This document shows, in pieces, positions 1 to 64,000 of a stretch of DNA of 64,000 nt. Position 1 is the stretch's first letter. Each line of letters begins with the position of its first letter. This stretch comes from Buxus sempervirens (taxonomy: Eukaryota; Streptophyta; Magnoliopsida; Buxales; Buxaceae). A program made the translations under genes and the position numbers. Where the stretch lies: assembly GCA_947561395.2 (NCBI GenBank), contig OX387185.1:35568213-35632212 (forward strand), given 5' to 3'. The notes beneath the pieces are model-generated. The model was not told the origin of the DNA, ran no database searches, and worked only from the letters and a program-made list of their open reading frames with translations.

Positions 1-709
1 AATTCTGAACCAATGACAAAAATAATGGGCAATGATCAGAACAAACTCTTGGTAAATGTAATACCTTAAGAGAAGCAACCCGATCCAAACCCTGGTGGTT
101 GATCAGGAACCTGTCCAGCCTTGCCCATATCCTTCGATGACCAATTTGCTCATTACACCAAGTAAACTTGTCACCAATGAATCCTAAATCCTTAAAACCA
201 GCGCATTGAACGAAATCCTGGAAGTCATGCATGGACCTATTATCTGGATTTCTGCCACCATATTTTTCTTCCATAGTAAGTATGGCATTGAAGTCGCCTC
301 CTATGATCCAAGGTTAATTTATAGAAGAAGAAAAATTCAGCAGATCATTCCATAACTGACGTCTTTCCAGCACATCACACTTTGCATAGATGAAGGATAT
401 CATATAAGGATTAAAAGAGACATTATCCTGAGGATAAATAAGAGCTGTAACATATTGAGCAAAGACAGCAATGATGTCCAATCTCACCAAATCAGTCCAG
501 AATAACCATATTTTGTTGCAATGCTCTTGATTGCAAAAAATATTCTTCATACCTATTTTCCTTGCCAATTTTTTGCTTCTTACCGTGTTACACATGGGCT
601 CAAGAACAGCAAGAATTTGAATTTTTTTAGAAGCAACATGCGACTTTAACATATTAACTGAATCAGAGTTAGCCACACCTCTAATATTCCATATCATTGT
701 ATCTATCAT
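1..709 (-). pseudogene. LINE ORF2, endonuclease part
   Basis: This is the N-terminal apurinic-type (exonuclease-endonuclease-phosphatase fold) endonuclease that nicks target DNA for L1-type reverse transcription. It opens with MIWNIRG, the usual plant L1 ORF2 start, followed by the LEP motif with the catalytic glutamate. Further on it shows GGDFNAI, a KFTWCN segment, RLDRFL and the SDHCPL motif with the catalytic Asp-His pair near position 25, so the endonuclease is nearly complete. An in-frame TAA at 314-316, between the SSSIN and PWIIGGDFN stretches, makes it a pseudogene; the frame is otherwise kept to the window edge. The start at 709 lies 7 bases after the ORF1 stop, the usual plant L1 spacing. 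Confidence 0.85.
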
Positions 710-716
710 AATAAAA

Positions 717-2063
717 TTAATAAGATTTGGAAGAGGTCTTACCCTTGGACCTTGTGTTGATGCTTGATACAGCTGTTTTACTTCTCTTCTTGGAAGTTTT
801 ATTTAGTGATTCCAACTGTGATGCTTTGCTTTGAATAGTATCGGACTGCTTGCCCATATGTGAAAAAGTATGTTCCATTCGTTTTGATAAATAAGCATGG
901 TCTTTAGCTAGATTTGACTTAGCCAAACTCAAAGAAGAATATTCATGCAATAGATCAGATTTGACAAACCCCAACGACAGTGCATGTAATAAGGACTCTG
1001 ATTGCTTAAAACCGTCAGCCTTTTTTGATTTTAAATTCTTTTGAGGAGTTTTAGAAAGTTCCTGATGCTGTATTATATTGTCTAGTTCTTTCCCTTTTTC
1101 TGATCCCTCAACGGCAACTTCAAAAAAATTCTGAGAATCACTAACCACATTCCTTTCATATGATATTTCCTTTTCAATTTCTTGGTGTTGAGGCAGAAAA
1201 CTTTGAACGTTATGCTCCTGAATCTGATCTTGAAACTGCTTCGTACCTCCATCTCCCTCATAAGATAAAACATGCTGCTGGTTATTCTCATAAGATAAAA
1301 CATGAATCTGCTCTCTTGAATCTAATCTTGAAACTGTTTCGGATCTTGATTTTTCTGTCAAAGACTGACCTTGATTCTTGTCAATATTATTATCCTGATC
1401 AAACGCATTCTTCTGATTGTTATTCTTATCATGACCGAAATAATCATCCTTCTCAGACTGAATAATATCATCCTGCAATGAAGGATATTTTTCAAAAACA
1501 CCAATACTTCTATATTGTTGTTTAGGCACTTCTGTGAATTTGTTCTTCAAAGCCACACAACAGGAAGAGTTCTCATGCCCTCTATGAAAGCATGTTGTAC
1601 AATATGGAGGAACTTTCTCGTAGATGATACGCTGCCATCTTCCATATTCTGAGCCCATACTAATCCAGATTTTTTGAGGATGAACTTTGAGCAAATCCAA
1701 AAGGACACAAACCCTTGCAAGGCTTGGCCTTGTTAGATTTTTTGTAGGGGCATCCAGAGCAAGTGGTTTTCCAACAGCACCTGCAATAGAAAATATGAAA
1801 GATTCTGGAAATAAATTGATTGGGAGGTTGGGGAGAGAGATCCAAACCGGCACTAGAGAAGATTCTTTGGAAGGGTCAAAATGCATGTTCCATTGAAATA
1901 ATCTGAAAGGAAAACCTTTAATAATGAGACTCTCTCTCGTCCATATTTTGATGAAATCTTTTTCATCTTTGAAGCGAAGGAGCAGATGACGACTATCAAG
2001 AACACCCACATGAAAACTGCCATCAATTCCCCATGCCTTTAGAAGTGTTCCACGAACTATATC
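717..2063 (-). pseudogene. LINE ORF1, main part (DUF4283 plus zinc knuckle)
   Basis: Gag-like RNA-binding protein of a plant L1 LINE. The segment from IVRGTLLKAW through the VPVWISLPNLP motif is the DUF4283 domain common in plant LINE ORF1 proteins. It is followed by a CX2CX4HX4C zinc knuckle (CTTCFHRGHENSSC). The long, polar, Gln/Ser-rich C-terminal half ends in a Lys/Arg-rich tail (TSKKRSK), which probably adds nucleic-acid affinity. The reading frame is open to the stop at 717. Its N-terminus was separated by the solo LTR at 2064-4835. The open frame happens to run on about 110 bases into that LTR, so an apparent start at 2177 is not the real one. Confidence 0.85.
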
Positions 2064-2508
2064 TGTAGACACCCCAAAATTGCACGATTTTTTATAAATC
2101 TTGAAGGAGAGAAATATTTTATTGGAATTTTCAATTCTTTGCATTGGGTTTGAGATCCTTAACCCATGTGAATCCAAAACCGTAAAGGAAAAGGCCCAAA
2201 TTCAATCTTTTGTGCAAAGTCAAACTTTTTCCAGTTGAATTTTGTTGACTTTTGACCCCAGAAAATGAAATATTTTTTAAAGCAATATTTCAAGATAATT
2301 TTTCCCGGTAATTAGGTTTTTAGCAATGTTATTGCATAAATGAATTTTTTGAGATTTTAAATCTTGACGAATACCTTGGTTTTAACATATTGAACCTTTT
2401 TTCCAAACCTGAAAAACCGGAATTTTGCCTTGAACTGAAAAGTTGACTTTTTATTCACTTGTAATTTAGGTCTGGAACTATTTTAATGGATTCAAATGGG
2501 GGGGTGTT

Positions 2509-2594
2509 TGCTTATTTACATGTAATATCTTAAGTAAATGGAGATTAAAAAATACGAGGACATTTACTTAAACGATATTACATGTAAATAAGTA
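2509..2594. mobile_element. Small foldback/MITE-like insertion
   Basis: Two arms of about 31 bases form an almost perfect inverted repeat around a short AT-rich loop (left arm from GCTTATTTACATG, right arm ending CATGTAAATAAGT). They differ by one end base and a 2-base gap. The segment sits in the extra sequence that sets this LTR apart from its relatives, which fits a small nested insertion. Superfamily not identified. Confidence 0.5.
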
Positions 2595-2634
2595 TTGCCT
2601 GTGTTAAAATTCGGAAAAAAGGCTTTTTTCCTTG

Positions 2635-2774
2635 TATCCGGCAACTCAAGCCGGATACAAGTATTTTCCTTTGTATCCGGTGGAAAATGCCGGATACAAG
2701 AAAGCTTTAGTGTATCCGGCATTATATGCGAAATACCTTAAGGCCCTTGTGTATCCGGCCTGATATGCCGGATA
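2635..2774. promoter_or_regulatory. Dyad array, four TATCCGG-N9-CCGGATA units, 39 bp pitch
   Basis: Four 23 bp interrupted palindromes start at 2635, 2674, 2713 and 2752, exactly 39 bp apart. Three have perfect arms; the third has a decayed right arm. The TATA box lies about 155 bp downstream. The same array type is found in the LTRs at 28728 and 42860. Confidence 0.9.
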
Positions 2775-2930
2775 CATAAGTTTTGCTCAAAACTTAGGGT
2801 TTTCCGAGAAAAATCATTTTTACCATCATATCCCTCATTAAATGAGGGGAAATCTCGGAAACAGCCTTAGAGTTAAGGTTGGTGGGTTCTAGACATTAAG
2901 TTGTGTCTACCAACAACCCTTGCCTTTACC

Positions 2931-3121
2931 TATAAATAGGAGGCTCCTCCTTAAGCAAATGGCCATTAACTCTTGTTTTGAATTCTCGCCAAGAAGAACT
3001 CCAAGAGAAGAAGAAAACCGCTGTGGGATCGCATCCAGAACCCAGGTAAGCCTCAAACTTTTCTTTTATTTTCTGTTTTTTACATTCCTAGATTGAGATC
3101 TCTTCTTCTACCTTTCTGTAG
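2931..3121 (+). promoter_or_regulatory. LTR core promoter and leader mini-intron
   Basis: A TATA box (TATAAATAGG at 2931) is followed about 115 bp later by a strong splice-donor sequence (CCAG/GTAAG, intron from 3046), a pyrimidine-rich stretch and an acceptor (TTTCTGTAG, ending 3121), giving a 76 nt candidate intron. The arrangement recurs in all five LTRs that retain this region. Promoter assignment is firm; splicing is inferred from sequence only. Confidence 0.65.
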
Positions 3122-4840
3122 AATAAGGCCTTCTATGTGTGTGAAAATCCTTCCCCGGCTCAAAGTATCTTGAGACTCCCCCTAGCCGTAAAACGTGGAG
3201 GCGGGATCTAGGAGAAACGAGATTGGGGATTGACCCTAGTGCTAGAACCTATATAGCATAAGGCATTTTGATTGATTGTAAACCGTTTCATATTCAAAGT
3301 ACCCTTGATTATCTTGAAGAACCGTGTTTAACGGGGAGAGAGAACAAAGGGAAACGATAATGGAACGGAACCCTAGGTTGTTCTAGAACCTTATTTTGAT
3401 GAATATGTATGCATGCTTTGTTGTTGTATTGATCTCGTATGGTTTCTCACACTTGTACATACATAGTACCATTTTGGCGAGATAGGCTCATATTTGGGGT
3501 TTATTGCATTTATTGTGATAAATCTCAAATAAATGGCCTCAATCAATTCTGGAATATTTTCAAATGATTTTTCAAAGATTTTTGTTCATCTTGCACGAAT
3601 GGCGCATACTTTATCACAATTTTGAGTTGGTTTTACTCAAAAAGGGCCTAACTGGATAGTACCTGTACCCTTACTTCTGACGCTCATAACTTCATCGTCC
3701 GGATGAATTTTGGAGCGCTTCTAGAATGATAAGAAAGGTGAGACTGTCTAGTTTATGTTCACCAAATTTCATAAATTACTATCAAACGGATTTTTGACAC
3801 CTCTCTGTCGAAGTTGATTGGACAGTTCAGGTTCAAATACAGAACTTGTCACTTCGAAGGAGCGCCATGTGTTCGTTTTAAGTCCGATTCGAATGATTTT
3901 TGTTTTTGGGCACTCCTTTATGAGTCTATTTTCAATTCCAGTTGGTTTCATAATTTTTTGACTCCAGTTGAATTATTGGTAGCCGATTTACTCAGAACTG
4001 CTCAATGGCACTTTTCTGGGTAAATCTGTGATCTTCGGGCCTGTTCGGGAGATCACCCAAGGCACATCCGAAGGGATTCTTGTATGAGGCTAGTTTCTGT
4101 TGAAAGATGGCCATACAGACTTCAATCACACCAAATTTCGTGGATTTTTATGAAGTGGATTTTTCTAGACAATTTTCCAAAGTTGCCCACTTATCACTTT
4201 TTGATTATCCCCAACAGCAACTTTAAAGGAGCATAACTCCTAGGATTTTTATCGGAATGAAGTGAAATTTTGCATGAGACCCTTATTTACTATAATCTTT
4301 CAAATGGATTTGGTTTGATTTGATTTAAAATTGTATTTGAATGATTTCAAGACAAATGACATTACTTTTCACCGAATTTTCCGGATTTGATTCAACTTGG
4401 TTTTTGAATAACTTGTGCTTTGATTTGCATCTTTTTGTGATATTCCAGAAATGATGTTGACATAAGAGAAGATCTAGAATCTATTTAGATCTTCATGTGG
4501 AAATATCATACATTGGTCCTTTTTCAAGGTTTTCTATGATTTTAGCAAGCTTTCTTATTTTTGCATGAACATACACTTGGCTACCACTTTGTGTGGATGA
4601 ATGGGGGTGCCTAACACCTTCCCCCATTCATAATCTAATCCCCTTACCCATCTCTGGATTTTATTTTCAAGTAGGGTTATTTTTATCCTAGAATGTTTCT
4701 TTTGTCTCTTTTTTGCTTGTTTTTTATCCTTTGGTGTCCATTCTCACCTCAAAATTCTGAATGGTGGCGACTCTCCCAAACTTCAAGTTGAGCCCCGTGT
4801 GTTGACGATGTGTGATTTTTTTCCCGTGTCTCACAATATC

Positions 4841-5122
4841 CACAGATGGCCTTCCATTGATGAACTTTGCAACTAGAGAATATGAAAAAGGACTGATCGA
4901 TTTGTTTATTTCACCGTCAGAAAACTCCACTGCCGGAAAACCTTGAAAGCTATACACACTTTTCCTTGGAACGTTAACATCTTCCACAACAAGACCAGAC
5001 TGACCACCAGAAACTACAGCAGCAAAAGAAGGCTTATCTGGAGGGATCGAAGAAGAACCTCCTTGGTTATTGGAAGCCATTGAAAATCGCCCTTCAAGTC
5101 GCCCTTCAGATCTTTTTACCAA
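4841..5122 (-). pseudogene. LINE ORF1, N-terminal part
   Basis: This piece holds the start of the same ORF1. The likely initiator is at 5080 (MASNNQGG). After it come SFAAVVSGG, FPAVEFSDGEI and ISPFSYSLVAKF, the usual opening of the DUF4283 domain, and then GRPSVDI. The homologous protein resumes at 2063 with DIVRG, and the five-base repeat ATATC flanks the inserted LTR, so the two pieces are one gene split by insertion. An upstream in-frame ATG at 5122 would add 14 residues and lies at the edge of the surrounding LTR, so it is less likely to be used. Confidence 0.8.
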
Positions 5123-5773
5123 AAGATCCTATGGTCTAAACTGTCCCTTTTGATGATTTTTGGGTGTATCTGGTTTAGGTCTCTCAACCAATGGGAAATC
5201 TAGACTAGATTTGTACCCTAGATGATTCGGATTTATTTTCCAACATTCTGAGATGACTTTTGTATTATTTTAATTTTTGAGAGAAGACCCTATGGTTTAA
5301 ACTCTCTATTTTGATGTTTTTCGGATGAATCTGGTTTACATCTCTCAACCAATGGGAAATATATACCTGATTTGTACCCTAGAACTGTTTGGATTGGTTC
5401 TTCAATATTAGGAGATTATTTTTGAGTTATTTTAATTTTTGAGAGAAGATCCTATGGTCTAAACTCTCCCTTTTGATGTTTTTCATCCACATGGGTGTAT
5501 TCGGTTTAGATCCCTCAATTAATGAGGGATTTTGACTAAATCTGTACCCTAGATTGTTCAGGTTTAATTCCTCAATATTCTGATTTTAATTTTTATTTCA
5601 AGGATTTAACTTAAATTTAGCCTTTTTGGTGTTTTACTTTAGGTTGCTTTCTTTGATTTTTATCTTGTTTTCTTTTTTTACTCACTCGTGAAACCCTCAA
5701 GATGGTATATTCATATGAATAGTTCAGAATTAATTGGGCCATCCATATAGAAAAGGCCATACATTTTTCGTTT
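5123..5773 (+). mobile_element. Tat LTR 'C', left part
   Basis: Sequence homologous to the second half of the element A LTR but plus-oriented and diverged. It is interrupted on the left by the LINE and on the right by element A, and resumes at 26882. Its first 480 bp is a tandem repeat of about 161 bp (units near 5125, 5286 and 5448, each opening with a CCTATGGT-TTAAACT-like phrase), a segment that appears once in the A LTR. The last five bases (CGTTT, 5769-5773) are the target duplication of A. Confidence 0.75.
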
Positions 5774-7579
5774 TGTGAGACATAGGAAAAAATCAATTTA
5801 ATGATTTCCTCAATCATCACACGGGATTAAATTAAACAAAGAGTCGCCACCATTCAATTTAGGTGTGAATGGACACCAAAATATTAAATAAGCACAAAAG
5901 GCAATTTTAGGGTAAAAATAACCCTCCTTTAAAAACAACCAGAGATGGGTAAGGGGATTAAGTTATGAACAGGGGAAGGTGTTAGGCACCCCTATTCATC
6001 CACACAAGGTGGTTGCCAGGTATTGTTCATGTTTAAAATAAAGGAAAAAGCTTGCTATAAAAATCACACAAAATCACAAAAAAGGCAAAAATATATGGTT
6101 TTTTCATATGAATAGTCTGATTGATCCAGAACTTTCAAATATGATCATACCATTCCTAGGGTTTCATGATCAAAGTAAGATTGAGATAAAATAAAATAAA
6201 ATCAATTTAAAGTGAAAAATCCAAAAATCTGGCTTCAAGTCAAATTCTAGAAATCTAGAAAAATATGATTTTTATAAAATATTTCAAAATTGAATTTGAA
6301 TAGTCCAGGACACAGATAAAACCCAAATTTCACATTAAATCAAAAATCAAAACCAAAAATACCCACGTTGATGAAGAACACCAAAATGGGAGAACTGAGA
6401 CCGTAGGGTCTTCTCTCAATAATGAAAAACGATTCAAAAATCATCTCATGAAACCCTAGAATTTACTTTCAGGCTTCTGGATCCAGATCTACCATATTGA
6501 TCATGATAAATCCAAGATCCTAGCCTAAAACCACCAAAAATCACGAAAACAATGCTGTAGGTGCAAAAGTGGCAAAAATCAAAATTTTAGCAAAAAGTGG
6601 GGATTTCATGCTATAAACATCATAGATTCATGTTATTCATTTAGATATATCATAAAAAGCATTGAAACATGATCAAAATATTTAAAACAGCCACATCTCA
6701 CAGATTAGAGCACATGGGGGTCTACCCTACAGATCCACCTGTTCCCCTTTCCCCTAGTTCTCTCTTCACGTTTTACGGCTAGAGAGACTCTTGAGGTACT
6801 TAGAGATAGGTTTGGTTACACAAACACAATCATAGGCCTTATTCTATGAAAAAAAGAAAAAAAACAGATATGGGGTTCTATTCTAGGGATCCACCTGTTC
6901 CCCTTTCCCCTAGTTCTCTCTTCACGTTTTACGGCTAGAGAGACTCTTGAGGTACTTAGAGACAAGTTTAGGAATACGAAAACAGATATGGCCTTATTCT
7001 ACAGCAATAGAGCTGATCCTATTACTTCTAGAATTGAAGACAGAAATTAAAAAGGGATAGGGGACTTACCTGGATTGAGCAGGCAGGCAGCAGGAGTTCT
7101 TCTCTTCTCTTGGAGCTTCTTAGAATTCCTTGTACTCAAAATTTCGTGGCCCTTAGCTAGAGGAGAGAGCCTCTATTTATAGACACACCCAGGGGCAAGG
7201 CTGGTCCAGAAGGATATGGCCTGGTCTTTAAGATAGAGTGAAATACGGAGATAATGCCCAACCAAGGTGGCTTCAGCGAATAAAATACTTAATTCGCTCA
7301 TTTAAAGATATATTGGACTAAAGATAAAGCTCGGAAATCGAGAGAAGGACAAAACTCGCACGTGTCCTTAGTGACCGTAAATGCACTACGGTCCAACGGG
7401 GACCGTATAGTTTTCACGGGCGCGCCTGACCGTAGAGACTTTTCGGGCGCGACCGGCCCGTGAATGAAATACGGGTAAAGCCTGTTTATTCAATTTTTAT
7501 GCATTTTTAACCTGTTTTAAGCTCTAATTACATTTTTTTATTATTTTCTCATTTTTTAGTGCAATTTGGGGTGTCTACA
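5774..7579 (-). repeat. Element A 3' LTR
   Basis: An 1,806 bp LTR, reading TGTAGACACC to TCTCACA on the minus strand. In sense order it has a CCGTA-type dyad array (7474 down to 7375), a TATA box (CTATAAATAG, 7173-7182), a 71 nt mini-intron candidate (7069 down to 6999), and a partial tandem duplication of the region containing TAGCCGTAAAACGTG (copies near 6730-6800 and 6890-6965). It ends with the conserved tail. It matches the LTR at 25073-26876 at about 99%. Confidence 0.95.
7375..7474. promoter_or_regulatory. Dyad array, four CCGTA-N7-TACGG-type units, about 28 bp pitch (3' LTR of A)
   Basis: Units begin at 7375, 7403, 7430 and 7458. All keep CCG-N11-CGG; the inner two bases of a half-site vary slightly (TA, TG, CA, TT). 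The array lies about 190 bp upstream of the LTR TATA box in the element's sense direction. Confidence 0.9.
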
Positions 7580-7597
7580 GCTGCCCCCTCTTTGCTG
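7580..7597 (-). promoter_or_regulatory. Polypurine tract of element A
   Basis: On the minus strand the sequence next to the 3' LTR reads AGCAAAGAGGGGGCAGC, the purine-rich primer for plus-strand synthesis. The same AGCAAAGAGGGG core stands beside the 3' LTR of element D and, as CGCAAAGAGGGGCAG, of element B. Confidence 0.85.
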
Positions 7598-7933
7598 GTA
7601 ATTGGAACCAATTACAAGCAGAGAGCAAAAAGACCCACCAATTGCACTTTCTGAGATTTTTGTCTAATCAATTGCACTTTGCAAGGATAAAATGGATGAT
7701 TTTGAAAAAAAAGAATTGATTGTTGGAAGATTTGCTAAGAAGTCCCTCAGCTTAAGGGCCAAATCCTCCTCTCTCCTCTCACTGAGCACTTGTGGGCTAT
7801 GAAGTGAGATTTGAGACAAAATTTTTAAACAAAAGTGGGTAAGGTGGCAATCCTTGCAACTTACAACTAATATAAACATTAATCTCTTGAAAAATGTGGA
7901 GAAAATGATAAAATACGCAATTTTTGGCTTCTC

Positions 7934-8033
7934 CCGTATTTTGCTTACGGACAGTTGTTACCCGTAGAGTGTTCACGGTCGACCAGGACCGTAGTTCTTT
8001 CACGGGAGTCTGATGCCCGTACTGAGTTTACGG
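7934..8033. promoter_or_regulatory. Dyad array, four CCGTA-type units, upstream of the antisense PMD gene (A)
   Basis: Units begin at 7934, 7962, 7989 and 8017 and keep CCG-N11-CGG with the half-site of the A LTR. A fifth, off-register unit (N12) is near 8110. The array is followed by a TTAAGTTCGCGACCGCG stretch, whose counterparts follow the equivalent arrays in B and, more loosely, D. That stretch may mark the core promoter of the antisense PMD gene. Confidence 0.85.
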
Positions 8034-8039
8034 ATTTTA

Positions 8040-11000
8040 TGCTCTTCTTAAGTTCGCGACCGCGGCTTTTCTTCATTTCTGCTCGTATTCAAGCCCTAAG
8101 CCCTTGTCGACCGTATCCTCTTCTACGGACGTCTCTCTTCTTCTTCAACCATCCTCCGACGATCTCCGGCGATTACTGTTCTCCTCCGGCGAGCATCTCA
8201 TTTTTTTTTTTTTTTTCGGCGACCATTCTCCTCCGGCGATCACTGCTTTCCAGCGACCGCTTGCCTTCTTCCTTGGAGCTTCAGTGGAGTAAGATTTTAG
8301 CTTGCAAAACCTCCATTCAGATAATCAGGTATGCCTTTTCTCAAATTCTTCTTGCAAACAGTTCGTCCATGCTATTCAATCTTCTGTTCCTTGATTGTAG
8401 AAATTCAGACCTGTTTTATGGTTCAACCACTGATTTTTATGCCAATGCTACATCCGAAAATTGTTGAAGAGATGCTTGAAATGCTTGCATGATCCTCATG
8501 AGTAAATCTTCAACTTCTATATACGACCAAATGACTTTCTGCTCTTGGGTTAACAGATTTGGCTTTTGAATGAGCCAATTTCCGAATTTTTGAATTTGCT
8601 CCATGCTGACTGAACTGATATGTGCAAATTTTCTGGTTGAGTCTAGATTGCTGCTTCAATCTTGTATACTCTAGATTCCCTTTGATTATTTGGCCAACTT
8701 GTTTATTCCTTAAGAAGTTGTTTCATGCAATTTTCTGTCTTGAAATGTTAGCTTTAAATTGCTGTATTTTGCCTGATTTGATCAGCCTTCTTCTTGAATG
8801 CTACTCTATTAACTGCTAGAGCATCCTTATTTTTAAGTCTCAAGTGCAATTGCTATCTCCATCTTGGCTTTTGGCCTGTGGTGCTGCTATGATTGTGTAG
8901 ACTTGAATTTTATTCCCTGGAGCTGAATACATAGCTTGACATGAGTCGTTCCTTGATTCACCTGGCGTTTAAGCAACTTAGTATAGAATAGGTAATCTTC
9001 ATTCAAACTTGAACATGCTTCGACTATCCTGAAACCAAGTAAATTTAAATGATTAGGTTTCTTTAGAAAATCCAAAAGAGGAATTTAAGATCAATTTCTA
9101 ACACACTAATACACATATATATATATTTTTTCCTTTTCCATATAAAGAGAACATACAGGAAGCCTAAACTTCCTATATGTAAATTTTAGACAAGTAACAA
9201 TAAAATTTTCAAAATTAAACTCCTTAGTTGACTTCTGATTTTGGTCGGGAGTTTCTGGAGCACTTTCTTCCATTCTTCATTTTTCTTTTTTCCTTTTTCC
9301 TGCCAATCAATTAAACTTGGTTAGAATAAAGATCAATCCATAAAATTTTAACAAGAATAATTAACCAACTCCCTGATTTGAATCGTAGATGGCCCGCCTT
9401 AGATCAGCTTCCAGATATCCTGCAGATGAGCCTTCCTCCTTGAGGGTTAGGCGAGATCCTGCTGATGTGACTACTTCTTCGAGGGCTGAGAGGGATTCTG
9501 ATTCAGACCTTCCTGATCTCCCTTCTGGGGATTCGCGTGAGGCGACCCCAGAGGTATTCTCTAACTCCTTTGAATTTAATATTCCTTTTCAAAACACATC
9601 ATCTTGATTCTTTCTTCTCTCCAATTATTTCCTTAGCCGGCAGTTGAGGCTTCGAGCAGAGATAGGAGCCGTAGCAGGCACCGAGCTGGAGGCAGAGATG
9701 GAGGCCATGATGAGGGCCATAGAGGAGGTCGTAGAGGGGACCGTGGCAGAGATGAGGCCAGGACCAGGGTTGAGATACCTGAGGGGGTGGCTGCCAAGAT
9801 TAGGGATACCGATCTTTTGCATGGCTTGAGGACTCATCCCTCAGCGTGTATTAGGGCGGATATCCCTTTGGAGTTTGCTATGTCCCACTATAGAGGGAGT
9901 TGGGCTAGCTTCACTAGATTCTTGGGAGCCTGCAGTTCAGCCTACCGTCGGGAGTTAGGCTTATATGGATTTGGCATGTTTATTACCATCCCAGACGTTC
10001 GCTTGGATCGGGCCCTCATTGCTACACTGCTGGAGAGGTTTTTCCCTGAGACTTTGAGCTTCCATTTCCCGGATATTGAGATTGGGATCCGGCCTTCTAA
10101 TTTTACGCTCATCACCGGGATTAGGATGATCGGTGATGTTATTCCTGAGATGGAGATGCCAGAGGCTGATGAGGTTGCAGCTTATCTTGGATATATTGTG
10201 CTGCCTCCTGAGGCATGGGATCGGGGGAGAGCTAGATTGTCTCTGACATGGTTGAGAGAGACTTTCAGTAGGAGGCGGTTTGGCCAGCTTGCTGCCGGTG
10301 ATCATGTTTTCCCGTTCGCCTTCCGGTTTCTTTTTATGTATATGATGGGATCCTGCTTCTTCCCAGAGGACACGACCTCAGTCAATCCTCACTTCCTAAG
10401 CTTACTGGGAGATCTTCAGCGGGCGAGGAGGTATGCATGGGGCCCGCTCATTTTTGGTACTATTTTGGCCGGCCTTCGCCGATCAGTGAGTGGCCTCTCT
10501 ACTTCCAGAGGGGCTGGAGTTGGGTGCAGATTTTTCTAGCCTTTTCTGCAGGTGAAATGTCTATTTCCTTTCTCTTTCTTTCTCTTTCTCTTTTTCTTAT
10601 CTCTCCTTTTCTATTCCTCTAACTCTTTTCTTCTTTTTGCAGTTTTTTGCTAGGGTTTATATACCCTATTTCCGTCCTACCTCTACGATGCCTGAGGAGA
10701 CATATCCTATGGCACGTAGATGGTGTCATGTAGAGCACGATTCTGAAAAGAGTCGTCCCAGGTCCGCCCGGGCCCACTTGGACAGGCTATACCGGTCTGA
10801 GGTAATCTTCTTTAATTTCTCTACTTTCTTCTTTTCTTTTCTTCTTGAGTCACATATCTGATGTCTTGTTCTGTTTTTCAGCTATTTGTCCCCAGGATGG
10901 AGGACATTCATGAGGTGCTGGCCCTACAGGCAGCCAGAGATGATGCATTTGTCCCTGACCAAAGACGACAGAGATACCAGTTCTTTATTGGTCAGCTGGG

Positions 11001-12251
11001 CAGCATCTGGTACTGCGGCGAGCGCTTCTTCTTTCAGCATGTGGGAGAGCCACGGATTCCTGCCATCCCGCCAGATACTACTCCTTCTTACCCTCCTATG
11101 CCTGTTGATCCTGCCCAGTTCCTAGATTGGACTGAGGCAGAGACTTTATTAGAGGAGGGTGACTATGATTGGACTCAGGCGAGCTTCAGTAGGGTGCCTC
11201 ATGCCACCTATGCCTGTCCGTGGCGGAGTCACTGAGATTGGAGGGGTAGTGATTAGGGCCTATGACACCACGGTATGTCTTCTTCCTTTTCACCTTTCTA
11301 TTTTCATTTCATTTGAACTTAGCATTTTTCTGACTTCTGTCTTTTCTATTTCAGGAGGCTCAGTTGGCAGAGATCCGGTCTCGATATGCTGATCTAGAGC
11401 GCCAGCGAGATGCTGCGATTGCTGAGCGGGATGCCCTCTATATCACTATTTCAGACCTCCGGGGGCAGCTAGCCAGAGCACAGGGCCAGGAAGGTCCATC
11501 TGATGCACAGGACCAGGCGGGTCCATCTTATACTCAGGTTAATTTCTTCTTTTATTTCCATTCCTGCTCTTGCATTAGTTTGTCTTGTTCTGACTGAAAT
11601 TCCTTTTCTTAGTTTCAGGAGGACACAGCCGGCCCTTCTTCACCTGCTTCACCCGTGCCCATGCATTTTCGGGACGAGGTATTTTCTGTGGCACGAGTAG
11701 AGTTCGTGACGTTTCCCAGTCCAGTAGAGATTCCTGCAGCAGAGCCCGAGGTCGAGGCTGATATTGTACTTGCTGCTGAGGATGTGCCAGAGTCGGCCCC
11801 AGTAGCTAAGACTGCTCCTGCTACGTCTGCTGATGTAGATATGGATTCGGCTATGGACGCCGTTGTGGTAGAGCCTACCGTGGAGGCTGTGGTGATGGAG
11901 GAGGCTACAGCTGATCTTGTAGAGCCCGGTCCTGATGATGATGTACCTGGGACCTCTGCTCCTGCTAGTCCTGCTATGGAGGATGCCGAGGAGACGCATG
12001 CTGCTGTTGATACGTCCGCGGATTCTTCCCGTACTGATTCTGATGTAGATACTTCAGGGTACGTCCCTCCTGATCATCCCACTGCTGGCCTTGTGCCTTT
12101 ATATATGTGGCATGATATTCAGTCTGTTTTGAGCAGGATGACGCGTAGCACAGCCCGCAATGTTGTGCGGCATGTCTTTGAGCGCAGGCGATCTTCAGGC
12201 CGTGGTCGAGGCAGAGGACGAGGCCGTGGCCGTAGGGGCGGACCTGCATAG
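8040..12251 (+). CDS. Antisense extra gene of element A: PMD-like protein with Arg/Gly-rich tails
   Basis: An intron-containing gene on the strand opposite gag-pol. A leader exon (to about 8338) is followed by a leader intron of about 1.05 kb whose acceptor is joined directly to the ATG at 9389. The coding part is in about six blocks separated by short GT-AG gaps of roughly 80-90 bp. In order: an acidic Ser/Arg-rich N-terminus, an Arg-rich segment, a core of about 230 residues (9840-10550) with FPETLSFHFPD, LITGIRMIG and LSLTWLRETF segments, a coiled-coil-like block (11355-11537), an acidic Ala/Val-rich region and a C-terminal GRGRGRGRGRGRRGG tail. The core resembles the plant mobile domain (PMD, PF10536), known from transposons and from the host silencing proteins MAIN and MAIL1. 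Nucleic-acid binding is inferred. Extra ORFs are known in the Tat lineage; I cannot judge whether this copy is expressed. Confidence 0.6.
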
Positions 12252-12472
12252 ACATTAGATTAGGATTCTTCTATGTACATTTGTATTTTTTGGCAAAAGT
12301 GATGTAAACATTCATATATATATAAAAGAAGTTTGATTTATTTCCATTTGTGTTCTTTTCTTCTTTATTTTCAGTATTTATTGCCTGATGAATGTTTAAA
12401 ACAGGGACAGGTGAAGCTTATGAAAACCAAGGAAATTAAAAATTCCCATTTTTTTGCATTTTTTCGAAGGAA

Positions 12473-12600
12473 CCGTATTTACTATACGAGCAAGCCGTGC
12501 CCGTAAAGTTACTACGAGCGCACTCTGCCCGTGAAGTTTCCACGGTCAAGGGTGTCCGTAGTTCCTATACGGGCGAGCTTTGCCCATAGTATAATTACGG
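12473..12600. promoter_or_regulatory. Dyad array, five CCGTA-type units, upstream of the second antisense gene (A)
   Basis: Units begin at 12473, 12501, 12529, 12556 and 12584, so the pitch is 27-28 bp. All keep the N11 spacing; three half-sites carry one substitution in the CCG or CGG triplet. A TATA box follows within 25 bp, the closest coupling of array and promoter in element A. Confidence 0.88.
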
Positions 12601-12624
12601 AATTTACTGCCTTACGATTTTTTC

Positions 12625-12632
12625 TATATAAA
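12625..12632 (+). promoter_or_regulatory. TATA box of the DUF7745-like antisense gene (A)
   Basis: TATATAAA lies directly downstream of the dyad array and about 95 bp before the likely ATG at 12726. The position matches the TATA-like box at 58667-58674 in element B. Confidence 0.6.
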
Positions 12633-12667
12633 CTCATAGGGAACGTCATTGTGACACTTTTATTAGT

Positions 12668-14495
12668 TTGGAAAACTCCCTGAGCACGTCTTTTCTCGCT
12701 TTCCTTGGCTTCTTTGGTGCTTCCATGGCTTCCCCTACGCCGCTTTCTCCTGCCGTTGAATCTCCTCCTGCAAGACAACCTGTTAGATCAAAACCTCCTA
12801 ATCTCACCAGGTATAACATTGTGGACTCTTTCTATGACAGGTGGGTTAACTCCATGACCCTTGATGAGGAGATTCGTTGGGATTCCATCCACTTAGGGCA
12901 TATCCTACATCTCCCTAAAATTCCCTTTAAGTGGGAAATTATTGAAGCTTTGATTGGACACTGGGTACCTGAACTGAACCTTTTTCGGTTTGATGATAAA
13001 GAGATGACCCCTACCATAGAAGAGATTGAAACCATCCTTGGCCTAACATTTTTCCGAAAAAGTTGTGAACCCACCCCTAAAGCTTAGTTATAAAAAAGAG
13101 GCTTCCACTTTCTTGGGTATAGGGAAGAAGGACCTAGGAAATTCTGATGCACTATTGACCTTGTCCAAGACCTTTTTGACTGAAAAACTTCTGAGGAGTG
13201 AAGACAAGGACACTAGGTTTAATGCCTTGACCCTGGTAGTGGTCAATCAGGTGCTTTTTCCACGGGGTGATGACCAGGTTGACTTGGCTCTCATCTCAGT
13301 CATCTGCCAGGTTAGGGAACGTGAGAGATTGGCCCCTATGATCCTAGCAGAGATATACCAGGCCCTTACTGACTGCTATTTCAGGAAGAAGAAGCGCTTC
13401 CTTGCCTGTGCCCCTATCCTACAGGTAAAAACACATGTATTTTTTTTTCTTTTTTTCTTTTTTTTTCTTTCTTCTTCTTCTCTTTTTCTTTTTCTTCCTC
13501 TTCTTTTTTTTTCTTTTCCTTCTCTCTCTTTTTTTCTTTTTTTTTTTCTTTCTTTTTTTTTTCTTTTTTTGGAAATAACTTGAAATACCCCTTTTTTGCA
13601 GCTTTGGTTGCTTGACCATCTCAGCCAAGTAGAAGAAATAACTCGCCGCTTCTTTCCAAGATTGAAAGTTCCTGTTTTAATGAGCAATAGGGGATGTCCT
13701 AACATCCAAGGTGGCAAGCAAGGCTGGTTCACTTTCTTGGGTACTCTCCAGGATGATCAAGTGAGATGGCCTGGCACTTATCAGCCCACTCCAGAGACAG
13801 TGATCAGCTTTAGAGATAAAAACTTTCTGGTCCTAGCAGGCTTGAAATCTGCTGTTCTCTATCTTCCTTTGAGGGTTCTTCGGCAGTTTAGAGCGATCCA
13901 GGGGATTATGATCCCTACTGGATATGAGAAGCTTTTAGGGCCACTTACACCAGCTTCCATGGGGCTAACTGCTCAATTAATGAAAGAGTGGTCCTATGTC
14001 CGTTTTCTGCAGGGTCCTGTCTTTTCAGAGTCCCATGTGAAGGACTATCACTTCTGGATCAAAGAACAGGTGCAGAGTCATGCCCCAGTACCAGAGGATC
14101 CTCCTGCAGTTCTTCCTCCTACCTATGAAGATATTCTAGAGTCAGAAAGGGCAACCCATAAGCGGCTTCAACAAATATGGGTACGGGAGGCTCAAGAACT
14201 TAGGATAAAAGTCCTTGTTCTGGAGAGAAAGCTTGAAGAGCAGAAGTCTGGCCGCATTGCTATGGAGAAGAAACTTGAAGAACAAAGGCAGGCTCGTCGC
14301 TTTGAAGTCCGAGTGATGCGGAAGAAATATCAGGATTCCTTGGCCGACCTTAGGGCGTTGAAGATCAAGCTTTCTTTTTCAGATGAGGTCATCTCCTTTT
14401 TGAGTGATCCTGATGCAGAGGGTGCTACTGGAATCATTGCAACTCAGGCAGCTAGGATTAGGGAGCTTGAGGAGCAGTTAGGGAGTAGGGATTAG
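12668..14495 (+). CDS. Antisense extra gene of element A: DUF7745-like protein with C-terminal coiled coil
   Basis: Second antisense gene, convergent with gag-pol. Likely start at 12726 (MASPTPLSP), aligning with MEFGSSSAPL in element B; an in-frame ATG at 12668 is close to the expected transcription start. The N-terminal part has PPNLTRYN, YDRWVNSMTLDEE, MTPTIEEIETILGL and VICQVRERERLAPM. The second part, after an intron of about 170 bp made almost wholly of T and C, has LWLLDHLSQ, a GGKQGWFTFLG stretch, a long Glu/Arg/Lys-rich coiled coil (about 14130-14340) and an ARIRELEEQLG end. The MTPTIEE/LWLLDHL pattern resembles plant DUF7745 proteins, often linked to retroelements and related to PMD; function unknown. 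Two TA/CA-rich blocks match element B closely. This copy looks broken in about one place. Confidence 0.6.
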
Positions 14496-15457
14496 ATTCT
14501 TTTATCTCTTTTTTTTTTCTTTTCATTCATTTTTTTTCCATACTTTTATACAAAAGCAAACTCCATTAGTGGAAAGATATTAGATTTAATTCAAACATAG
14601 GTTTTATATTATTGGCCTCAGAATTCTCAGATGCTTATAAAAACAGAAGTTTTATGAAAAAGTATTTGATTTCTCATCACTGGCCAAAGTATAGTTTTTT
14701 TTTTTTTTTTGAAAGCTGATCCAAAACACTTAATCACATATAATTAAAGGAATTAAAATCATGTTGAATAATGAAAAGGGTAGTCCAAGCAATAGGGAGA
14801 GACCAAATCTGTCTACCCCATGACCTTTAGAATCATCCCCTAATGGTTTTACCTTCATGATGGACCCTGCTAATCTGCTCAGTTTCCAGTGCTCATGCTG
14901 ATTGATTTTAGACCACATGATCAACTCAATCTTTGACTTTTTTTTCTTTTCTTCTTTTTTTTTCTTTTTTTTTCTATTCTCTTCTTTTTTCTTTTTGCCC
15001 TTGTTGTCCCTAGTGCCAATTACGGTTTTCACTAGGGTTGGCCTCTGCATTCCGTCATCACCAATCTTACTTTGAAAGTTGAATGAATATACTAAAATCA
15101 CCGAGGTCTTAATAATAGGACGAAACAAAGGCTAGGCTCGGTTTATGAAAGAAAAGGTATTAAAGGCTCAAAATTTTCTAAGTGTGAAAAATGGGTCAAC
15201 TGGACTTATAGTCATGGTGGATTCGATCCCATTCTCCTTCATTTGTATTTGGTTTTCATTTGCCCTTATTTTTTTTCTTTTCTCTTTTTTTTCCTCATTT
15301 TTTCTTTTTGCCCCTATTGGCTTTGCCCCAGTATAAGACTGTAAGTCCAGTTTAGGTTTAACAAAAAAGACGAACAGGCTCAAATTGGCTTGACTAGGGA
15401 TGCAAATTTTGGGATATAAGGAACAATGGCCTCAGATCCTTTCCTAGTAATATTCAT
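14496..15457. other. Convergent tail between antisense genes and pol (A)
   Basis: No gene here. The stretch lies between the 3' end of the DUF7745-like gene and the 3' end of pol and matches 55895-56831 in element B. It has homopolymer T runs (14699-14712, 14938-14990, 15270-15310). It also has a conserved 30 bp hairpin at 15008-15037 (CCCTAGTG and CACTAGGG arms). It probably holds both polyadenylation regions. Confidence 0.6.
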
Positions 15458-18400
15458 TCATGGAAAATATCTCTTTACTGTATCAGAGTTAATCAGCTCA
15501 GGAAAATCCTTCCCATCCATTTCTGTTAAGATGAGGGCACCCCCTGATAGGACCTTCTTGACCACATAAGGTCCTTCCCAATTTGGTTTAAACTTTCCAC
15601 GAGGATCTTCCAAAAAGGGTAAAATTTTCTTCAATACTAAATTTCCTTCTTGGAAAGTTCTGGGCTTTACCTTCTTATTGTAAGCCCTGGCCATTCTCTT
15701 TTGATACAATTGGCCATGACAAAGCGCTTTTAATCACTTTTCCTCTATTAGATTGAGTTGATCATGTCTTGATTGTATCCATTCAGCTTCTTCTAATTCT
15801 GCTTCCATTAGCACTCTTAATGAAGGTATTTCCACTTCCACTAGTAAAACTGCTTCCATTCCATATACTAAGGAGTATGGGGTTGCCCCTGTAGAAGTTC
15901 GAATTGAGGTTCTGTAAGCATGTAGAGCAAGTGGCAGCATTTCATGCCAATCTTTAAAACTTACTACCATCTTCTGAATGATCTTCTTTATATTCTTATT
16001 TGCTGCTTCTACTGCCCCATTCATCTTTGGTCTATAAGGAGCTGACTTATGATGAGTTATCTGAAATTGTTCACACATCTTCCTCATGTTTTTGTTCTTA
16101 AGGTTTGAAGCATTGTCTATTACTATGGCACTTGGCAAACCATAGCGACAAATGATATTGTGCTTCAAGAACTTAAGAACATGGCTACTCGTAATGTTTG
16201 CATAAGAAGCCGCTTCTACCCACTTGGTAAAATAATCGATTGCTACAAGTATAAACCTGTGTCCATTTGATGCCTTTGGAGAAATCATTCCAATGACATC
16301 TATACCCCACATGGAGAAGGGCCATGGAGATGTCATACTATGTAATTCACTTGGGGGTGCATTCTTGTTATCCGCGTACACTTGGCATAAATGACACCTT
16401 TTGACGTGTATATAGCAATCGTGCTCCATAGTCGACCAGTAATATCCCAATCGCAGAATCTTCTTGGCAAGCATATGCCCATTCATATGGGGTCCACATA
16501 CTCCTCCATGTATCGTTTTAACTATCCTTTCCGACTCAGTCTTTGCAACACATCTGAGTAGTATATCATTGTGTGATCTTTTGTACAACTGTCCACCACT
16601 TAGTAAGAACTGTCCTGCCAATCTTTGTATTGTTCTTTTCTCTGTAGAAGTAACATTTTCTGGCAAACTCCGATCATTTAGGAAGTTATTAATATCTTGA
16701 AACCATGGTACTTCTTCTTCTGGGGTTTCTTTTAAAACAAGGCAATAAGCGGGTTCATCTCTGACTTCAATTTCCAGTGGTCTAATATCAACACCTTCTG
16801 GCATACTGACCATTGAAGCCAATGTTGCTAGAGCATCCGCAAACTGATTTTTGGCCCTTGGCATATAATTGAAGGAAATTCGAGTAAATTTATTGCTTAT
16901 TTCTTCCAAATACTGGTGATAGGGGATCAATTTGTGATCCTTGGTTTTCCATTCACCAGTTGTTTGGAAGATGATAAGACTCGAATCCCCATATACGTCA
17001 AGTTCCTCTACTTCATGGTCTAAGGCAGCTTGCAACCCAATTATGCATGCTTCATACTCTGCTATATTGTTCGTGCATTGGAACCTTAACTTTACTGCGA
17101 TCGGGATATGTGCCCCATCTGGCTTGATCAACACAGCCCCTATTCCATTTCCATTCATATTGGCGGCCCTATCAAAAAACATTTGCCATGAGCTTTCACC
17201 TTCTTCCTCTTCAGCAAACAGGATTGCCTCATCAGGGAAGTTGGTCTTTAAGGGTTGGTATTCTGGTAAAGGGTGCGCAGCTAAGTGATCTGCTATGGCT
17301 TGACCCTTAATGGCCTTCTGTGTGATATAGGTGAGGTCAAATTCAGAGAGTAACAACTGCCACTTTGCTGTTCTGCCAGTTAAAGCTGGTTTCTCAAATA
17401 GATACTTCAAGGGGTCCATTCGGGATATCAATAAGGTGGAATGACTAAGGAAATAATGCCTTAGTCTTTGAGTTGCCCACACTAAAGCACAACAAGTCTT
17501 TTCCAAAGGGGAATACTTTACTTCATATTCTGTAAATTTCTTTCTCAGGTAGTAAATCGCCCTCTCTTTTCTACCCGTATCATCATGCTGTCCTAAGACA
17601 CACCCCATTGATGTCTCCAAAACTGACAGGTATAAGATCAATGGTCTCCCTGGAGTTGGTGGTACTAGCACAGGTGGGTTTAATAAGTATTCCTTTATTG
17701 TGTCAAAGGCTTCTTGGCAATCATCATTCCAGACTGTCGGGTTATTCTTCCTTAGAAGCTTGAAAATTGGTTCACAGATAGCGGTGAGCTGTGCTATGAA
17801 CCGGCTTATGTACTGAATCCTTCCAAGAAAACCCCGAACTTCCCTCTCGGTTCTAGGTGATGGCATTTCAATGATGGCTCTGGCTTTAGCTGGGTCAATC
17901 TCAATTCCCTTCTTGCTTACTATAAAGCCCAACAATTTTCCTGATGTAGCCCCAAAGACACATTTTGCAAGGTTAAGCCTTAGACTTTATTTCCTGAGCC
18001 GGTCAAACACTTTCTTCAAATTGATCAAGTGGTCTTCTTCTTCACATGATTTGGCTATCATATCATCCACATAAACCTCCATCTCCTTATGGATCATATC
18101 ATAGAATAAGGCTGTCATGGCCCGCTAGTAGGTTGCCCCGGCATTCTTAAGCCCAAATGGCATGACAGTATAGTGGAAGGTATCCCAAGGTGTAATAAAG
18201 GCTGTCTTCTCTTGATCTTCCTTAGCCATCTTAATTTGATTGTATCCAGAAAACCCGTCCATGAATGAGAACAAGCTATGTATAGCGGTGTTATCCACCA
18301 AGATGTCTATGTGTGGAAGTGGAAAATCATCCTTTGGACTTGCCTTATTTAAATCTCTATAATCTACGCACATTCTAACCTTTCCATCCTTCTTTGGCAC

Positions 18401-20420
18401 TGGCACTATATTTGCAAGCCATTCAGGGTACGTGGAGACAGCTAAGAATCCGGCTTGGAATTGTTTAACCACTTCATCTTTGACCTTTAATGTCCACTCA
18501 GGTTTCAACCTTCTCAGTTTCTGCTTAACTGGCTTGGCATCTGGTAGAATGAGTAGCTTGTGCACCACCATATCTGTGTCTAACCCCGGCATATCCCGAT
18601 ACGACCATGCAAACACATCATCATAATCAGCCAAAAATCGTATCATTTCATCCCGCTGTACCTCAGATAAACATACCCCAATCTTCACTATTTTTGGGTC
18701 ATCCTCGGTCCCTAGGTTTATTGATATGGTCTCTTCAATATTGGGTTGGACCCCCTTTTCATGACGCTCTAATTGATATGTGATTTCTTTTGGAGGGTCG
18801 TCTTCTTCGTCCTCGGTCTCTTCTTCAACCCCCATTAGGTCAAAATTGAGCTCAAGGTCGAAGTCATACTCATCCTGATCCAATTCCGTTTGCTTATATG
18901 GTTCATAAATGGTTTGGACCTTTTTGAAAACTTTATCTTTTCTAGAAAAAAATGGAAACTCTTTTTGTGTTTTTTGAGAGCCTTCTATAAAATCTTTCCC
19001 TGAAGACGAAGGCTCATTAAAACCTTCAGGAAAAGGGCATTCCACTAATGGAGTTTTTTTTTGTAAGCCATGTCTGTTTGCCAAACAAACGCGGCTTCAA
19101 AAGTAAGGGGAGTTTCCTCCCAATTATTTAGAATAAAAGAATCTGGGGCAGGGATACAAGCCTGCTCCTCAAGCTCAGGGTCTGCATCAGAGATCACCAG
19201 TACTGGGTGAGTTGCATCTCCTGTTTCTTCTGTAGGGCCAGTTCCAGATGGAACTTCTACTGCAGCCCAATCAATAAAAGGTAGCTCCTCTGCTACTTCT
19301 TCTTGCTTGCCTTCTGTCATGGCAAAAAATGCTCCAATGTCCTTTAAAAAATCCTGCTCCTGTTCTACCTGTGGCCCAGGCCCACCAGATGCTTGTGGAG
19401 GTGGAGGTGGAACATATGATTGTACGGTTAAGGGTTTGGGTTTCTGGAATGGGTTGACATTGTAGTATGGAGGTTTGGACTGATCCTCAGGAGGAGACAG
19501 TTGAATCATGTGAGAAAGCTTTGGAAAAGTTTCCCTGATATGAGGGAATTTTATGGTTTCTATCTCCTTCTGACTTTTCCATTTTCTTGGCTTGGACCCC
19601 AATCCTGCTCTATGAACCATCTTCTTAACCTTTATTGGTTCTATCCTTCCTTGTAGGTTAACCCCCAAACCTTTTCCAGGGTGAAAATGGTACTTTTCTA
19701 GCACTTTTTTTACCATTTTTTCAGCACAGGTCAATTTTCCTTCTTTTTCCTGATACTCCCCAGGTATATAATTCACAGCTTCAAATTGAAAAGAGTGAAA
19801 TGTCATCTTATCAGCAGTCATTTCCATGTTAATACAGGGTACATCAGGGGACCACATGGGGGGAACCAAATTTTCGGCCAGGACGGTAATCACCTTTTGC
19901 CCTCTAATATATTTGACTCTTTGGTGGAGGGTAGATGGTATAGCCCTAGCCGTATGAATCCACGGCCTTCCTAGGAGTAGGTTGAAGGCTGCAGGTATAT
20001 CCATCACTTCAAATGTGATGTTGAAAATATACTGTCCAATTGTGACCGGCAGTTCAACCTCCCCTAGGGAGTGTGTTTTAGAGCTGTCAAATGCTCTTAT
20101 GATTCTTCCATTTTGTTTTATTTTGTTTCGCTCCAAATTGAGCTTAACAAAGGTTACTAACGGGCAGACATTCAAGGCCGACCCATTGTCAATCAAGACC
20201 CGGGCTATCATGCAACCCTTACTGAGTACAGCTATGTGCAATGGGTCAACATGATGGTACCCTGCTGGACTGATTTCAGTCTCAGAAAAGGTTATGACAT
20301 TATGAGATAAAATGTGACCAACCATCCGGCCTAGTTGGTCTGGTTCAATATTTTTGGGCACATGGGCCCCCTGGAGTATCCTTAACAAGGAGTCCCTATG
20401 TTTTTCAGAGTTTAACAATA
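15458..20420 (-). pseudogene. Element A protease-RT-RNase H-aRNase H-integrase region
   Basis: Fossil pol unit of a Tat element. In sense order: an aspartic protease with the IDNGSALNVC active-site motif; reverse transcriptase with VDYRDLNKASPKDDF and the YVDDM catalytic box; a Ty3-type RNase H (KYSPLEKTCCALVWAT); a second, archaeal-type RNase H (NGNGIGAVLIKPDG, NIAEYEACIIGL, VYGDSSLI), which is the hallmark of the Tat clade; and integrase with its HHCC zinc finger (GGVCGPH to RCHLCQVY), the catalytic core starting PWPFSMWGIDVIG, and a C-terminal GPYVVKKV segment. Gag-protease and RT occupy separate overlapping frames, as is usual for this group. The unit is broken in several places (about four in all). 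Close in sequence to the same region of element B. Confidence 0.9.
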
Positions 20421-20436
20421 GGCCCAGTGTTGAGAT

Positions 20437-22681
20437 CTAGGCAGGGACTTTGTTCAACTGCTCAATGACATTGAACTCACTCTTTTTTATTACCTTAATG
20501 AAGTCAGCAGCCTCACTGTTAGTTACCTGAGGGGCCTCTTCCCCTACCTTGGCCTTTCCTTTATTTTTTTCTTCTTCCTTCTCCTTTTCTGTTTCCTTTT
20601 GTTTTTCTTCCACCCCTACACATTTTCCTGACCTCATCATGAGGTTCACTTCTTCCTTGCTTTCAGCTGCAGGGCATGTAGTGGTAAATGTCTCACTGTA
20701 GCTCCATGGTACAGCCGATTCAGAGTAGGAAGGCTTAGAGACATTTACCACTAATGGAGGAAGTTTGGACTTGGATGTGGAACTCTGAGTAAATGGAACA
20801 TTAATAACCAGAGGTGGAAGTTGTTTTAATTGAGGGGTTGTAGAAGTGATTGATGCACTAAGGGGGTCACAGTTTATGACCAATGGTGGTTTAGCTTGAA
20901 TGGATGGAGTAAAAGTAGATGGATTGTAGTTAATGACCAAAGGTGGGTTGGCGATGTTCATTTGGGCCATGAGGGATGAGACCCGGTCCAAAGATGAGCT
21001 AATGTTCTTTGCAGCACTATCATTCCCCTTTGAAATCACATTTACTTCTTTGTCTTCATCTTTCCTGTCAAAATATACTTTGACCGTTGTCCCTATGGGA
21101 GCAATTAATTGAGATGGGTCAAAGGTTATTTTGTCAGAAGAGACGACTCCTATGACATTAGATGGGCCTGCCCTATGATGCTGGGGCAGTGGGTTTTGTC
21201 CAATATCGGTTCTTGGAGGATTGGGAGCCCCTGTATTGAAAGACAGGGTGTTCTGGTCTAGTAAATCCTGAATGGCGTGTTTCAAAGGCCAGCACTTGTC
21301 TGTAGGGTGCCCAGGTGCTCCCATATGGTAATCACAAGTGGTGGAAGGGTCAAAATTTCTCCCCTTGGATGCATTCGGATTAGGTTCTCTTAAAGTGATA
21401 TACCCTCCTTGCAATAAAGTGGGCAGCAATTGAGAAGGAGTCATTGGAATAGGGGTGAAAACCCTATTTCTCCTTGCTGCAAAATAGGCATCCTTTTCCT
21501 CCTTAGTAAAAACCCTTTTTTGGTCTGAAGGTGCTGTTGGAACATTAACCCTCATGGGGGCCTGGGTAGCTGGAGCAGGTGGAGTAGGAAAATGTGCAGG
21601 TATGTTGATTTGTATAGGCTTGTTAGGGCCAGATGGTGGCTGTACCATGTTTACCTCACCCTCCTTCTTATTCCCATTCTTTTTTATCCTGCTTCCTTTC
21701 TTCAGATTTGGGTCTTGCTGACTAACCATGGCAGAGTGGTCAATTATCTTACCTGACCTGATCCCGTCTTCTATTCGGTCAGCCACTTGAACCAAGGCAG
21801 CAAAATTAGTGGTGGTCTGACCCACCAGGTTACTGTAGAATGGTTGACCCAAAGTTCTGATGAAAGTAGAAATCATTTCTTGTTCTAGCATGGGTGGTCT
21901 GACCTGGGAGGTAGTCTCCCTCCACCTCTTGGCATATTGCCTTACAATCTCTTCCCTTCCTTTGCTCATTCTCATTACGTCGTACCTGTCTGGCACGATT
22001 TCTGAATTGAACCGGTATTGAGCCAGGAAGGCATCAGCTAGGTGCTTCCATCTTTTGATCTTTCCATGGTCCAGAGTGGCGAACCATCTTAATGCGGTTC
22101 CAGTCAGACTTCTTTGGAAAAGTTGGATCAAGATACCCTCATCCTGCCCGAACTGGCATAGGGCACCGCAATATAACTTTAGGTGGCTCATGGGGCAACC
22201 AGTGCCATCATACTTATCCAAGTCTGGGCACTTAAACTTAACCGGCAAGTTAACATTGGGGTATAGGCACAGGTCTTCAAAATTGGTGCCTCCAAAGTTG
22301 TTTACCCCTTTGACTTCCCTTAGTTCATCTTGGATCATTTCTAGCTTATGCATGAACTTTCTTTCAACCTCTTCCCTTATCCTTTCCTTTTCCTTAGCCT
22401 TTTCTGATTCAACTATTTCATCCCTGGTTAGTATAGGTTCAGGGGTAGGTTCATAGACGGGTTCAGGAGTTGGCTGCACCGGAGGTGGAATATTGATTTG
22501 GGGTGGAGGTACAGGGTTGGAAGTGGACGCTTGGTTCTGGGCCTGCATTTGTTGGGCCTGCACTTGTTAGGCCTGTACTGACAGTATGTTCTCTAGCATT
22601 CGGGCTAGTCCTGCCACTTGTTCTTGGAGTAGAACAACATCTGGATGAGGAGCATCAACTTCATCTTCAATGGGATTCATG
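20437..22681 (-). pseudogene. Element A gag region
   Basis: The structural polyprotein of a Tat element, with the likely start near 22680. It has a Pro/Gln-rich N-terminal part, a coiled-coil-like Glu/Lys stretch, and the capsid-type retrotransposon gag domain (FEDLCLYPNVNLPVKFKCPD, CGALCQFGQDEG, LTGTALRWFATL, FNSEIVPDRYDVMRM). A single zinc-knuckle-like motif follows (CDYHMGAPGHPTDKC). Then comes a long linker in which a PPLVIN-type phrase recurs five or six times, typical of a disordered spacer. The capsid domain and linker match the element B gag. One break lies near the N-terminus. Confidence 0.88.
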
Positions 22682-22924
22682 GCGCGAGCTCTTGATCTGG
22701 TTACAGGAGCTATGATTGCAAGTGTATTAGTACCTGGTCACAAGATAAAGGAAAAATATCAGTGCCCAATTAATCTCATTCACATGCTTAGGAATGCCTA
22801 TGTGCAAGCTGGGTGAACACGAGTTTGGATTTTTTTCTTTATTCGCTTCTTTTTCTTTTTCTTTTTTTTGTTTTTTGTTTTTTTTTTTTTTTTTTGAATT
22901 GAATTGTTGAAATGTTCTAGGGCT
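22682..22924 (-). other. Leader just upstream of gag (A)
   Basis: Non-coding leader between the tandem repeat and gag, including a T-rich run on the plus strand (22830-22897). It contains no open frame resembling an Ogre-type ORF1, so this element lacks a sense-strand extra gene. Confidence 0.5.
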
Positions 22925-23575
22925 TCCAACAGGTCCCATAAAAGAGAGAAAGATCTGAAATTCAAAGGCTTTCAGAGGCCCGGGGGTTTTTAAAAAAGGT
23001 CTGAAATTCAAAGGCTTTCAGAGGCCCGAGGATTTTTGATAAAAAGTCTGAAATTCAAAGGCTTTCAGAGGCCCAAAGAGTTTTTGAGAAAAAAGTCTGA
23101 AATTCAAAGGCTTTCAGAGGCCCAAAGATCTGAAATTCAAAGGCTTTCAGAAGCCCAAAAGTTCTGAAATTCAAAGGCTTTCAGAGGCCCAAAAGAAAAA
23201 AGTATGAAATTCAAAGGCTTTCAGAGGCCCAAAAGTTCTGAAATTCAAAGGCTTTCAGAGGCCCAAAAGAAAAAGGTCTGAAATTCAAAGGCTTTCAGAG
23301 GCCCAAAGATCTGAAATTCAAAGGCTTTCAGAGGCCCAGGATTTTTGGAAAAATCTGAAATTCAAAGGCTTTTAGAGGCCCAAGAGTTTTTTTAAAAAAG
23401 TCTGAAATTCAAAGGCTTTCAGAGGCCCGAGGATTTTTTGAAAAAACTGAAATTCAAAGGCTTTCAGAGGCCCAGGATTTTTTTTGAAAGATCTGAAATT
23501 CAAAGGCTTTCAGAAGCCCAAGAGTTTTGAAAAAGTCTGAAATTCAAAGGGTTTCTGAAGTCCAAGGAACCTTTC
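22925..23575 (-). repeat. Leader tandem repeat with 28 bp core (A)
   Basis: About 15 copies of a 28 bp core that opens TCTGAAATTCAAAGGC and ends TTTCAGAGGCCC, separated by variable A/T-rich linkers of about 5-20 bp. The core contains an inverted repeat, TCTGAAA-N9-TTTCAGA (arms 7, spacer 9). Tandem repeats in untranslated parts are common in Tat elements and can seed satellites. Confidence 0.92.
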
Positions 23576-23722
23576 TCTCACATTTTTTTTTCAATTATTA
23601 TTATTATTATTTTTTCTTTTTTGGAAGCATTTTATTCAAACTTGTTTCCCTTTATCATTATTTAAAGGTTAAAGGAAGATTTTAATGGGAAAAACTGATT
23701 AAAGTTGAATATTCCAAGAAAA

Positions 23723-23851
23723 CCGTATACACAGTACGGTCCAGCCCTGCCCGTATTCAGATTACGAGCAAGCCGTGACCGTATGGAAAACACGGGCGAG
23801 CCTAGCCCGTATAACCAATACGGGCAAGCCCAGCCCGTGTACTAAATGCAG
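23723..23851. promoter_or_regulatory. Dyad array, five CCGTA-type units, in the leader of A
   Basis: Units begin at 23723, 23751, 23779, 23807 and 23835, exactly 28 bp apart. The last unit is decayed on one side. It has the same half-site as the other three A arrays and lies between the LTR and the tandem repeat, about 1.0 kb upstream of gag. Confidence 0.88.
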
Positions 23852-25052
23852 TTTTACGGAACTCTGTTATATTTTTCCAGTTTTTACATGGTTTGATCAA
23901 CTTTAATTGCTCATCCAAACATACGGTTAACCCATTGCAGAGCTTCTAAACTGTCCCAAAGTGGACCTTGGCCTTTTTGCTAAAACACAAGTTTAGGAAG
24001 GTACATGTACCCTCCAAATTGACACCATACTCAAGAATTTGGTACCCTTTTGTTGCCTCTTGTGTGTACATAGGGTAGGATTGATTCTAGACAGAGTTAG
24101 AGACTCTTCCTATGGGCTGCACCAACTTTAGAAAATATGCATATTTTGGGACCAACTTTATCCCGAACCAATGGGCACCATGACACCCCTATGACATGAA
24201 AATAATGCAAAACAATAGGATTACCTTGTTACCTTGTTTACCTTGAATATAGCATCCGCATTATGCCCTGGTTTGTAAGCCATGCATACGGCCTTCCCAC
24301 AATCATACAAACCCATATTCCCACGTAATTGTATACTTTAGCCAAAAACGTGTAACTCCACCTTCAAGCGTAGGGGTTTTGGGTTTTGGCTTAATGGCAA
24401 CTTAGCACTCAAGCCTATTGATGACCAGAATCCCAGATCCACGTTATCATCACATCATTAGCTCAAAGTTCTAAGGTGAATGTTTTCACTTTCGCTTTCC
24501 GAAGTATCGACCTCGTTGCGCCAAGCTACACACATTCGGGTTCAACTTCCTATAGGTTAAGGGTAGGCTGTGTAAAAGTAAAAGGTGCATAGTGCATTGT
24601 AAAAATAGGGTGCATTCACAACGTCCCAAACCCTTGCCACTCTTTTCGCAGCCATGCATAAACAAACCAAGGCATAATAGGAAAGCATATTTAAAATAAA
24701 CAAGTAAATAAAGCAATCCTATAGCACCCAAAACATGCTCATAAAAAAATCATATATCATGCAAACATATGATCATGTTATACACCCAAAATCATCATGG
24801 AGATCATGCTGAAAATTAAAACATGCTATTATAAAAATATAGCAAAAAATAAGCATGGTTCAGCAAAACGAACCTCCCCTACGCATGTTTGTAGAACCAA
24901 CCCTATAAATCAAAATTAAGCATGTTTCTACCCCCATGAATTCTTAAGCACTAATTCAGATTTAAAACATATTCAACATGCTTAAGAACACAAAATAGCA
25001 AGCATAAAAAAATCAAAACATGAACAAACACCAAAAGGCTGAAATCCACAAC
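23852..25052 (-). other. Upstream half of the element A leader
   Basis: Untranslated leader with no gene. It contains a block conserved with element B (24600-24660 here, 46065-46110 there, including an AACGTC/GACGTT stretch) and a region rich in AAGCATG-type words next to the primer site, also shared with B at 45150-45900. Confidence 0.5.
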
Positions 25053-25070
25053 TCCCCAGCAGAGTCGCCA
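25053..25070 (-). promoter_or_regulatory. Primer binding site of element A
   Basis: On the minus strand TGGCGACTCTGCTGGGGA begins two bases after the 5' LTR. It starts with TGG, complementary to a tRNA CCA end, and fits the tRNA-Arg primer reported for Ogre/Tat elements. The identical sequence stands at 45142 in element B. Confidence 0.85.
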
Positions 25071-25072
25071 GT

Positions 25073-26876
25073 TGTGAGACATGGGAAAAAATCAATTTAA
25101 TGATTTCCTCAATCATCACACGGGATTAAATTAAACAAAGAGTCACCACCATTCAATTTAGGTGTGAATGGACACCAAAATATTAAATAAGCACAAAAGG
25201 CAATTTTAGGGTAAAAATAACCCTCCTTTAAAAACAACCAGAGATGGGTAAGGGGATTAAGTTATGAACAGGGGAAGGTGTTAGGCACCCCTATTCATCC
25301 ACACAAGGTGGTTGCCAGGTATTGTTCATGTTTAAAATAAAGGAAAAAGCTTGCTATAAAAATCACACAAAATCACAAAAAAGGCAAAAATATATGGTTT
25401 TTTCATATGAATAGTCTGATTGATCCAGAACTTTCAAATATGATCATACCATTCCTAGGGTTTCATGATCAAAGTAATATTGAGATAAAATAAAACAAAA
25501 TCAATTTAAAGTGAAAAATCCAAAAATCTGGCTTCAAGTCAAATTCTAGAAATCTAGAAAAATATGATTTTTATAAAATATTTCAAAATTGAATTTGAAT
25601 AGTCCAGGACGCAGATAAAACCCAAATTTCACATTAAATCAAAAATCAAAACCAAAAATACCCACGTTGATGAAGAACACCAAAATGGGAGAACTGAGAC
25701 CGTAGGGTCTTCTCTCAATAATGAAAAATGATTCAAAAATCATCTCATGAAACCCTAGAATTTACTTTCAGGCTTCTGGATCCAGATCTACCATATTGAT
25801 CATGATAAATCCAAGATCCTAGCCTAAAACCACCAAAAATCACGAAAACAGTGCTGTAGGTGCAAAAGTGGCAAAAATCCAAATTTTAGCAAAAAGTGGG
25901 GATCTCATGCTATAAACATCATAGATTCATGTTATTCATTCAGATATATTATAAAAAGCATTGAAACATGATCAAAATATTTAAAACAGCCACATCTCAC
26001 AGATTAGAGCACATGGGGGTCTACCCTAGGGATCCACCTGTTCCCCTTTCCCCTAGTTCTCTCTTCACGTTTTACGGCTAGAGAGACTCTTGAGGTACTT
26101 AGAGATAGGTTTGGTTACACAAACACAATCACAGGCCTTATTTTATGAAAAAAAGAAAAAAACAGATATGGGGTTCTATTCTAGGGATCCACCTGTTCCC
26201 CTTTCCCCTAGTTCTCTCTTCACGTTTTACGGCTAGAGAGACTCTTGAGGTACTTAGAGACAAGTTTAGGAATACGAAAACAGATATGGCCTTATTCTAC
26301 AGCAATAGAGCTGATCCTATTACTTCTAGAATTGAAGACAGAAATTAAAAAGGGATAGGGGACTTACCTGGATTGAGCAGGCAGGCAGCAGGAGTTCTTC
26401 TCTTCTCTTGGAGCTTCTTAGAATTCCTTGTACTCAAAATTTCGTGGCCCTTAGCTAGAGGAGAGAGCCTCTATTTATAGACACACCCAGGGGCAAGGCT
26501 GGTCCAGAAGGATATGGCCTGGTCTTTAAGATAGAGTGAAATACGGAGATAATGCCCAACCAAGGTGGCTTCAGCGAATAAAATACTTAATTCGCTCATT
26601 TAAAGATATATTGGACTAAAGATAAAGCTCGGAAATCGAGAGAAGGACAAAACTCGCACGTGTCCTTAGTGACCGTAAATGCACTACGGTCCAACGGGGA
26701 CTGTATAGTTTTCACGGGCGCGCCTGACCTAGAGACTTTTCGGGCGCGACCGGCCCGTGAATGAAATAGGGGTAAAGCCTGTTTATTCAATTTTTATGCA
26801 TTTTTAACCTGTTTTAAGCTCTAATTACATATTTTTATTATTTTCTCATTTTGTAGTGCAATTTGGGGTGTCTACA
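25073..26876 (-). repeat. Element A 5' LTR
   Basis: An 1,804 bp LTR, about 99% identical to 5774-7579, with the same order of dyad array (26673-26772), TATA box (near 26472), mini-intron candidate (near 26298-26368) and conserved tail. It ends on the plus strand in GGGTGTCTACA next to the CGTTT duplication. Confidence 0.95.
26673..26772. promoter_or_regulatory. Dyad array in the 5' LTR of A
   Basis: Counterpart of the array at 7375-7474: four CCGTA-type units at about 28 bp pitch. It carries a few small differences from the other LTR copy, which fit neutral drift since insertion. Confidence 0.85.
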
Positions 26877-27186
26877 CGTTTTTTTATACTTTTAACTTGA
26901 TTTTTATTAGCAAGCATTTTTTTAGCATGAACAAATATTTGGCAACCACCTTGTGTGGATGAATAGGGGTGCCTAACACCTTCCCCTATTCATAATCTAA
27001 TCCCTTTACCCATCTCTGGTTATTATTTTAAAGTAGAGTCATTTTTACTCTAATTTTGCTTTTTTATGTTATTTGATGATTTTGGCGTCTATTCACACCT
27101 AAAAAATTGAATGGTGGCGACTCCTCCTTTGTCTCAATCCCGTGTGATGATTAGGAAGTCATTCGATTGATTTTCCATGTCTCACA
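26877..27186 (+). mobile_element. Tat LTR 'C', right end
   Basis: The remaining end of the LTR split by element A. It contains the conserved GGGGTGCCTAACACC block, the GGTGT-N-ACACC stretch, an internal TGGCGACTC word and the terminus CATGTCTCACA at 27186. It is inserted at an exon end of the PMD gene fragment of element D. Its left end is outside the window, so it cannot be told whether C is a solo LTR or part of a larger element. Confidence 0.8.
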
Positions 27187-28727
27187 CTGTGGTGTCGTAG
27201 GCTCGAACCATCACCCCTCCTATCTCCTTGACTCCCCCTCGAACAGGCATGGGTGGCATGAGGCACCCAACCGAGGCCTGCCTAAACTAGGCATCATAGT
27301 CACCCTCCACTATCAGGGCCTCCGCCTCCGGCTACTCCAGGAAATGAGCGGGATCGACAAGCTCAGGAGGAAAGGAAAGGGTAGTATCCACAGGAAGAGC
27401 AGGAATCCGAGGCTCTCCAACATGCTGATAGTAGAAGCGCTCGCCAAGGTACCAAATGCTGCCCATCTGACCAATGAAAAACTGATAGCGTTAGCGCCTC
27501 TGGTCAGGGGCAAATGCATCATCCGCAATAGCTTGCAAGGCTATAGCCTCCGGGATGTCCTCGAATCGGGGAATGGACAATTAAAAAACAAAAAGGGATA
27601 TTAGGCTGTGATTCAGGAAGGAAAAGAAAGAAGAAGAAAAAAAACTGAAGGATACTCACATTAGTCCTATAGAGCCGATCCAGATGAGCCCGAGCCAACC
27701 TAGGTCGACTCTTCTCAAAGTCGGGCTCCACATGACTCCATTTACGAGCCATCGGGAATGTGTCCTCTGGCATCCTAGAGGTGGGGCGGAAGTAGGGTAT
27801 ATATACCCTGGCAAAGAACTGCAGAGAAAAAAAGGAGATCAGAAGAATAAAAAGGGAAAGAAGACAAAGAAAGAAAAGAGAAATATGTATTTCACCTGCA
27901 AGAATAGCCAGAAAAATCTGTACCCAACTCCGGCACCCCGGGAGATGAAAAGGCCGCTAGAGACTCGACGCAAGCCAGCCAAAATAGTGCCGAAGATAAG
28001 CAGACCCCAAGCATACCACCTCGCCCGCGGCAAGTCCCTCAACAAGCTCAAAAAGTGAGGGCTGACGGAAGTCGTATGCTCCGGGCAAAAGCAAGAGCCC
28101 ATCACGTAAAGGAAGACGAAGCGGAAGGTATAGGGAAAATCTGCATGGCCGGCAGCAATCTAGCCGAATCCTCTCTCCCGAAAGGCCTCTCTCAGCCAAG
28201 TCAGGGACAATCTATGCCTCCTTCCATCCCAAGCCTCCTCGGGCATCGCACCATATCCAAGAAGGGCGGCAATCTCAAGATCATCTGGCCTCACCAGCTT
28301 TGGGATGATATCATTGGACATCCTAATCCCGATGATGAGCGTGAAGTCCGATGGCCAAATCCCAATCTCTATATCAGGAAAATGAAAGCTCAGGGTCTTG
28401 AGGAAGAGTCTCTCGAGCATCGCTGTAATGAGAGCCCGATCCAGACGCACGCCAGGGATAATGATGAAGTGTCCAAACCCGAACAGGCCCAGCTCCCGGC
28501 GAAATGCTGAACTGCAACCCCCAAGGAATCTAGTGAAGCTGGCCCAACTCCCTCAATAGTGAGACAGATAATACTCCAAAGGGATGTCTGCCCTAATACA
28601 GGCTGAGGGATGAGTCCTCAAGCCATGCAGAAGAGGCGTATCCCTAATCTACGCTGCAATCGACTCAGGGATATCAACTCGAGTCTGAGACTCCTCCCCA
28701 CCTCGGCCTCATCACGGCCTCTGCCAC
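27187..28727 (-). pseudogene. PMD-like antisense gene of element D, main part
   Basis: Homologous to the plus-strand gene at 9389-12251 in element A and the minus-strand gene at 59050-61718 in B. The core with MRLDRALITAMLERLF, LSFHFPDIEIGIWPSDF and LSLTWLREAF lies at 28160-28450. Later blocks follow toward 27187, where LTR C interrupts. The start of the gene lies beyond the solo LTR at 28728-31206. GT-AG gaps fall at the same places as in A. It has no intact frame and is a fossil. Confidence 0.75.
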
Positions 28728-28831
28728 TGTAGACACCCCAAATTGCACAATAAAAATGATGAATAATTGGAAAAAAATCATTCTTTCCTTTAAAACCAGC
28801 ACAAAATTTGAGAAATATGCATTTCTTCTTG

Positions 28832-28971
28832 TATCCGACAACTCAGGTCGGATACAAGCGTATCCTTTTATATCCGACATAAGTTGTCGGATACAAGCAG
28901 ACCTTAATGTATCCGACGACATATGTTGGATACGTATAGGTGCTTTTGTATCCGACCTGATATGTCGGATA
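28832..28971. promoter_or_regulatory. Dyad array, four TATCCGA-N9-TCGGATA units, 39 bp pitch
   Basis: Units begin at 28832, 28871, 28910 and 28949, exactly 39 bp apart. All four left arms read TATCCGA, and three of four right arms read the matching TCGGATA. Compared with the B-type arrays, the same base has changed on both sides of each palindrome. Confidence 0.9.
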
Positions 28972-29138
28972 CAAGCTTTTTGCCCAAAATTAGGGTTTTC
29001 CGAGAGTTTTCACTTTTTACCATCATATCCTTCATTAAAGGAGTGGAAATCTCGGAAATAGCCTTAGGGTTAAGGTTGGTGGGCTCTAGACATTATTTTG
29101 TGTCTACCATCATACCAACCCTAACCCTAGCCTTTGCC

Positions 29139-29328
29139 TATAAATAGGAGGCTCCTCCTTAAGCAAATGGACAATAACTTTTGCCAAGAAGTTGGAGATT
29201 GAAGAGCTCCGAGTGAAGAAGGGAACCGTTGCCGTATTGCTTCCAGAAACCCAGGTAAGCCTCAAACCTCTCTTTATTTTTCTGTTCTTACATTCTAGGT
29301 CTAGCTCTCTTCTTCTACCTTTCTGTAG
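29139..29328 (+). promoter_or_regulatory. LTR core promoter and leader mini-intron
   Basis: TATA box (TATAAATAGG) at 29139, splice-donor CCAG/GTAAGC with the intron starting at 29255, and acceptor TTTCTGTAG ending at 29328, giving a 74 nt candidate intron. The layout is as in the LTRs at 2064 and 42860. Confidence 0.6.
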
Positions 29329-31206
29329 AATAAGGCCTAATCTGTGTGTATAAAAATCCTTCCTCTACTCAAAGTAACTCGAGACTCCCCCTAGCCGTAA
29401 AACATGAAGGTGGGATCTAGAGGAAACGAGACTAAGGATTGATCCTAGTGTTAGAACCTTGTTGGAATAAGCTTTTTGATTCTATGAAAATTGTTTCATA
29501 TTCAAAGTACCCCAAGATTATCTCGAAGAACCGTTAAACGGGGAGAGAGAATTAAGGGAAACGATAATGGAACGGAACCCTAGGTTGTTCTAGAACCCCA
29601 TTTGATTGATATGAATGCATGCTATATGTTGTTATATTATTGAAGAATGAATTTTTACACACATGCACATAGCACTTGTTTTTTCGGATTTGGCTTGTAT
29701 TTTGGATCTATTGCCGTCATTGTGGTAGATCTAAAATAAATAGCCCCCAAGCAATTCTGGAATGTTCATTATCGATTTCAATCAAGTTTATTTCAAATCT
29801 TGAAGACCTCTAGGTCTAACCCCTCGGTTTTGGGCACTTTTGCTCAATTTTGGGGTTTTTTGGCATATCTTTTCCAATCGGAGAGGATGGTGACCCAAAC
29901 TTGGACTCCATTTCGTCCTAGAGGTTCTTCAATATCTGTTCAAAATGGTTTTGATTTGTCTTGCACGGATTCCACACACCTTATCACTGTTTTGAGTTGA
30001 TTTTCTTTAAAAAGGGTTTAACTTGACATCAACTGTACCCCAACTTCGGACACTCGTAATTTCATCGTCAGGATGAATTTTGGAGTGATTCCAAAGCCAT
30101 GGGGAAGGTGAGGCTGTCTAGTTTATGCCTATAAAATTTCATCAATTTCTATCAAGCGGATTTTTGACACCTCTCTGTCGAAGTTGATAGGTCAGTTCAG
30201 GTCTGATTACGGAACCTATCACTTCGACTGAGCGCCATATGTTCGTTTTAAGTCCGATTCGAGTGATTCTTATTTATGTGTTTTTCTTTGGAAGTTTAAT
30301 TTCAAATCCAGTTGGTTTCATAATTTTTTGACTGCATTTGTGTCGTGGGTAACAGATTTACTCAGAACTGCTCAACAGCACTTTTCTGGACAAATCTGTG
30401 ATCTTCGAGGCCTGTTCGGGAGGTCACCCAAGGTGCATCCGAATGAATTTTTGTATGAGGCTAGTTTCATTTGAAATATGGCCATACATACTTCATTCAC
30501 ACCAAATTTCATCGATTTATATGGAGCCGATTTTTCTAAATGATTTTCCAAACTTGCCCACTTGTCACTTTTAACTATCTCCAGCAGCAGATTTCAAAGG
30601 AGAATAACTCCTAGGATTTTAACCGGAATTGATTGAAAATTTTCATGAGTCTTATATTTATTATAATCTTTCAAATGGATTTGGTTTGATTCAATCTAAA
30701 CTAGATTTTAATGATTGGCTTTAGCTTTTACCGAATTTTCCGGATTTGACTCAACTTGGTTTTGTGCAATTTTTGCTTTGATTTCCATCTATTGGTAATA
30801 TTCTAGAAGTGATATTGACATAAAAGAGGATCTGGAATTCATTTGGATTTTTCATGTGAAGATATCACACATTTGTTGAATCCTTTTCAAGGTTTTTTAT
30901 TTTAGCAAGCTTTCTCATTCTTTTTTTAGCATGAACAACACTTGGCAACCACCTTGTGTGGGTGAATGGGGGTGCCTAACACCTTCCCTTGTTCATAATC
31001 TAATCCCCTTACCCATCTCTAGATTTGATTTTCAAGTAGAGTTATTTTTACTCTAGTATTTGCCTTTTAGCTCTTTTTGCTTATTTTAAAATCTTTTGGT
31101 GTCCATTCACACCCCAAAATCTGAATGGTGGCGACTCTCTCATATTTCTGTTGAGCCCGTGTGTTGACGGAGGGGAATCATCCCAGTGATTTTCCCATGT
31201 CTCATA

Positions 31207-32433
31207 GCCACGGCCTCCGCCTCGGTGCCCACCACGGCCCTTGCCTCGGCCAGGACCCTCAGCTACCAGATAAGGAAACAAATGGAAAGTAGAAAGGATT
31301 AGGGTGAAGAATTTCAAGAGAAAAGTTCAAGTTCAGAAGGGTTAGGAGTATACCCTTGGGGTCACCTCGCATGAACTCTCAGAAGGAAGATCAGAACCGA
31401 CATCAAAGTCGGGGTCTCTCTCGGCTCTCAAAGATGAGGCCACATCAGCATGATCCCTCCGAACCCTAGAAGAAGATGGCTCATCTGCAGGATACCTGGG
31501 GGCTGAACAAATACGGGTCATCTGAAAGTTCAATCAGAGAGATGATTCGTTATTTCTTTTTGTAAGATTTTATGTTAATTAAGTTTAATTATTTGTAGGA
31601 AGAAGAAAAGTGGAGAACGGAAGGAAACACTTCAGAGACCTCCAACCAAATTAGGGGTCAACTGAAGGAGTTTATTTTAGTTTCCTAGATATTTTGAGAA
31701 AATTTTATTGTTGTCTTTGAAAAAAAAAGAGAAAAAAAAGGTGTATTAAGGATTAAGGTTGGAATTTTATGATTAAACTCTTTTATCTCTAAGATTCCTA
31801 ATTGTTTAATTCTGTTTGATTTCAGGGCCGTCAAAGCAGGCTAAAATAGCGTAAACTAGGGTTCAAGCTTACAAATCCAGCCTATTCTTGTGGGGATTGG
31901 GCCTAACAAATTCAAGCTTATGCAAAGTCAGAAATCTACTGTGTTCGTACCAGAACAGTTGGACAAGATGTTTTAGTATCAAATGGGGTCAGGAATCAGT
32001 GTCACTGAAGCAAATCCTACAACTGTCCGGCTCAAATTAAATGTTGTCAAAACAAATAGAGGGGGATCATTATCATATCCAAACAGGCAAAGCAAATCAG
32101 TGAAGTCATAATAGTCATGGACCAAACACAATTCATTTGCATAGACAGATTTCAACACAAGCAAAGTGTTGGTAAAAATTTAGAGCCTTGATTCCCCATG
32201 GAAATAATAGAAAGTCTAGTCAAAATGGACAAGGCCAAGGAAAACCAGATCAGTATAAGACAAGAAGCAAATGCAAGAACCTGTAGTTTAATCATTCATG
32301 AACAAATCATCAAAACTATGCGTTCAAGAACAGAGAATTAAAAATCACTCATTCATGGAAACAGTGTAGCAATTTTCGAATGAAGTGCTGGCAAGAAGGA
32401 AAAAAAAAACAACAACAATGTTGAAAACATACC
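31207..32433 (-). pseudogene. PMD-like antisense gene of element D, first exon and leader
   Basis: On the minus strand, the short first coding block (YPADEPSSSRVRRDHADV, ending near 31350) closely matches the first block of the gene in element A (YPADEPSSLRVRRDPADV). The ATG at 31519-31521 follows directly after a TTTCAG acceptor. A leader intron of about 911 nt can be traced back to a CAG/GT donor at 32432. The Arg/Gly-rich second block (GRGKGRGGHRGGGRG) begins at about 31260 and is cut by the solo LTR. Confidence 0.7.
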
Positions 32434-32830
32434 TGTTCGGATCGCAAGGAAGGATATTTTGCAAGAAAAGAATCGAATCGTGGAGTCACCTTAGTCAAAA
32501 ATCAACTCACTTGGAAGAGAGTTTCCGGTCACGGGCAGTGAATCAAGGCGCGCTCAAACACAAGGAAAGCACTCTTTCGGCGGTGGGAATGTGGTAAAAA
32601 TGAAGTCGCTAGAGTTATCAGAGATCACCAGAGAAGCTTGCAATCGCCGGAGAAGATGAGAGTCGCCGGAGAGAAAAGGGCTCATCAGAGAGGAGATTGA
32701 AAACCGGAGAAAGAGGTGCGGTCGCAAGGGTTTGAAGATGAAGTGTGAACAGAGGAAATTAGCCAGGCTATTCGAGTTCGCGATTAAAAGGGCCCTAGAA
32801 AATCACAGAAGAAACGGGGGCAGCTAAAGA

Positions 32831-32903
32831 CCGCAAAGATAATGCGGTCATGGCATATCCGCATTCAAAATGCGGACAAAGCCAAACCGCAATGTAAATG
32901 CGG
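32831..32903. promoter_or_regulatory. Dyad array, three CCGCA-N7-TGCGG units, upstream of the D PMD gene
   Basis: Units begin at 32831, 32859 and 32887, exactly 28 bp apart, and all six half-sites are intact. Same half-site as the array in the D 3' LTR. Confidence 0.88.
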
Positions 32904-33221
32904 GCAGCACAAAAAAAATGATTTTTCGTCATACTTTTCAAGAGATTAATGACCATTTTAATCGTAAATTGCAAGGATTACCACTTCACCCATTTTTATT
33001 TGCTCAAATCTCACTTCATAGCCATGAGTGCTCAATGAGATTAGATAGGAGGATTTGCCCCTTAAGGTTAGGGACTTTTCAGCAAATCCTCCACACAAAT
33101 ACTTTTTCCAAAATTACCCTTTTAATCTTTGCAAGTTGCAATTAGCTGGACAAATCTCAAAAAAAAAGAAGTGAAATTTGTGGGACTTTTTGCTCTCTGC
33201 TGATAATTGGTTCCAATTCCA

Positions 33222-33237
33222 GCAAAGAGGGGTCAGT
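33222..33237 (+). promoter_or_regulatory. Polypurine tract of element D
   Basis: AGCAAAGAGGGGTCAGT directly precedes the 3' LTR start TGTAGACACC. The same core occurs next to the 3' LTRs of A and B. Confidence 0.8.
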
Positions 33238-33341
33238 TGTAGACACCCCAAATTGCACTACAAGATGAGAAAATAAAGGAAATTTTTAATTGAGATTTAA
33301 AACATGCCAAAAAAGTTGAAAACTGGTCAACCCCATGATGT

Positions 33342-33417
33342 CCGCATTTGGTATGCGGACGTGCCTTGACCGCATTTAATTTGCGGTCATAGTGTGACCA
33401 CATAGAAAATGCGGTCA
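33342..33417. promoter_or_regulatory. Dyad array of the D LTR, units 1-3 (unit 4 at 36399-36415)
   Basis: Units of CCGCA-N7-TGCGG begin at 33342, 33370 and 33398. A fourth stands at 36399 beyond the nested LTR. If the insertion and its 5 bp duplication are discounted, unit 4 falls exactly 28 bp after unit 3, so the insertion went between two units and the array was regular beforehand. Confidence 0.88.
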
Positions 33418-33422
33418 GGGCA

Positions 33423-36390
33423 TGTAACGCCCCGAACCCGGGTCAGTGCAAACCGGCACCCAACCCGAACCTGGTTCGCTACTGTAACAACCCAAGTCCG
33501 GTTCAACAACCAAACTCTAGGTGTTACCACGAAGTTGGGGTCAAGTACACACCAAGATTCACAATAATTTTAAAACTTTAACTAAATATATCGGAGTTAC
33601 GGTGGCCAATAAAAACAATTCTTTATTCCATAATATCCATTCACTTTACAATAAGGTTTATTTAATCAACATGTGACCTTAATACCAATTACAATTCTAC
33701 CCATCAATTTAAAACCCCATCTTCGCGATCTCTCCAAGCAACCTGAAAAATAGGGAAAAACGGAGTGAGATTTACATCTCAGCAAGTAGCGGGTGCATGC
33801 AATTTGAAACAGTCCAATATAAGCAATAGTCATGAGGTATTCGATTAATCAACGATAAGACGAGAAATCCAAGTTATTCATGGCAATTACAAATAAGGCG
33901 ATGAAACAGATGATCATGTATAAATACCAATAACTTGATGTTAACGAGGTAAAACCGACAAAAGCGATAAAACACGTGCCATTGCAAGACTCACAAAGAT
34001 GATAAGTATTTGAGATGACACTCAACTAACTGCTATACCACCGTGCGGCTTAGGGGCAGTGCTACTTAATGATACTCAAGCCCCATGCAGCGTAGCTTAG
34101 ACAAGAGCCGTAGTCACCGACTTATTGCGCACGAACCCCGCAGAGTTGGCATGTACCACCAGCATGCAGCACCAGAATCAATACATGGAGTGAGGTTGCT
34201 TATCCACATGTACAGGGAATCACCAGCGGCTCACCGGGGTGTCCCTCCAGACATAGGACCTTCCCAGAGCAAACTAACTTGCAAGGGAAGCGTGCTCGCA
34301 TATAGGAATAACTCAACCCAAACTAAATACCACTTAGCTAACCAGCCAAAATTATGGATCCATATACAGCTAAGCCCACTGACACAAAACACGATAAACC
34401 ATATACGGGAGGACACGCTAATGTAGGAGGCATACACACTTTTACCCGTAAAGGATTACACATCTCTATACAGAGGATTACCCATCTCTGTCGTAAAAGA
34501 TAGTATCAAACTCTACCACAGAAGCCGTACCACTCAACTATAAAAGAAAAGCTAATAACTTCATACCACATACCAATCCATACCAGAATATTCAATTCCA
34601 AGTGAAAATCATGATTCAATCCTTAATAATCAAAATGAAGCCTTTTTCAAAATTTCATATGCAATTTCCCAAATATATTCAAAGTAAAGCTCATGTATCA
34701 TAAATTCGATAGAAATCAATGTTTCTCCAATTCCATAAACCAATATTCATATTAAACCTCAAAATTATGGAAATCAAATCCTACTTAGAGTTTTCTTTAT
34801 TAATCCCTTTATTAGAATCCAATTTCCTATCTTAACACCTAAATTAGTTTCTATTTAACTTTTCTGTATTTTTATTTTCCAGCACGTCCTACAGACCTAG
34901 AATGAAGTTTAAAAGATGTTTATAAGATATAAGTATCAGTAGTATTATTTCTAGCAATATCCATACCCTTTGACCCTTTTATAAACAATCCTTTCATTGA
35001 AACCTTCAGTTTATTGGATAATCTTTCCCATTTAATTTTATAATTTTTATACCTTAATTAGGTCCTTATAAAGATGCTAACATGCTTAACTAATCAGAAA
35101 ATTTATTGGATATTTATTCCTATTACAAAATTCCCAAAATCTGCAAATTTTACATAGAGCGCCGACTTCTACAGGGCTAGGCGATCCTAGGCGCTCGTGT
35201 AAAATTAAACAGAATTTTCCAGATTCTTAAAGTTCAGATTTTTAAGCCTTTACTATATGTTTTCTTGGTCTAAATTAATCTAAAAACTTTCTGAAACATA
35301 CTTAGAGCCTTCTAGAGTAATTTTTATAAATTAAATACCATCCTATAATTAATTTCATGATTAAACCAAGTTTTCTTCTTTATTTCAACAAATCCTTCAA
35401 TAATACCAATCAATAACATATAACCAATTTGATTTCATGTAAATACTGTTCCGACTAATCCGTTCAATTAATATTAAATCACAGAAAACGAAATCATGCA
35501 ATTCCTCACGTTTTCCAAGGGTTACTACTTGCCTTATATGCTAAATCCTTCTTCCATTGAAACTTCTAATTCTGGACCTTACTTTTGCTCCCCAAATGCA
35601 CCAAGCTAGACTCTTCCAATTCAAATCTCCACCGTACACAATGTATTTCCATTAGTGATGAACAAAACCTCCAAATTTTAAGGCGATCCACCATACGGAT
35701 TTTCCTCAATCATGTTTTGATGATGGCTTGTCAGACACCTCCATTAGCCACCTTCTTCCTTTCTCTCCCTCTTTTCTCTCAATAAATAACCCGCGAAAAT
35801 TCCCTCTTGTCTAACCTTAGTCTCCTATTTATATTAGGCTTTAGAAGTCCTAAACCAACCCTAATTGGCTACTTTAATTTGGGCTAACCCAACCATGGTC
35901 TAGTTAAAGTCTAATCCTTCTAATTTAATTCCTACTTTTTCTCCTTCTATTTTTCTAGTTAAACAATGCTAATTAAGTTTTTTATTATCTAAACTCCTAT
36001 TTATAACCTATTTTCGTGCAAAATATTTAATTAAACATTATTATCACCTAAAACCTTATTTTCTCCAAATTAAGACGTGAAATCTCCTAATTACCCTTTT
36101 TCCCACTTTTAGGCTTTTATTAATTTCTTTTAATTTCTAACTTGTCAAAATAATTTATTTTCTTCTATTTTCTAATTCTGGTTATTATTTAATGATCTAA
36201 TTATTAATTACCTTTTTCTGAAAATTACCAAAATACCATTTTTATTCTTTTGGGCTAATTTCATTAAAATTCTTTCCTTATTTACAATTTTTGACCTATT
36301 TGAATTAGTTACCTCTAAATCTTCACTTAACTCATATTTTCTTTTATTTATTATTTATTTATTTATTTGGTGGAAATTCGGGGTTTTACA
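33423..36390. mobile_element. Solo LTR of a second LTR lineage, possibly Tekay/Del-like
   Basis: A 2,968 bp sequence beginning TGTAACGCCCCGA and ending TCGGGGTTTTACA, flanked by the duplication GGGCA (33418-33422 and 36391-36395). The TG...CA ends, their inverted similarity, the length and the lack of coding sequence point to a solo LTR. The TGTAACRCCCC-type terminus suits Tekay/Del chromoviruses, but the family call rests on the ends and length alone. It has no gene, and orientation is uncertain. Confidence 0.8.
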
Positions 36391-37143
36391 GGGCATGACC
36401 GCAATATATATGCGGTCACACGTAATTTTCGCGAATTTTCAAATGCTCAATTTTGAGCCATATTTACCACTCTTACCTCTCTCTAGGAGGTTCGTCCTCC
36501 CCTTTTTACCCTCTGTTGGTTCTCAAATTTACCCTAACTCAAGTTTTAAAACTTAGTTGGAACATTCTAGAACCTTATTTTGGGCTACCCTTGTGACAAC
36601 CCATGCCCTTTCTCTTGCCTATAAATAGAGGGTCTCTCCTCTAGCAAATGGTAGAGGATTGAAGATCAGAAGAGCTCCAAGTGAAGAAGAGAACCCTTGC
36701 CTCTTTGCTTTCTCAAGTCCAGGTAAGCCTCTCTCCCCTTTTATTTTCTATTTTTAATTTTTAGGATTATTCTGATCTTCTCCCTTTCTGTAGAATAAGG
36801 CCGAATTCACTTTTATTCTTTGATCTTTTACTTTTGATTTGATTTTTATTTAGCAAGCCTTTCTTTTACAAAAAACATGAACAATACTTGGTAACCACCT
36901 TGTGTGGATGAATAGGGGTGCCTAACACCTTCCCCTATTCATAACCTAATCTCCTTACCCATCTCTAGATTTTTTATTATTTTTAGTAGACTTATTTTTA
37001 TTCAAATTTTCCCTTTTTTATTTTATTTGATTATTTTGGTGTCCATTCACACCTAAAAAAAAGAATGGTGGCGATTCCTTTATTTTTATTGAGCCAGTGT
37101 GATGATTAGGAAGTCATTGAATTGATTTTTCCCATATCTCACA

Positions 37144-37540
37144 CTCCCGCAGGAGGTCACATTTCACCCACAGGTGGTAATCACATATCTCCCCTGTGGA
37201 ATGCAATCCAATTTGGATTACATCTCCCCAAACAGGAGGTCACATCTCACCTGTAGGTGATAATCACATATCTCTTCTGTGGGATGCAATCCAATCTGAA
37301 TTACATCTCCCCCAACAAAAGGTCACATCTCACCCGCAGGTGGTAATCACATATTTCCCTTGTAGGATGCAATCCAATCTAGACTATGTCTCCCCCAACA
37401 GGAGGTCACATCTCACTCGCAGGTGGTAATCACGTATCTCTCCTGTGGGATGTAATCCAATCTGAATTACATCTCCCCCACATGAAGGTCACATCTTACC
37501 TGCAGGTGGTAATCACATATCACATCCACAGATGGTAAAC
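37144..37540. repeat. Tandem repeat of about 85 bp, 4 to 5 copies
   Basis: Units open with a GCAGGAGGTCACAT-like phrase near 37150, 37233, 37318, 37400 and 37485 and include GGTGGTAATCACATATCTC and GGATGCAATCCAATCT. The copies are imperfect and carry no gene. The origin is unknown; it may be part of an older LTR into which element D inserted. Confidence 0.8.
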
Positions 37541-37638
37541 AATTCTCCTATTGCCATCATGGCAGTTAATCCACAATCCAAATTATATTTATATATATAT
37601 AAAACAATTTGTTCCTAACCAATCGATGTTCCAAAACC

Positions 37639-37847
37639 TAGGGGTGCAACTCGGTCCGGTTAAAACCGACCCAAACCGACTTCGGTTCGATTTGGTTCGG
37701 TTTTATAGTGGTTCGGTTCAGTTTCGGTCCAAAAATCCCTGATCGGTTTTGGGTTTCATGTTCAGTTAAATCGAACCAAACCGAACCCGAACCGAAACCG
37801 AACCGAATTCATGTATTTCCTTAAACCGAACTGAACTGAACCGAATT

Positions 37848-37880
<33 letters not shown>

Positions 37881-38194
37881 ATATAATATAATATAATATA
37901 TGTTAAACTTTTAAAGTTTATCTTTAAACTTTAAGGATATTAAAAAAAAAAACCTTTGTTTGAGATAAGAATATATTGGTCTAACCCGAACAGAACCGAA
38001 CCGAATAGTTTTCATGTAGTTTGGTTTGATTCAGTTTGGGTTTCAGTTTTTTTTATATATTTTCGGTTCGGTTTTCGGTTTAGTTGGTTCAGTTTTTAAT
38101 TCGGTTTGGTTCGGTTCAGTTTAACTATATATATTTTCAGTTTGGTCTTGGGTTGACATCAACTCGGACCGAACCGAACCGAGTTTCACCCTTA
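37639..38194. mobile_element. hAT-type MITE, 556 bp, with 8 bp target duplication
   Basis: Terminal inverted repeats TAGGGGTGCAACTCGG and CCGAGTTTCACCCTTA are flanked by a perfect 8 bp duplication CCAAAACC (37631-37638 and 38195-38202), the hAT signature. The interior is built of CGGTTCGGTT-like words on both strands, so it could fold on itself, with a TA microsatellite at 37847-37907. There is no transposase, so it is non-autonomous. Confidence 0.85.
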
Positions 38195-38202
38195 CCAAAA
38201 CC

Positions 38203-39464
38203 TTGTTCCAAAATCAGTTCATCTGTTTGTAATCACAATGTTTGAGTCTAGTGATATAATAATTAAGGTAATAGAAAATTTAATTGATTAATGATAGTGG
38301 TGGGGTCGATTAAAGTAAACAAAAGTATTTAAGGTTTAGTGATAGTCAATAAAGTAAACAAAAGTTACTAAAATTTAGTGATGAAATGGTTACAAAGGTT
38401 ATTTAGGGTGGTCGCCCAACACATTGCTTGGGCGATCTCTCTAACATAATAAAAAAAAGTGGTCGCCCAACACATTGCTTGGGCGACCTCTCTAACATAA
38501 TAAAAAAAAAGTGGTCGCTCAACACATTGCTTGGGCGACCCCTCCAACATAAAAAAAAAAAAACAAAGGTATTTAAAAGCCGAATTAAAAATCAACGGGC
38601 GCTCAACCCTGGTCGCTCAGGCGACCTAGTTGGGCGATCTAATAAATTAAAAATAGAATTTTCAAAACAACGAGTGCTCAGGTGGGCGCCCAGGCGATCC
38701 CTTAGGTGACCTACCCCAAAATTACACTTTTAACTGTCGCTCAACCCATCGTTCAGACAATCAGTTGGGCAACTTGCGTTCTAAAAATTTCTAAAGTATA
38801 GACAACCATATCGCTTAGGCGATCGTGCCAAGCGTTCGACTAACGACGGCTAATCCAACTTTCAAAATCTGGTTTTCAAACATCAAACTACATATATGAA
38901 TCAACTCTAATCTTCAAAACATATACAAATCATACTTCCAAATCATGCAGAACGATCAAAACACCATAAAACTAAATCTTTACTAAACGGGTGTGCTACC
39001 TACCTCTGATTGATCGAAAACTCCTTCTTCCTCCTCTTTCTTCTTACTGTTGGTTATGATCTCTTCCTTTTCAGCAATCCAACTCCTTCTAGGATGTAGA
39101 TCTCCTTAAGATCAGCAAGAATCCACAACTTCTCCTTCTCCTCTCTCGGTGCTCTCAGCCGCTAGAGACTCTACGCATGATGTAGGTATACGATTAATTG
39201 TATAAAACCCTATTTTATTCCATGCGATCCCATGTATCTCCCCTCTACCAACTTCCATACAACTAACCAATCAAATTAAAAACAACTTTTAACTTTATAC
39301 TTACCTCATTATCTCATGATCCAACGGTTGGATTTGCTTCATCTTTTGGATCTCCTCCTCCCACGTAATCATCTCTATAATCCAATAATAGATTTAAAAA
39401 AACACACACATTAAATTTTGGAATTTAATTAATTTAAAATTTCTGGAAATTTCGGGGTCTTACA
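38203..39464 (+). mobile_element. Decayed LTR end with palindromic GGTCGCCCAA clusters
   Basis: No gene. The segment ends in TTTCGGGGTCTTACA at 39464, like the end of the solo LTR at 33423-36390, so it is probably the 3' part of a related, older LTR whose start I cannot find. It contains three dyads at 38410-38541 and further degenerate GGCGAYC words to about 38860. Confidence 0.45.
38410..38541. repeat. Three tandem copies of a GGTCGCCCAA-N8-TTGGGCGACC palindrome
   Basis: Palindromes with 10 bp arms and an 8 bp centre begin at 38410, 38461 and 38513, with A-rich spacers (pitch 51-52 bp). The second copy is perfect; the others differ by one base each. Confidence 0.85.
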
Positions 39465-41150
39465 GATATATCGAACTTGTGTGAAAAATTAACCCCTTGG
39501 AAACGAGTTACGGTTTTATTACGTAACCTGGATCTAGGGCGTTATAGACATCTCCACTCCAATATGCCAGATAAGTTTTGAATTTAATATAAATAAGTTA
39601 TGCATATTTTATTAATGTCTCGGTCAGGTAACAAATGATCCATGACAACTATATTTTTATTTAGCGACAGATGACCCATAACAAGTCATTATATGGTTAA
39701 CATGTTAAGTATGTAAAATGGTCATCTACAATAGGAATCTTATCTATACATAGGAATTTATTTAGTGTAGAAAGCTAATATGATTGAAGTAGGTAGTTAT
39801 CTATACAATACATATAGCGAGGATGCAAGATTTGGGCTTGGCATTTCATCCCCAAAATGCCCCTCAGCTTTTCCTCATTTTACAAAATTTGTTATGCTAC
39901 ATCAGCATGCAATTTGGGCTCTTGCTTTTAATGTTTAAAATTTCTTTTAAGTGGGCTCCAAAAAACCATTTACAAATTAGTGTTTTGTATTTTGTTATGC
40001 AGGACTTGAAATTGGATAGAGACCATTTTTGAAATATTTGCTGATCCAATGGTGAGTGGGGTGTACATGTCTGTGAATGACGATGATGTATACACCCCAC
40101 TTATTGTTGGATCAACAGATCTTCTATCATAGGCTCCAACTAATATGGTCTCGTTACGCAGGTAGCGCTTGGAGTACTCCAGAAACTAAATAAAAGAATC
40201 TGATTATTTGGGATCAAGGGATCATTAGCATATGTGGTTTTTGAAATTGATGATCTCACGGTTAGGGCAAGAGCGTGAATCACATCAAAACAGACCATGA
40301 TAATGTCTTTGAAAAGATGCCTTTTCGGCTTAAGGAATCGGGACAAAGGCTTTAACGTGGAGACCCAAATGGCTTTAACTTTTTCAGACAACTGACATAG
40401 TGGGGCCCACACGCGAGCTCCACCAAGTAGGAATCTGACCAAGTGTCGTCCAAAGTCCAATGGGTCAGAAACCATTGGTTCGGTTGTGAAACAAAGAATA
40501 TCACGTGCTTGACCGGACCGGCGGCCGTAGAAGCTGTGGTCTCACGAGTCTCCCCCTTATGGAAAAGTAAAGCTACATCCACTGGTAGAGATGGGACCCA
40601 TCTCTCACTCGTGTTTTCTTTTTGGGTTTTGCAGTTTCTTGCTTTTTTTTCATGGATTCCACTGTATATAATGAAGAAAGTTTGATGTCCCAAGAAAATT
40701 TAAAAATATATATAAATAAAAAGAAAAGAAGCCTTGACTGTTGGAAAAATGGAAAATAGTAACTTTAATTTTTTTTCATTTTTTTTTATTGTTTGCTTCA
40801 CTAGAGCAACTAACTAAAAGGTCTGATTAAGATGTGATTTTCCCACAAGTGATTCACATAACTTGTTCCAAATTATCTATTTAATGTGTAAACATTTAAG
40901 TTCATAAGCACTACAAATGGAATGAAAATGGTTCTTTTATTCTTATGGTGCTTGCAGGCATCAAAATTTTGTACAAAGCCGAAAACCACATTTGTAAATG
41001 GATTTGTAAAAGAATAGGTTATTAAATGTAATTGGGTGCCCATATAAAATACACAAAATTTGTGTGTAACAATGCCATCCTAACCTACGCCTCTCCCTTA
41101 CAGTAATTTATATCTTTAGAAGTTTTATAATTATACAAAATTATGATATA
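39465..41150. other. Unassigned sequence without recognisable gene
   Basis: AT-rich sequence with several short open frames but no domain, repeat or terminal structure I recognise. The only structured item is an imperfect hairpin at 40039-40117. It may be old, decayed transposon sequence or unique intergenic DNA. Confidence 0.4.
40039..40117. repeat. Imperfect hairpin of about 79 bp
   Basis: The left arm TGCTGATCCAATGGTGAG plus GTGGGGTGTACAT pairs with a right arm GATGTATACACCCCAC plus TTATTGTTGGATCAACA around a short loop. It could be a small MITE remnant or a precursor-like fold; I see no evidence to choose. Confidence 0.4.
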
Positions 41151-41151
41151 T

Positions 41152-42130
41152 CTATCTATATCTATACTATTAATAAAGAGAAGAGGGGGGAATATTCCTT
41201 CCAGATTTTGGTCCCTTTTTTCATTTTCCAAACATTATCCTCCCCAAACAAAACAATCCTCCACTATTGTAACTACCTTGGGTTGTTTATCAAAGTGGGC
41301 CCACGTTTTCTACACGCATAGCGTGTGCGCAACCCCTTAATTTACATTAAGCGAGGGCATATAAAAATGATCGAATTAGATATTAAGAGAAAAAAATAAC
41401 ATGAATTAGAGTCTAAGGAGAAGAATGGAGGATAAGTAGGCTTAAGTGGAAGATATTGAAGGCTTGAATTGAGCTTTCATTAGCTTCTATTTTTATCCAA
41501 AGGATCCTTAAATTTGAAAATTCTTGCTCTATTCAATTAAGGGCAAATATGACAATATACATTTGAATCAAATTGTGGATATCTTTTGGAAAAATTTCCA
41601 GGAATCAAATTGATTCAACTCATGCACTAAGATGAAATTTCCTTTAAAGTCCCACCCAAGGTTGCATCAGTATGAGAAAATCTCAAGCATGAAATTATGC
41701 TAGAAACTGCTAACAGAAGAATAAAAGTCATTCACTCACAGAGAAAGTTTCAAACATGCCATAATGCTGGAAACTAGTAACAAAAGAATAAGACATTTTA
41801 ATCTAAAAAAACATCAAATGAGAAAATTTCTTGGTAATGACAATAATGGTCTTAGTCTTGACAATTCATGTCTTGTTAGATGTGGGCTTTTGCCCTTATT
41901 GATTTTGATAAGATAAACTAGCAGGGTATACGTGCACTACTGCACGTTGTGGGAGGGAACAGTTGCATGACTGAGTATTGAGTTTCAGAAAAATTGAGGG
42001 ATTTTTTTTACCATTGTACCCTTTTATTAATATATCTTCATGATGGTTTGTATGGGCTGTTCTGGAAAGTCTTACACTTTGTTGGCATAAATCCTAAGGG
42101 GAATCCTCGCATTATATATAGTATAGATTG
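41152..42130. mobile_element. Possible non-autonomous Helitron-like or foldback element
   Basis: The left edge TCTATACTATTAATAAAG and right edge GCATTATATATAGTATAGA share an inverted TCTATACTAT end. The roughly 0.98 kb between them has no gene, and no clear target duplication is visible, which would suit a Helitron. A diagnostic CTRR end with adjacent hairpin is not clear, so this call is tentative. Confidence 0.3.
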
Positions 42131-42859
42131 ATAAAATTTTAATCCAGTTTGCAATTCGTGGAACCAACTTGGAATTTGTGGTGTCGAAAATAAGGATTTG
42201 ATATAGGCACAAAAAAGCAATATTGTGCAAAATATTTCCCTAAAAAAAGAAACATGCGAGTAAAAGAATTGAAAATGAAACATTCTACCGGAGATGAAGA
42301 TTATGAATGTGGGCTTTGTGGTTCTTTGAAGTTGATATTTTATTTACAAAGAGAAAACAATTTTCCATTGTCAACAAAAAAACAAAAAAACAAAAAACAC
42401 AAAAACAAAAACAAAAAAAGAGAAAAATAATTTGGTTTAAGTGCAAATTTGGAAAAATTGAGAGAGAGAGAGATGGGCAGAGGGAAGAATTTTTACCTTG
42501 TCTTCTCCTCATCACTAGACAAGAAAAGCTTTTGAATAGGCAATTTTAGCTTTTACTTTAGAGGTCGGTTAAGGCACCATCTGGTTCTTCCATAAATACA
42601 AATTGCCTCACATGTCATTCTTATTTTTAAAATCTTAAACCCTAAACCATAATGCTTGAGGTTTAATCATGACATCATTAGTTTATTGGGCTTTTTGCAC
42701 CCATATCCCTACATTATGAGAAATTAATTTGCATCTATATCCTCTTCTTTTTAGTATTTATATTTATGTCCCTCTATTTAACAGAATCTTTACAGTTATA
42801 CCCTGACGTTAAAGTCTGTTAACCTTTATTGTTTATTTTTACTAAATTACTAAAATAAC
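42131..42859. other. Unassigned sequence left of element B
   Basis: AT-rich, with an A-rich run at 42378-42430 and no recognisable gene. The five bases before element B (ATAAC, 42855-42859) should be its left target duplication; the right copy is outside the window. Confidence 0.4.
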
Positions 42860-42950
42860 TGTAGACACCCCAAATTGCACAAACAATCATCAAAAATCAT
42901 TATCTCCTGGAAAGCCAGCACAGAATTTGAAGAAAATAAACTTTTACCTG

Positions 42951-43090
42951 TATCCGGATACTCAATCCGGATACAAGTACTCCTTCCCGTATCCGGATAC
43001 TCATACCGGATACATGTGAGCCTTAGTGTATCCGGTACCATGTACCGGATACCTTAAGGCCCTTTGTTATCCGGTCTGATATACCGGATA
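42951..43090. promoter_or_regulatory. Dyad array, four TATCCGG-N9-CCGGATA units, 39 bp pitch (5' LTR of B)
   Basis: Units begin at 42951, 42990, 43029 and 43068, exactly 39 bp apart. All arms are intact apart from one AATCCGG-type context on the first right arm. The array lies about 155 bp upstream of the TATA region. Confidence 0.92.
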
Positions 43091-43362
43091 CCTTAAGTTT
43101 GCTCAAAATTAGGGTTTTCCGAGAGCTTTTCACTTTTACCATCATGTCCCTCATTAAATGAGGGGAAATCGCGGAAATGACCTTAGGGTTAAGGTTGGAG
43201 GGGTTCTAGACATTAATTTGTGTCTACCAATGACCTTAGCCTTTGCCTCTAAATAGGAGCCTCCTCCTTGAGCAAATGGCACACAACTCTTGTTTTGAAT
43301 TCTCGCAAAGAAGAACTCCAAGAGAAGAAGAAAACCGATGTGGAATCGCCTCCAGCACTCAG

Positions 43363-43437
43363 GTAAGCCTCAACTTTTCTTTTTATTTTCTGTCTTTACA
43401 TTCCTAGATCTAGATCTCTTCTTCTACCTTTCTGTAG
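43363..43437 (+). other. Candidate mini-intron in the LTR leader (B)
   Basis: Donor CTCAG/GTAAGCC, pyrimidine-rich body and acceptor TTTCTGTAG, 75 nt. It has the same place and nearly the same length as in four other LTR types of this window. Splicing is inferred. Confidence 0.5.
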
Positions 43438-45141
43438 TGTAAAGCCTTGATTGTATGTGTGGAAATCCTTCCCCGGCTCAAAGTATCTCAAGACTCCCCT
43501 AGCCGTAAAACGTGAAGGCGGATCTAGGAGAAACAAGACTGGGGATTGACCCTAGTGCTAGAACCTATGTAGTATAAGGCCTTTTTGATTGATTATAAAC
43601 CGTTCCATATTCAAAGTACCCTTGATTATCTTAAAGAGAACAGAGGGAAACGATAATGGAACGGAACCCTAGGCTATGCTAGAACCTATTTTGTTGAATC
43701 TATATGCATGTTGTATTGATCTTGTTTGGTTTTTTTACACTTGCACATACATATCATTATTTTGGCGGGATAGGCTCATATTTGGGGTTTATTGCATTTA
43801 TTGTGATAAAACTCAAATAAATGGCCTCAATCAAATTCTGGAGTATTTTTAAATGTTTTTTAAAGGTTTTGGATTCATCTCACACGAATCACACACTTTT
43901 TGTCAATTTTCGGATTTGGTTTTCTTCAAAAGTGGCTTAGCTTGACAGCACCTGTACCCTTACTTCGGACGTCCGTAACTTCATCATCCGGATGAATTTT
44001 GGGGCGATTCTAGAACCATGGGAAAGGTGAGGCTGTCTAGTTTATGTCCACCAAATTTCATGAATTTCTATCTAGCCGATTTTTGACACCTCTCTGTCGA
44101 AGTTGAGTGGACAGTTCAGGTCCAAGTACAGAACTTGTCACTTTGACGGACCGCCATGTGTTCGTTTTAAGTCCGATTTGAGTGGTTTTTATTTCTGAGT
44201 ACTCCTTTATGAGTCTATTTTCAAATCCAGTTGGTTTCATAATTGTTGGATTCCATTTGAATTATTGGTAGCCGATTTACTCAGAACTGCTCATTTGCAT
44301 TTTTCTGGGTAAATCTGTGATCTTCGGGGCCTGTTCGGGAGACCACCCAAGGCACGTCCGAAGGGATTTTTGTATGAGGCTAGTTTCTTTGGAAAGATGG
44401 CCATATAAACTTCAATCACACCAAATTTCGTGAACTTTTATGCAGTGGATTTTTCTAGACAATTTTCCAAAGTTGCCCACTTACTACTTTTAAAAATCCC
44501 CAACAGCAACTTCAAAGGAGCATAACTCCTGGATTTTTCATCGGAATGAAGTGAAATTTTGCATGAGACTCTTATTTACCCTAATCTTTCAAATGGATTT
44601 GGTTTGGTTCAATTCAGAATTGGATTTGAATGGTTTTAAGGCAAATGGCATACTTTTTACCAAATTTCCCGGATTTGATTTAACTTGGTTTTGATCAACT
44701 TGTGCTTTGATTTCCACCTCTTTAATGTTCCAGAAGTGATATTAACATAAGAGGAGATCTAAAATCCATTTGGGTCTCCATGTGAATATATCATACACTT
44801 GTTCCTTTTTCAAGGCTTTTTCATGATTTTTAGCAAGCTTCTTATTTTCTTTTTAGCATGAACATACACTTGGCAACCACTTCGTGTGGATGAATGGGGG
44901 TGCCTAACACCTTCCCCCGTTCATAATCTAATCCCCTTACCCATCTCTGGATTTGATTTTCAAGTAGGGTTATTTTTATCCTAGAATTTGTCTTTTAGCT
45001 ATTTTTGCCTACTTTTGAATTCTTTGGTGTCCATTCTCACCCCAAAATCATGAATGGTGGCGACTCTCCCAATTTTTGCGTTGAGCCCGTGTGTTGACGG
45101 AGGGATGATCACTCCGGTGATTTTTTCCCATGTCTCACAAC

Positions 45142-45160
45142 TGGCGACTCTGCTGGGGAC
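45142..45160 (+). promoter_or_regulatory. Primer binding site of element B
   Basis: TGGCGACTCTGCTGGGGAC begins two bases after the LTR and is identical to the element A primer site. It fits a tRNA-Arg primer, as known for Ogre/Tat. Confidence 0.85.
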
Positions 45161-47117
45161 TTGTGGATTTAAGCTTTTTTTGTATGTTCATGCTTTTTCT
45201 TTACTTTTTGAATGCTTGCTATTTTGTTTACTTTATTTGTGTATATTCTTGTATTTCAAATCAGATTGGGATGCTTTTGAATTTTATATGGATCAAGTCA
45301 TGTATGTTTTGATTGATGTTGCCTAGAGATTGATTTAGGAGAAGCCTATCTTGAAGCATGATTTTGATGCATTTGGTGATAACATGCTCTAATTTGGATT
45401 TTGAATACCATGGTTTGAACATGAGAATTAGAAGCATGAAATCTAGGAGTTCAGAATTTTTGGGGTATTCAAACATGATTCCCATAAAGCATGCTTTTTT
45501 GTGCTTAAAAATTTTTTTGTTATGCCATGCCTTTGATTTGGGGTATAGGGGAATTCAATTTGAGCATGAAAACCAAGAGCATGAAATCTGGAATTTTAGT
45601 GCACATTTTAGATTTTTTTTAGCATGTTCACCAATATACCATGTCAAGTAGTTGCTAAACTTTTAGGCATTAATTTGGGGTATAAGTGATGCACTTTTGA
45701 GCATGAGAAATCTGAAAGTTTTAGTGCATATTTCTGGAGATTTTAAGCATGTTTTACCTCATTGAAACACTTTAGTATCATGTCAAGTAGTGCTAAAATT
45801 TTAGGCTCCAATTTGGGGTAGAAATGGTACACTTTGAGCATGAAAAAGAGCATGAAATCTGGGATTTTAGGGAATGCTTTTGAGTTTCAAGCATGCTTAC
45901 ATGATTTAATGGTTGTTTGTACAAATGACATGTTTTGTATAACACTTTTTGGGCATCTAATATTTTTTGTGCATATTTAGTTGTTTTGGTGCTTGCTTGC
46001 TTGTATTTAGCTTCATTATCTTTGTCATTAGTACCTTGGCTTGAAATTGAATGCATGGCTACGAAAAAGAGTGGCAAGGGGCTGGGACGTTGTGAATGTT
46101 ACCACAATTTAAAATTGCACTTGAGCACTTGAAACAATTTGCACAGCCTACCCTTTACCTATTAGGAAGTTGAACCATGAATGTGTGTAGCTTGGCGCAC
46201 CGAGGTCGTGACTTCGGAAAGCGAAAGTGAAAACATTTACCTTAGAATTTGGGTCAATGATGTGATGACAATGGGATCTGTGATTCGATTCCGGGCATCA
46301 CTAGACTTGAGTTCTAAGTTGCCAATTAAGCCAAAACCCAAAAACCATACGCTTGAAGGTGGAGAAACACGTTTTCGGCTAAAAGCACACGATTGCGTTT
46401 GGGGAATTGGGTGTAAATGTGGGAAGGCCGTTTGCATGTTTTACAGGCCAAGGTATAATGTGAATACCATATTAAATGAAGGTAATACAAGGTGGCAAGG
46501 TAAAACCATGTTCTTTTCATGAATTTGGGGGATTTTGCAAATATAATGTCCAAGCCCAATTTGGGGCAAGTTTTGAAGGTCAAATTAAGGTGAACATCAA
46601 TTGGGAATGAAAAAAATCAAATCTGGTGAAAAAAATGAGTCAAAAAGGGCCATTTCGGCAATAACCGGCAACTCAGGCCGGTTAATAACAGCTCTGATCA
46701 TATCCGGTACATATTTCCGGATACAAAGACATATGCGGATATCCGGTTAGGTTGACCGGATACAATAAGGCATATTCTTATCCGGTATATTATACCGGAT
46801 ACAGTCAAAAATGCACAAATTGGCTTTTCAGCCCAAATTTTCAAAATAAAATGCCTAAAACACTGTGGATAATCCTTAGGCACCCCGAAAAGAACATAAG
46901 AAATGTTCCCAAAAATACAAAATCAAAAAAAAGAATACAAAAAAAAAACAAAAAGAATAAAATAAAGTATTCTTTCAGGATTTAACCTAAGTTTGAAAAT
47001 CAAAGAGGAAACCAAGGTGTCATATTTTTTGACACCAACTCATCTCAAACATGTGTCAATCAAGCTTTAGAACTTGAAAATCTTCTAAAATGCATCAGAT
47101 TTCAAATAAAAAAAATG
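45161..47117 (+). other. Leader of element B, first part
   Basis: Untranslated leader of nearly 2 kb without a convincing gene. GAGCATGAAA-like words recur between 45150 and 45900. A block at 46060-46500 is conserved with the element A leader, which argues for a structural or packaging role (inference). It ends with the dyad array at 46662-46801. Confidence 0.55.
46662..46801. promoter_or_regulatory. Dyad array, four units, 39 bp pitch, in the leader of B
   Basis: Units begin at 46662, 46701, 46740 and 46779, exactly 39 bp apart. The first is TAACCGG-N9-CCGGTTA, a symmetric variant in which the same base changed on both arms; the others are TATCCGG-N9-CCGGATA. It is the counterpart of 23723-23851 in A. 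Confidence 0.92.
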
Positions 47118-48345
47118 ATGAAAACCTTGGTTGGTTATTTTTATCAATCAAATCAAAACAAAGTGGGACACTTGGAAGCCCTAGAATATTCCATGAAAAC
47201 CTTGGTTGGTTATTTTTATCAATCAAATCAAAAAAAAATTGAAAACCTTGGTTGGTTATTTTTATCAATCAAATCAAAACAAAGTGGGACACTTGGAAGC
47301 CCTAGAATATTCCATGAAAACCTTGGTTGGTTATTTTTATCAATCAAATCAAAAAAAAAATGAAAACCTTGGTTGGTTATTTTTATCAATCAAATCAAAA
47401 CAAAGTGGGACACTTGGAAGCCCTAGAATATTCCATGAAAACATCAGGGATTGGTTATTTTTATCAATCAAATCAAAAAAAAAATGAAAACCTTGGTTGG
47501 TTATTTTTATCAATCAAATCAAAAAATAAATGAAAACCTTGGTTGGTTATTTTTATCAATCAAGTCAAAAAAAAGTGGGATACTTGGAAGCCCTAGAATA
47601 TTCCAAGACACCTTTGGTTGGTTATTTTTATCAATCAAATCAAAACATTTGTGGGATACTTGGAAGACCTAGAATATTCCAAGACACCTTTGGTTGGTTA
47701 TTTTTATCAATCAAATCAAAACATTTGTGGGATACTTGGAAGACCTAGAATATTCCAAGACACCTTTGGTTGGTTATTTTTATCAATCAAATCAAAACAT
47801 TTGTGGGATACTTGGAAGACCTAGAATATTCCAAGACACCTTTGGTTGGTTATTTTTATCAATCAAATCAAAACATTAGTGAGATACTTGGAAGACCTAG
47901 AATATTCCAAGACACCTTTGGTTGGTTATTTTTATCAATCAAATCAAAACATTTGTGGGATACTTGGAAGACCTAGAATATTCCAAGACACCTTTGGTTG
48001 GTTATTTTTATCAATCAAATCAAAACATTTGTGGGATACTTGGAAGACCTAGAATATTCCAAGACACCTTTGGTTGGTTATTTTTATCAATCAAATCAAA
48101 ACATTTGTGGGATACTTGGAAGACCTAGAATATTCCAAGACACCTTTGGTTGGTTATTTTTACCAATCAAATCAAAACATTTGTGGGATACTTGGAAGAC
48201 CTAGAATATTCCAAGACACCTTTGGTTGGTTATTTTTATCAATCAAATCAAAACATTTGTGGGATACTTGGAAGCCCTAGAATATTCCATGAAAACCTTG
48301 GTTGGTTATTTTTATCAATGAAATAAAAAAATTTTTTTGGGACCC
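47118..48345 (+). repeat. Leader tandem repeat, 76 bp unit (B)
   Basis: Between about 47604 and 48290 nine near-identical 76 bp units follow each other (containing GGTTGGTTATTTTTATCAAT and CTTGGAAGACC). Before that a mixed array of full and shortened units shows a related CAAAGTGGGACACTTGG variant. The 76 bp unit includes the inverted repeat CTTGGAA-N11-TTCCAAG. The high identity suggests recent amplification. Confidence 0.95.
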
Positions 48346-48598
48346 TTGGAAGCCCTAGAATATTCCAACACAAAATCAAAACAATAAAAAAAAAAACAAA
48401 AACAAAAACAAAAAAATAAATAAATAAAAAAAAAACAAGAAAAAATCTGGATTGGTGTTCACCTGACCTATTTGTCTACATTTATAGGGGTGTGTTTCAA
48501 ATTAAATGGAAGCTGACTTATGTCTTTGTTTTTCTTAATCAGGTACATTTACACTTATTTGCAATCATTGCTCCCGTGACCAGATCCAAAGCCAGAAC

Positions 48599-50900
48599 AA
48601 TGAATACTGAAGAGAACCAAGCCCAAGCTACCGTCCCTGCTCAGGACTTTACTCAACTGCAGGAGCAAGTGGCCGGTCTGGCCAAGATGCTGGGGGACCT
48701 ACTGGCGGCTCAGGCCCAACAGGCCCAAGCCCCGAACCAGGCATCTACTTCCCATCAGGAACCGCCACCTCAGGCCTATGTTCCGCCTCCGGCTCAGCCC
48801 ATGCCTGAGCCCATTTCTGAACCAGTCCCTGAGCCCATTCTGATCAGGGAAAATACAGTAGAGTCTGAGAAAGAGCTGGAGAAAGAAAAGGCCCGAGATG
48901 AGATGGAAAAGAAGATGCTGCTTAGGATAGAGAGGATCCAGGCAGAGCTGAAGGAAGTGAAGGGGGGAGGCAGCCATGCAGGCACCACCTTCGAGGACCT
49001 GTGCATGTACCCGGACGTCTGTCTACCGGCTAAATTCAGGTGCCCAGACTTCGACAAGTTTGATGGCACGGGCTGCCCATTAAGCCATCTGAAACTATAC
49101 TGCGGGGCCCTGTGCCAGTTTGGCCGGGATGATGGCATACTGATCCAGCTCTTCCAGAGGAGTCTGACCGGGTCAGCCCTTCGGTGGTTCGCTACAGTGG
49201 ACCATGGAAGGATCAGGAGGTGGAAGGACCTAGCCGACGCTTTCCTGGACCAATACAAGTTCAACTCGGAGATTGTGCCAGACCGGTACGACATGATGAG
49301 GATGACCAAGGGGAAAGATGAACCGGTACGGCAGTACGCCAAGAGATGGAGAGAGGCCGCCTCCCAGGTCAGGCCACCTATGCAAGAGCCGGAGATGATC
49401 TCCACATTTATGGGCACACTGGGGCAGCCCTTTTACAACCATCTGGTGGGTCAGATCACCACCAACTTTGCTGCCTTGGTACAAATGGCGGACCGGATCG
49501 AGGAAGGGGTCAGGTCAGGAAGACTGATAGACTACTCTACTCTGACTGGGCAGTCTGATTCCTCGGCCTCCATGGCCCAAAAGAAGGGAACTGGGTTCAA
49601 GAAGACAGGGGCCCGAAAAGAAGGGGAGGTGAACCTAGTCAGGCTCCTCCGGCCAAGAAGCCACTGCTCGTCAACATCTCTGCACCCCAACAGGCCCAGC
49701 AGGCCCAGCAGTCGTACCAGCCCCCGCTGAATGTCAACTTCCCTCCCTCTGTGCCAGCTAACACAAGGAGGACTTTTTCTAAGGAGGAGCGGGATGCCTG
49801 GTTCGCAGCAAGAAAGAACCGGGTTTTCACCCCTCTACCCATATCTCTTTCCCAACTATTGCCAACCCTGCTAAAGGGTGAATACTTGACTCTGAAGAAG
49901 CCCAACCCGAATGCCACCAGGGGGAGAAATTTTGACACATCGGTCACCTGTGATTTCCACATGGGTGCACCGGGGCATTCTACTGATAACTGCTGGGTAT
50001 TGAAGCATGCAGTTCAGGATTTGTTGGACCAGAAGGCCTTGGTGTTCAACACTGCTGCACCGGCCCCGTCCGGGAATGATATTGGGCAGAGGGTTCTGCC
50101 TTACCACAATGGGGCAGGCCCATCCAACTCCATCACTGCCATATCCACCACGAGAAGGGCCTTTGACCCATCTCAACTTATAGCACCTGTGGGGACTACA
50201 GTCCAGGTCCGATTTTTCCCAGAAGAGGAAGAAGAGGAGATCAACATGGTCTCCCAAAAAAATAGTAATCTTGCTGCTGAGGACATAAGTTCCTCTCTAA
50301 ACCGGGTCTCTTCACTCATGGCCCAGATGAATACTGCAAGGCCTCCATTGGTCTTCAATTGCAGTCCACCCACTTATTCCCCATCCAAGCCGTCTAAGGC
50401 TCCACTGGTCATCAATCTTGACCCCACCACTGCTTCCATCACTTCTTCTGTCCCCACCAAATCCAAACTTCAACCCCTGGTTGTAAATGTGCAGCCAGCC
50501 CAAACTATCCCTAAACCGGCCCATACATCCCGGTCCAAACTCCAGCCACTAGTGGTTGACATCCCTAAATTAGCCTATTCAGAGGCCGCTATACCATGGA
50601 ACTATAGCGAGGGAATCACGGCTACGGTTCCAATGGTCAGGAACCAGAACCAGGAGGAGGTGAACCTCATGACGAGGTCGGGGAAATGTGCAGGGGGTGA
50701 AGAGAAAGAAAAAGAGACAGAAGTGGAGAAAGAAAAAAAAGAAAATGAAGAAAAAAGAAAACAAAAAGGAAAAAATAAAGTGGGAGAAGACACCCCCCCA
50801 GGGTGCAGACAATGAGGCAGCCGACCTCATAAAAATAATAAAGAAAAGTGAATTCAATCTTGTGGATCAGCTAAACAAGGTCCCGGCCCAGATTTCAATA
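48599..50900 (+). pseudogene. Element B gag region
   Basis: Structural polyprotein of the Tat element, likely starting at 48599 (MNTEENQAQ). It has a Gln/Ala/Pro-rich N-terminus, a Glu/Lys coiled coil, the capsid-type gag domain (FEDLCMYPDVCLPAKF, CGALCQFGRDDG, LTGSALRWFATV, FNSEIVPDRYDMMRM), a zinc-knuckle-like CDFHMGAPGHSTDNC motif, and a Pro/Ser-rich linker with repeated PPLVF/APLVIN/QPLVVN phrases. It matches the element A gag throughout. It appears to have about two breaks. Confidence 0.88.
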
Positions 50901-53900
50901 CTGGGCCTTTTGCTGAATTCTGAAAAGCACAGGGATGCATTGTTAAGGGTGCTACAGAGTGCACACGTATCCCAAACCATTGATCCGGACCAGCTGGGTA
51001 AAATGGTTGGTCAAATCTTGTCACATAATGTGATAAGTTTCTCAGAGGGTGAGATCAGCCCAGGTGGGTGTTATCATGTGGACCCTTTGCACATCACTGT
51101 GCTTTGTAAGGGCTGCATGGTTGCACGGGTTTTAATTGACAACGGGTCAGCGTTAAACGTTTGCCCGTTAATCACTTTTACCAAGCTGGGCCTGGACCAG
51201 TCAAGGATCAAACGGAATGGGCGGATAGTGAGGGCTTTTGATAGCTCCAAGACCCACTCCCTAGGGGAGATTGAACTGCCGGTCATAATTGGGCCGAATA
51301 TCTTTAACATCACATTTGAAGTGATGGATATACCCGCAGCCTTCAATCTGCTCCTAGGGAGGCTGTGGATACATTCGGCTAGGGCAATACCATCCACGCT
51401 CCACCAGAGGATGAAATATATAAGAGGGCAAAGGGTGATAACAGTCCTAGCCGAAAACTTGGTGCCGCCCATCGTGTCACTTGATGTACCCTTGATCAAT
51501 GTGGACTTGACTGTTGACAAGATTGCATTCCACTCATTCCAATTTGAGGCGGTAAATTACATACCTGGGGGGTGTGAGAAAAAGAAGGAAAAGGGGACCA
51601 CTGCAGAAAAGATGGTCAAGAAAGTGATGGAGAAATACCACTTTCACCCAGGGAAAGGCCTGGGGATCAATCTGCAGGGGATGGTGGAGCCAATCACGAC
51701 TAAGAAACTGGTCCCAAAGGTAGGGTTGGGCTTCAAGCCCAGAGGCTGGAGAAGAATGAAGCACGAAGAAGGGGAGAGCAGAAGCAAAGGAAAACTCCCT
51801 CATTTAAGGGAAATTTTCCCTAAACCCTCCTACATAATCCAAATTTCTCCTCCCATAGACCAATCCAAGCCTCCTTACCGAAATGTCAACCCATTTCAGA
51901 AGCCTGTTGTTTCGGCCCTACAACCCTATAACCCATCTCCAATACTGGGAGCAGTGGATGGGCCTGGACCACAGCCCGAGCAGCAGGTGGACTTTTCTGA
52001 AGATGTTGGTGCATTCTTCGCCATGACTGAGGGCGAAAAAACAAGGGCAGACATGGAACTGTCATTCATTGATTGGGCCGCAGTAAAGGTTCCAGACAAG
52101 GTCATTTCTGGATTGGGCCCCGTAGCAGAAAAGGGCAGTACCCACCCGGTGATGATGGCATCGGATGCTGGGCTTAAGGAGCAGGCTTTCCCTATTTCCC
52201 CTGCTCCCCAAAATTTTGTACTGAACAATTGGGAGGAAACTCCCCTTACCTTTGAAGCAGCGTTAGTTCGGCAAACTGACGCGGCTTCCAAAAAAAAACT
52301 CCAATAGTGGAATGCCATTTCCCTGAAGGTTCTAATGGGCCTTCGTCTTCAGGGGAATTATGTTTAGAAGGCCCACAAAAAGCCCAAAAAGATTTTTCTA
52401 TTTTTTCTAGAAAATTTAATTTTTTCAAAAAAGTCCAAACCACGTATGAGCCATATAATCAGACCGAATTGGACCGGGTTGAATATGACTTCGACCTTGA
52501 GCTCGACTTTGATCTCATGGGGGTTGAAGAAGAGACCGAGGTCGAAGAAGAAGACGTTCCAAAAGAAATTGAATACCAATTGGAACGTCATGAAAAGGGG
52601 GTCCAACCTAATATTGAGGAGACCATATCCATAAATCTTGGGACCGAAGAGGACCCAAAAATTGTGAAAATCGAGTCATGCTTGTCTGATGTGCAGAAAA
52701 ATGAAATGTCACAATTCTTTGCAGATTACAAGGATGTGTTTGCTTGGTCGTATCGGGACATGCCAAGATTGGACACTGACATGGTGGTGCACAAGTTGCC
52801 AATTTTGCCAGGGGTTAAGCCGATTAAGCAGAAGCTGAGAAGATTGAAGCCGGAATGGACCTTGAAGGTCAAGGACGAAGTGGTCAAACAATTTCAAGCC
52901 GGGTTTTTGGCAGTCTCTACGTATCCTGAGTGGCTCGCAAACATAGTGCCGGTACCAAAGAAGGACGGGAAGGTCCGAATGTGCGTGGATTATAGAGACT
53001 TGAACAGGGCAAGCCCAAAGGACGATTTTCCGCTTCCACACATCGACATTCTGGTCGATAATACTGCGGTACATAGCCTGTTTTCCTTCATAGATGGGTT
53101 CTCAGGATATAATCAGATCAATATGGCTAAGGAAGATCAAGAGAAAACAGCATTTATCACACCTTGGGGCACATTCCACTATACAGTCATGCCGTTTGGG
53201 CTTAAGAACGCTGGGGCAACATACCAGCGGGCCATGACTGCACTATTTCATGACATGATCCATAAGGAGATGGAGGTCTACGTGGACGATATGATTGCCA
53301 AATCATGCAAAGAGGAGGACCACTTGATCAACCTGAAGAAAGTGTTTGATCGTCTCAGGAAGTACAGCTTAAGGCTTAACCCGGCTAAGTGCGTCTTTGG
53401 GGCTACATCAGGGAAGTTACTGGGGTTTATAGTGAGCCGAAGAGGAATTGAAATTGACCCGGCTAAAGCCAAGGCCATAATTGAAATGCCAGCACCTAGA
53501 ACCGAGAAGGAGGTCAGGGGCTTTCTTGGAAGGATTCAATACATAAGCCGGTTCATAGCACAGCTCACTGCTATCTGTGAACCAATTTTCAAACTTTTGA
53601 GGAAAGATAACCCTACGGTCTGGAATGAGGACTGCCAGCAGGCATTTAACACAATAAAGAGGTATTTGCTGAACCCACCTGTGCTAGTGCCACCGACTCC
53701 AGGAAGACCACTGATCCTGTACTTGTCAGTGTTGGAAACATCGATGGGATGTGTCTTGGGGCAGCATGATGAGACTGGTAGAAAAGAAAGGGCAATTTAC
53801 TATCTGAGTAAAAAATTCACAGAATATGAAGCCAAATACTCACCATTGGAAAAGACTTGCTGTGCTCTAGTGTGGGCCACTCAGAGGCTAAGGCATTATT

Positions 53901-55894
53901 TCCTTAGTCACTCTACACTATTGATATCCCGGATGGACCCGCTGAAGTATTTATTTGAGAAACCGGCACTGACTGGCAGAACAGCAAAGTGGCAACTGCT
54001 ACTGTCCGAATTTGACCTCACATACATCACCCGGAAGGCGATCAAAGGTCAAGCCATAGCTGATCACCTGGCTGCACATCCTTTGCCAGAATATCAACCC
54101 TTGAAGACCAACTTTCCAGATGAGGCAATTCTGTACACTGAAGAGGAGGACAGTGAGAGTTCTTGGCAGATGTTCTTCGATGGGGCCGCCAACATGAATG
54201 GGAACGGAATAGGGGCAGTCTTGGTTAAACCAGATGGTTCACATATCCCAATTGCAGTAAAGCTGAGATTCCAGTGCACCAATAACATAGCAGAATATGA
54301 GGCATGCATAATTGGATTGCAAGCAGCCATGGATCAAGGAGTTGAGGAACTTGACGTATACGGGGATTCGAGTCTTATCATCTTCCAAAAAACTGGTGAG
54401 TGGAAAACCAAGGATCACAAATTGATCCCCTATCACCAGTATTTGGAAGAAATAAGCACAAATTTCACTCGAATTTCCTTCAACTATATGCCAAGGGCCA
54501 AGAATCAATTTGCAGACGCTCTAGCCACCTTGGCTTCAATGGTCAGCATACCAGAAGGAGTAGACATCAGACCACTGGAAATTGAGGTCCGAGATGAACC
54601 GGCTTACTGTCTCGTACTAGAGGGAGCACCAGAAGAAGAAGCACCATGGTTTCTGGATATCAAGAAGTTCTTGAATAATCGGAGTCTGCCAGAAAATGCC
54701 ACTGCTACTAAGAAGAGGACAATACAGAGATTGGCTGGTCAATTTCTGCTAAGTGGTGGACATGTGTACAAGAGGTCACATAACGACATTCTGCTAAGAT
54801 GTGTTGCCAAGGTTGAATCGGAAAGGCTAATTGAGACTGTACATGGAGGAGTCTGTGGGCCCCATATGAGTGGGCACATGCTGGCTAAGAAGATCCTGAG
54901 GCTGGGATACTACTGGACAACCATGGAACATGATTGCTGTATACATGTCAAGAGGTGCCACCAATGCCAAATCTACGCAGATAATAAGCATGCACCCCCA
55001 GGTGAGCTGCACAACATGACATCACCCTGGCCCTTCTCTATGTGGGGCATAGATGTCATCGGCATGATCTCCCCTAAGGCATCGAACGGGCACAGATTCA
55101 TTTTGGTGGCAATTGATTATTTCACTAAGTGGGTGGAAGCAGCTTCATATGCAAATATCACCAGCAACCATGTGATCAAATTTTTGAAGCACAACATCAT
55201 TTGTCGCTATGGACTGCCAAGTGCCATTGTATCAAACAATGCTTCAAACATTAAGAACAAGGACGTGAAGAAAATGTGTGAGCAGTTTCAGATCACCCAC
55301 CACAAGTCAGCTCCGTACAGGCCAAAGATGAATGGGGCAGTAGAAGCAGCCAACAAGAATATAAAGAAAATCATTCAGAAGATGGTAGTGAGTTACAAAG
55401 ATTGGCATGAAATGCTACCACTTGCTCTACATGCCTACAGAACCTCGATCCGGACTTCAACTGGGGCAACCCCATACTCCCTAGTCTATGGGATGGAAGC
55501 AGTCTTGCCCGTGGAAGTAGAGATCCCATCACTCCGAGTGCTCATGGAAGCAGAACTAGAAGAAGCCGAATGGATCCAGTCGAGACATGATCAACTTAAC
55601 CTGATAGAAGAAAAGCGGTTGAAAGCGCTTTGCCATGGACAGTTGTACCAGAAGAGAATGGCCCGGGCTTACAATAAGAAAGTGAGGCCCAGAACTTTCC
55701 AAGAGGGAAACTTAGTGCTAAAGAAAATTCTACCATTTTTGGAAGACCCCCGTGGTAAGTTCAAGCCCAATTGGGAAGGCCCATATGTCGTCAAGAAAGT
55801 CCTATCAGGGGGAGCACTCATCTTAGCAGAAATGGATGGGTCAGATTTTCCTGAGCCCATTAACTCTGATGCGGTAAAAAGGTATTTTCCTTGA
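50900..55894 (+). CDS. Element B protease and pol (RT, two RNase H domains, integrase)
   Basis: The protease part (about 50920-52300) has the IDNGSALNVC active-site motif and a G-patch-like stretch (GKGLGINLQG). The pol part (about 52310-55894, nearly 1,200 residues) is open along its length. It contains RT with VDYRDLNRASPKDDF and YVDDM, a Ty3 RNase H (KYSPLEKTCCALVWAT), the archaeal-type RNase H typical of Tat (NGNGIGAVLVKPDG, NIAEYEACIIGL, VYGDSSLI), an integrase HHCC finger (GGVCGPH to RCHQCQIY), the integrase core (PWPFSMWGIDVIG, APYRPKMNGAVEAANK) and a C-terminal GPYVVKKV segment. Protease and RT are in separate overlapping frames at the same place as in element A, matching the known gag-pro/pol separation in the Ogre group. 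Confidence 0.92.
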
Positions 55895-56831
55895 GTGAAT
55901 ATTTCTAGGAAATGATCCGAGGCCATTTTTCTTTATTTCCTTCAAAATTCAAATCCCTAGTCTAGCCAAATTGAGCCGGTTCGTTTCTTTGATCAACCCA
56001 AACCGGATTTACAGTCAAATTGGGGCAAAATCAATTGGGGCAAAAGTGAGGAAAGAAAAAGAAAAAGAGAGGAAAAGCAATGGAAATGGCAAATGAAAGC
56101 CAAGTGTGAAAAAAAGATGCAAAAAATGCAATGTGGGGAAAAATGGTTAAATTTATCATGACTGTAAATCCGGTTGACCTATTTCCACACTTGAAAATTT
56201 TGGGCCTTTAATACCCTTTCTTTCATAAACTGAGCCTAGCCTTTATTTCGTCCTATTTTTAAGCCCTCGGTGATCTTAGTTTGTTCATTCAAATATCAGA
56301 GTAAGATGGGTGATGACGGAATTCAGAAGCCAGCCCTAGTGAAAACCGTAACTGGCGCTAGGGGCAACATTGGCAAAAAAAAAAGAAAAATATATATAAG
56401 AAAAAATGAAAGAAAATCAGAGGTTGAGTTGATCATGGGGATCTGAGCTTCAAGCAAAATCGGCATGAGATATATGGGGCAGTTTTGGCATTTGGGAATG
56501 ACTCTAAAGGTCCTAAGATGGACGGTTCTGATCCCTCAGTATTTTCTGGACTACCCTTTTCATTATTTAACCTGGTTCTAATTCCTTTAATTATAGGTGA
56601 TTAAGTGCATGGACCAAATTTCAAAAAACAAAAAAAAAATTAAAAAAGGAAAAATTATACTTTGGCCAGTGATGAGAAATCAAATACTTTTCATAAAACC
56701 TTTGTTTTTACAAGCATCTGAGCATTCTGAGGCCAATAATATAAAAACTTTATTATGAATTAAATCCTTTGTATTTCCACTATTGGAGTTCAATTTTGTA
56801 CAAAGGTATGAAAAATGTGCAGGAAATAAAG
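55895..56831. other. Convergent tail between pol and antisense genes (B)
   Basis: No gene. The stretch is conserved with 14496-15457 of element A, including the 30 bp hairpin at 56334-56363 (CCCTAGTG and CGCTAGGG arms) and a GGCCAGTGATGAGAAATCAAA block near 56664. It probably contains the 3' ends of both opposing transcripts. Confidence 0.6.
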
Positions 56832-58649
56832 CTAATCTCCTAGCCGCTCCTCAAGCTCCCGAATCCGAGCTGCCTGAGCTGCAATGACTCCTGAAGCCCC
56901 CTCTGCAGCGGGATCACTTAGGAAGGAAATGACCTCATCTGAAAGGGCTTGCTTAATCCGCATACTTCTAAGGCTGGCCAAAGTATCCTGGTACTTCTGC
57001 CGGATCATACGGACCTCAAAGCAACGAGCCTGCCTCTGCTCCTCCAGCTTCTCTTCCACGGCAATACGGTGTGAGATCTGCTCCTCAAGCTGCCTCTCCA
57101 GATAAGCGCCCTGTATCCTGAGCTCCTGGGCCTCCCGTACCCATATCTGCTGAAGCCGCTTATGAGAAGCCCGCTCAGACTCTAGAATGTCCTCATAGGT
57201 GGGAGCCAAGACTACAGGAGGATCTTCGGGTATTGGGGCCTGAGTCTGTATCTGCTCCTTGATCCAGAAAAGATAATCCTTCACATGGGCTTCTGAGAAG
57301 ACTGGACCATGCATAAAGCGGACATAGGACCACTCCTTCATCAACCAGGCATTTAGCTTCATAGAAAGGGGCCCAAGACGATCCTCATATCCACATGGGA
57401 TGATAATCCCCTGGGTCGCACGGTACTGACGAAGGACCCGCAGAGGAAGATAAAGCACTGTATGCCTCAGGCCAGCCAGAATCAGAAAGTTGCGGTCTCG
57501 GAAGCTAATCACTGTCTCCGCATTAGGCTGATAAGTACCAGGCCATCTCACCTGGTCATCCTGAAGCGAGCCCAAGAAAGTGAACCAGCCCTGTTTGCCC
57601 CCTGGAATATCGGGGCACCCCCTGTTGCTCATCAAGAGAGGGACTTTCAGACTCGGGAAGAAGTGTCGATTGATCTCTTCAATCTGGCTCAAATGATCAA
57701 GTAGCCAAAGCTGCAAAGGAGGAGAGATATGTCAGCACACTGTATATAAAAAAAAAAAGAAAAAAAAGAAAAAAAAGAAGCAAAAAAGGCAGAAAGAAAG
57801 CCAAAAAGCAAGAAAAAAAGAAAAAAGAAAAAAAAACAAAAAAAAAAACTTTTTTACCTGCAGGATCTGGGCACATGCTAAGAAGCGTTTCGACTTCCTG
57901 TTGTAGCAATCAGTCAAAGCTTGATATATTCCAGCTAAAATCATAGGGGCCAACCTCTCCCGCTCCCTAACCTGGCATATCACGGAAATCAAGGCCAAGT
58001 CCACCTCGTCATCCTCCCGTGGGAAAAGCAACTGGTTGACCACTATCAGGGTCAACGCATGGAATCGGGCCTCCTTATCTTCTCCCCTCAAAAGCTTCTC
58101 AGTCAAAAAAGCCTTAGATAGGGTCAAAAGGGTGTCAGAATCCCCCAAGTCCTTCTTCCATATGCCCAAAAAAGTAGAAGCTTCCTTCTTGTAACTGGGC
58201 CTAAGAGGTGGATTCACCACCTTCTCATCAAACCTCAGGCCCAGGATGGTTTCCACCTCCTCAATGGTTGGGGTCATCTCATGGTTCCCAAAACGGAACA
58301 AGTTGAGATCAGGAACCCAATGACCAATCATGGCCTCTATAATCTCCCACCTGAAGGGAACCTTGGGAATGAGCAGGGTATGGCCTAGGTTGGTAGTACC
58401 CCATCTCCTCTCCTCATCTAGGGTCATAGAGTTAACCCACCTTGTGTAAAAGGAATCCACAGGGTTGTACCTAGTGAGATTTGGGGGTTTTGATCTAAAA
58501 GGTTGTTTTGCAGGGGAGGCAGTGTGGACAGATAGTAATGGGGCAGAAGATGATCCGAATTCCATTCGATGTGATGGGAGTAAGCTAGAACTCAAGAAGA
58601 GGAGGAAAAAGGGGGTTTCTAAACTCAAAAACTCGTAAAAAATGCTCAA
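56832..58649 (-). CDS. Antisense extra gene of element B: DUF7745-like protein with coiled coil
   Basis: Ortholog of the gene at 12668-14495. The likely start is at 58565 (MEFGSSSAP); an upstream in-frame ATG at 58649 lies near the presumed transcription start. The first block runs through PPNLTRYN, YTRWVNSMTLDEE, MTPTIEEVETILGL and VICQVRERERLAPM to QILQ. Then comes an intron of about 150 bp made of T and C (57712-57858 by splice-like borders). The second block is LWLLDHLSQ, GGKQGWFTFLG, a DILESERASHKRLQQIWV segment, a long coiled coil and ARIRELEERLGD at the end. Both blocks are open in this copy, and the level of conservation with A across two families suggests past selection. Resemblance to DUF7745 is from memory of the family pattern; function unknown. 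Confidence 0.65.
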
Positions 58650-58666
58650 ATCCCGAGGCAGGTTGC

Positions 58667-58674
58667 ATTTATAG
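58667..58674 (-). promoter_or_regulatory. TATA-like box of the DUF7745-like antisense gene (B)
   Basis: On the minus strand CTATAAATGC lies 13 bp downstream of the dyad array and about 100 bp before the likely ATG at 58565, the same layout as at 12625 in element A. Confidence 0.55.
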
Positions 58675-58686
58675 CATCTTTTAACA

Positions 58687-58825
58687 TATCCGGTAACTCA
58701 GACCGGATACAAAGGCTTTAGTAATATCCGGATAAGTATACTGGATACAGAGGATTCCATGAATATCCGGTATGTCAGACCGGATACAAAGACCAATCAA
58801 TGTATCCGGTATGTCAGACCGGATA
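58687..58825. promoter_or_regulatory. Dyad array, four TATCCGG-N9-CCGGATA units, upstream of the DUF7745-like gene (B)
   Basis: Units begin at 58687, 58725, 58764 and 58803 (pitch 38-39 bp). One right arm is CTGGATA; the others are intact. Counterpart of 12473-12600 in A. Confidence 0.92.
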
Positions 58826-59049
58826 CCGAGAAAAAAGGCAAAAAAAAAAGCTAAGGATGAAAAAATCCGAATTTTTTACCTGTTTTACCTGCTTACATGT
58901 CATAATTGCATAAAATTGAGAGCAAAAGATGTGCAAGACATGATAGAATGAATAAAAAGTTTTTTTTCATATATATCTGGAAGTTTTGTACAGGGATGAT
59001 GATATAAATACATGAAAATGAAAAAATCCTAATCTACTCCTATGCAGGA
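58826..59049. other. Spacer between the antisense genes (B)
   Basis: AT-rich spacer between the end of the PMD-like gene and the array of the DUF7745-like gene. It probably holds the PMD gene terminator; nothing else is recognisable. Confidence 0.4.
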
Positions 59050-62000
59050 TCATCCCCCGCGTCCTCGGCCGCGTCCACCTCTACGGCCTCTCCCCCAAAG
59101 TGCTCGGCCTCTAGAGTATGCAAGGATCCGCTCGGCTGCATGGCGAGGATGCCGACCTACCACCTGCTGAAGCTGATACTCCAAGCAATAATCCTCGAGA
59201 TCTGGGGGAGGAGCAGGAGCAGAATCTGGGGAAGAAGCCTCGGGCTCAGCAGCAACCGGCCCAACTGGGCCCTCATCCAAAGCATCCTTTGCTCCCGCAG
59301 CTCCAGAAGGCCCAGCATCAGCAGCAGAAGGGCCAGGATCAGAAGTAGCTAAGTCCACAGAAAAGAGAAAAATCAGAAGACTCAGATATAGGAAGAATAA
59401 AAGAGTAGAATTAAAAGAAGATCATACCAGGAATATCTGCAGAAGGAGCAGGAGGATCCGGCTCGTCAAGACCAGCCGCTGGGGCATCCTCGGGATCAGA
59501 GGCCCGAGCAGGAGATGGGTCAGGAATCAGGAAATCATGCTCAAAGAAGGCATCCTGATCATGGACCGGGCCCTGCACAAGTCAAACAAGCATATCAGAA
59601 TAGCAGAAACAGGAAAATAATGAAAGAAATGAACATATGAGAAGGCCAGATACCTGTCTAGACTGGAGCTCAGCAACTAAGGCCTCCAGCTCCCTGATCC
59701 GGGCATCCCGCTGGGCCACGACCGCATCGTGCTCCGCGATCATATCATCGATCGCAGCCCGCTGACTCTCAAACCGGTCCCGGATGGTATTCAGCTCGTG
59801 TACCTGCCAACAAGAACAGAAGAAGGGTCAGAAATGCATAAGGAAAAAAAAAAGGATGAAAATGTAAAGAGTATAAGACTTACGGTGTCCTCATGGATCC
59901 GGATACGGATCCCGCCGATCTCAGTCACCCCGGCACGAGTGGGTCGATCCATCAAGCATCCAATAGACACCCTCTGGAACCACTCGTCGTAATCTCCGGC
60001 TACTGTGAGCCCCTCTGCATCCAGAAAATGATCAAACTGATCAACGTCGAAGCCGGGAAGGAGTGTGTCGGGACCCACAGGAGGAGGAGGGACGGGGATG
60101 GGAAGTGCGCTGGTGTGCTGGAAGTACAGGCGCTCTCCTAAGTACATCACCCTACCAAGCCTCCCGAGGAAGCACTGGTAGGGCTGACGTCGTCGATCTC
60201 TATCGAAGGCGTCCTGTACCGCCATCTCACGAGCCACCCCAACATCCACGTCATCAAATCGGGACAGAAGGAGCTGCAAAAAAGGGAAACTGTCAGGTAC
60301 AGTCAAGATACAGGAAAGGAAAGAAAAGAAAAAAATAAGGCTTACATCAGATCGGCGGGCACGGTCTAAGTGCACCCGGGCAGTACGAGGCTGACTCCTA
60401 TCAGCATCCCGGACCTGGGCCGACCATCGCAAAGCCACTGGAAAATCTGCGACCTCAGGTACCGGGGAGGGTCGGAAGAAGGTCATATAGGTGTACATGA
60501 ACACCTAGCAAAAGAAGAATCAGTCAAGAAAAGATAAAGCCTAAGGAATTAAACCAGACAGATGAATGCAATACCTGTAGAATCTGCCAGAAGAACCGGC
60601 TGCTGACTCCATCACCTCTCGGAGACGCTAAGCCCCGAACCGCTCGGCACAGCCCGGCCAAGATGGTCCCATAGATAAGCCGACCCCATGCCAGCTGACG
60701 GGTCTGGCGGAGATCTCTCAAGGCATCCAAGAAAAGTGGGCTGACACCGGTAGTATCCTCCAGGAATAAGCAGCTCCCCAACATCAGCAAGAATACATGC
60801 CGGAAGATAGGAACAAAAGCAGCATCATCCACAGCCACAGTCCGGTGTCTCCCCTCAAAATGTCGAGCCAGACTCTCCCGCAGCCAGCTAATGGAGAGCC
60901 GGCCGCTCCGCCCATCCCAAGTAGTAGGTGGCAGGGCCTGATATCCCAGGAGAAGTCCCATATCCTCCGCAGAAGGCCGCTCCAAGACGATGGTCCCCGT
61001 CAGAGGAATGCCAGTAATCATCACAAAATCGGAGGGGCGGATCCCCAGCTCCGCGTCCGGCAGGTGGAACGACTGTGTCTCTGGGAAGTATCTCTCCATC
61101 ATGGCAAAGATGAGTGGACGGTCGGCTCTGAATGATGGAATGCTGAGGAAGTGATCCAGATGACATCTCCCAAACTCCCGCCTGAGTGCCGGAGACAATG
61201 ACTGAGCTAACTCACTAAATCTCCCCCAACTACCCCGCAGATGGGAAGAATGGTACGGAAGCGGCACATCCGCCCTGATGCACATGGAGGGGTGGCTATC
61301 CAAGCCATGGAGAAGCTCTGTATCCTAAACAGAAGCCCTCAACTCCTCAGAGACCCCTGCCAGAGCTACAGCAACCCCCTCCGGAGCCATATCTCTGGCT
61401 CTGCCTCGGCCTCTACCACGGTCTCTCTCGCCCTCAGGGGCCTGATCCTGAACTCTGCCTCTGCCTCTGCCTCGACCCCGAGCCGGTGCAACCACGGGCT
61501 AAATTTCAAAGAGAAAGGTGTGAAGATTGATGTAAAAGGAGAATGAAGAAAGAATGAAAAATTTTTTTTTGAAAGCCTACCTCAGCAGAGCTCTCCCTGG
61601 AGACATCCAATGGCTCAGACAAGGTAGCACTGGAACTCGCCTCCGTACGAGCCCGCGAAGAGGAGGGCTGATCAGCTGGGTCAGCCTCCTCTCTAACTCG
61701 GGAACGACTCCTAGCCATCTACACAGGGAAGTGTTTTATAAATTTCAAAGTTGGCTTTGCTTATGGTGCATATCTAGTTTTACATGATTATTTTTCGAAA
61801 TTATGGGAATTTTACCTCACCTAAGTTACCTCTAAAGTTTTGAAGTAAGGAATATTTCTGTTTCTAATCTTGAAACATTTTCTAAAAGATTCCTACAATA
61901 CTTAACATTTCCTGTATGCTATGGTTCCAGGATATGAGGAGCGGGAAGGTCAAGGCATCAAAAGCAAGCAGAATTGCAGAAATCCAGATTGGACAGTTAA

Positions 62001-62930
62001 TTAAGAAAAATTCATAGCAAAGTGGAAAGTGAGCAAAAGCTTGTAATCCATTGGCAGTCAGTACAGGCATCAAGAAGGAGCAAGACCAGAAGAACAGATG
62101 TGGCATCAAGTCTGGAAAAGCAAAATCATACCGTGAACCATCCGGTTGGGAATTGGCCCAGGAACAGTAAAAAATATATCACTAACAAGACAGTTCTAAG
62201 GAATTATGACAAAACTGAATTAGGAAAGCAAAGTTTGTTCTAACATTGGCATACAAACAGCAGGACATCATCAGTTCATATCAGCAGCCGATAGACCAAA
62301 ATTCTGAGATGGCATTAATTCAAGGATACCACCAAAGAACAAAAGAAAGCATGATCACAGCAAAGCACAAGGCCTTAAGTTTGAAAAATTCCAGCAGAAA
62401 AGAACTAGGCCGAAAATAGTTCATACAAGGATTCAATTGCAAAGAAATATTCTGGAAATTTCAAGTGATCATACTTGCATGGAGAAGTAATCAACCAAGT
62501 CCAATTTGCAGAATAAATTGAGAAAGTGGCAATTCGGTGCTAAAATCAGATGAAATATGGCAATGTCGATTGAAAAATGCCAAAGTAAATTCATTGTCTG
62601 ATTAAGGATCAAGAAAAACCTGGTTGCAAGTGAAAGGGATCGGATGGATTGCTGGAACTCGAAAGGAACCACCGGAAATCAAGCCGGAGAATCGCCGGAG
62701 CTTAAACTGTCGAGCAGAATCGAGCAAAACCTGAAAATGGCGAGCTAGGGCTTGGTCGCGCAACCAGGTTGGGTCGCCAGCAGCAATAGGGAGCACCGGA
62801 GTTGCCGGAGGTCGCCGGAGAATGATGAAGAGCCGTCGGGTGAAGAAGAAGAAGGAGATGACCGGCCTGAGTAATCGGAGCAAGAAGGAAAGAAATGAAA
62901 AGTCGCGGTCGCGCGCGACTTAAGTAAACC
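59050..62930 (-). CDS. Antisense extra gene of element B: PMD-like protein with Arg/Gly-rich regions
   Basis: Ortholog of 8040-12251. A leader exon (about 62930-62620) is followed by a 901 nt leader intron whose acceptor TGTGTAG is joined directly to the ATG at 61716-61718. The coding blocks, in order: a Ser/Arg-rich N-terminus, an Arg/Gly-rich segment (GRGRGRGRAR), the core with RADRPLIFAMMERYFPE, SFHLPDAELGIRPSDFV and LSISWLRESL (about 61300-60575), a block with VGRYT..VHLDRARRSD, one with REMAVQDAFDRDRRRQPYQ, a helical AVVAQRDARIRELEALVAEL-type block near 59700, an acidic Pro/Ala-rich region, and a C-terminal GRGRRGGRGRGRGG tail. The core resembles the plant mobile domain. The gene looks broken in about one or two places. 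Possible nucleic-acid binding and regulatory role are inference. Confidence 0.6.
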
Positions 62931-62935
62931 TGCGG

Positions 62936-62997
62936 GATCCGGATACTCAGGCCGGATACCCGCAGACCCTTGATTATCCGGATATATTTACCGGATA
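62936..62997. promoter_or_regulatory. Dyad array, two TATCCGG-type units, upstream of the PMD gene (B)
   Basis: Units begin at 62936 and 62975, 39 bp apart; the first left arm reads GATCCGG. On the far side is the purine-rich run at 63001, so other units may have been lost. On the gene side TTAAGTCGCGCGCGACCGCG follows, like the stretch after the array at 7934 in A. Confidence 0.88.
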
Positions 62998-63000
62998 CCA

Positions 63001-63155
63001 AAGAAAAAAAAGAAAAAAAATAGAAAAAAACAGAAAAATAGAGAAAAAAAAGAAGAAAAGAAAAAAGAAAAAAAAAGAAAAAAAAAAGAAAAAAAAGAGA
63101 AAAGAAAAAAGAAAGAAAAAAAAAAGAAGAAAAGAAAAAAAAGAGAAGGAAAAGG
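63001..63155. repeat. Purine-only low-complexity run
   Basis: About 155 bp of A with scattered G (AAAAAAGAAAAAA type) beside the PMD array. The same bias, on the opposite strand, appears in the intron of the DUF7745-like gene. Confidence 0.8.
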
Positions 63156-63554
63156 AAAGAGCAAAATTGTGCTACAATTTCTATTTTCTAAAAATCCTAT
63201 TTTTGTCTTGAAATCCACCTCACAGCCACGAGAGCTCTGTGGAATTTAGGACAACCTTGGGAAATGTGCCTGGTCAAAAGGATGATATCCACTCAATTTT
63301 CAACTTGGTTTGATAAAAAATCAGTTTTTCAAAAAAATCCTATTTTTGGGCTTAAAATCCACTTCACAGCCACAAAGGGCTCAGTGGAATTTAAGAACTC
63401 TTGGAGAGATGCCCCCCTTAAAGTGAGGGCTTTTTGGCAAATCTCCACTCAAAAATTGTTTTCTACAGAAATTGAATTAAACCGAGCAAATCATGCTCAA
63501 GGGAATGCAATTTGGGCTTGTCTACTCTTTGCAGCTCACTGCTTCGCAGCTCCC
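63156..63554 (+). other. 3' untranslated region of element B with an internal duplication
   Basis: No gene. A segment containing TCCACTTCACAGCCAC appears twice (near 63209 and 63357, about 150 bp apart). Related sequence lies upstream of the polypurine tract in A (7680-7870) and D (32940-33130). Confidence 0.6.
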
Positions 63555-63569
63555 GCAAAGAGGGGCAGT
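63555..63569 (+). promoter_or_regulatory. Polypurine tract of element B
   Basis: GCAAAGAGGGGCAGT directly precedes the 3' LTR start at 63570, as in A and D. Confidence 0.85.
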
Positions 63570-64000
63570 TGTAGACACCCCAAATTGCACAAACAATCAT
63601 CAAAAATCATTATCTCCTGGAAAGCCAGCACAAAATTTGAAGAAAATAAACTTTTACCTGTATCCGGATACTCAATCCGGATACAAGTACTCCTTCCCGT
63701 ATCCGGATACTCATACCGGATACATGTGAGCCTTAGTGTATCCGGTACCATGTACCGGATACCTTAAGGCCCTTTGTTATCCGGTCTGATATACCGGATA
63801 CCTTAAGTTTGCTCAAAATTAGGGTTTTCCGAGAGCTTTTCACTTTTACCATCATGTCCCTCATTAAATGAGGGGAAATCGCGGAAATGACCTTAGGGTT
63901 AAGGTTGGAGGGGTTCTAGACATTAAGTTGTGTCTACCAATGACCTTAGCCTTTGCCTATAAATAGGAGCCTCCTCCTTGAGCAAATGGCACACAACTCT
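63570..64000 (+). repeat. Element B 3' LTR, first 431 bp
   Basis: Matches 42860-43290 with three differences. It includes the four-unit TATCCGG array (63661-63800, same 39 bp pitch) and a TATA box (TATAAATAGG at 63958). The rest is beyond the window. Confidence 0.95.

Follow-up and report, generated by a model that had tools for sequence, protein, structure and literature searches.

Family-specific arrays of CCG-N11-CGG dyads in Tat retrotransposons, candidate binding sites for an element-encoded dimeric protein

We found that five element copies (A, B, D, E1 and E2) within the window (the whole stretch of DNA that was analysed, 64,000 bases) carry arrays of interrupted palindromes. A sequence-only reading had described these as dyads with a universal CCG-N11-CGG core which could serve as paired half-sites for a dimeric DNA-binding protein. 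The core is indeed present in all five copies; however, it is only half of the account, as the next base (T, G, C or A) differs by family and is uniform over the sites of one family. That reading overlooked this base and also two antisense accessory genes, which encode a plant mobile domain (PMD) protein and its relative DUF7745 and from which the binding factor probably derives. The dimer interpretation is still the best reading, since the arms are not clearly paired, CCGN is kept where the spacers mostly are not and arrays lie beside the TATA boxes of the DUF7745 genes. On balance, the arrays are probably cis-regulatory sites for a sequence-specific dimer supplied by each family, with PMD as the likeliest protein.

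The excess at a spacing of 11 held up: there were 46 exact CCG-N11-CGG dyads, compared to 6 at N9, 4 at N10, 8 at N12 and 11 at N13, and 100 dinucleotide shuffles of the window gave a mean of 1.87 (sd 1.31, maximum 6). When all 64 triplets were scanned at spacers of 5–19, CCG-N11 had the highest z-like excess; CGT-N9 was about as high by plain ratio and is nested in the same dyads. Within the arrays which the sequence-only reading had located lie 43 of the 46 exact dyads, and the remaining three (17834, 49168 and 62862) are about the number expected by chance, although the dyad at 62862, 77 bp from a B array, may be a decayed array member. A further 12 dyads keep the expected spacing with changed bases (12473, 12501, 12584, 23751, 23835, 28913, 33398, 58728, 2716 and three in the A 5' LTR), giving a total of 55, in agreement with the approximately 55 palindromes originally proposed. 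The number of arrays had been put at 13, but the accompanying list itself contained 14 clusters, of which 12 are distinct once the duplicates in the A 5' LTR and B 3' LTR are set aside. Half-sites other than CCG make up 7 of 90, and six of these seven are one C-to-T or G-to-A change away, which is the pattern expected from the decay of methylated sites.

Dyads recur with a period of 27–28 bp in A and D and of 38–39 bp in B, E1 and E2. The gap between the periods (39 minus 28) is 11 bp, about one helical turn, an observation which carries no weight alone. Scanning for inverted repeats with exact arms of 8 gave 69 centres, 38 of which, by hand count, were within arrays, either as dyads or as pairings of neighbouring dyads. 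The single other dyad cluster, at 38408–38561, has a different sequence and an even spacing and was left out.

Table 1 Coordinates of elements, dyad arrays and antisense genes in the window. A dot marks features listed without a strand.
Feature	Position	Strand	Details
E1 truncated LTR array, 4 dyads (one decayed), CCGG	2635..2774	+	TATA 2930
Element A, complete Ogre-like Tat insertion	5774..26876	-	LTR pair, ends, TSD AAACG, domains
A 3' LTR U3 array, 4 dyads, CCGT 7/8 and one CCGA, period 28/27/28	7375..7474	-	TATA box at 7182
A array, 3' LTR to antisense PMD gene interval, 4 dyads CCGT	7934..8033	.	
A antisense PMD gene region	9637..12251	+	Pfam PF10536 E 5.3e-16; frames; charges
A array 5' of antisense DUF7745 gene, 5 dyads (3 with one changed base)	12473..12600	.	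TATATAAA at 12625, ATG 12725
A antisense DUF7745 gene	12725..14492	+	Pfam PF24924; tblastn
A leader array 5' of gag, 4 dyads and a fifth with changed base, CCGT	23723..23851	-	
A 5' LTR U3 array, 1 exact dyad and 3 decayed	26673..26772	-	
D antisense PMD gene remnant	27185..28705	-	72% identical to A PMD exon
E2 solo LTR array, 4 dyads, half-site CCGA	28832..28971	+	TATA 29138
D array, PMD remnant to 3' LTR interval, 3 dyads CCGC	32831..32903	.	
D 3' LTR array, 4 dyads CCGC, interrupted	33342..36415	+	
Element B, 3' LTR extends past window end	42860..64000	+	
B 5' LTR U3 array, 4 dyads, half-site GTATCCGG, period 39	42951..43090	+	TATA-like CTCTAAATAG at 43247
B leader array, 4 dyads CCGG	46662..46801	+	
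B antisense DUF7745 gene, two exons	56832..58565	-	Pfam PF24924 E 2.5e-17
B array 5' of antisense DUF7745 gene, 4 dyads CCGG	58687..58825	.	TATA CTATAAATG at 58674-58666, ATG 58565
B antisense PMD gene region	59791..61354	-	Pfam PF10536 E 9.6e-14
B array, antisense PMD gene to 3' LTR interval, 2 dyads CCGG (62862 possible decayed member)	62936..62997	.	
B 3' LTR U3 array, duplicate of 5' LTR array	63661..63800	+	

Ogre elements are Tat elements with the order RT-RH-aRH-INT and an extra ORF encoding PMD, which is reported in 57% of Ogre elements, and the PMD-A1 and A2 clades are described only from Gypsy (Neumann et al. 2019, PMC6317226; Ikeda et al. 2017, PMC5418596). Other marks of this clade are a TSD of about 5 bp, a PBS for tRNA-Arg and an intron separating the protease ORF from that of RT. 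We found this domain order in the pol of element B (RVT_1, RT_RNaseH, RVT_3, Integrase_H2C2 and rve, with RH before INT), where the protease and RT ORFs overlap, and a PMD ORF (PF10536) in antisense in both A and B. Element A is bounded by LTRs at 25073–26876 (5') and 5774–7579 (3') which are 98.8% identical, while the 5' LTR of B (42860–45139) is followed by a PBS sequence starting at approximately 45142. Target site duplications of 5 bp each were found for A (AAACG) and E2 (GCCAC). Of the two copies originally taken for solo LTRs, the one with the array at 28832 is a solo LTR (28728–31206) sitting within element D, but the one at 2635 is a 5'-truncated LTR. Similarly, what had been listed as D arrays at 33342 and 36399 is one four-dyad array, split by an insertion of 2,968 bp (33423–36390; TSD GGGCA).

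In A and B the arrays, of two to five dyads each, occupy four matching sites: the LTR U3, the leader before gag, and the regions 5' of the antisense PMD and antisense DUF7745 genes. The LTR arrays precede a TATA box in A, E1 and E2, and in B they precede a variant of this box. Ahead of the DUF7745 genes the arrays end 24 bp (A) or 15 bp (B) before the TATA box, with the ATG approximately 100 bp further on; following the array 5' of the PMD gene, a TATA box was found in neither A nor B. The base at position +4, directly after CCG in both arms, was T in 31 of 32 half-sites of A, G in all 28 of B, C in all 14 of D, G in all 8 of E1 and A in all 8 of E2, and thus all four bases occur among the five copies. 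With the +4 base reassigned over the 10 arrays that A, B and D contain, such a partition arose in 134 of 200,000 free shuffles and in 2 of 144 within-site arrangements. A base which differs by family yet is equal at all sites of a family indicates family-specific factors, and such a uniform code would be anticipated were each family to own a trans-acting dimeric DNA-binding protein. It should be noted that this site-by-site comparison covers the five copies within the 64-kb window and that multiple arrays are present in just three elements, which keeps the number of independent changes small.

Pfam identified two families above the cut-off in the antisense genes, PMD (PF10536) and DUF7745 (PF24924). 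The A PMD region comprises the PMD exon (9637–10536) and an acidic region with a basic RG-rich tail (11613–12251), and that of B has an in-frame stop or exon edge immediately upstream of 61324; the compared exon of the D remnant contains three in-frame stops. The DUF7745 gene of A, a PMD relative with a coiled-coil-like stretch, changes frame at about 13.05–13.08 kb in this copy, and that of B has an intron with a GT..AG junction (CAG|GTAAAAA) and a polypyrimidine tract. Of the proteins compared, PMD differed most between A and B, with a dN of 0.446 for the exon versus 0.042 for pol (751 codons), 0.135–0.233 for DUF7745 and 0.189 for gag. The A and D exons are closer (dN 0.172) and these elements also share the 28-bp period, which may be mere ancestry. 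For the PMD exon (A/B and A/D) and the DUF7745 exons (A/B) dN/dS was far below 1, at about 0.14 for PMD, similar to about 0.12 for DUF7745, with dS saturated throughout (PMD 3.2, gag 4.7, pol 1.2). Given this similarity, and the higher dS of PMD and gag relative to pol, the divergence of PMD may represent an older or recombined segment rather than faster evolution. The antisense PMD product, alone or with its DUF7745 relative, is the most likely candidate to bind the arrays. DUF7745 as the sole specificity factor was ranked below PMD, being less diverged between A and B. Pfam named no DNA-binding domain up to E 5 in eight ORF pieces, which did not include the small PMD-gene exons, and no TRP28 (PF04195) was found in the antisense ORFs scanned, all of at least 150 aa. 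AlphaFold gave an unusable model for the PMD exon (mean pLDDT 43.7).

The sequence itself shows the arrays, where they lie, a code that differs by family and antisense genes of the PMD family whose dN/dS is low; from these we infer protein binding, the identity of the protein and activation or anti-silencing. Each CCGN half-site would be read by one subunit, and the two subunits of a pair would face opposite ways at a distance of 14 bp. Rows of two to five dimers would form at the LTR promoter, at the leader and in the 5' regions of the two antisense genes, which are the control regions. The +4 base, together with flanking bases, would act as the recognition code of the family, and all sites would shift together when the specificity of the protein shifts. 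The PMD-family protein could then turn on, or shield from silencing, the LTR and its own gene, as VANC does on VANDAL elements. Genes of the PMD family occur widely in the Gypsy elements of plants and have a common ancestry with MAIL1 and MAIN, which are silencing genes of the host (PMC5418596). We put forward, tentatively and as the less probable, stronger form of this proposal, an Ogre self-recognition code in which an antisense PMD-family protein reads CCGN dimer arrays, one N per family, so that each family would activate or un-silence only itself; a DNA-binding regulator of this kind could be the ancestor of host PMD proteins such as MAIN and MAIL1.

Host factors are common in LTR enhancers, and the dyads may instead be bound by host transcription factors, different families having recruited different CCG-type members as stress- or tissue-responsive enhancers. 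The CCGAC of E2 resembles the DRE core. The comparable Sirevirus motifs matched mainly stress-related sites (Bousios et al. 2010, PMC2829016). A shared host factor, however, need not produce all four +4 bases, each uniform over unlike control regions of one element, and the arrays also lie 5' of the element's own antisense genes; we consider this account unlikely, although more probable than the other alternatives.

Somewhat less probable again is that one array was copied, or spread by gene conversion, to the other sites and thereby homogenised each element, with no family-specific trans factor. CCGN cores were 0.91–1.00 identical between sites of one element. In B the spacers are also alike between sites (0.35–0.46 over all pairs, 0.43–0.71 when index-matched forward), the index-matched maximum reached 0.57 in both A (LTR versus DUF7745 array, reversed) and D (one reversed comparison), and short blast matches join sites in A (DUF7745/leader, 21 bp, 95%), B (DUF7745/LTR, 24 bp, 96%) and D (LTR/PMD, 38 bp, 87%), so some copying is possible. 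Against this, over all dyad pairs of A the middle 7 bases were 0.20–0.38 identical forward and 0.25–0.40 reversed (expected 0.305), while the cores were 0.91–0.97. Any copying in A must therefore be old, with the cores held by selection since. As most spacer comparisons in A show little more than chance identity, and those in B and D do so to a lesser degree, recent copying is a poor account of the uniformity.

RNA or cruciform hairpins, acting as a dimerisation or packaging signal or as a source of hairpin siRNA, are quite improbable. All nine arrays folded, out of 12 distinct, were more stable than their own 200 shuffles (z −3.6 to −14.8), but good folding is common to any palindromic array. 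Arm variants showed no significant matching within A dyads (no position below p 0.1), with only weak, uncorrected trends in B (−1, p 0.075; +5, p 0.095) and D (−1, p 0.041). Furthermore, A-type arms measure about 5 bp, a hairpin has no need of a constant N11 or of the 28/39 periods, and the arrays 5' of the DUF7745 TATA box lie outside that mRNA. A different element-encoded binder (such as gag, integrase or the G-patch region) serving cDNA nuclear entry, integration or packaging is highly improbable: gag diverges too and the arrays would be present in reverse-transcribed DNA, but the compared part of pol is near invariant between A and B despite their different code, and the arrays are located at promoters.

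We also searched outside the window. Two contigs (L001 and L002) matched when a viral contig collection was compared with pol, DUF7745, the PBS, the LTR start and an RT piece, and genome contigs with the RT piece. L001 was rejected as a chance PBS match; it is GC-rich, phage-like by eye and has one weak element-protein match (E 1.7e-4), and its N11 count was 18 versus 6–19 at other spacings. L002, a plant-like 4.7-kb contig filed under Streptomyces, had no N11 dyad. The PMD and DUF7745 exons had no match in the protein collection, nor was there a match in the plasmid collection; in the PDB the PMD exon matched nothing and DUF7745 exon 2 matched one keratin (E 0.058).

Gal4-type upstream activating sequences (CGG-N11-CCG) are likewise repeated upstream of a TATA box and follow a dimer logic. 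Their triplets are also 11 bp apart but face the opposite direction, and no zinc-cluster domain was named in the ORFs scanned; this is an analogy only. The sequence-only reading knew of no Tat feature described with this architecture, and none is reported for Tat/Ogre in the open-licence literature among the matches listed; the accounts of Ogre elements with PMD ORFs mention, in the excerpts used here, neither dyad arrays nor target sites for PMD (PMC6317226, PMC5418596). A close analogue does exist in Sireviruses, where 12 of 13 tabulated elements have CpG-rich, family-specific palindromes with a CGG-CCG core (Bousios et al. 2010, PMC2829016). As in the arrays here, these cluster in the upper half of the LTR ahead of the TATA box and again 5' of an accessory gene, their intervening and flanking bases vary by family, and the Citrus motif AATCCGGCTWRCCGGATT resembles the B half-site (PMC2829016). 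Their spacing, however, is short and family-variable (e.g. CGGTCTGACCG), whereas CCG-N11-CGG is constant in five copies here; their triplets are CGG-CCG rather than CCG..CGG, and they precede a sense ENV gene, while ours also mark the leader and two antisense PMD-family genes (PMC2829016). Sireviruses are Ty1/copia elements and those described here are Ty3/gypsy (RH before INT).

VANDALs are DNA transposons (MULEs). Our antisense genes are PMD and DUF7745 by Pfam. Like the arrays here, VANDAL non-coding motif arrays are element-specific; they change jointly between families and coevolve with the element-encoded protein (Hosaka et al. 2017, PMC5735166; Sasaki et al. 2023, PMC10398659). The VANDAL motifs (YAGTATTAY) have one orientation, in contrast to our dyads, and protein binding and methylation loss were demonstrated for VANC (PMC5735166, PMC10398659), whereas binding to our arrays is predicted. 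Retand antisense ORFs carry TRP28 (Vicient 2025, PMC11963269), a different domain, and maize Grande gene23 has its own promoter (PMC7264820); the excerpts of these two papers propose no target sites for either. The Sirevirus palindromes and the VANC/VANDAL systems are the nearest precedents. If the arrays are PMD targets, the function is testable, as the target and the half-site are given, together with a specificity switch that is built in (CCGT, CCGG, CCGC, CCGA). LTR retrotransposons would then possess a system like that of VANC, and sequence-specific self-recognition would no longer be confined to DNA transposons but would include large LTR elements, which are a major part of many plant genomes. 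It could also account for the Sirevirus palindromes, to which the excerpted text of PMC2829016 assigns no trans factor.

Across the 64-kb window, we counted 46 dyads of the form CCG-N11-CGG (two opposed CCGN half-sites), a sharp excess over the neighbouring spacings (6 for N9, 4 for N10, 8 for N12 and 11 for N13) and over 100 dinucleotide shuffles (mean 1.87, maximum 6). Among all triplet dyads with spacers of 5–19, CCG-N11 had the highest z-like excess. The sequence-only reading had claimed arrays with this universal core in the window's Tat elements; 43 of the 46 exact dyads lie in arrays where it had placed them and the other 3 are close to the number expected by chance. The observation stands, and more strongly than originally put. 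CCG-N24-CGG, CGG-N22-CCG, CCG-N25-CCG and CGG-N11-CCG also peak, consistent with array periods of 28 and 39 bp and with doubled CCGG arms. Elements A and D have a period of 28 bp; element B and the LTRs E1 and E2 have one of 39 bp, longer by 11 bp, or about one helical turn. When D's LTR array was rejoined across the short flanks of the insertion that splits it, it contained four dyads at 28-bp spacing.

Coordinates and character of the elements and associated features
Feature	Position	Strand	Description
Element A	5774–26876	minus	Complete insertion; LTR pair 98.8% identical; TSD AAACG
Element B	from 42860, past window edge	plus	
Element D			Remnant: part of plant mobile domain (PMD) gene and 3' LTR; polypurine tract before LTR (by eye)
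E1			Truncated LTR
E2			Solo LTR within D; TSD GCCAC
Insertion in D's LTR array	33423–36390		2,968 bp; TG..CA ends; TSD GGGCA
G-patch domain (PF01585), A	19045–20436		Between gag and RT
G-patch domain (PF01585), B	50673–52307		Between gag and RT
Tandem repeats, A	22949–23569		Between leader array and gag; units about 34 to 91 bp
Tandem repeats, B	47102–48372		Between leader array and gag; units about 46 to 170 bp
ORF with DUF4283	717–2201	minus	494 aa; near E1 LTR
A 5' LTR array	26673–26772		3 of 4 dyads decayed
Other tandem dyads	38408–38561		TCGCCCAA-N8-TTGGGCGA; three copies, 51–52 bp; one arm altered in one copy

Four matching sites in A and B each hold an array of two to five dyads: the U3 of the LTR, the leader before gag, a position upstream of the DUF7745 gene and the stretch separating the PMD gene from the 3' LTR. 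D retains two of these four sites, and E1 and E2 the LTR site only. At DUF7745, a TATA box follows the end of the array by 24 bp in A and by 15 bp in B, with the ATG about 100 bp beyond. The LTR arrays of A, E1 and E2 sit upstream of CTATAAATAG, that of B upstream of the variant CTCTAAATAG. The PMD-side arrays of A and B showed no TATA box after them, and the leader arrays were linked to no promoter. The decay in A's 5' LTR array compares with four exact dyads in its 3' LTR, despite the high identity of the pair. The other tandem dyads lie outside the described Tat elements and are unlike CCG-N11-CGG in sequence; their spacing is even.

We tabulated the 90 half-sites of 45 dyads from 12 arrays; the duplicate arrays (A 5' LTR, B 3' LTR) and the outlying dyads at 12584, 23835 and 62862 were excluded. 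CCG was kept in 83 of the 90, and six of the seven exceptions are single C-to-T or G-to-A changes. The base directly after CCG (+4) was T in A (31/32), G in B (28/28), C in D (14/14), G in E1 (8/8) and A in E2 (8/8); it is unlike among A, B and D at one control region and alike across regions within one element. Across the 10 arrays carried by A, B and D, free shuffling of the base gave an equally clean partition 134 times in 200,000, and 2 of the 144 within-site arrangements did so; this evidence is strong rather than large-sample because the position was picked after inspecting the table and there are few independent changes.

Recent copying of arrays between sites should leave matching spacers. 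Over all dyad pairs between sites in A, cores were 0.91–0.97 identical and the middle seven bases 0.20–0.40 in either orientation, against 0.305 from composition (0.11 to 0.57 when index-matched). Spacers retained a degree of similarity between sites in B, with identity of 0.35–0.46 (index-matched up to 0.71), and likewise in D (0.43–0.57). Short matches do connect sites within one element, such as 38 bp at 87% between D's LTR and PMD arrays, and some old copying is likely. Since cores are far better kept than spacers, the data point to selection on the CCGN cores.

The arrays could also be read as RNA hairpins. Folds were unusually stable in all nine arrays folded (of 12), a property inevitable for any palindromic array. 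Left and right arms within A's dyads were no more similar than re-paired arms, and B and D showed weak trends only. Given the fixed spacing, the short arms in A and the placement at promoters, protein half-sites fit better than RNA structure. If a host factor bound the dyads, there would be little reason to expect a different base per family at every site.

By Pfam, the coding domains follow the Ogre/Retand order (gag, RT, RH, second RH, integrase), and two opposite-strand genes lie between pol and the 3' LTR, one PMD and one DUF7745, the first exon of the latter also matching PMD. The Retand marker TRP28 was absent from the 20 ORFs scanned of 26 (stop-to-stop, ≥ 150 aa). In both A and B, the DUF7745 gene has the donor splice site CAG|GTAAAAA and, after it, a polypyrimidine tract. 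Values of dN/dS lay well under 1 for the PMD exon in the A/B and A/D comparisons and for the DUF7745 exons in A/B, although dS was saturated. The window copies are damaged by a frame change in A's DUF7745 and stops in D's PMD, and B's PMD has a stop or exon edge. The leader-to-gag tandem repeats of A and B are unrelated to each other, and the G-patch domain has already been reported from plant Gypsy elements (PMC9289625). BMWJ01000029.1 (4,661 bp, filed as Streptomyces clavifer), probably plant contamination, encodes a Tat-like reverse transcriptase that matches the one in B at 60% identity over 93 residues.

The PMD exon is the most diverged A/B protein among those compared (dN 0.446, 51% identity; pol 0.042 over a 751-codon part, DUF7745 0.135–0.233, gag 0.189). 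It is closer between A and D (dN 0.172), which also have the period and CCG(T/C)A half-sites in common. Because its dS is higher than that of pol (A/B: PMD 3.2, gag 4.7, pol 1.2; all saturated) and its dN/dS resembles that of DUF7745 (about 0.14 and 0.12), PMD may represent a segment of greater age or recombinant origin, not a faster-evolving one. A's PMD gene region also encodes an acidic stretch, a basic RG tail and a coiled-coil-like stretch, and the DUF7745 gene a long coiled-coil-like stretch (both by eye); the sole PDB match of DUF7745 was a weak one to keratin. None of the 8 ORF pieces scanned gave a known DNA-binding domain, and the predicted structure model of the PMD exon was unusable, so the proposed binding of the arrays by a PMD/DUF7745 protein is inferred rather than observed. 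The arrays are best read as part of a family-specific binding system encoded by the elements themselves, testable and not proven.

Published work places PMD in 57% of Ogre elements (PMC6317226) and describes two PMD clades as exclusive to Gypsy elements (PMC5418596); Vicient proposed that another antisense protein, that of Retand, acts as a DNA-binding regulator (PMC11963269). Titles and abstracts of the open-licence journal papers among the matches listed reported neither such arrays in Tat/Ogre elements nor target sites for element-borne PMD proteins. Sireviruses (Ty1/copia) are described as carrying palindromic CGG-CCG repeats, family-dependent, in the LTR before the TATA box and before the ENV gene (PMC2829016), and the window's arrays would be a gypsy counterpart of these motifs. 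The proposed system is similar in logic to that of VANDAL elements, whose VANC proteins are reported to coevolve with motif arrays (PMC5735166, PMC10398659).
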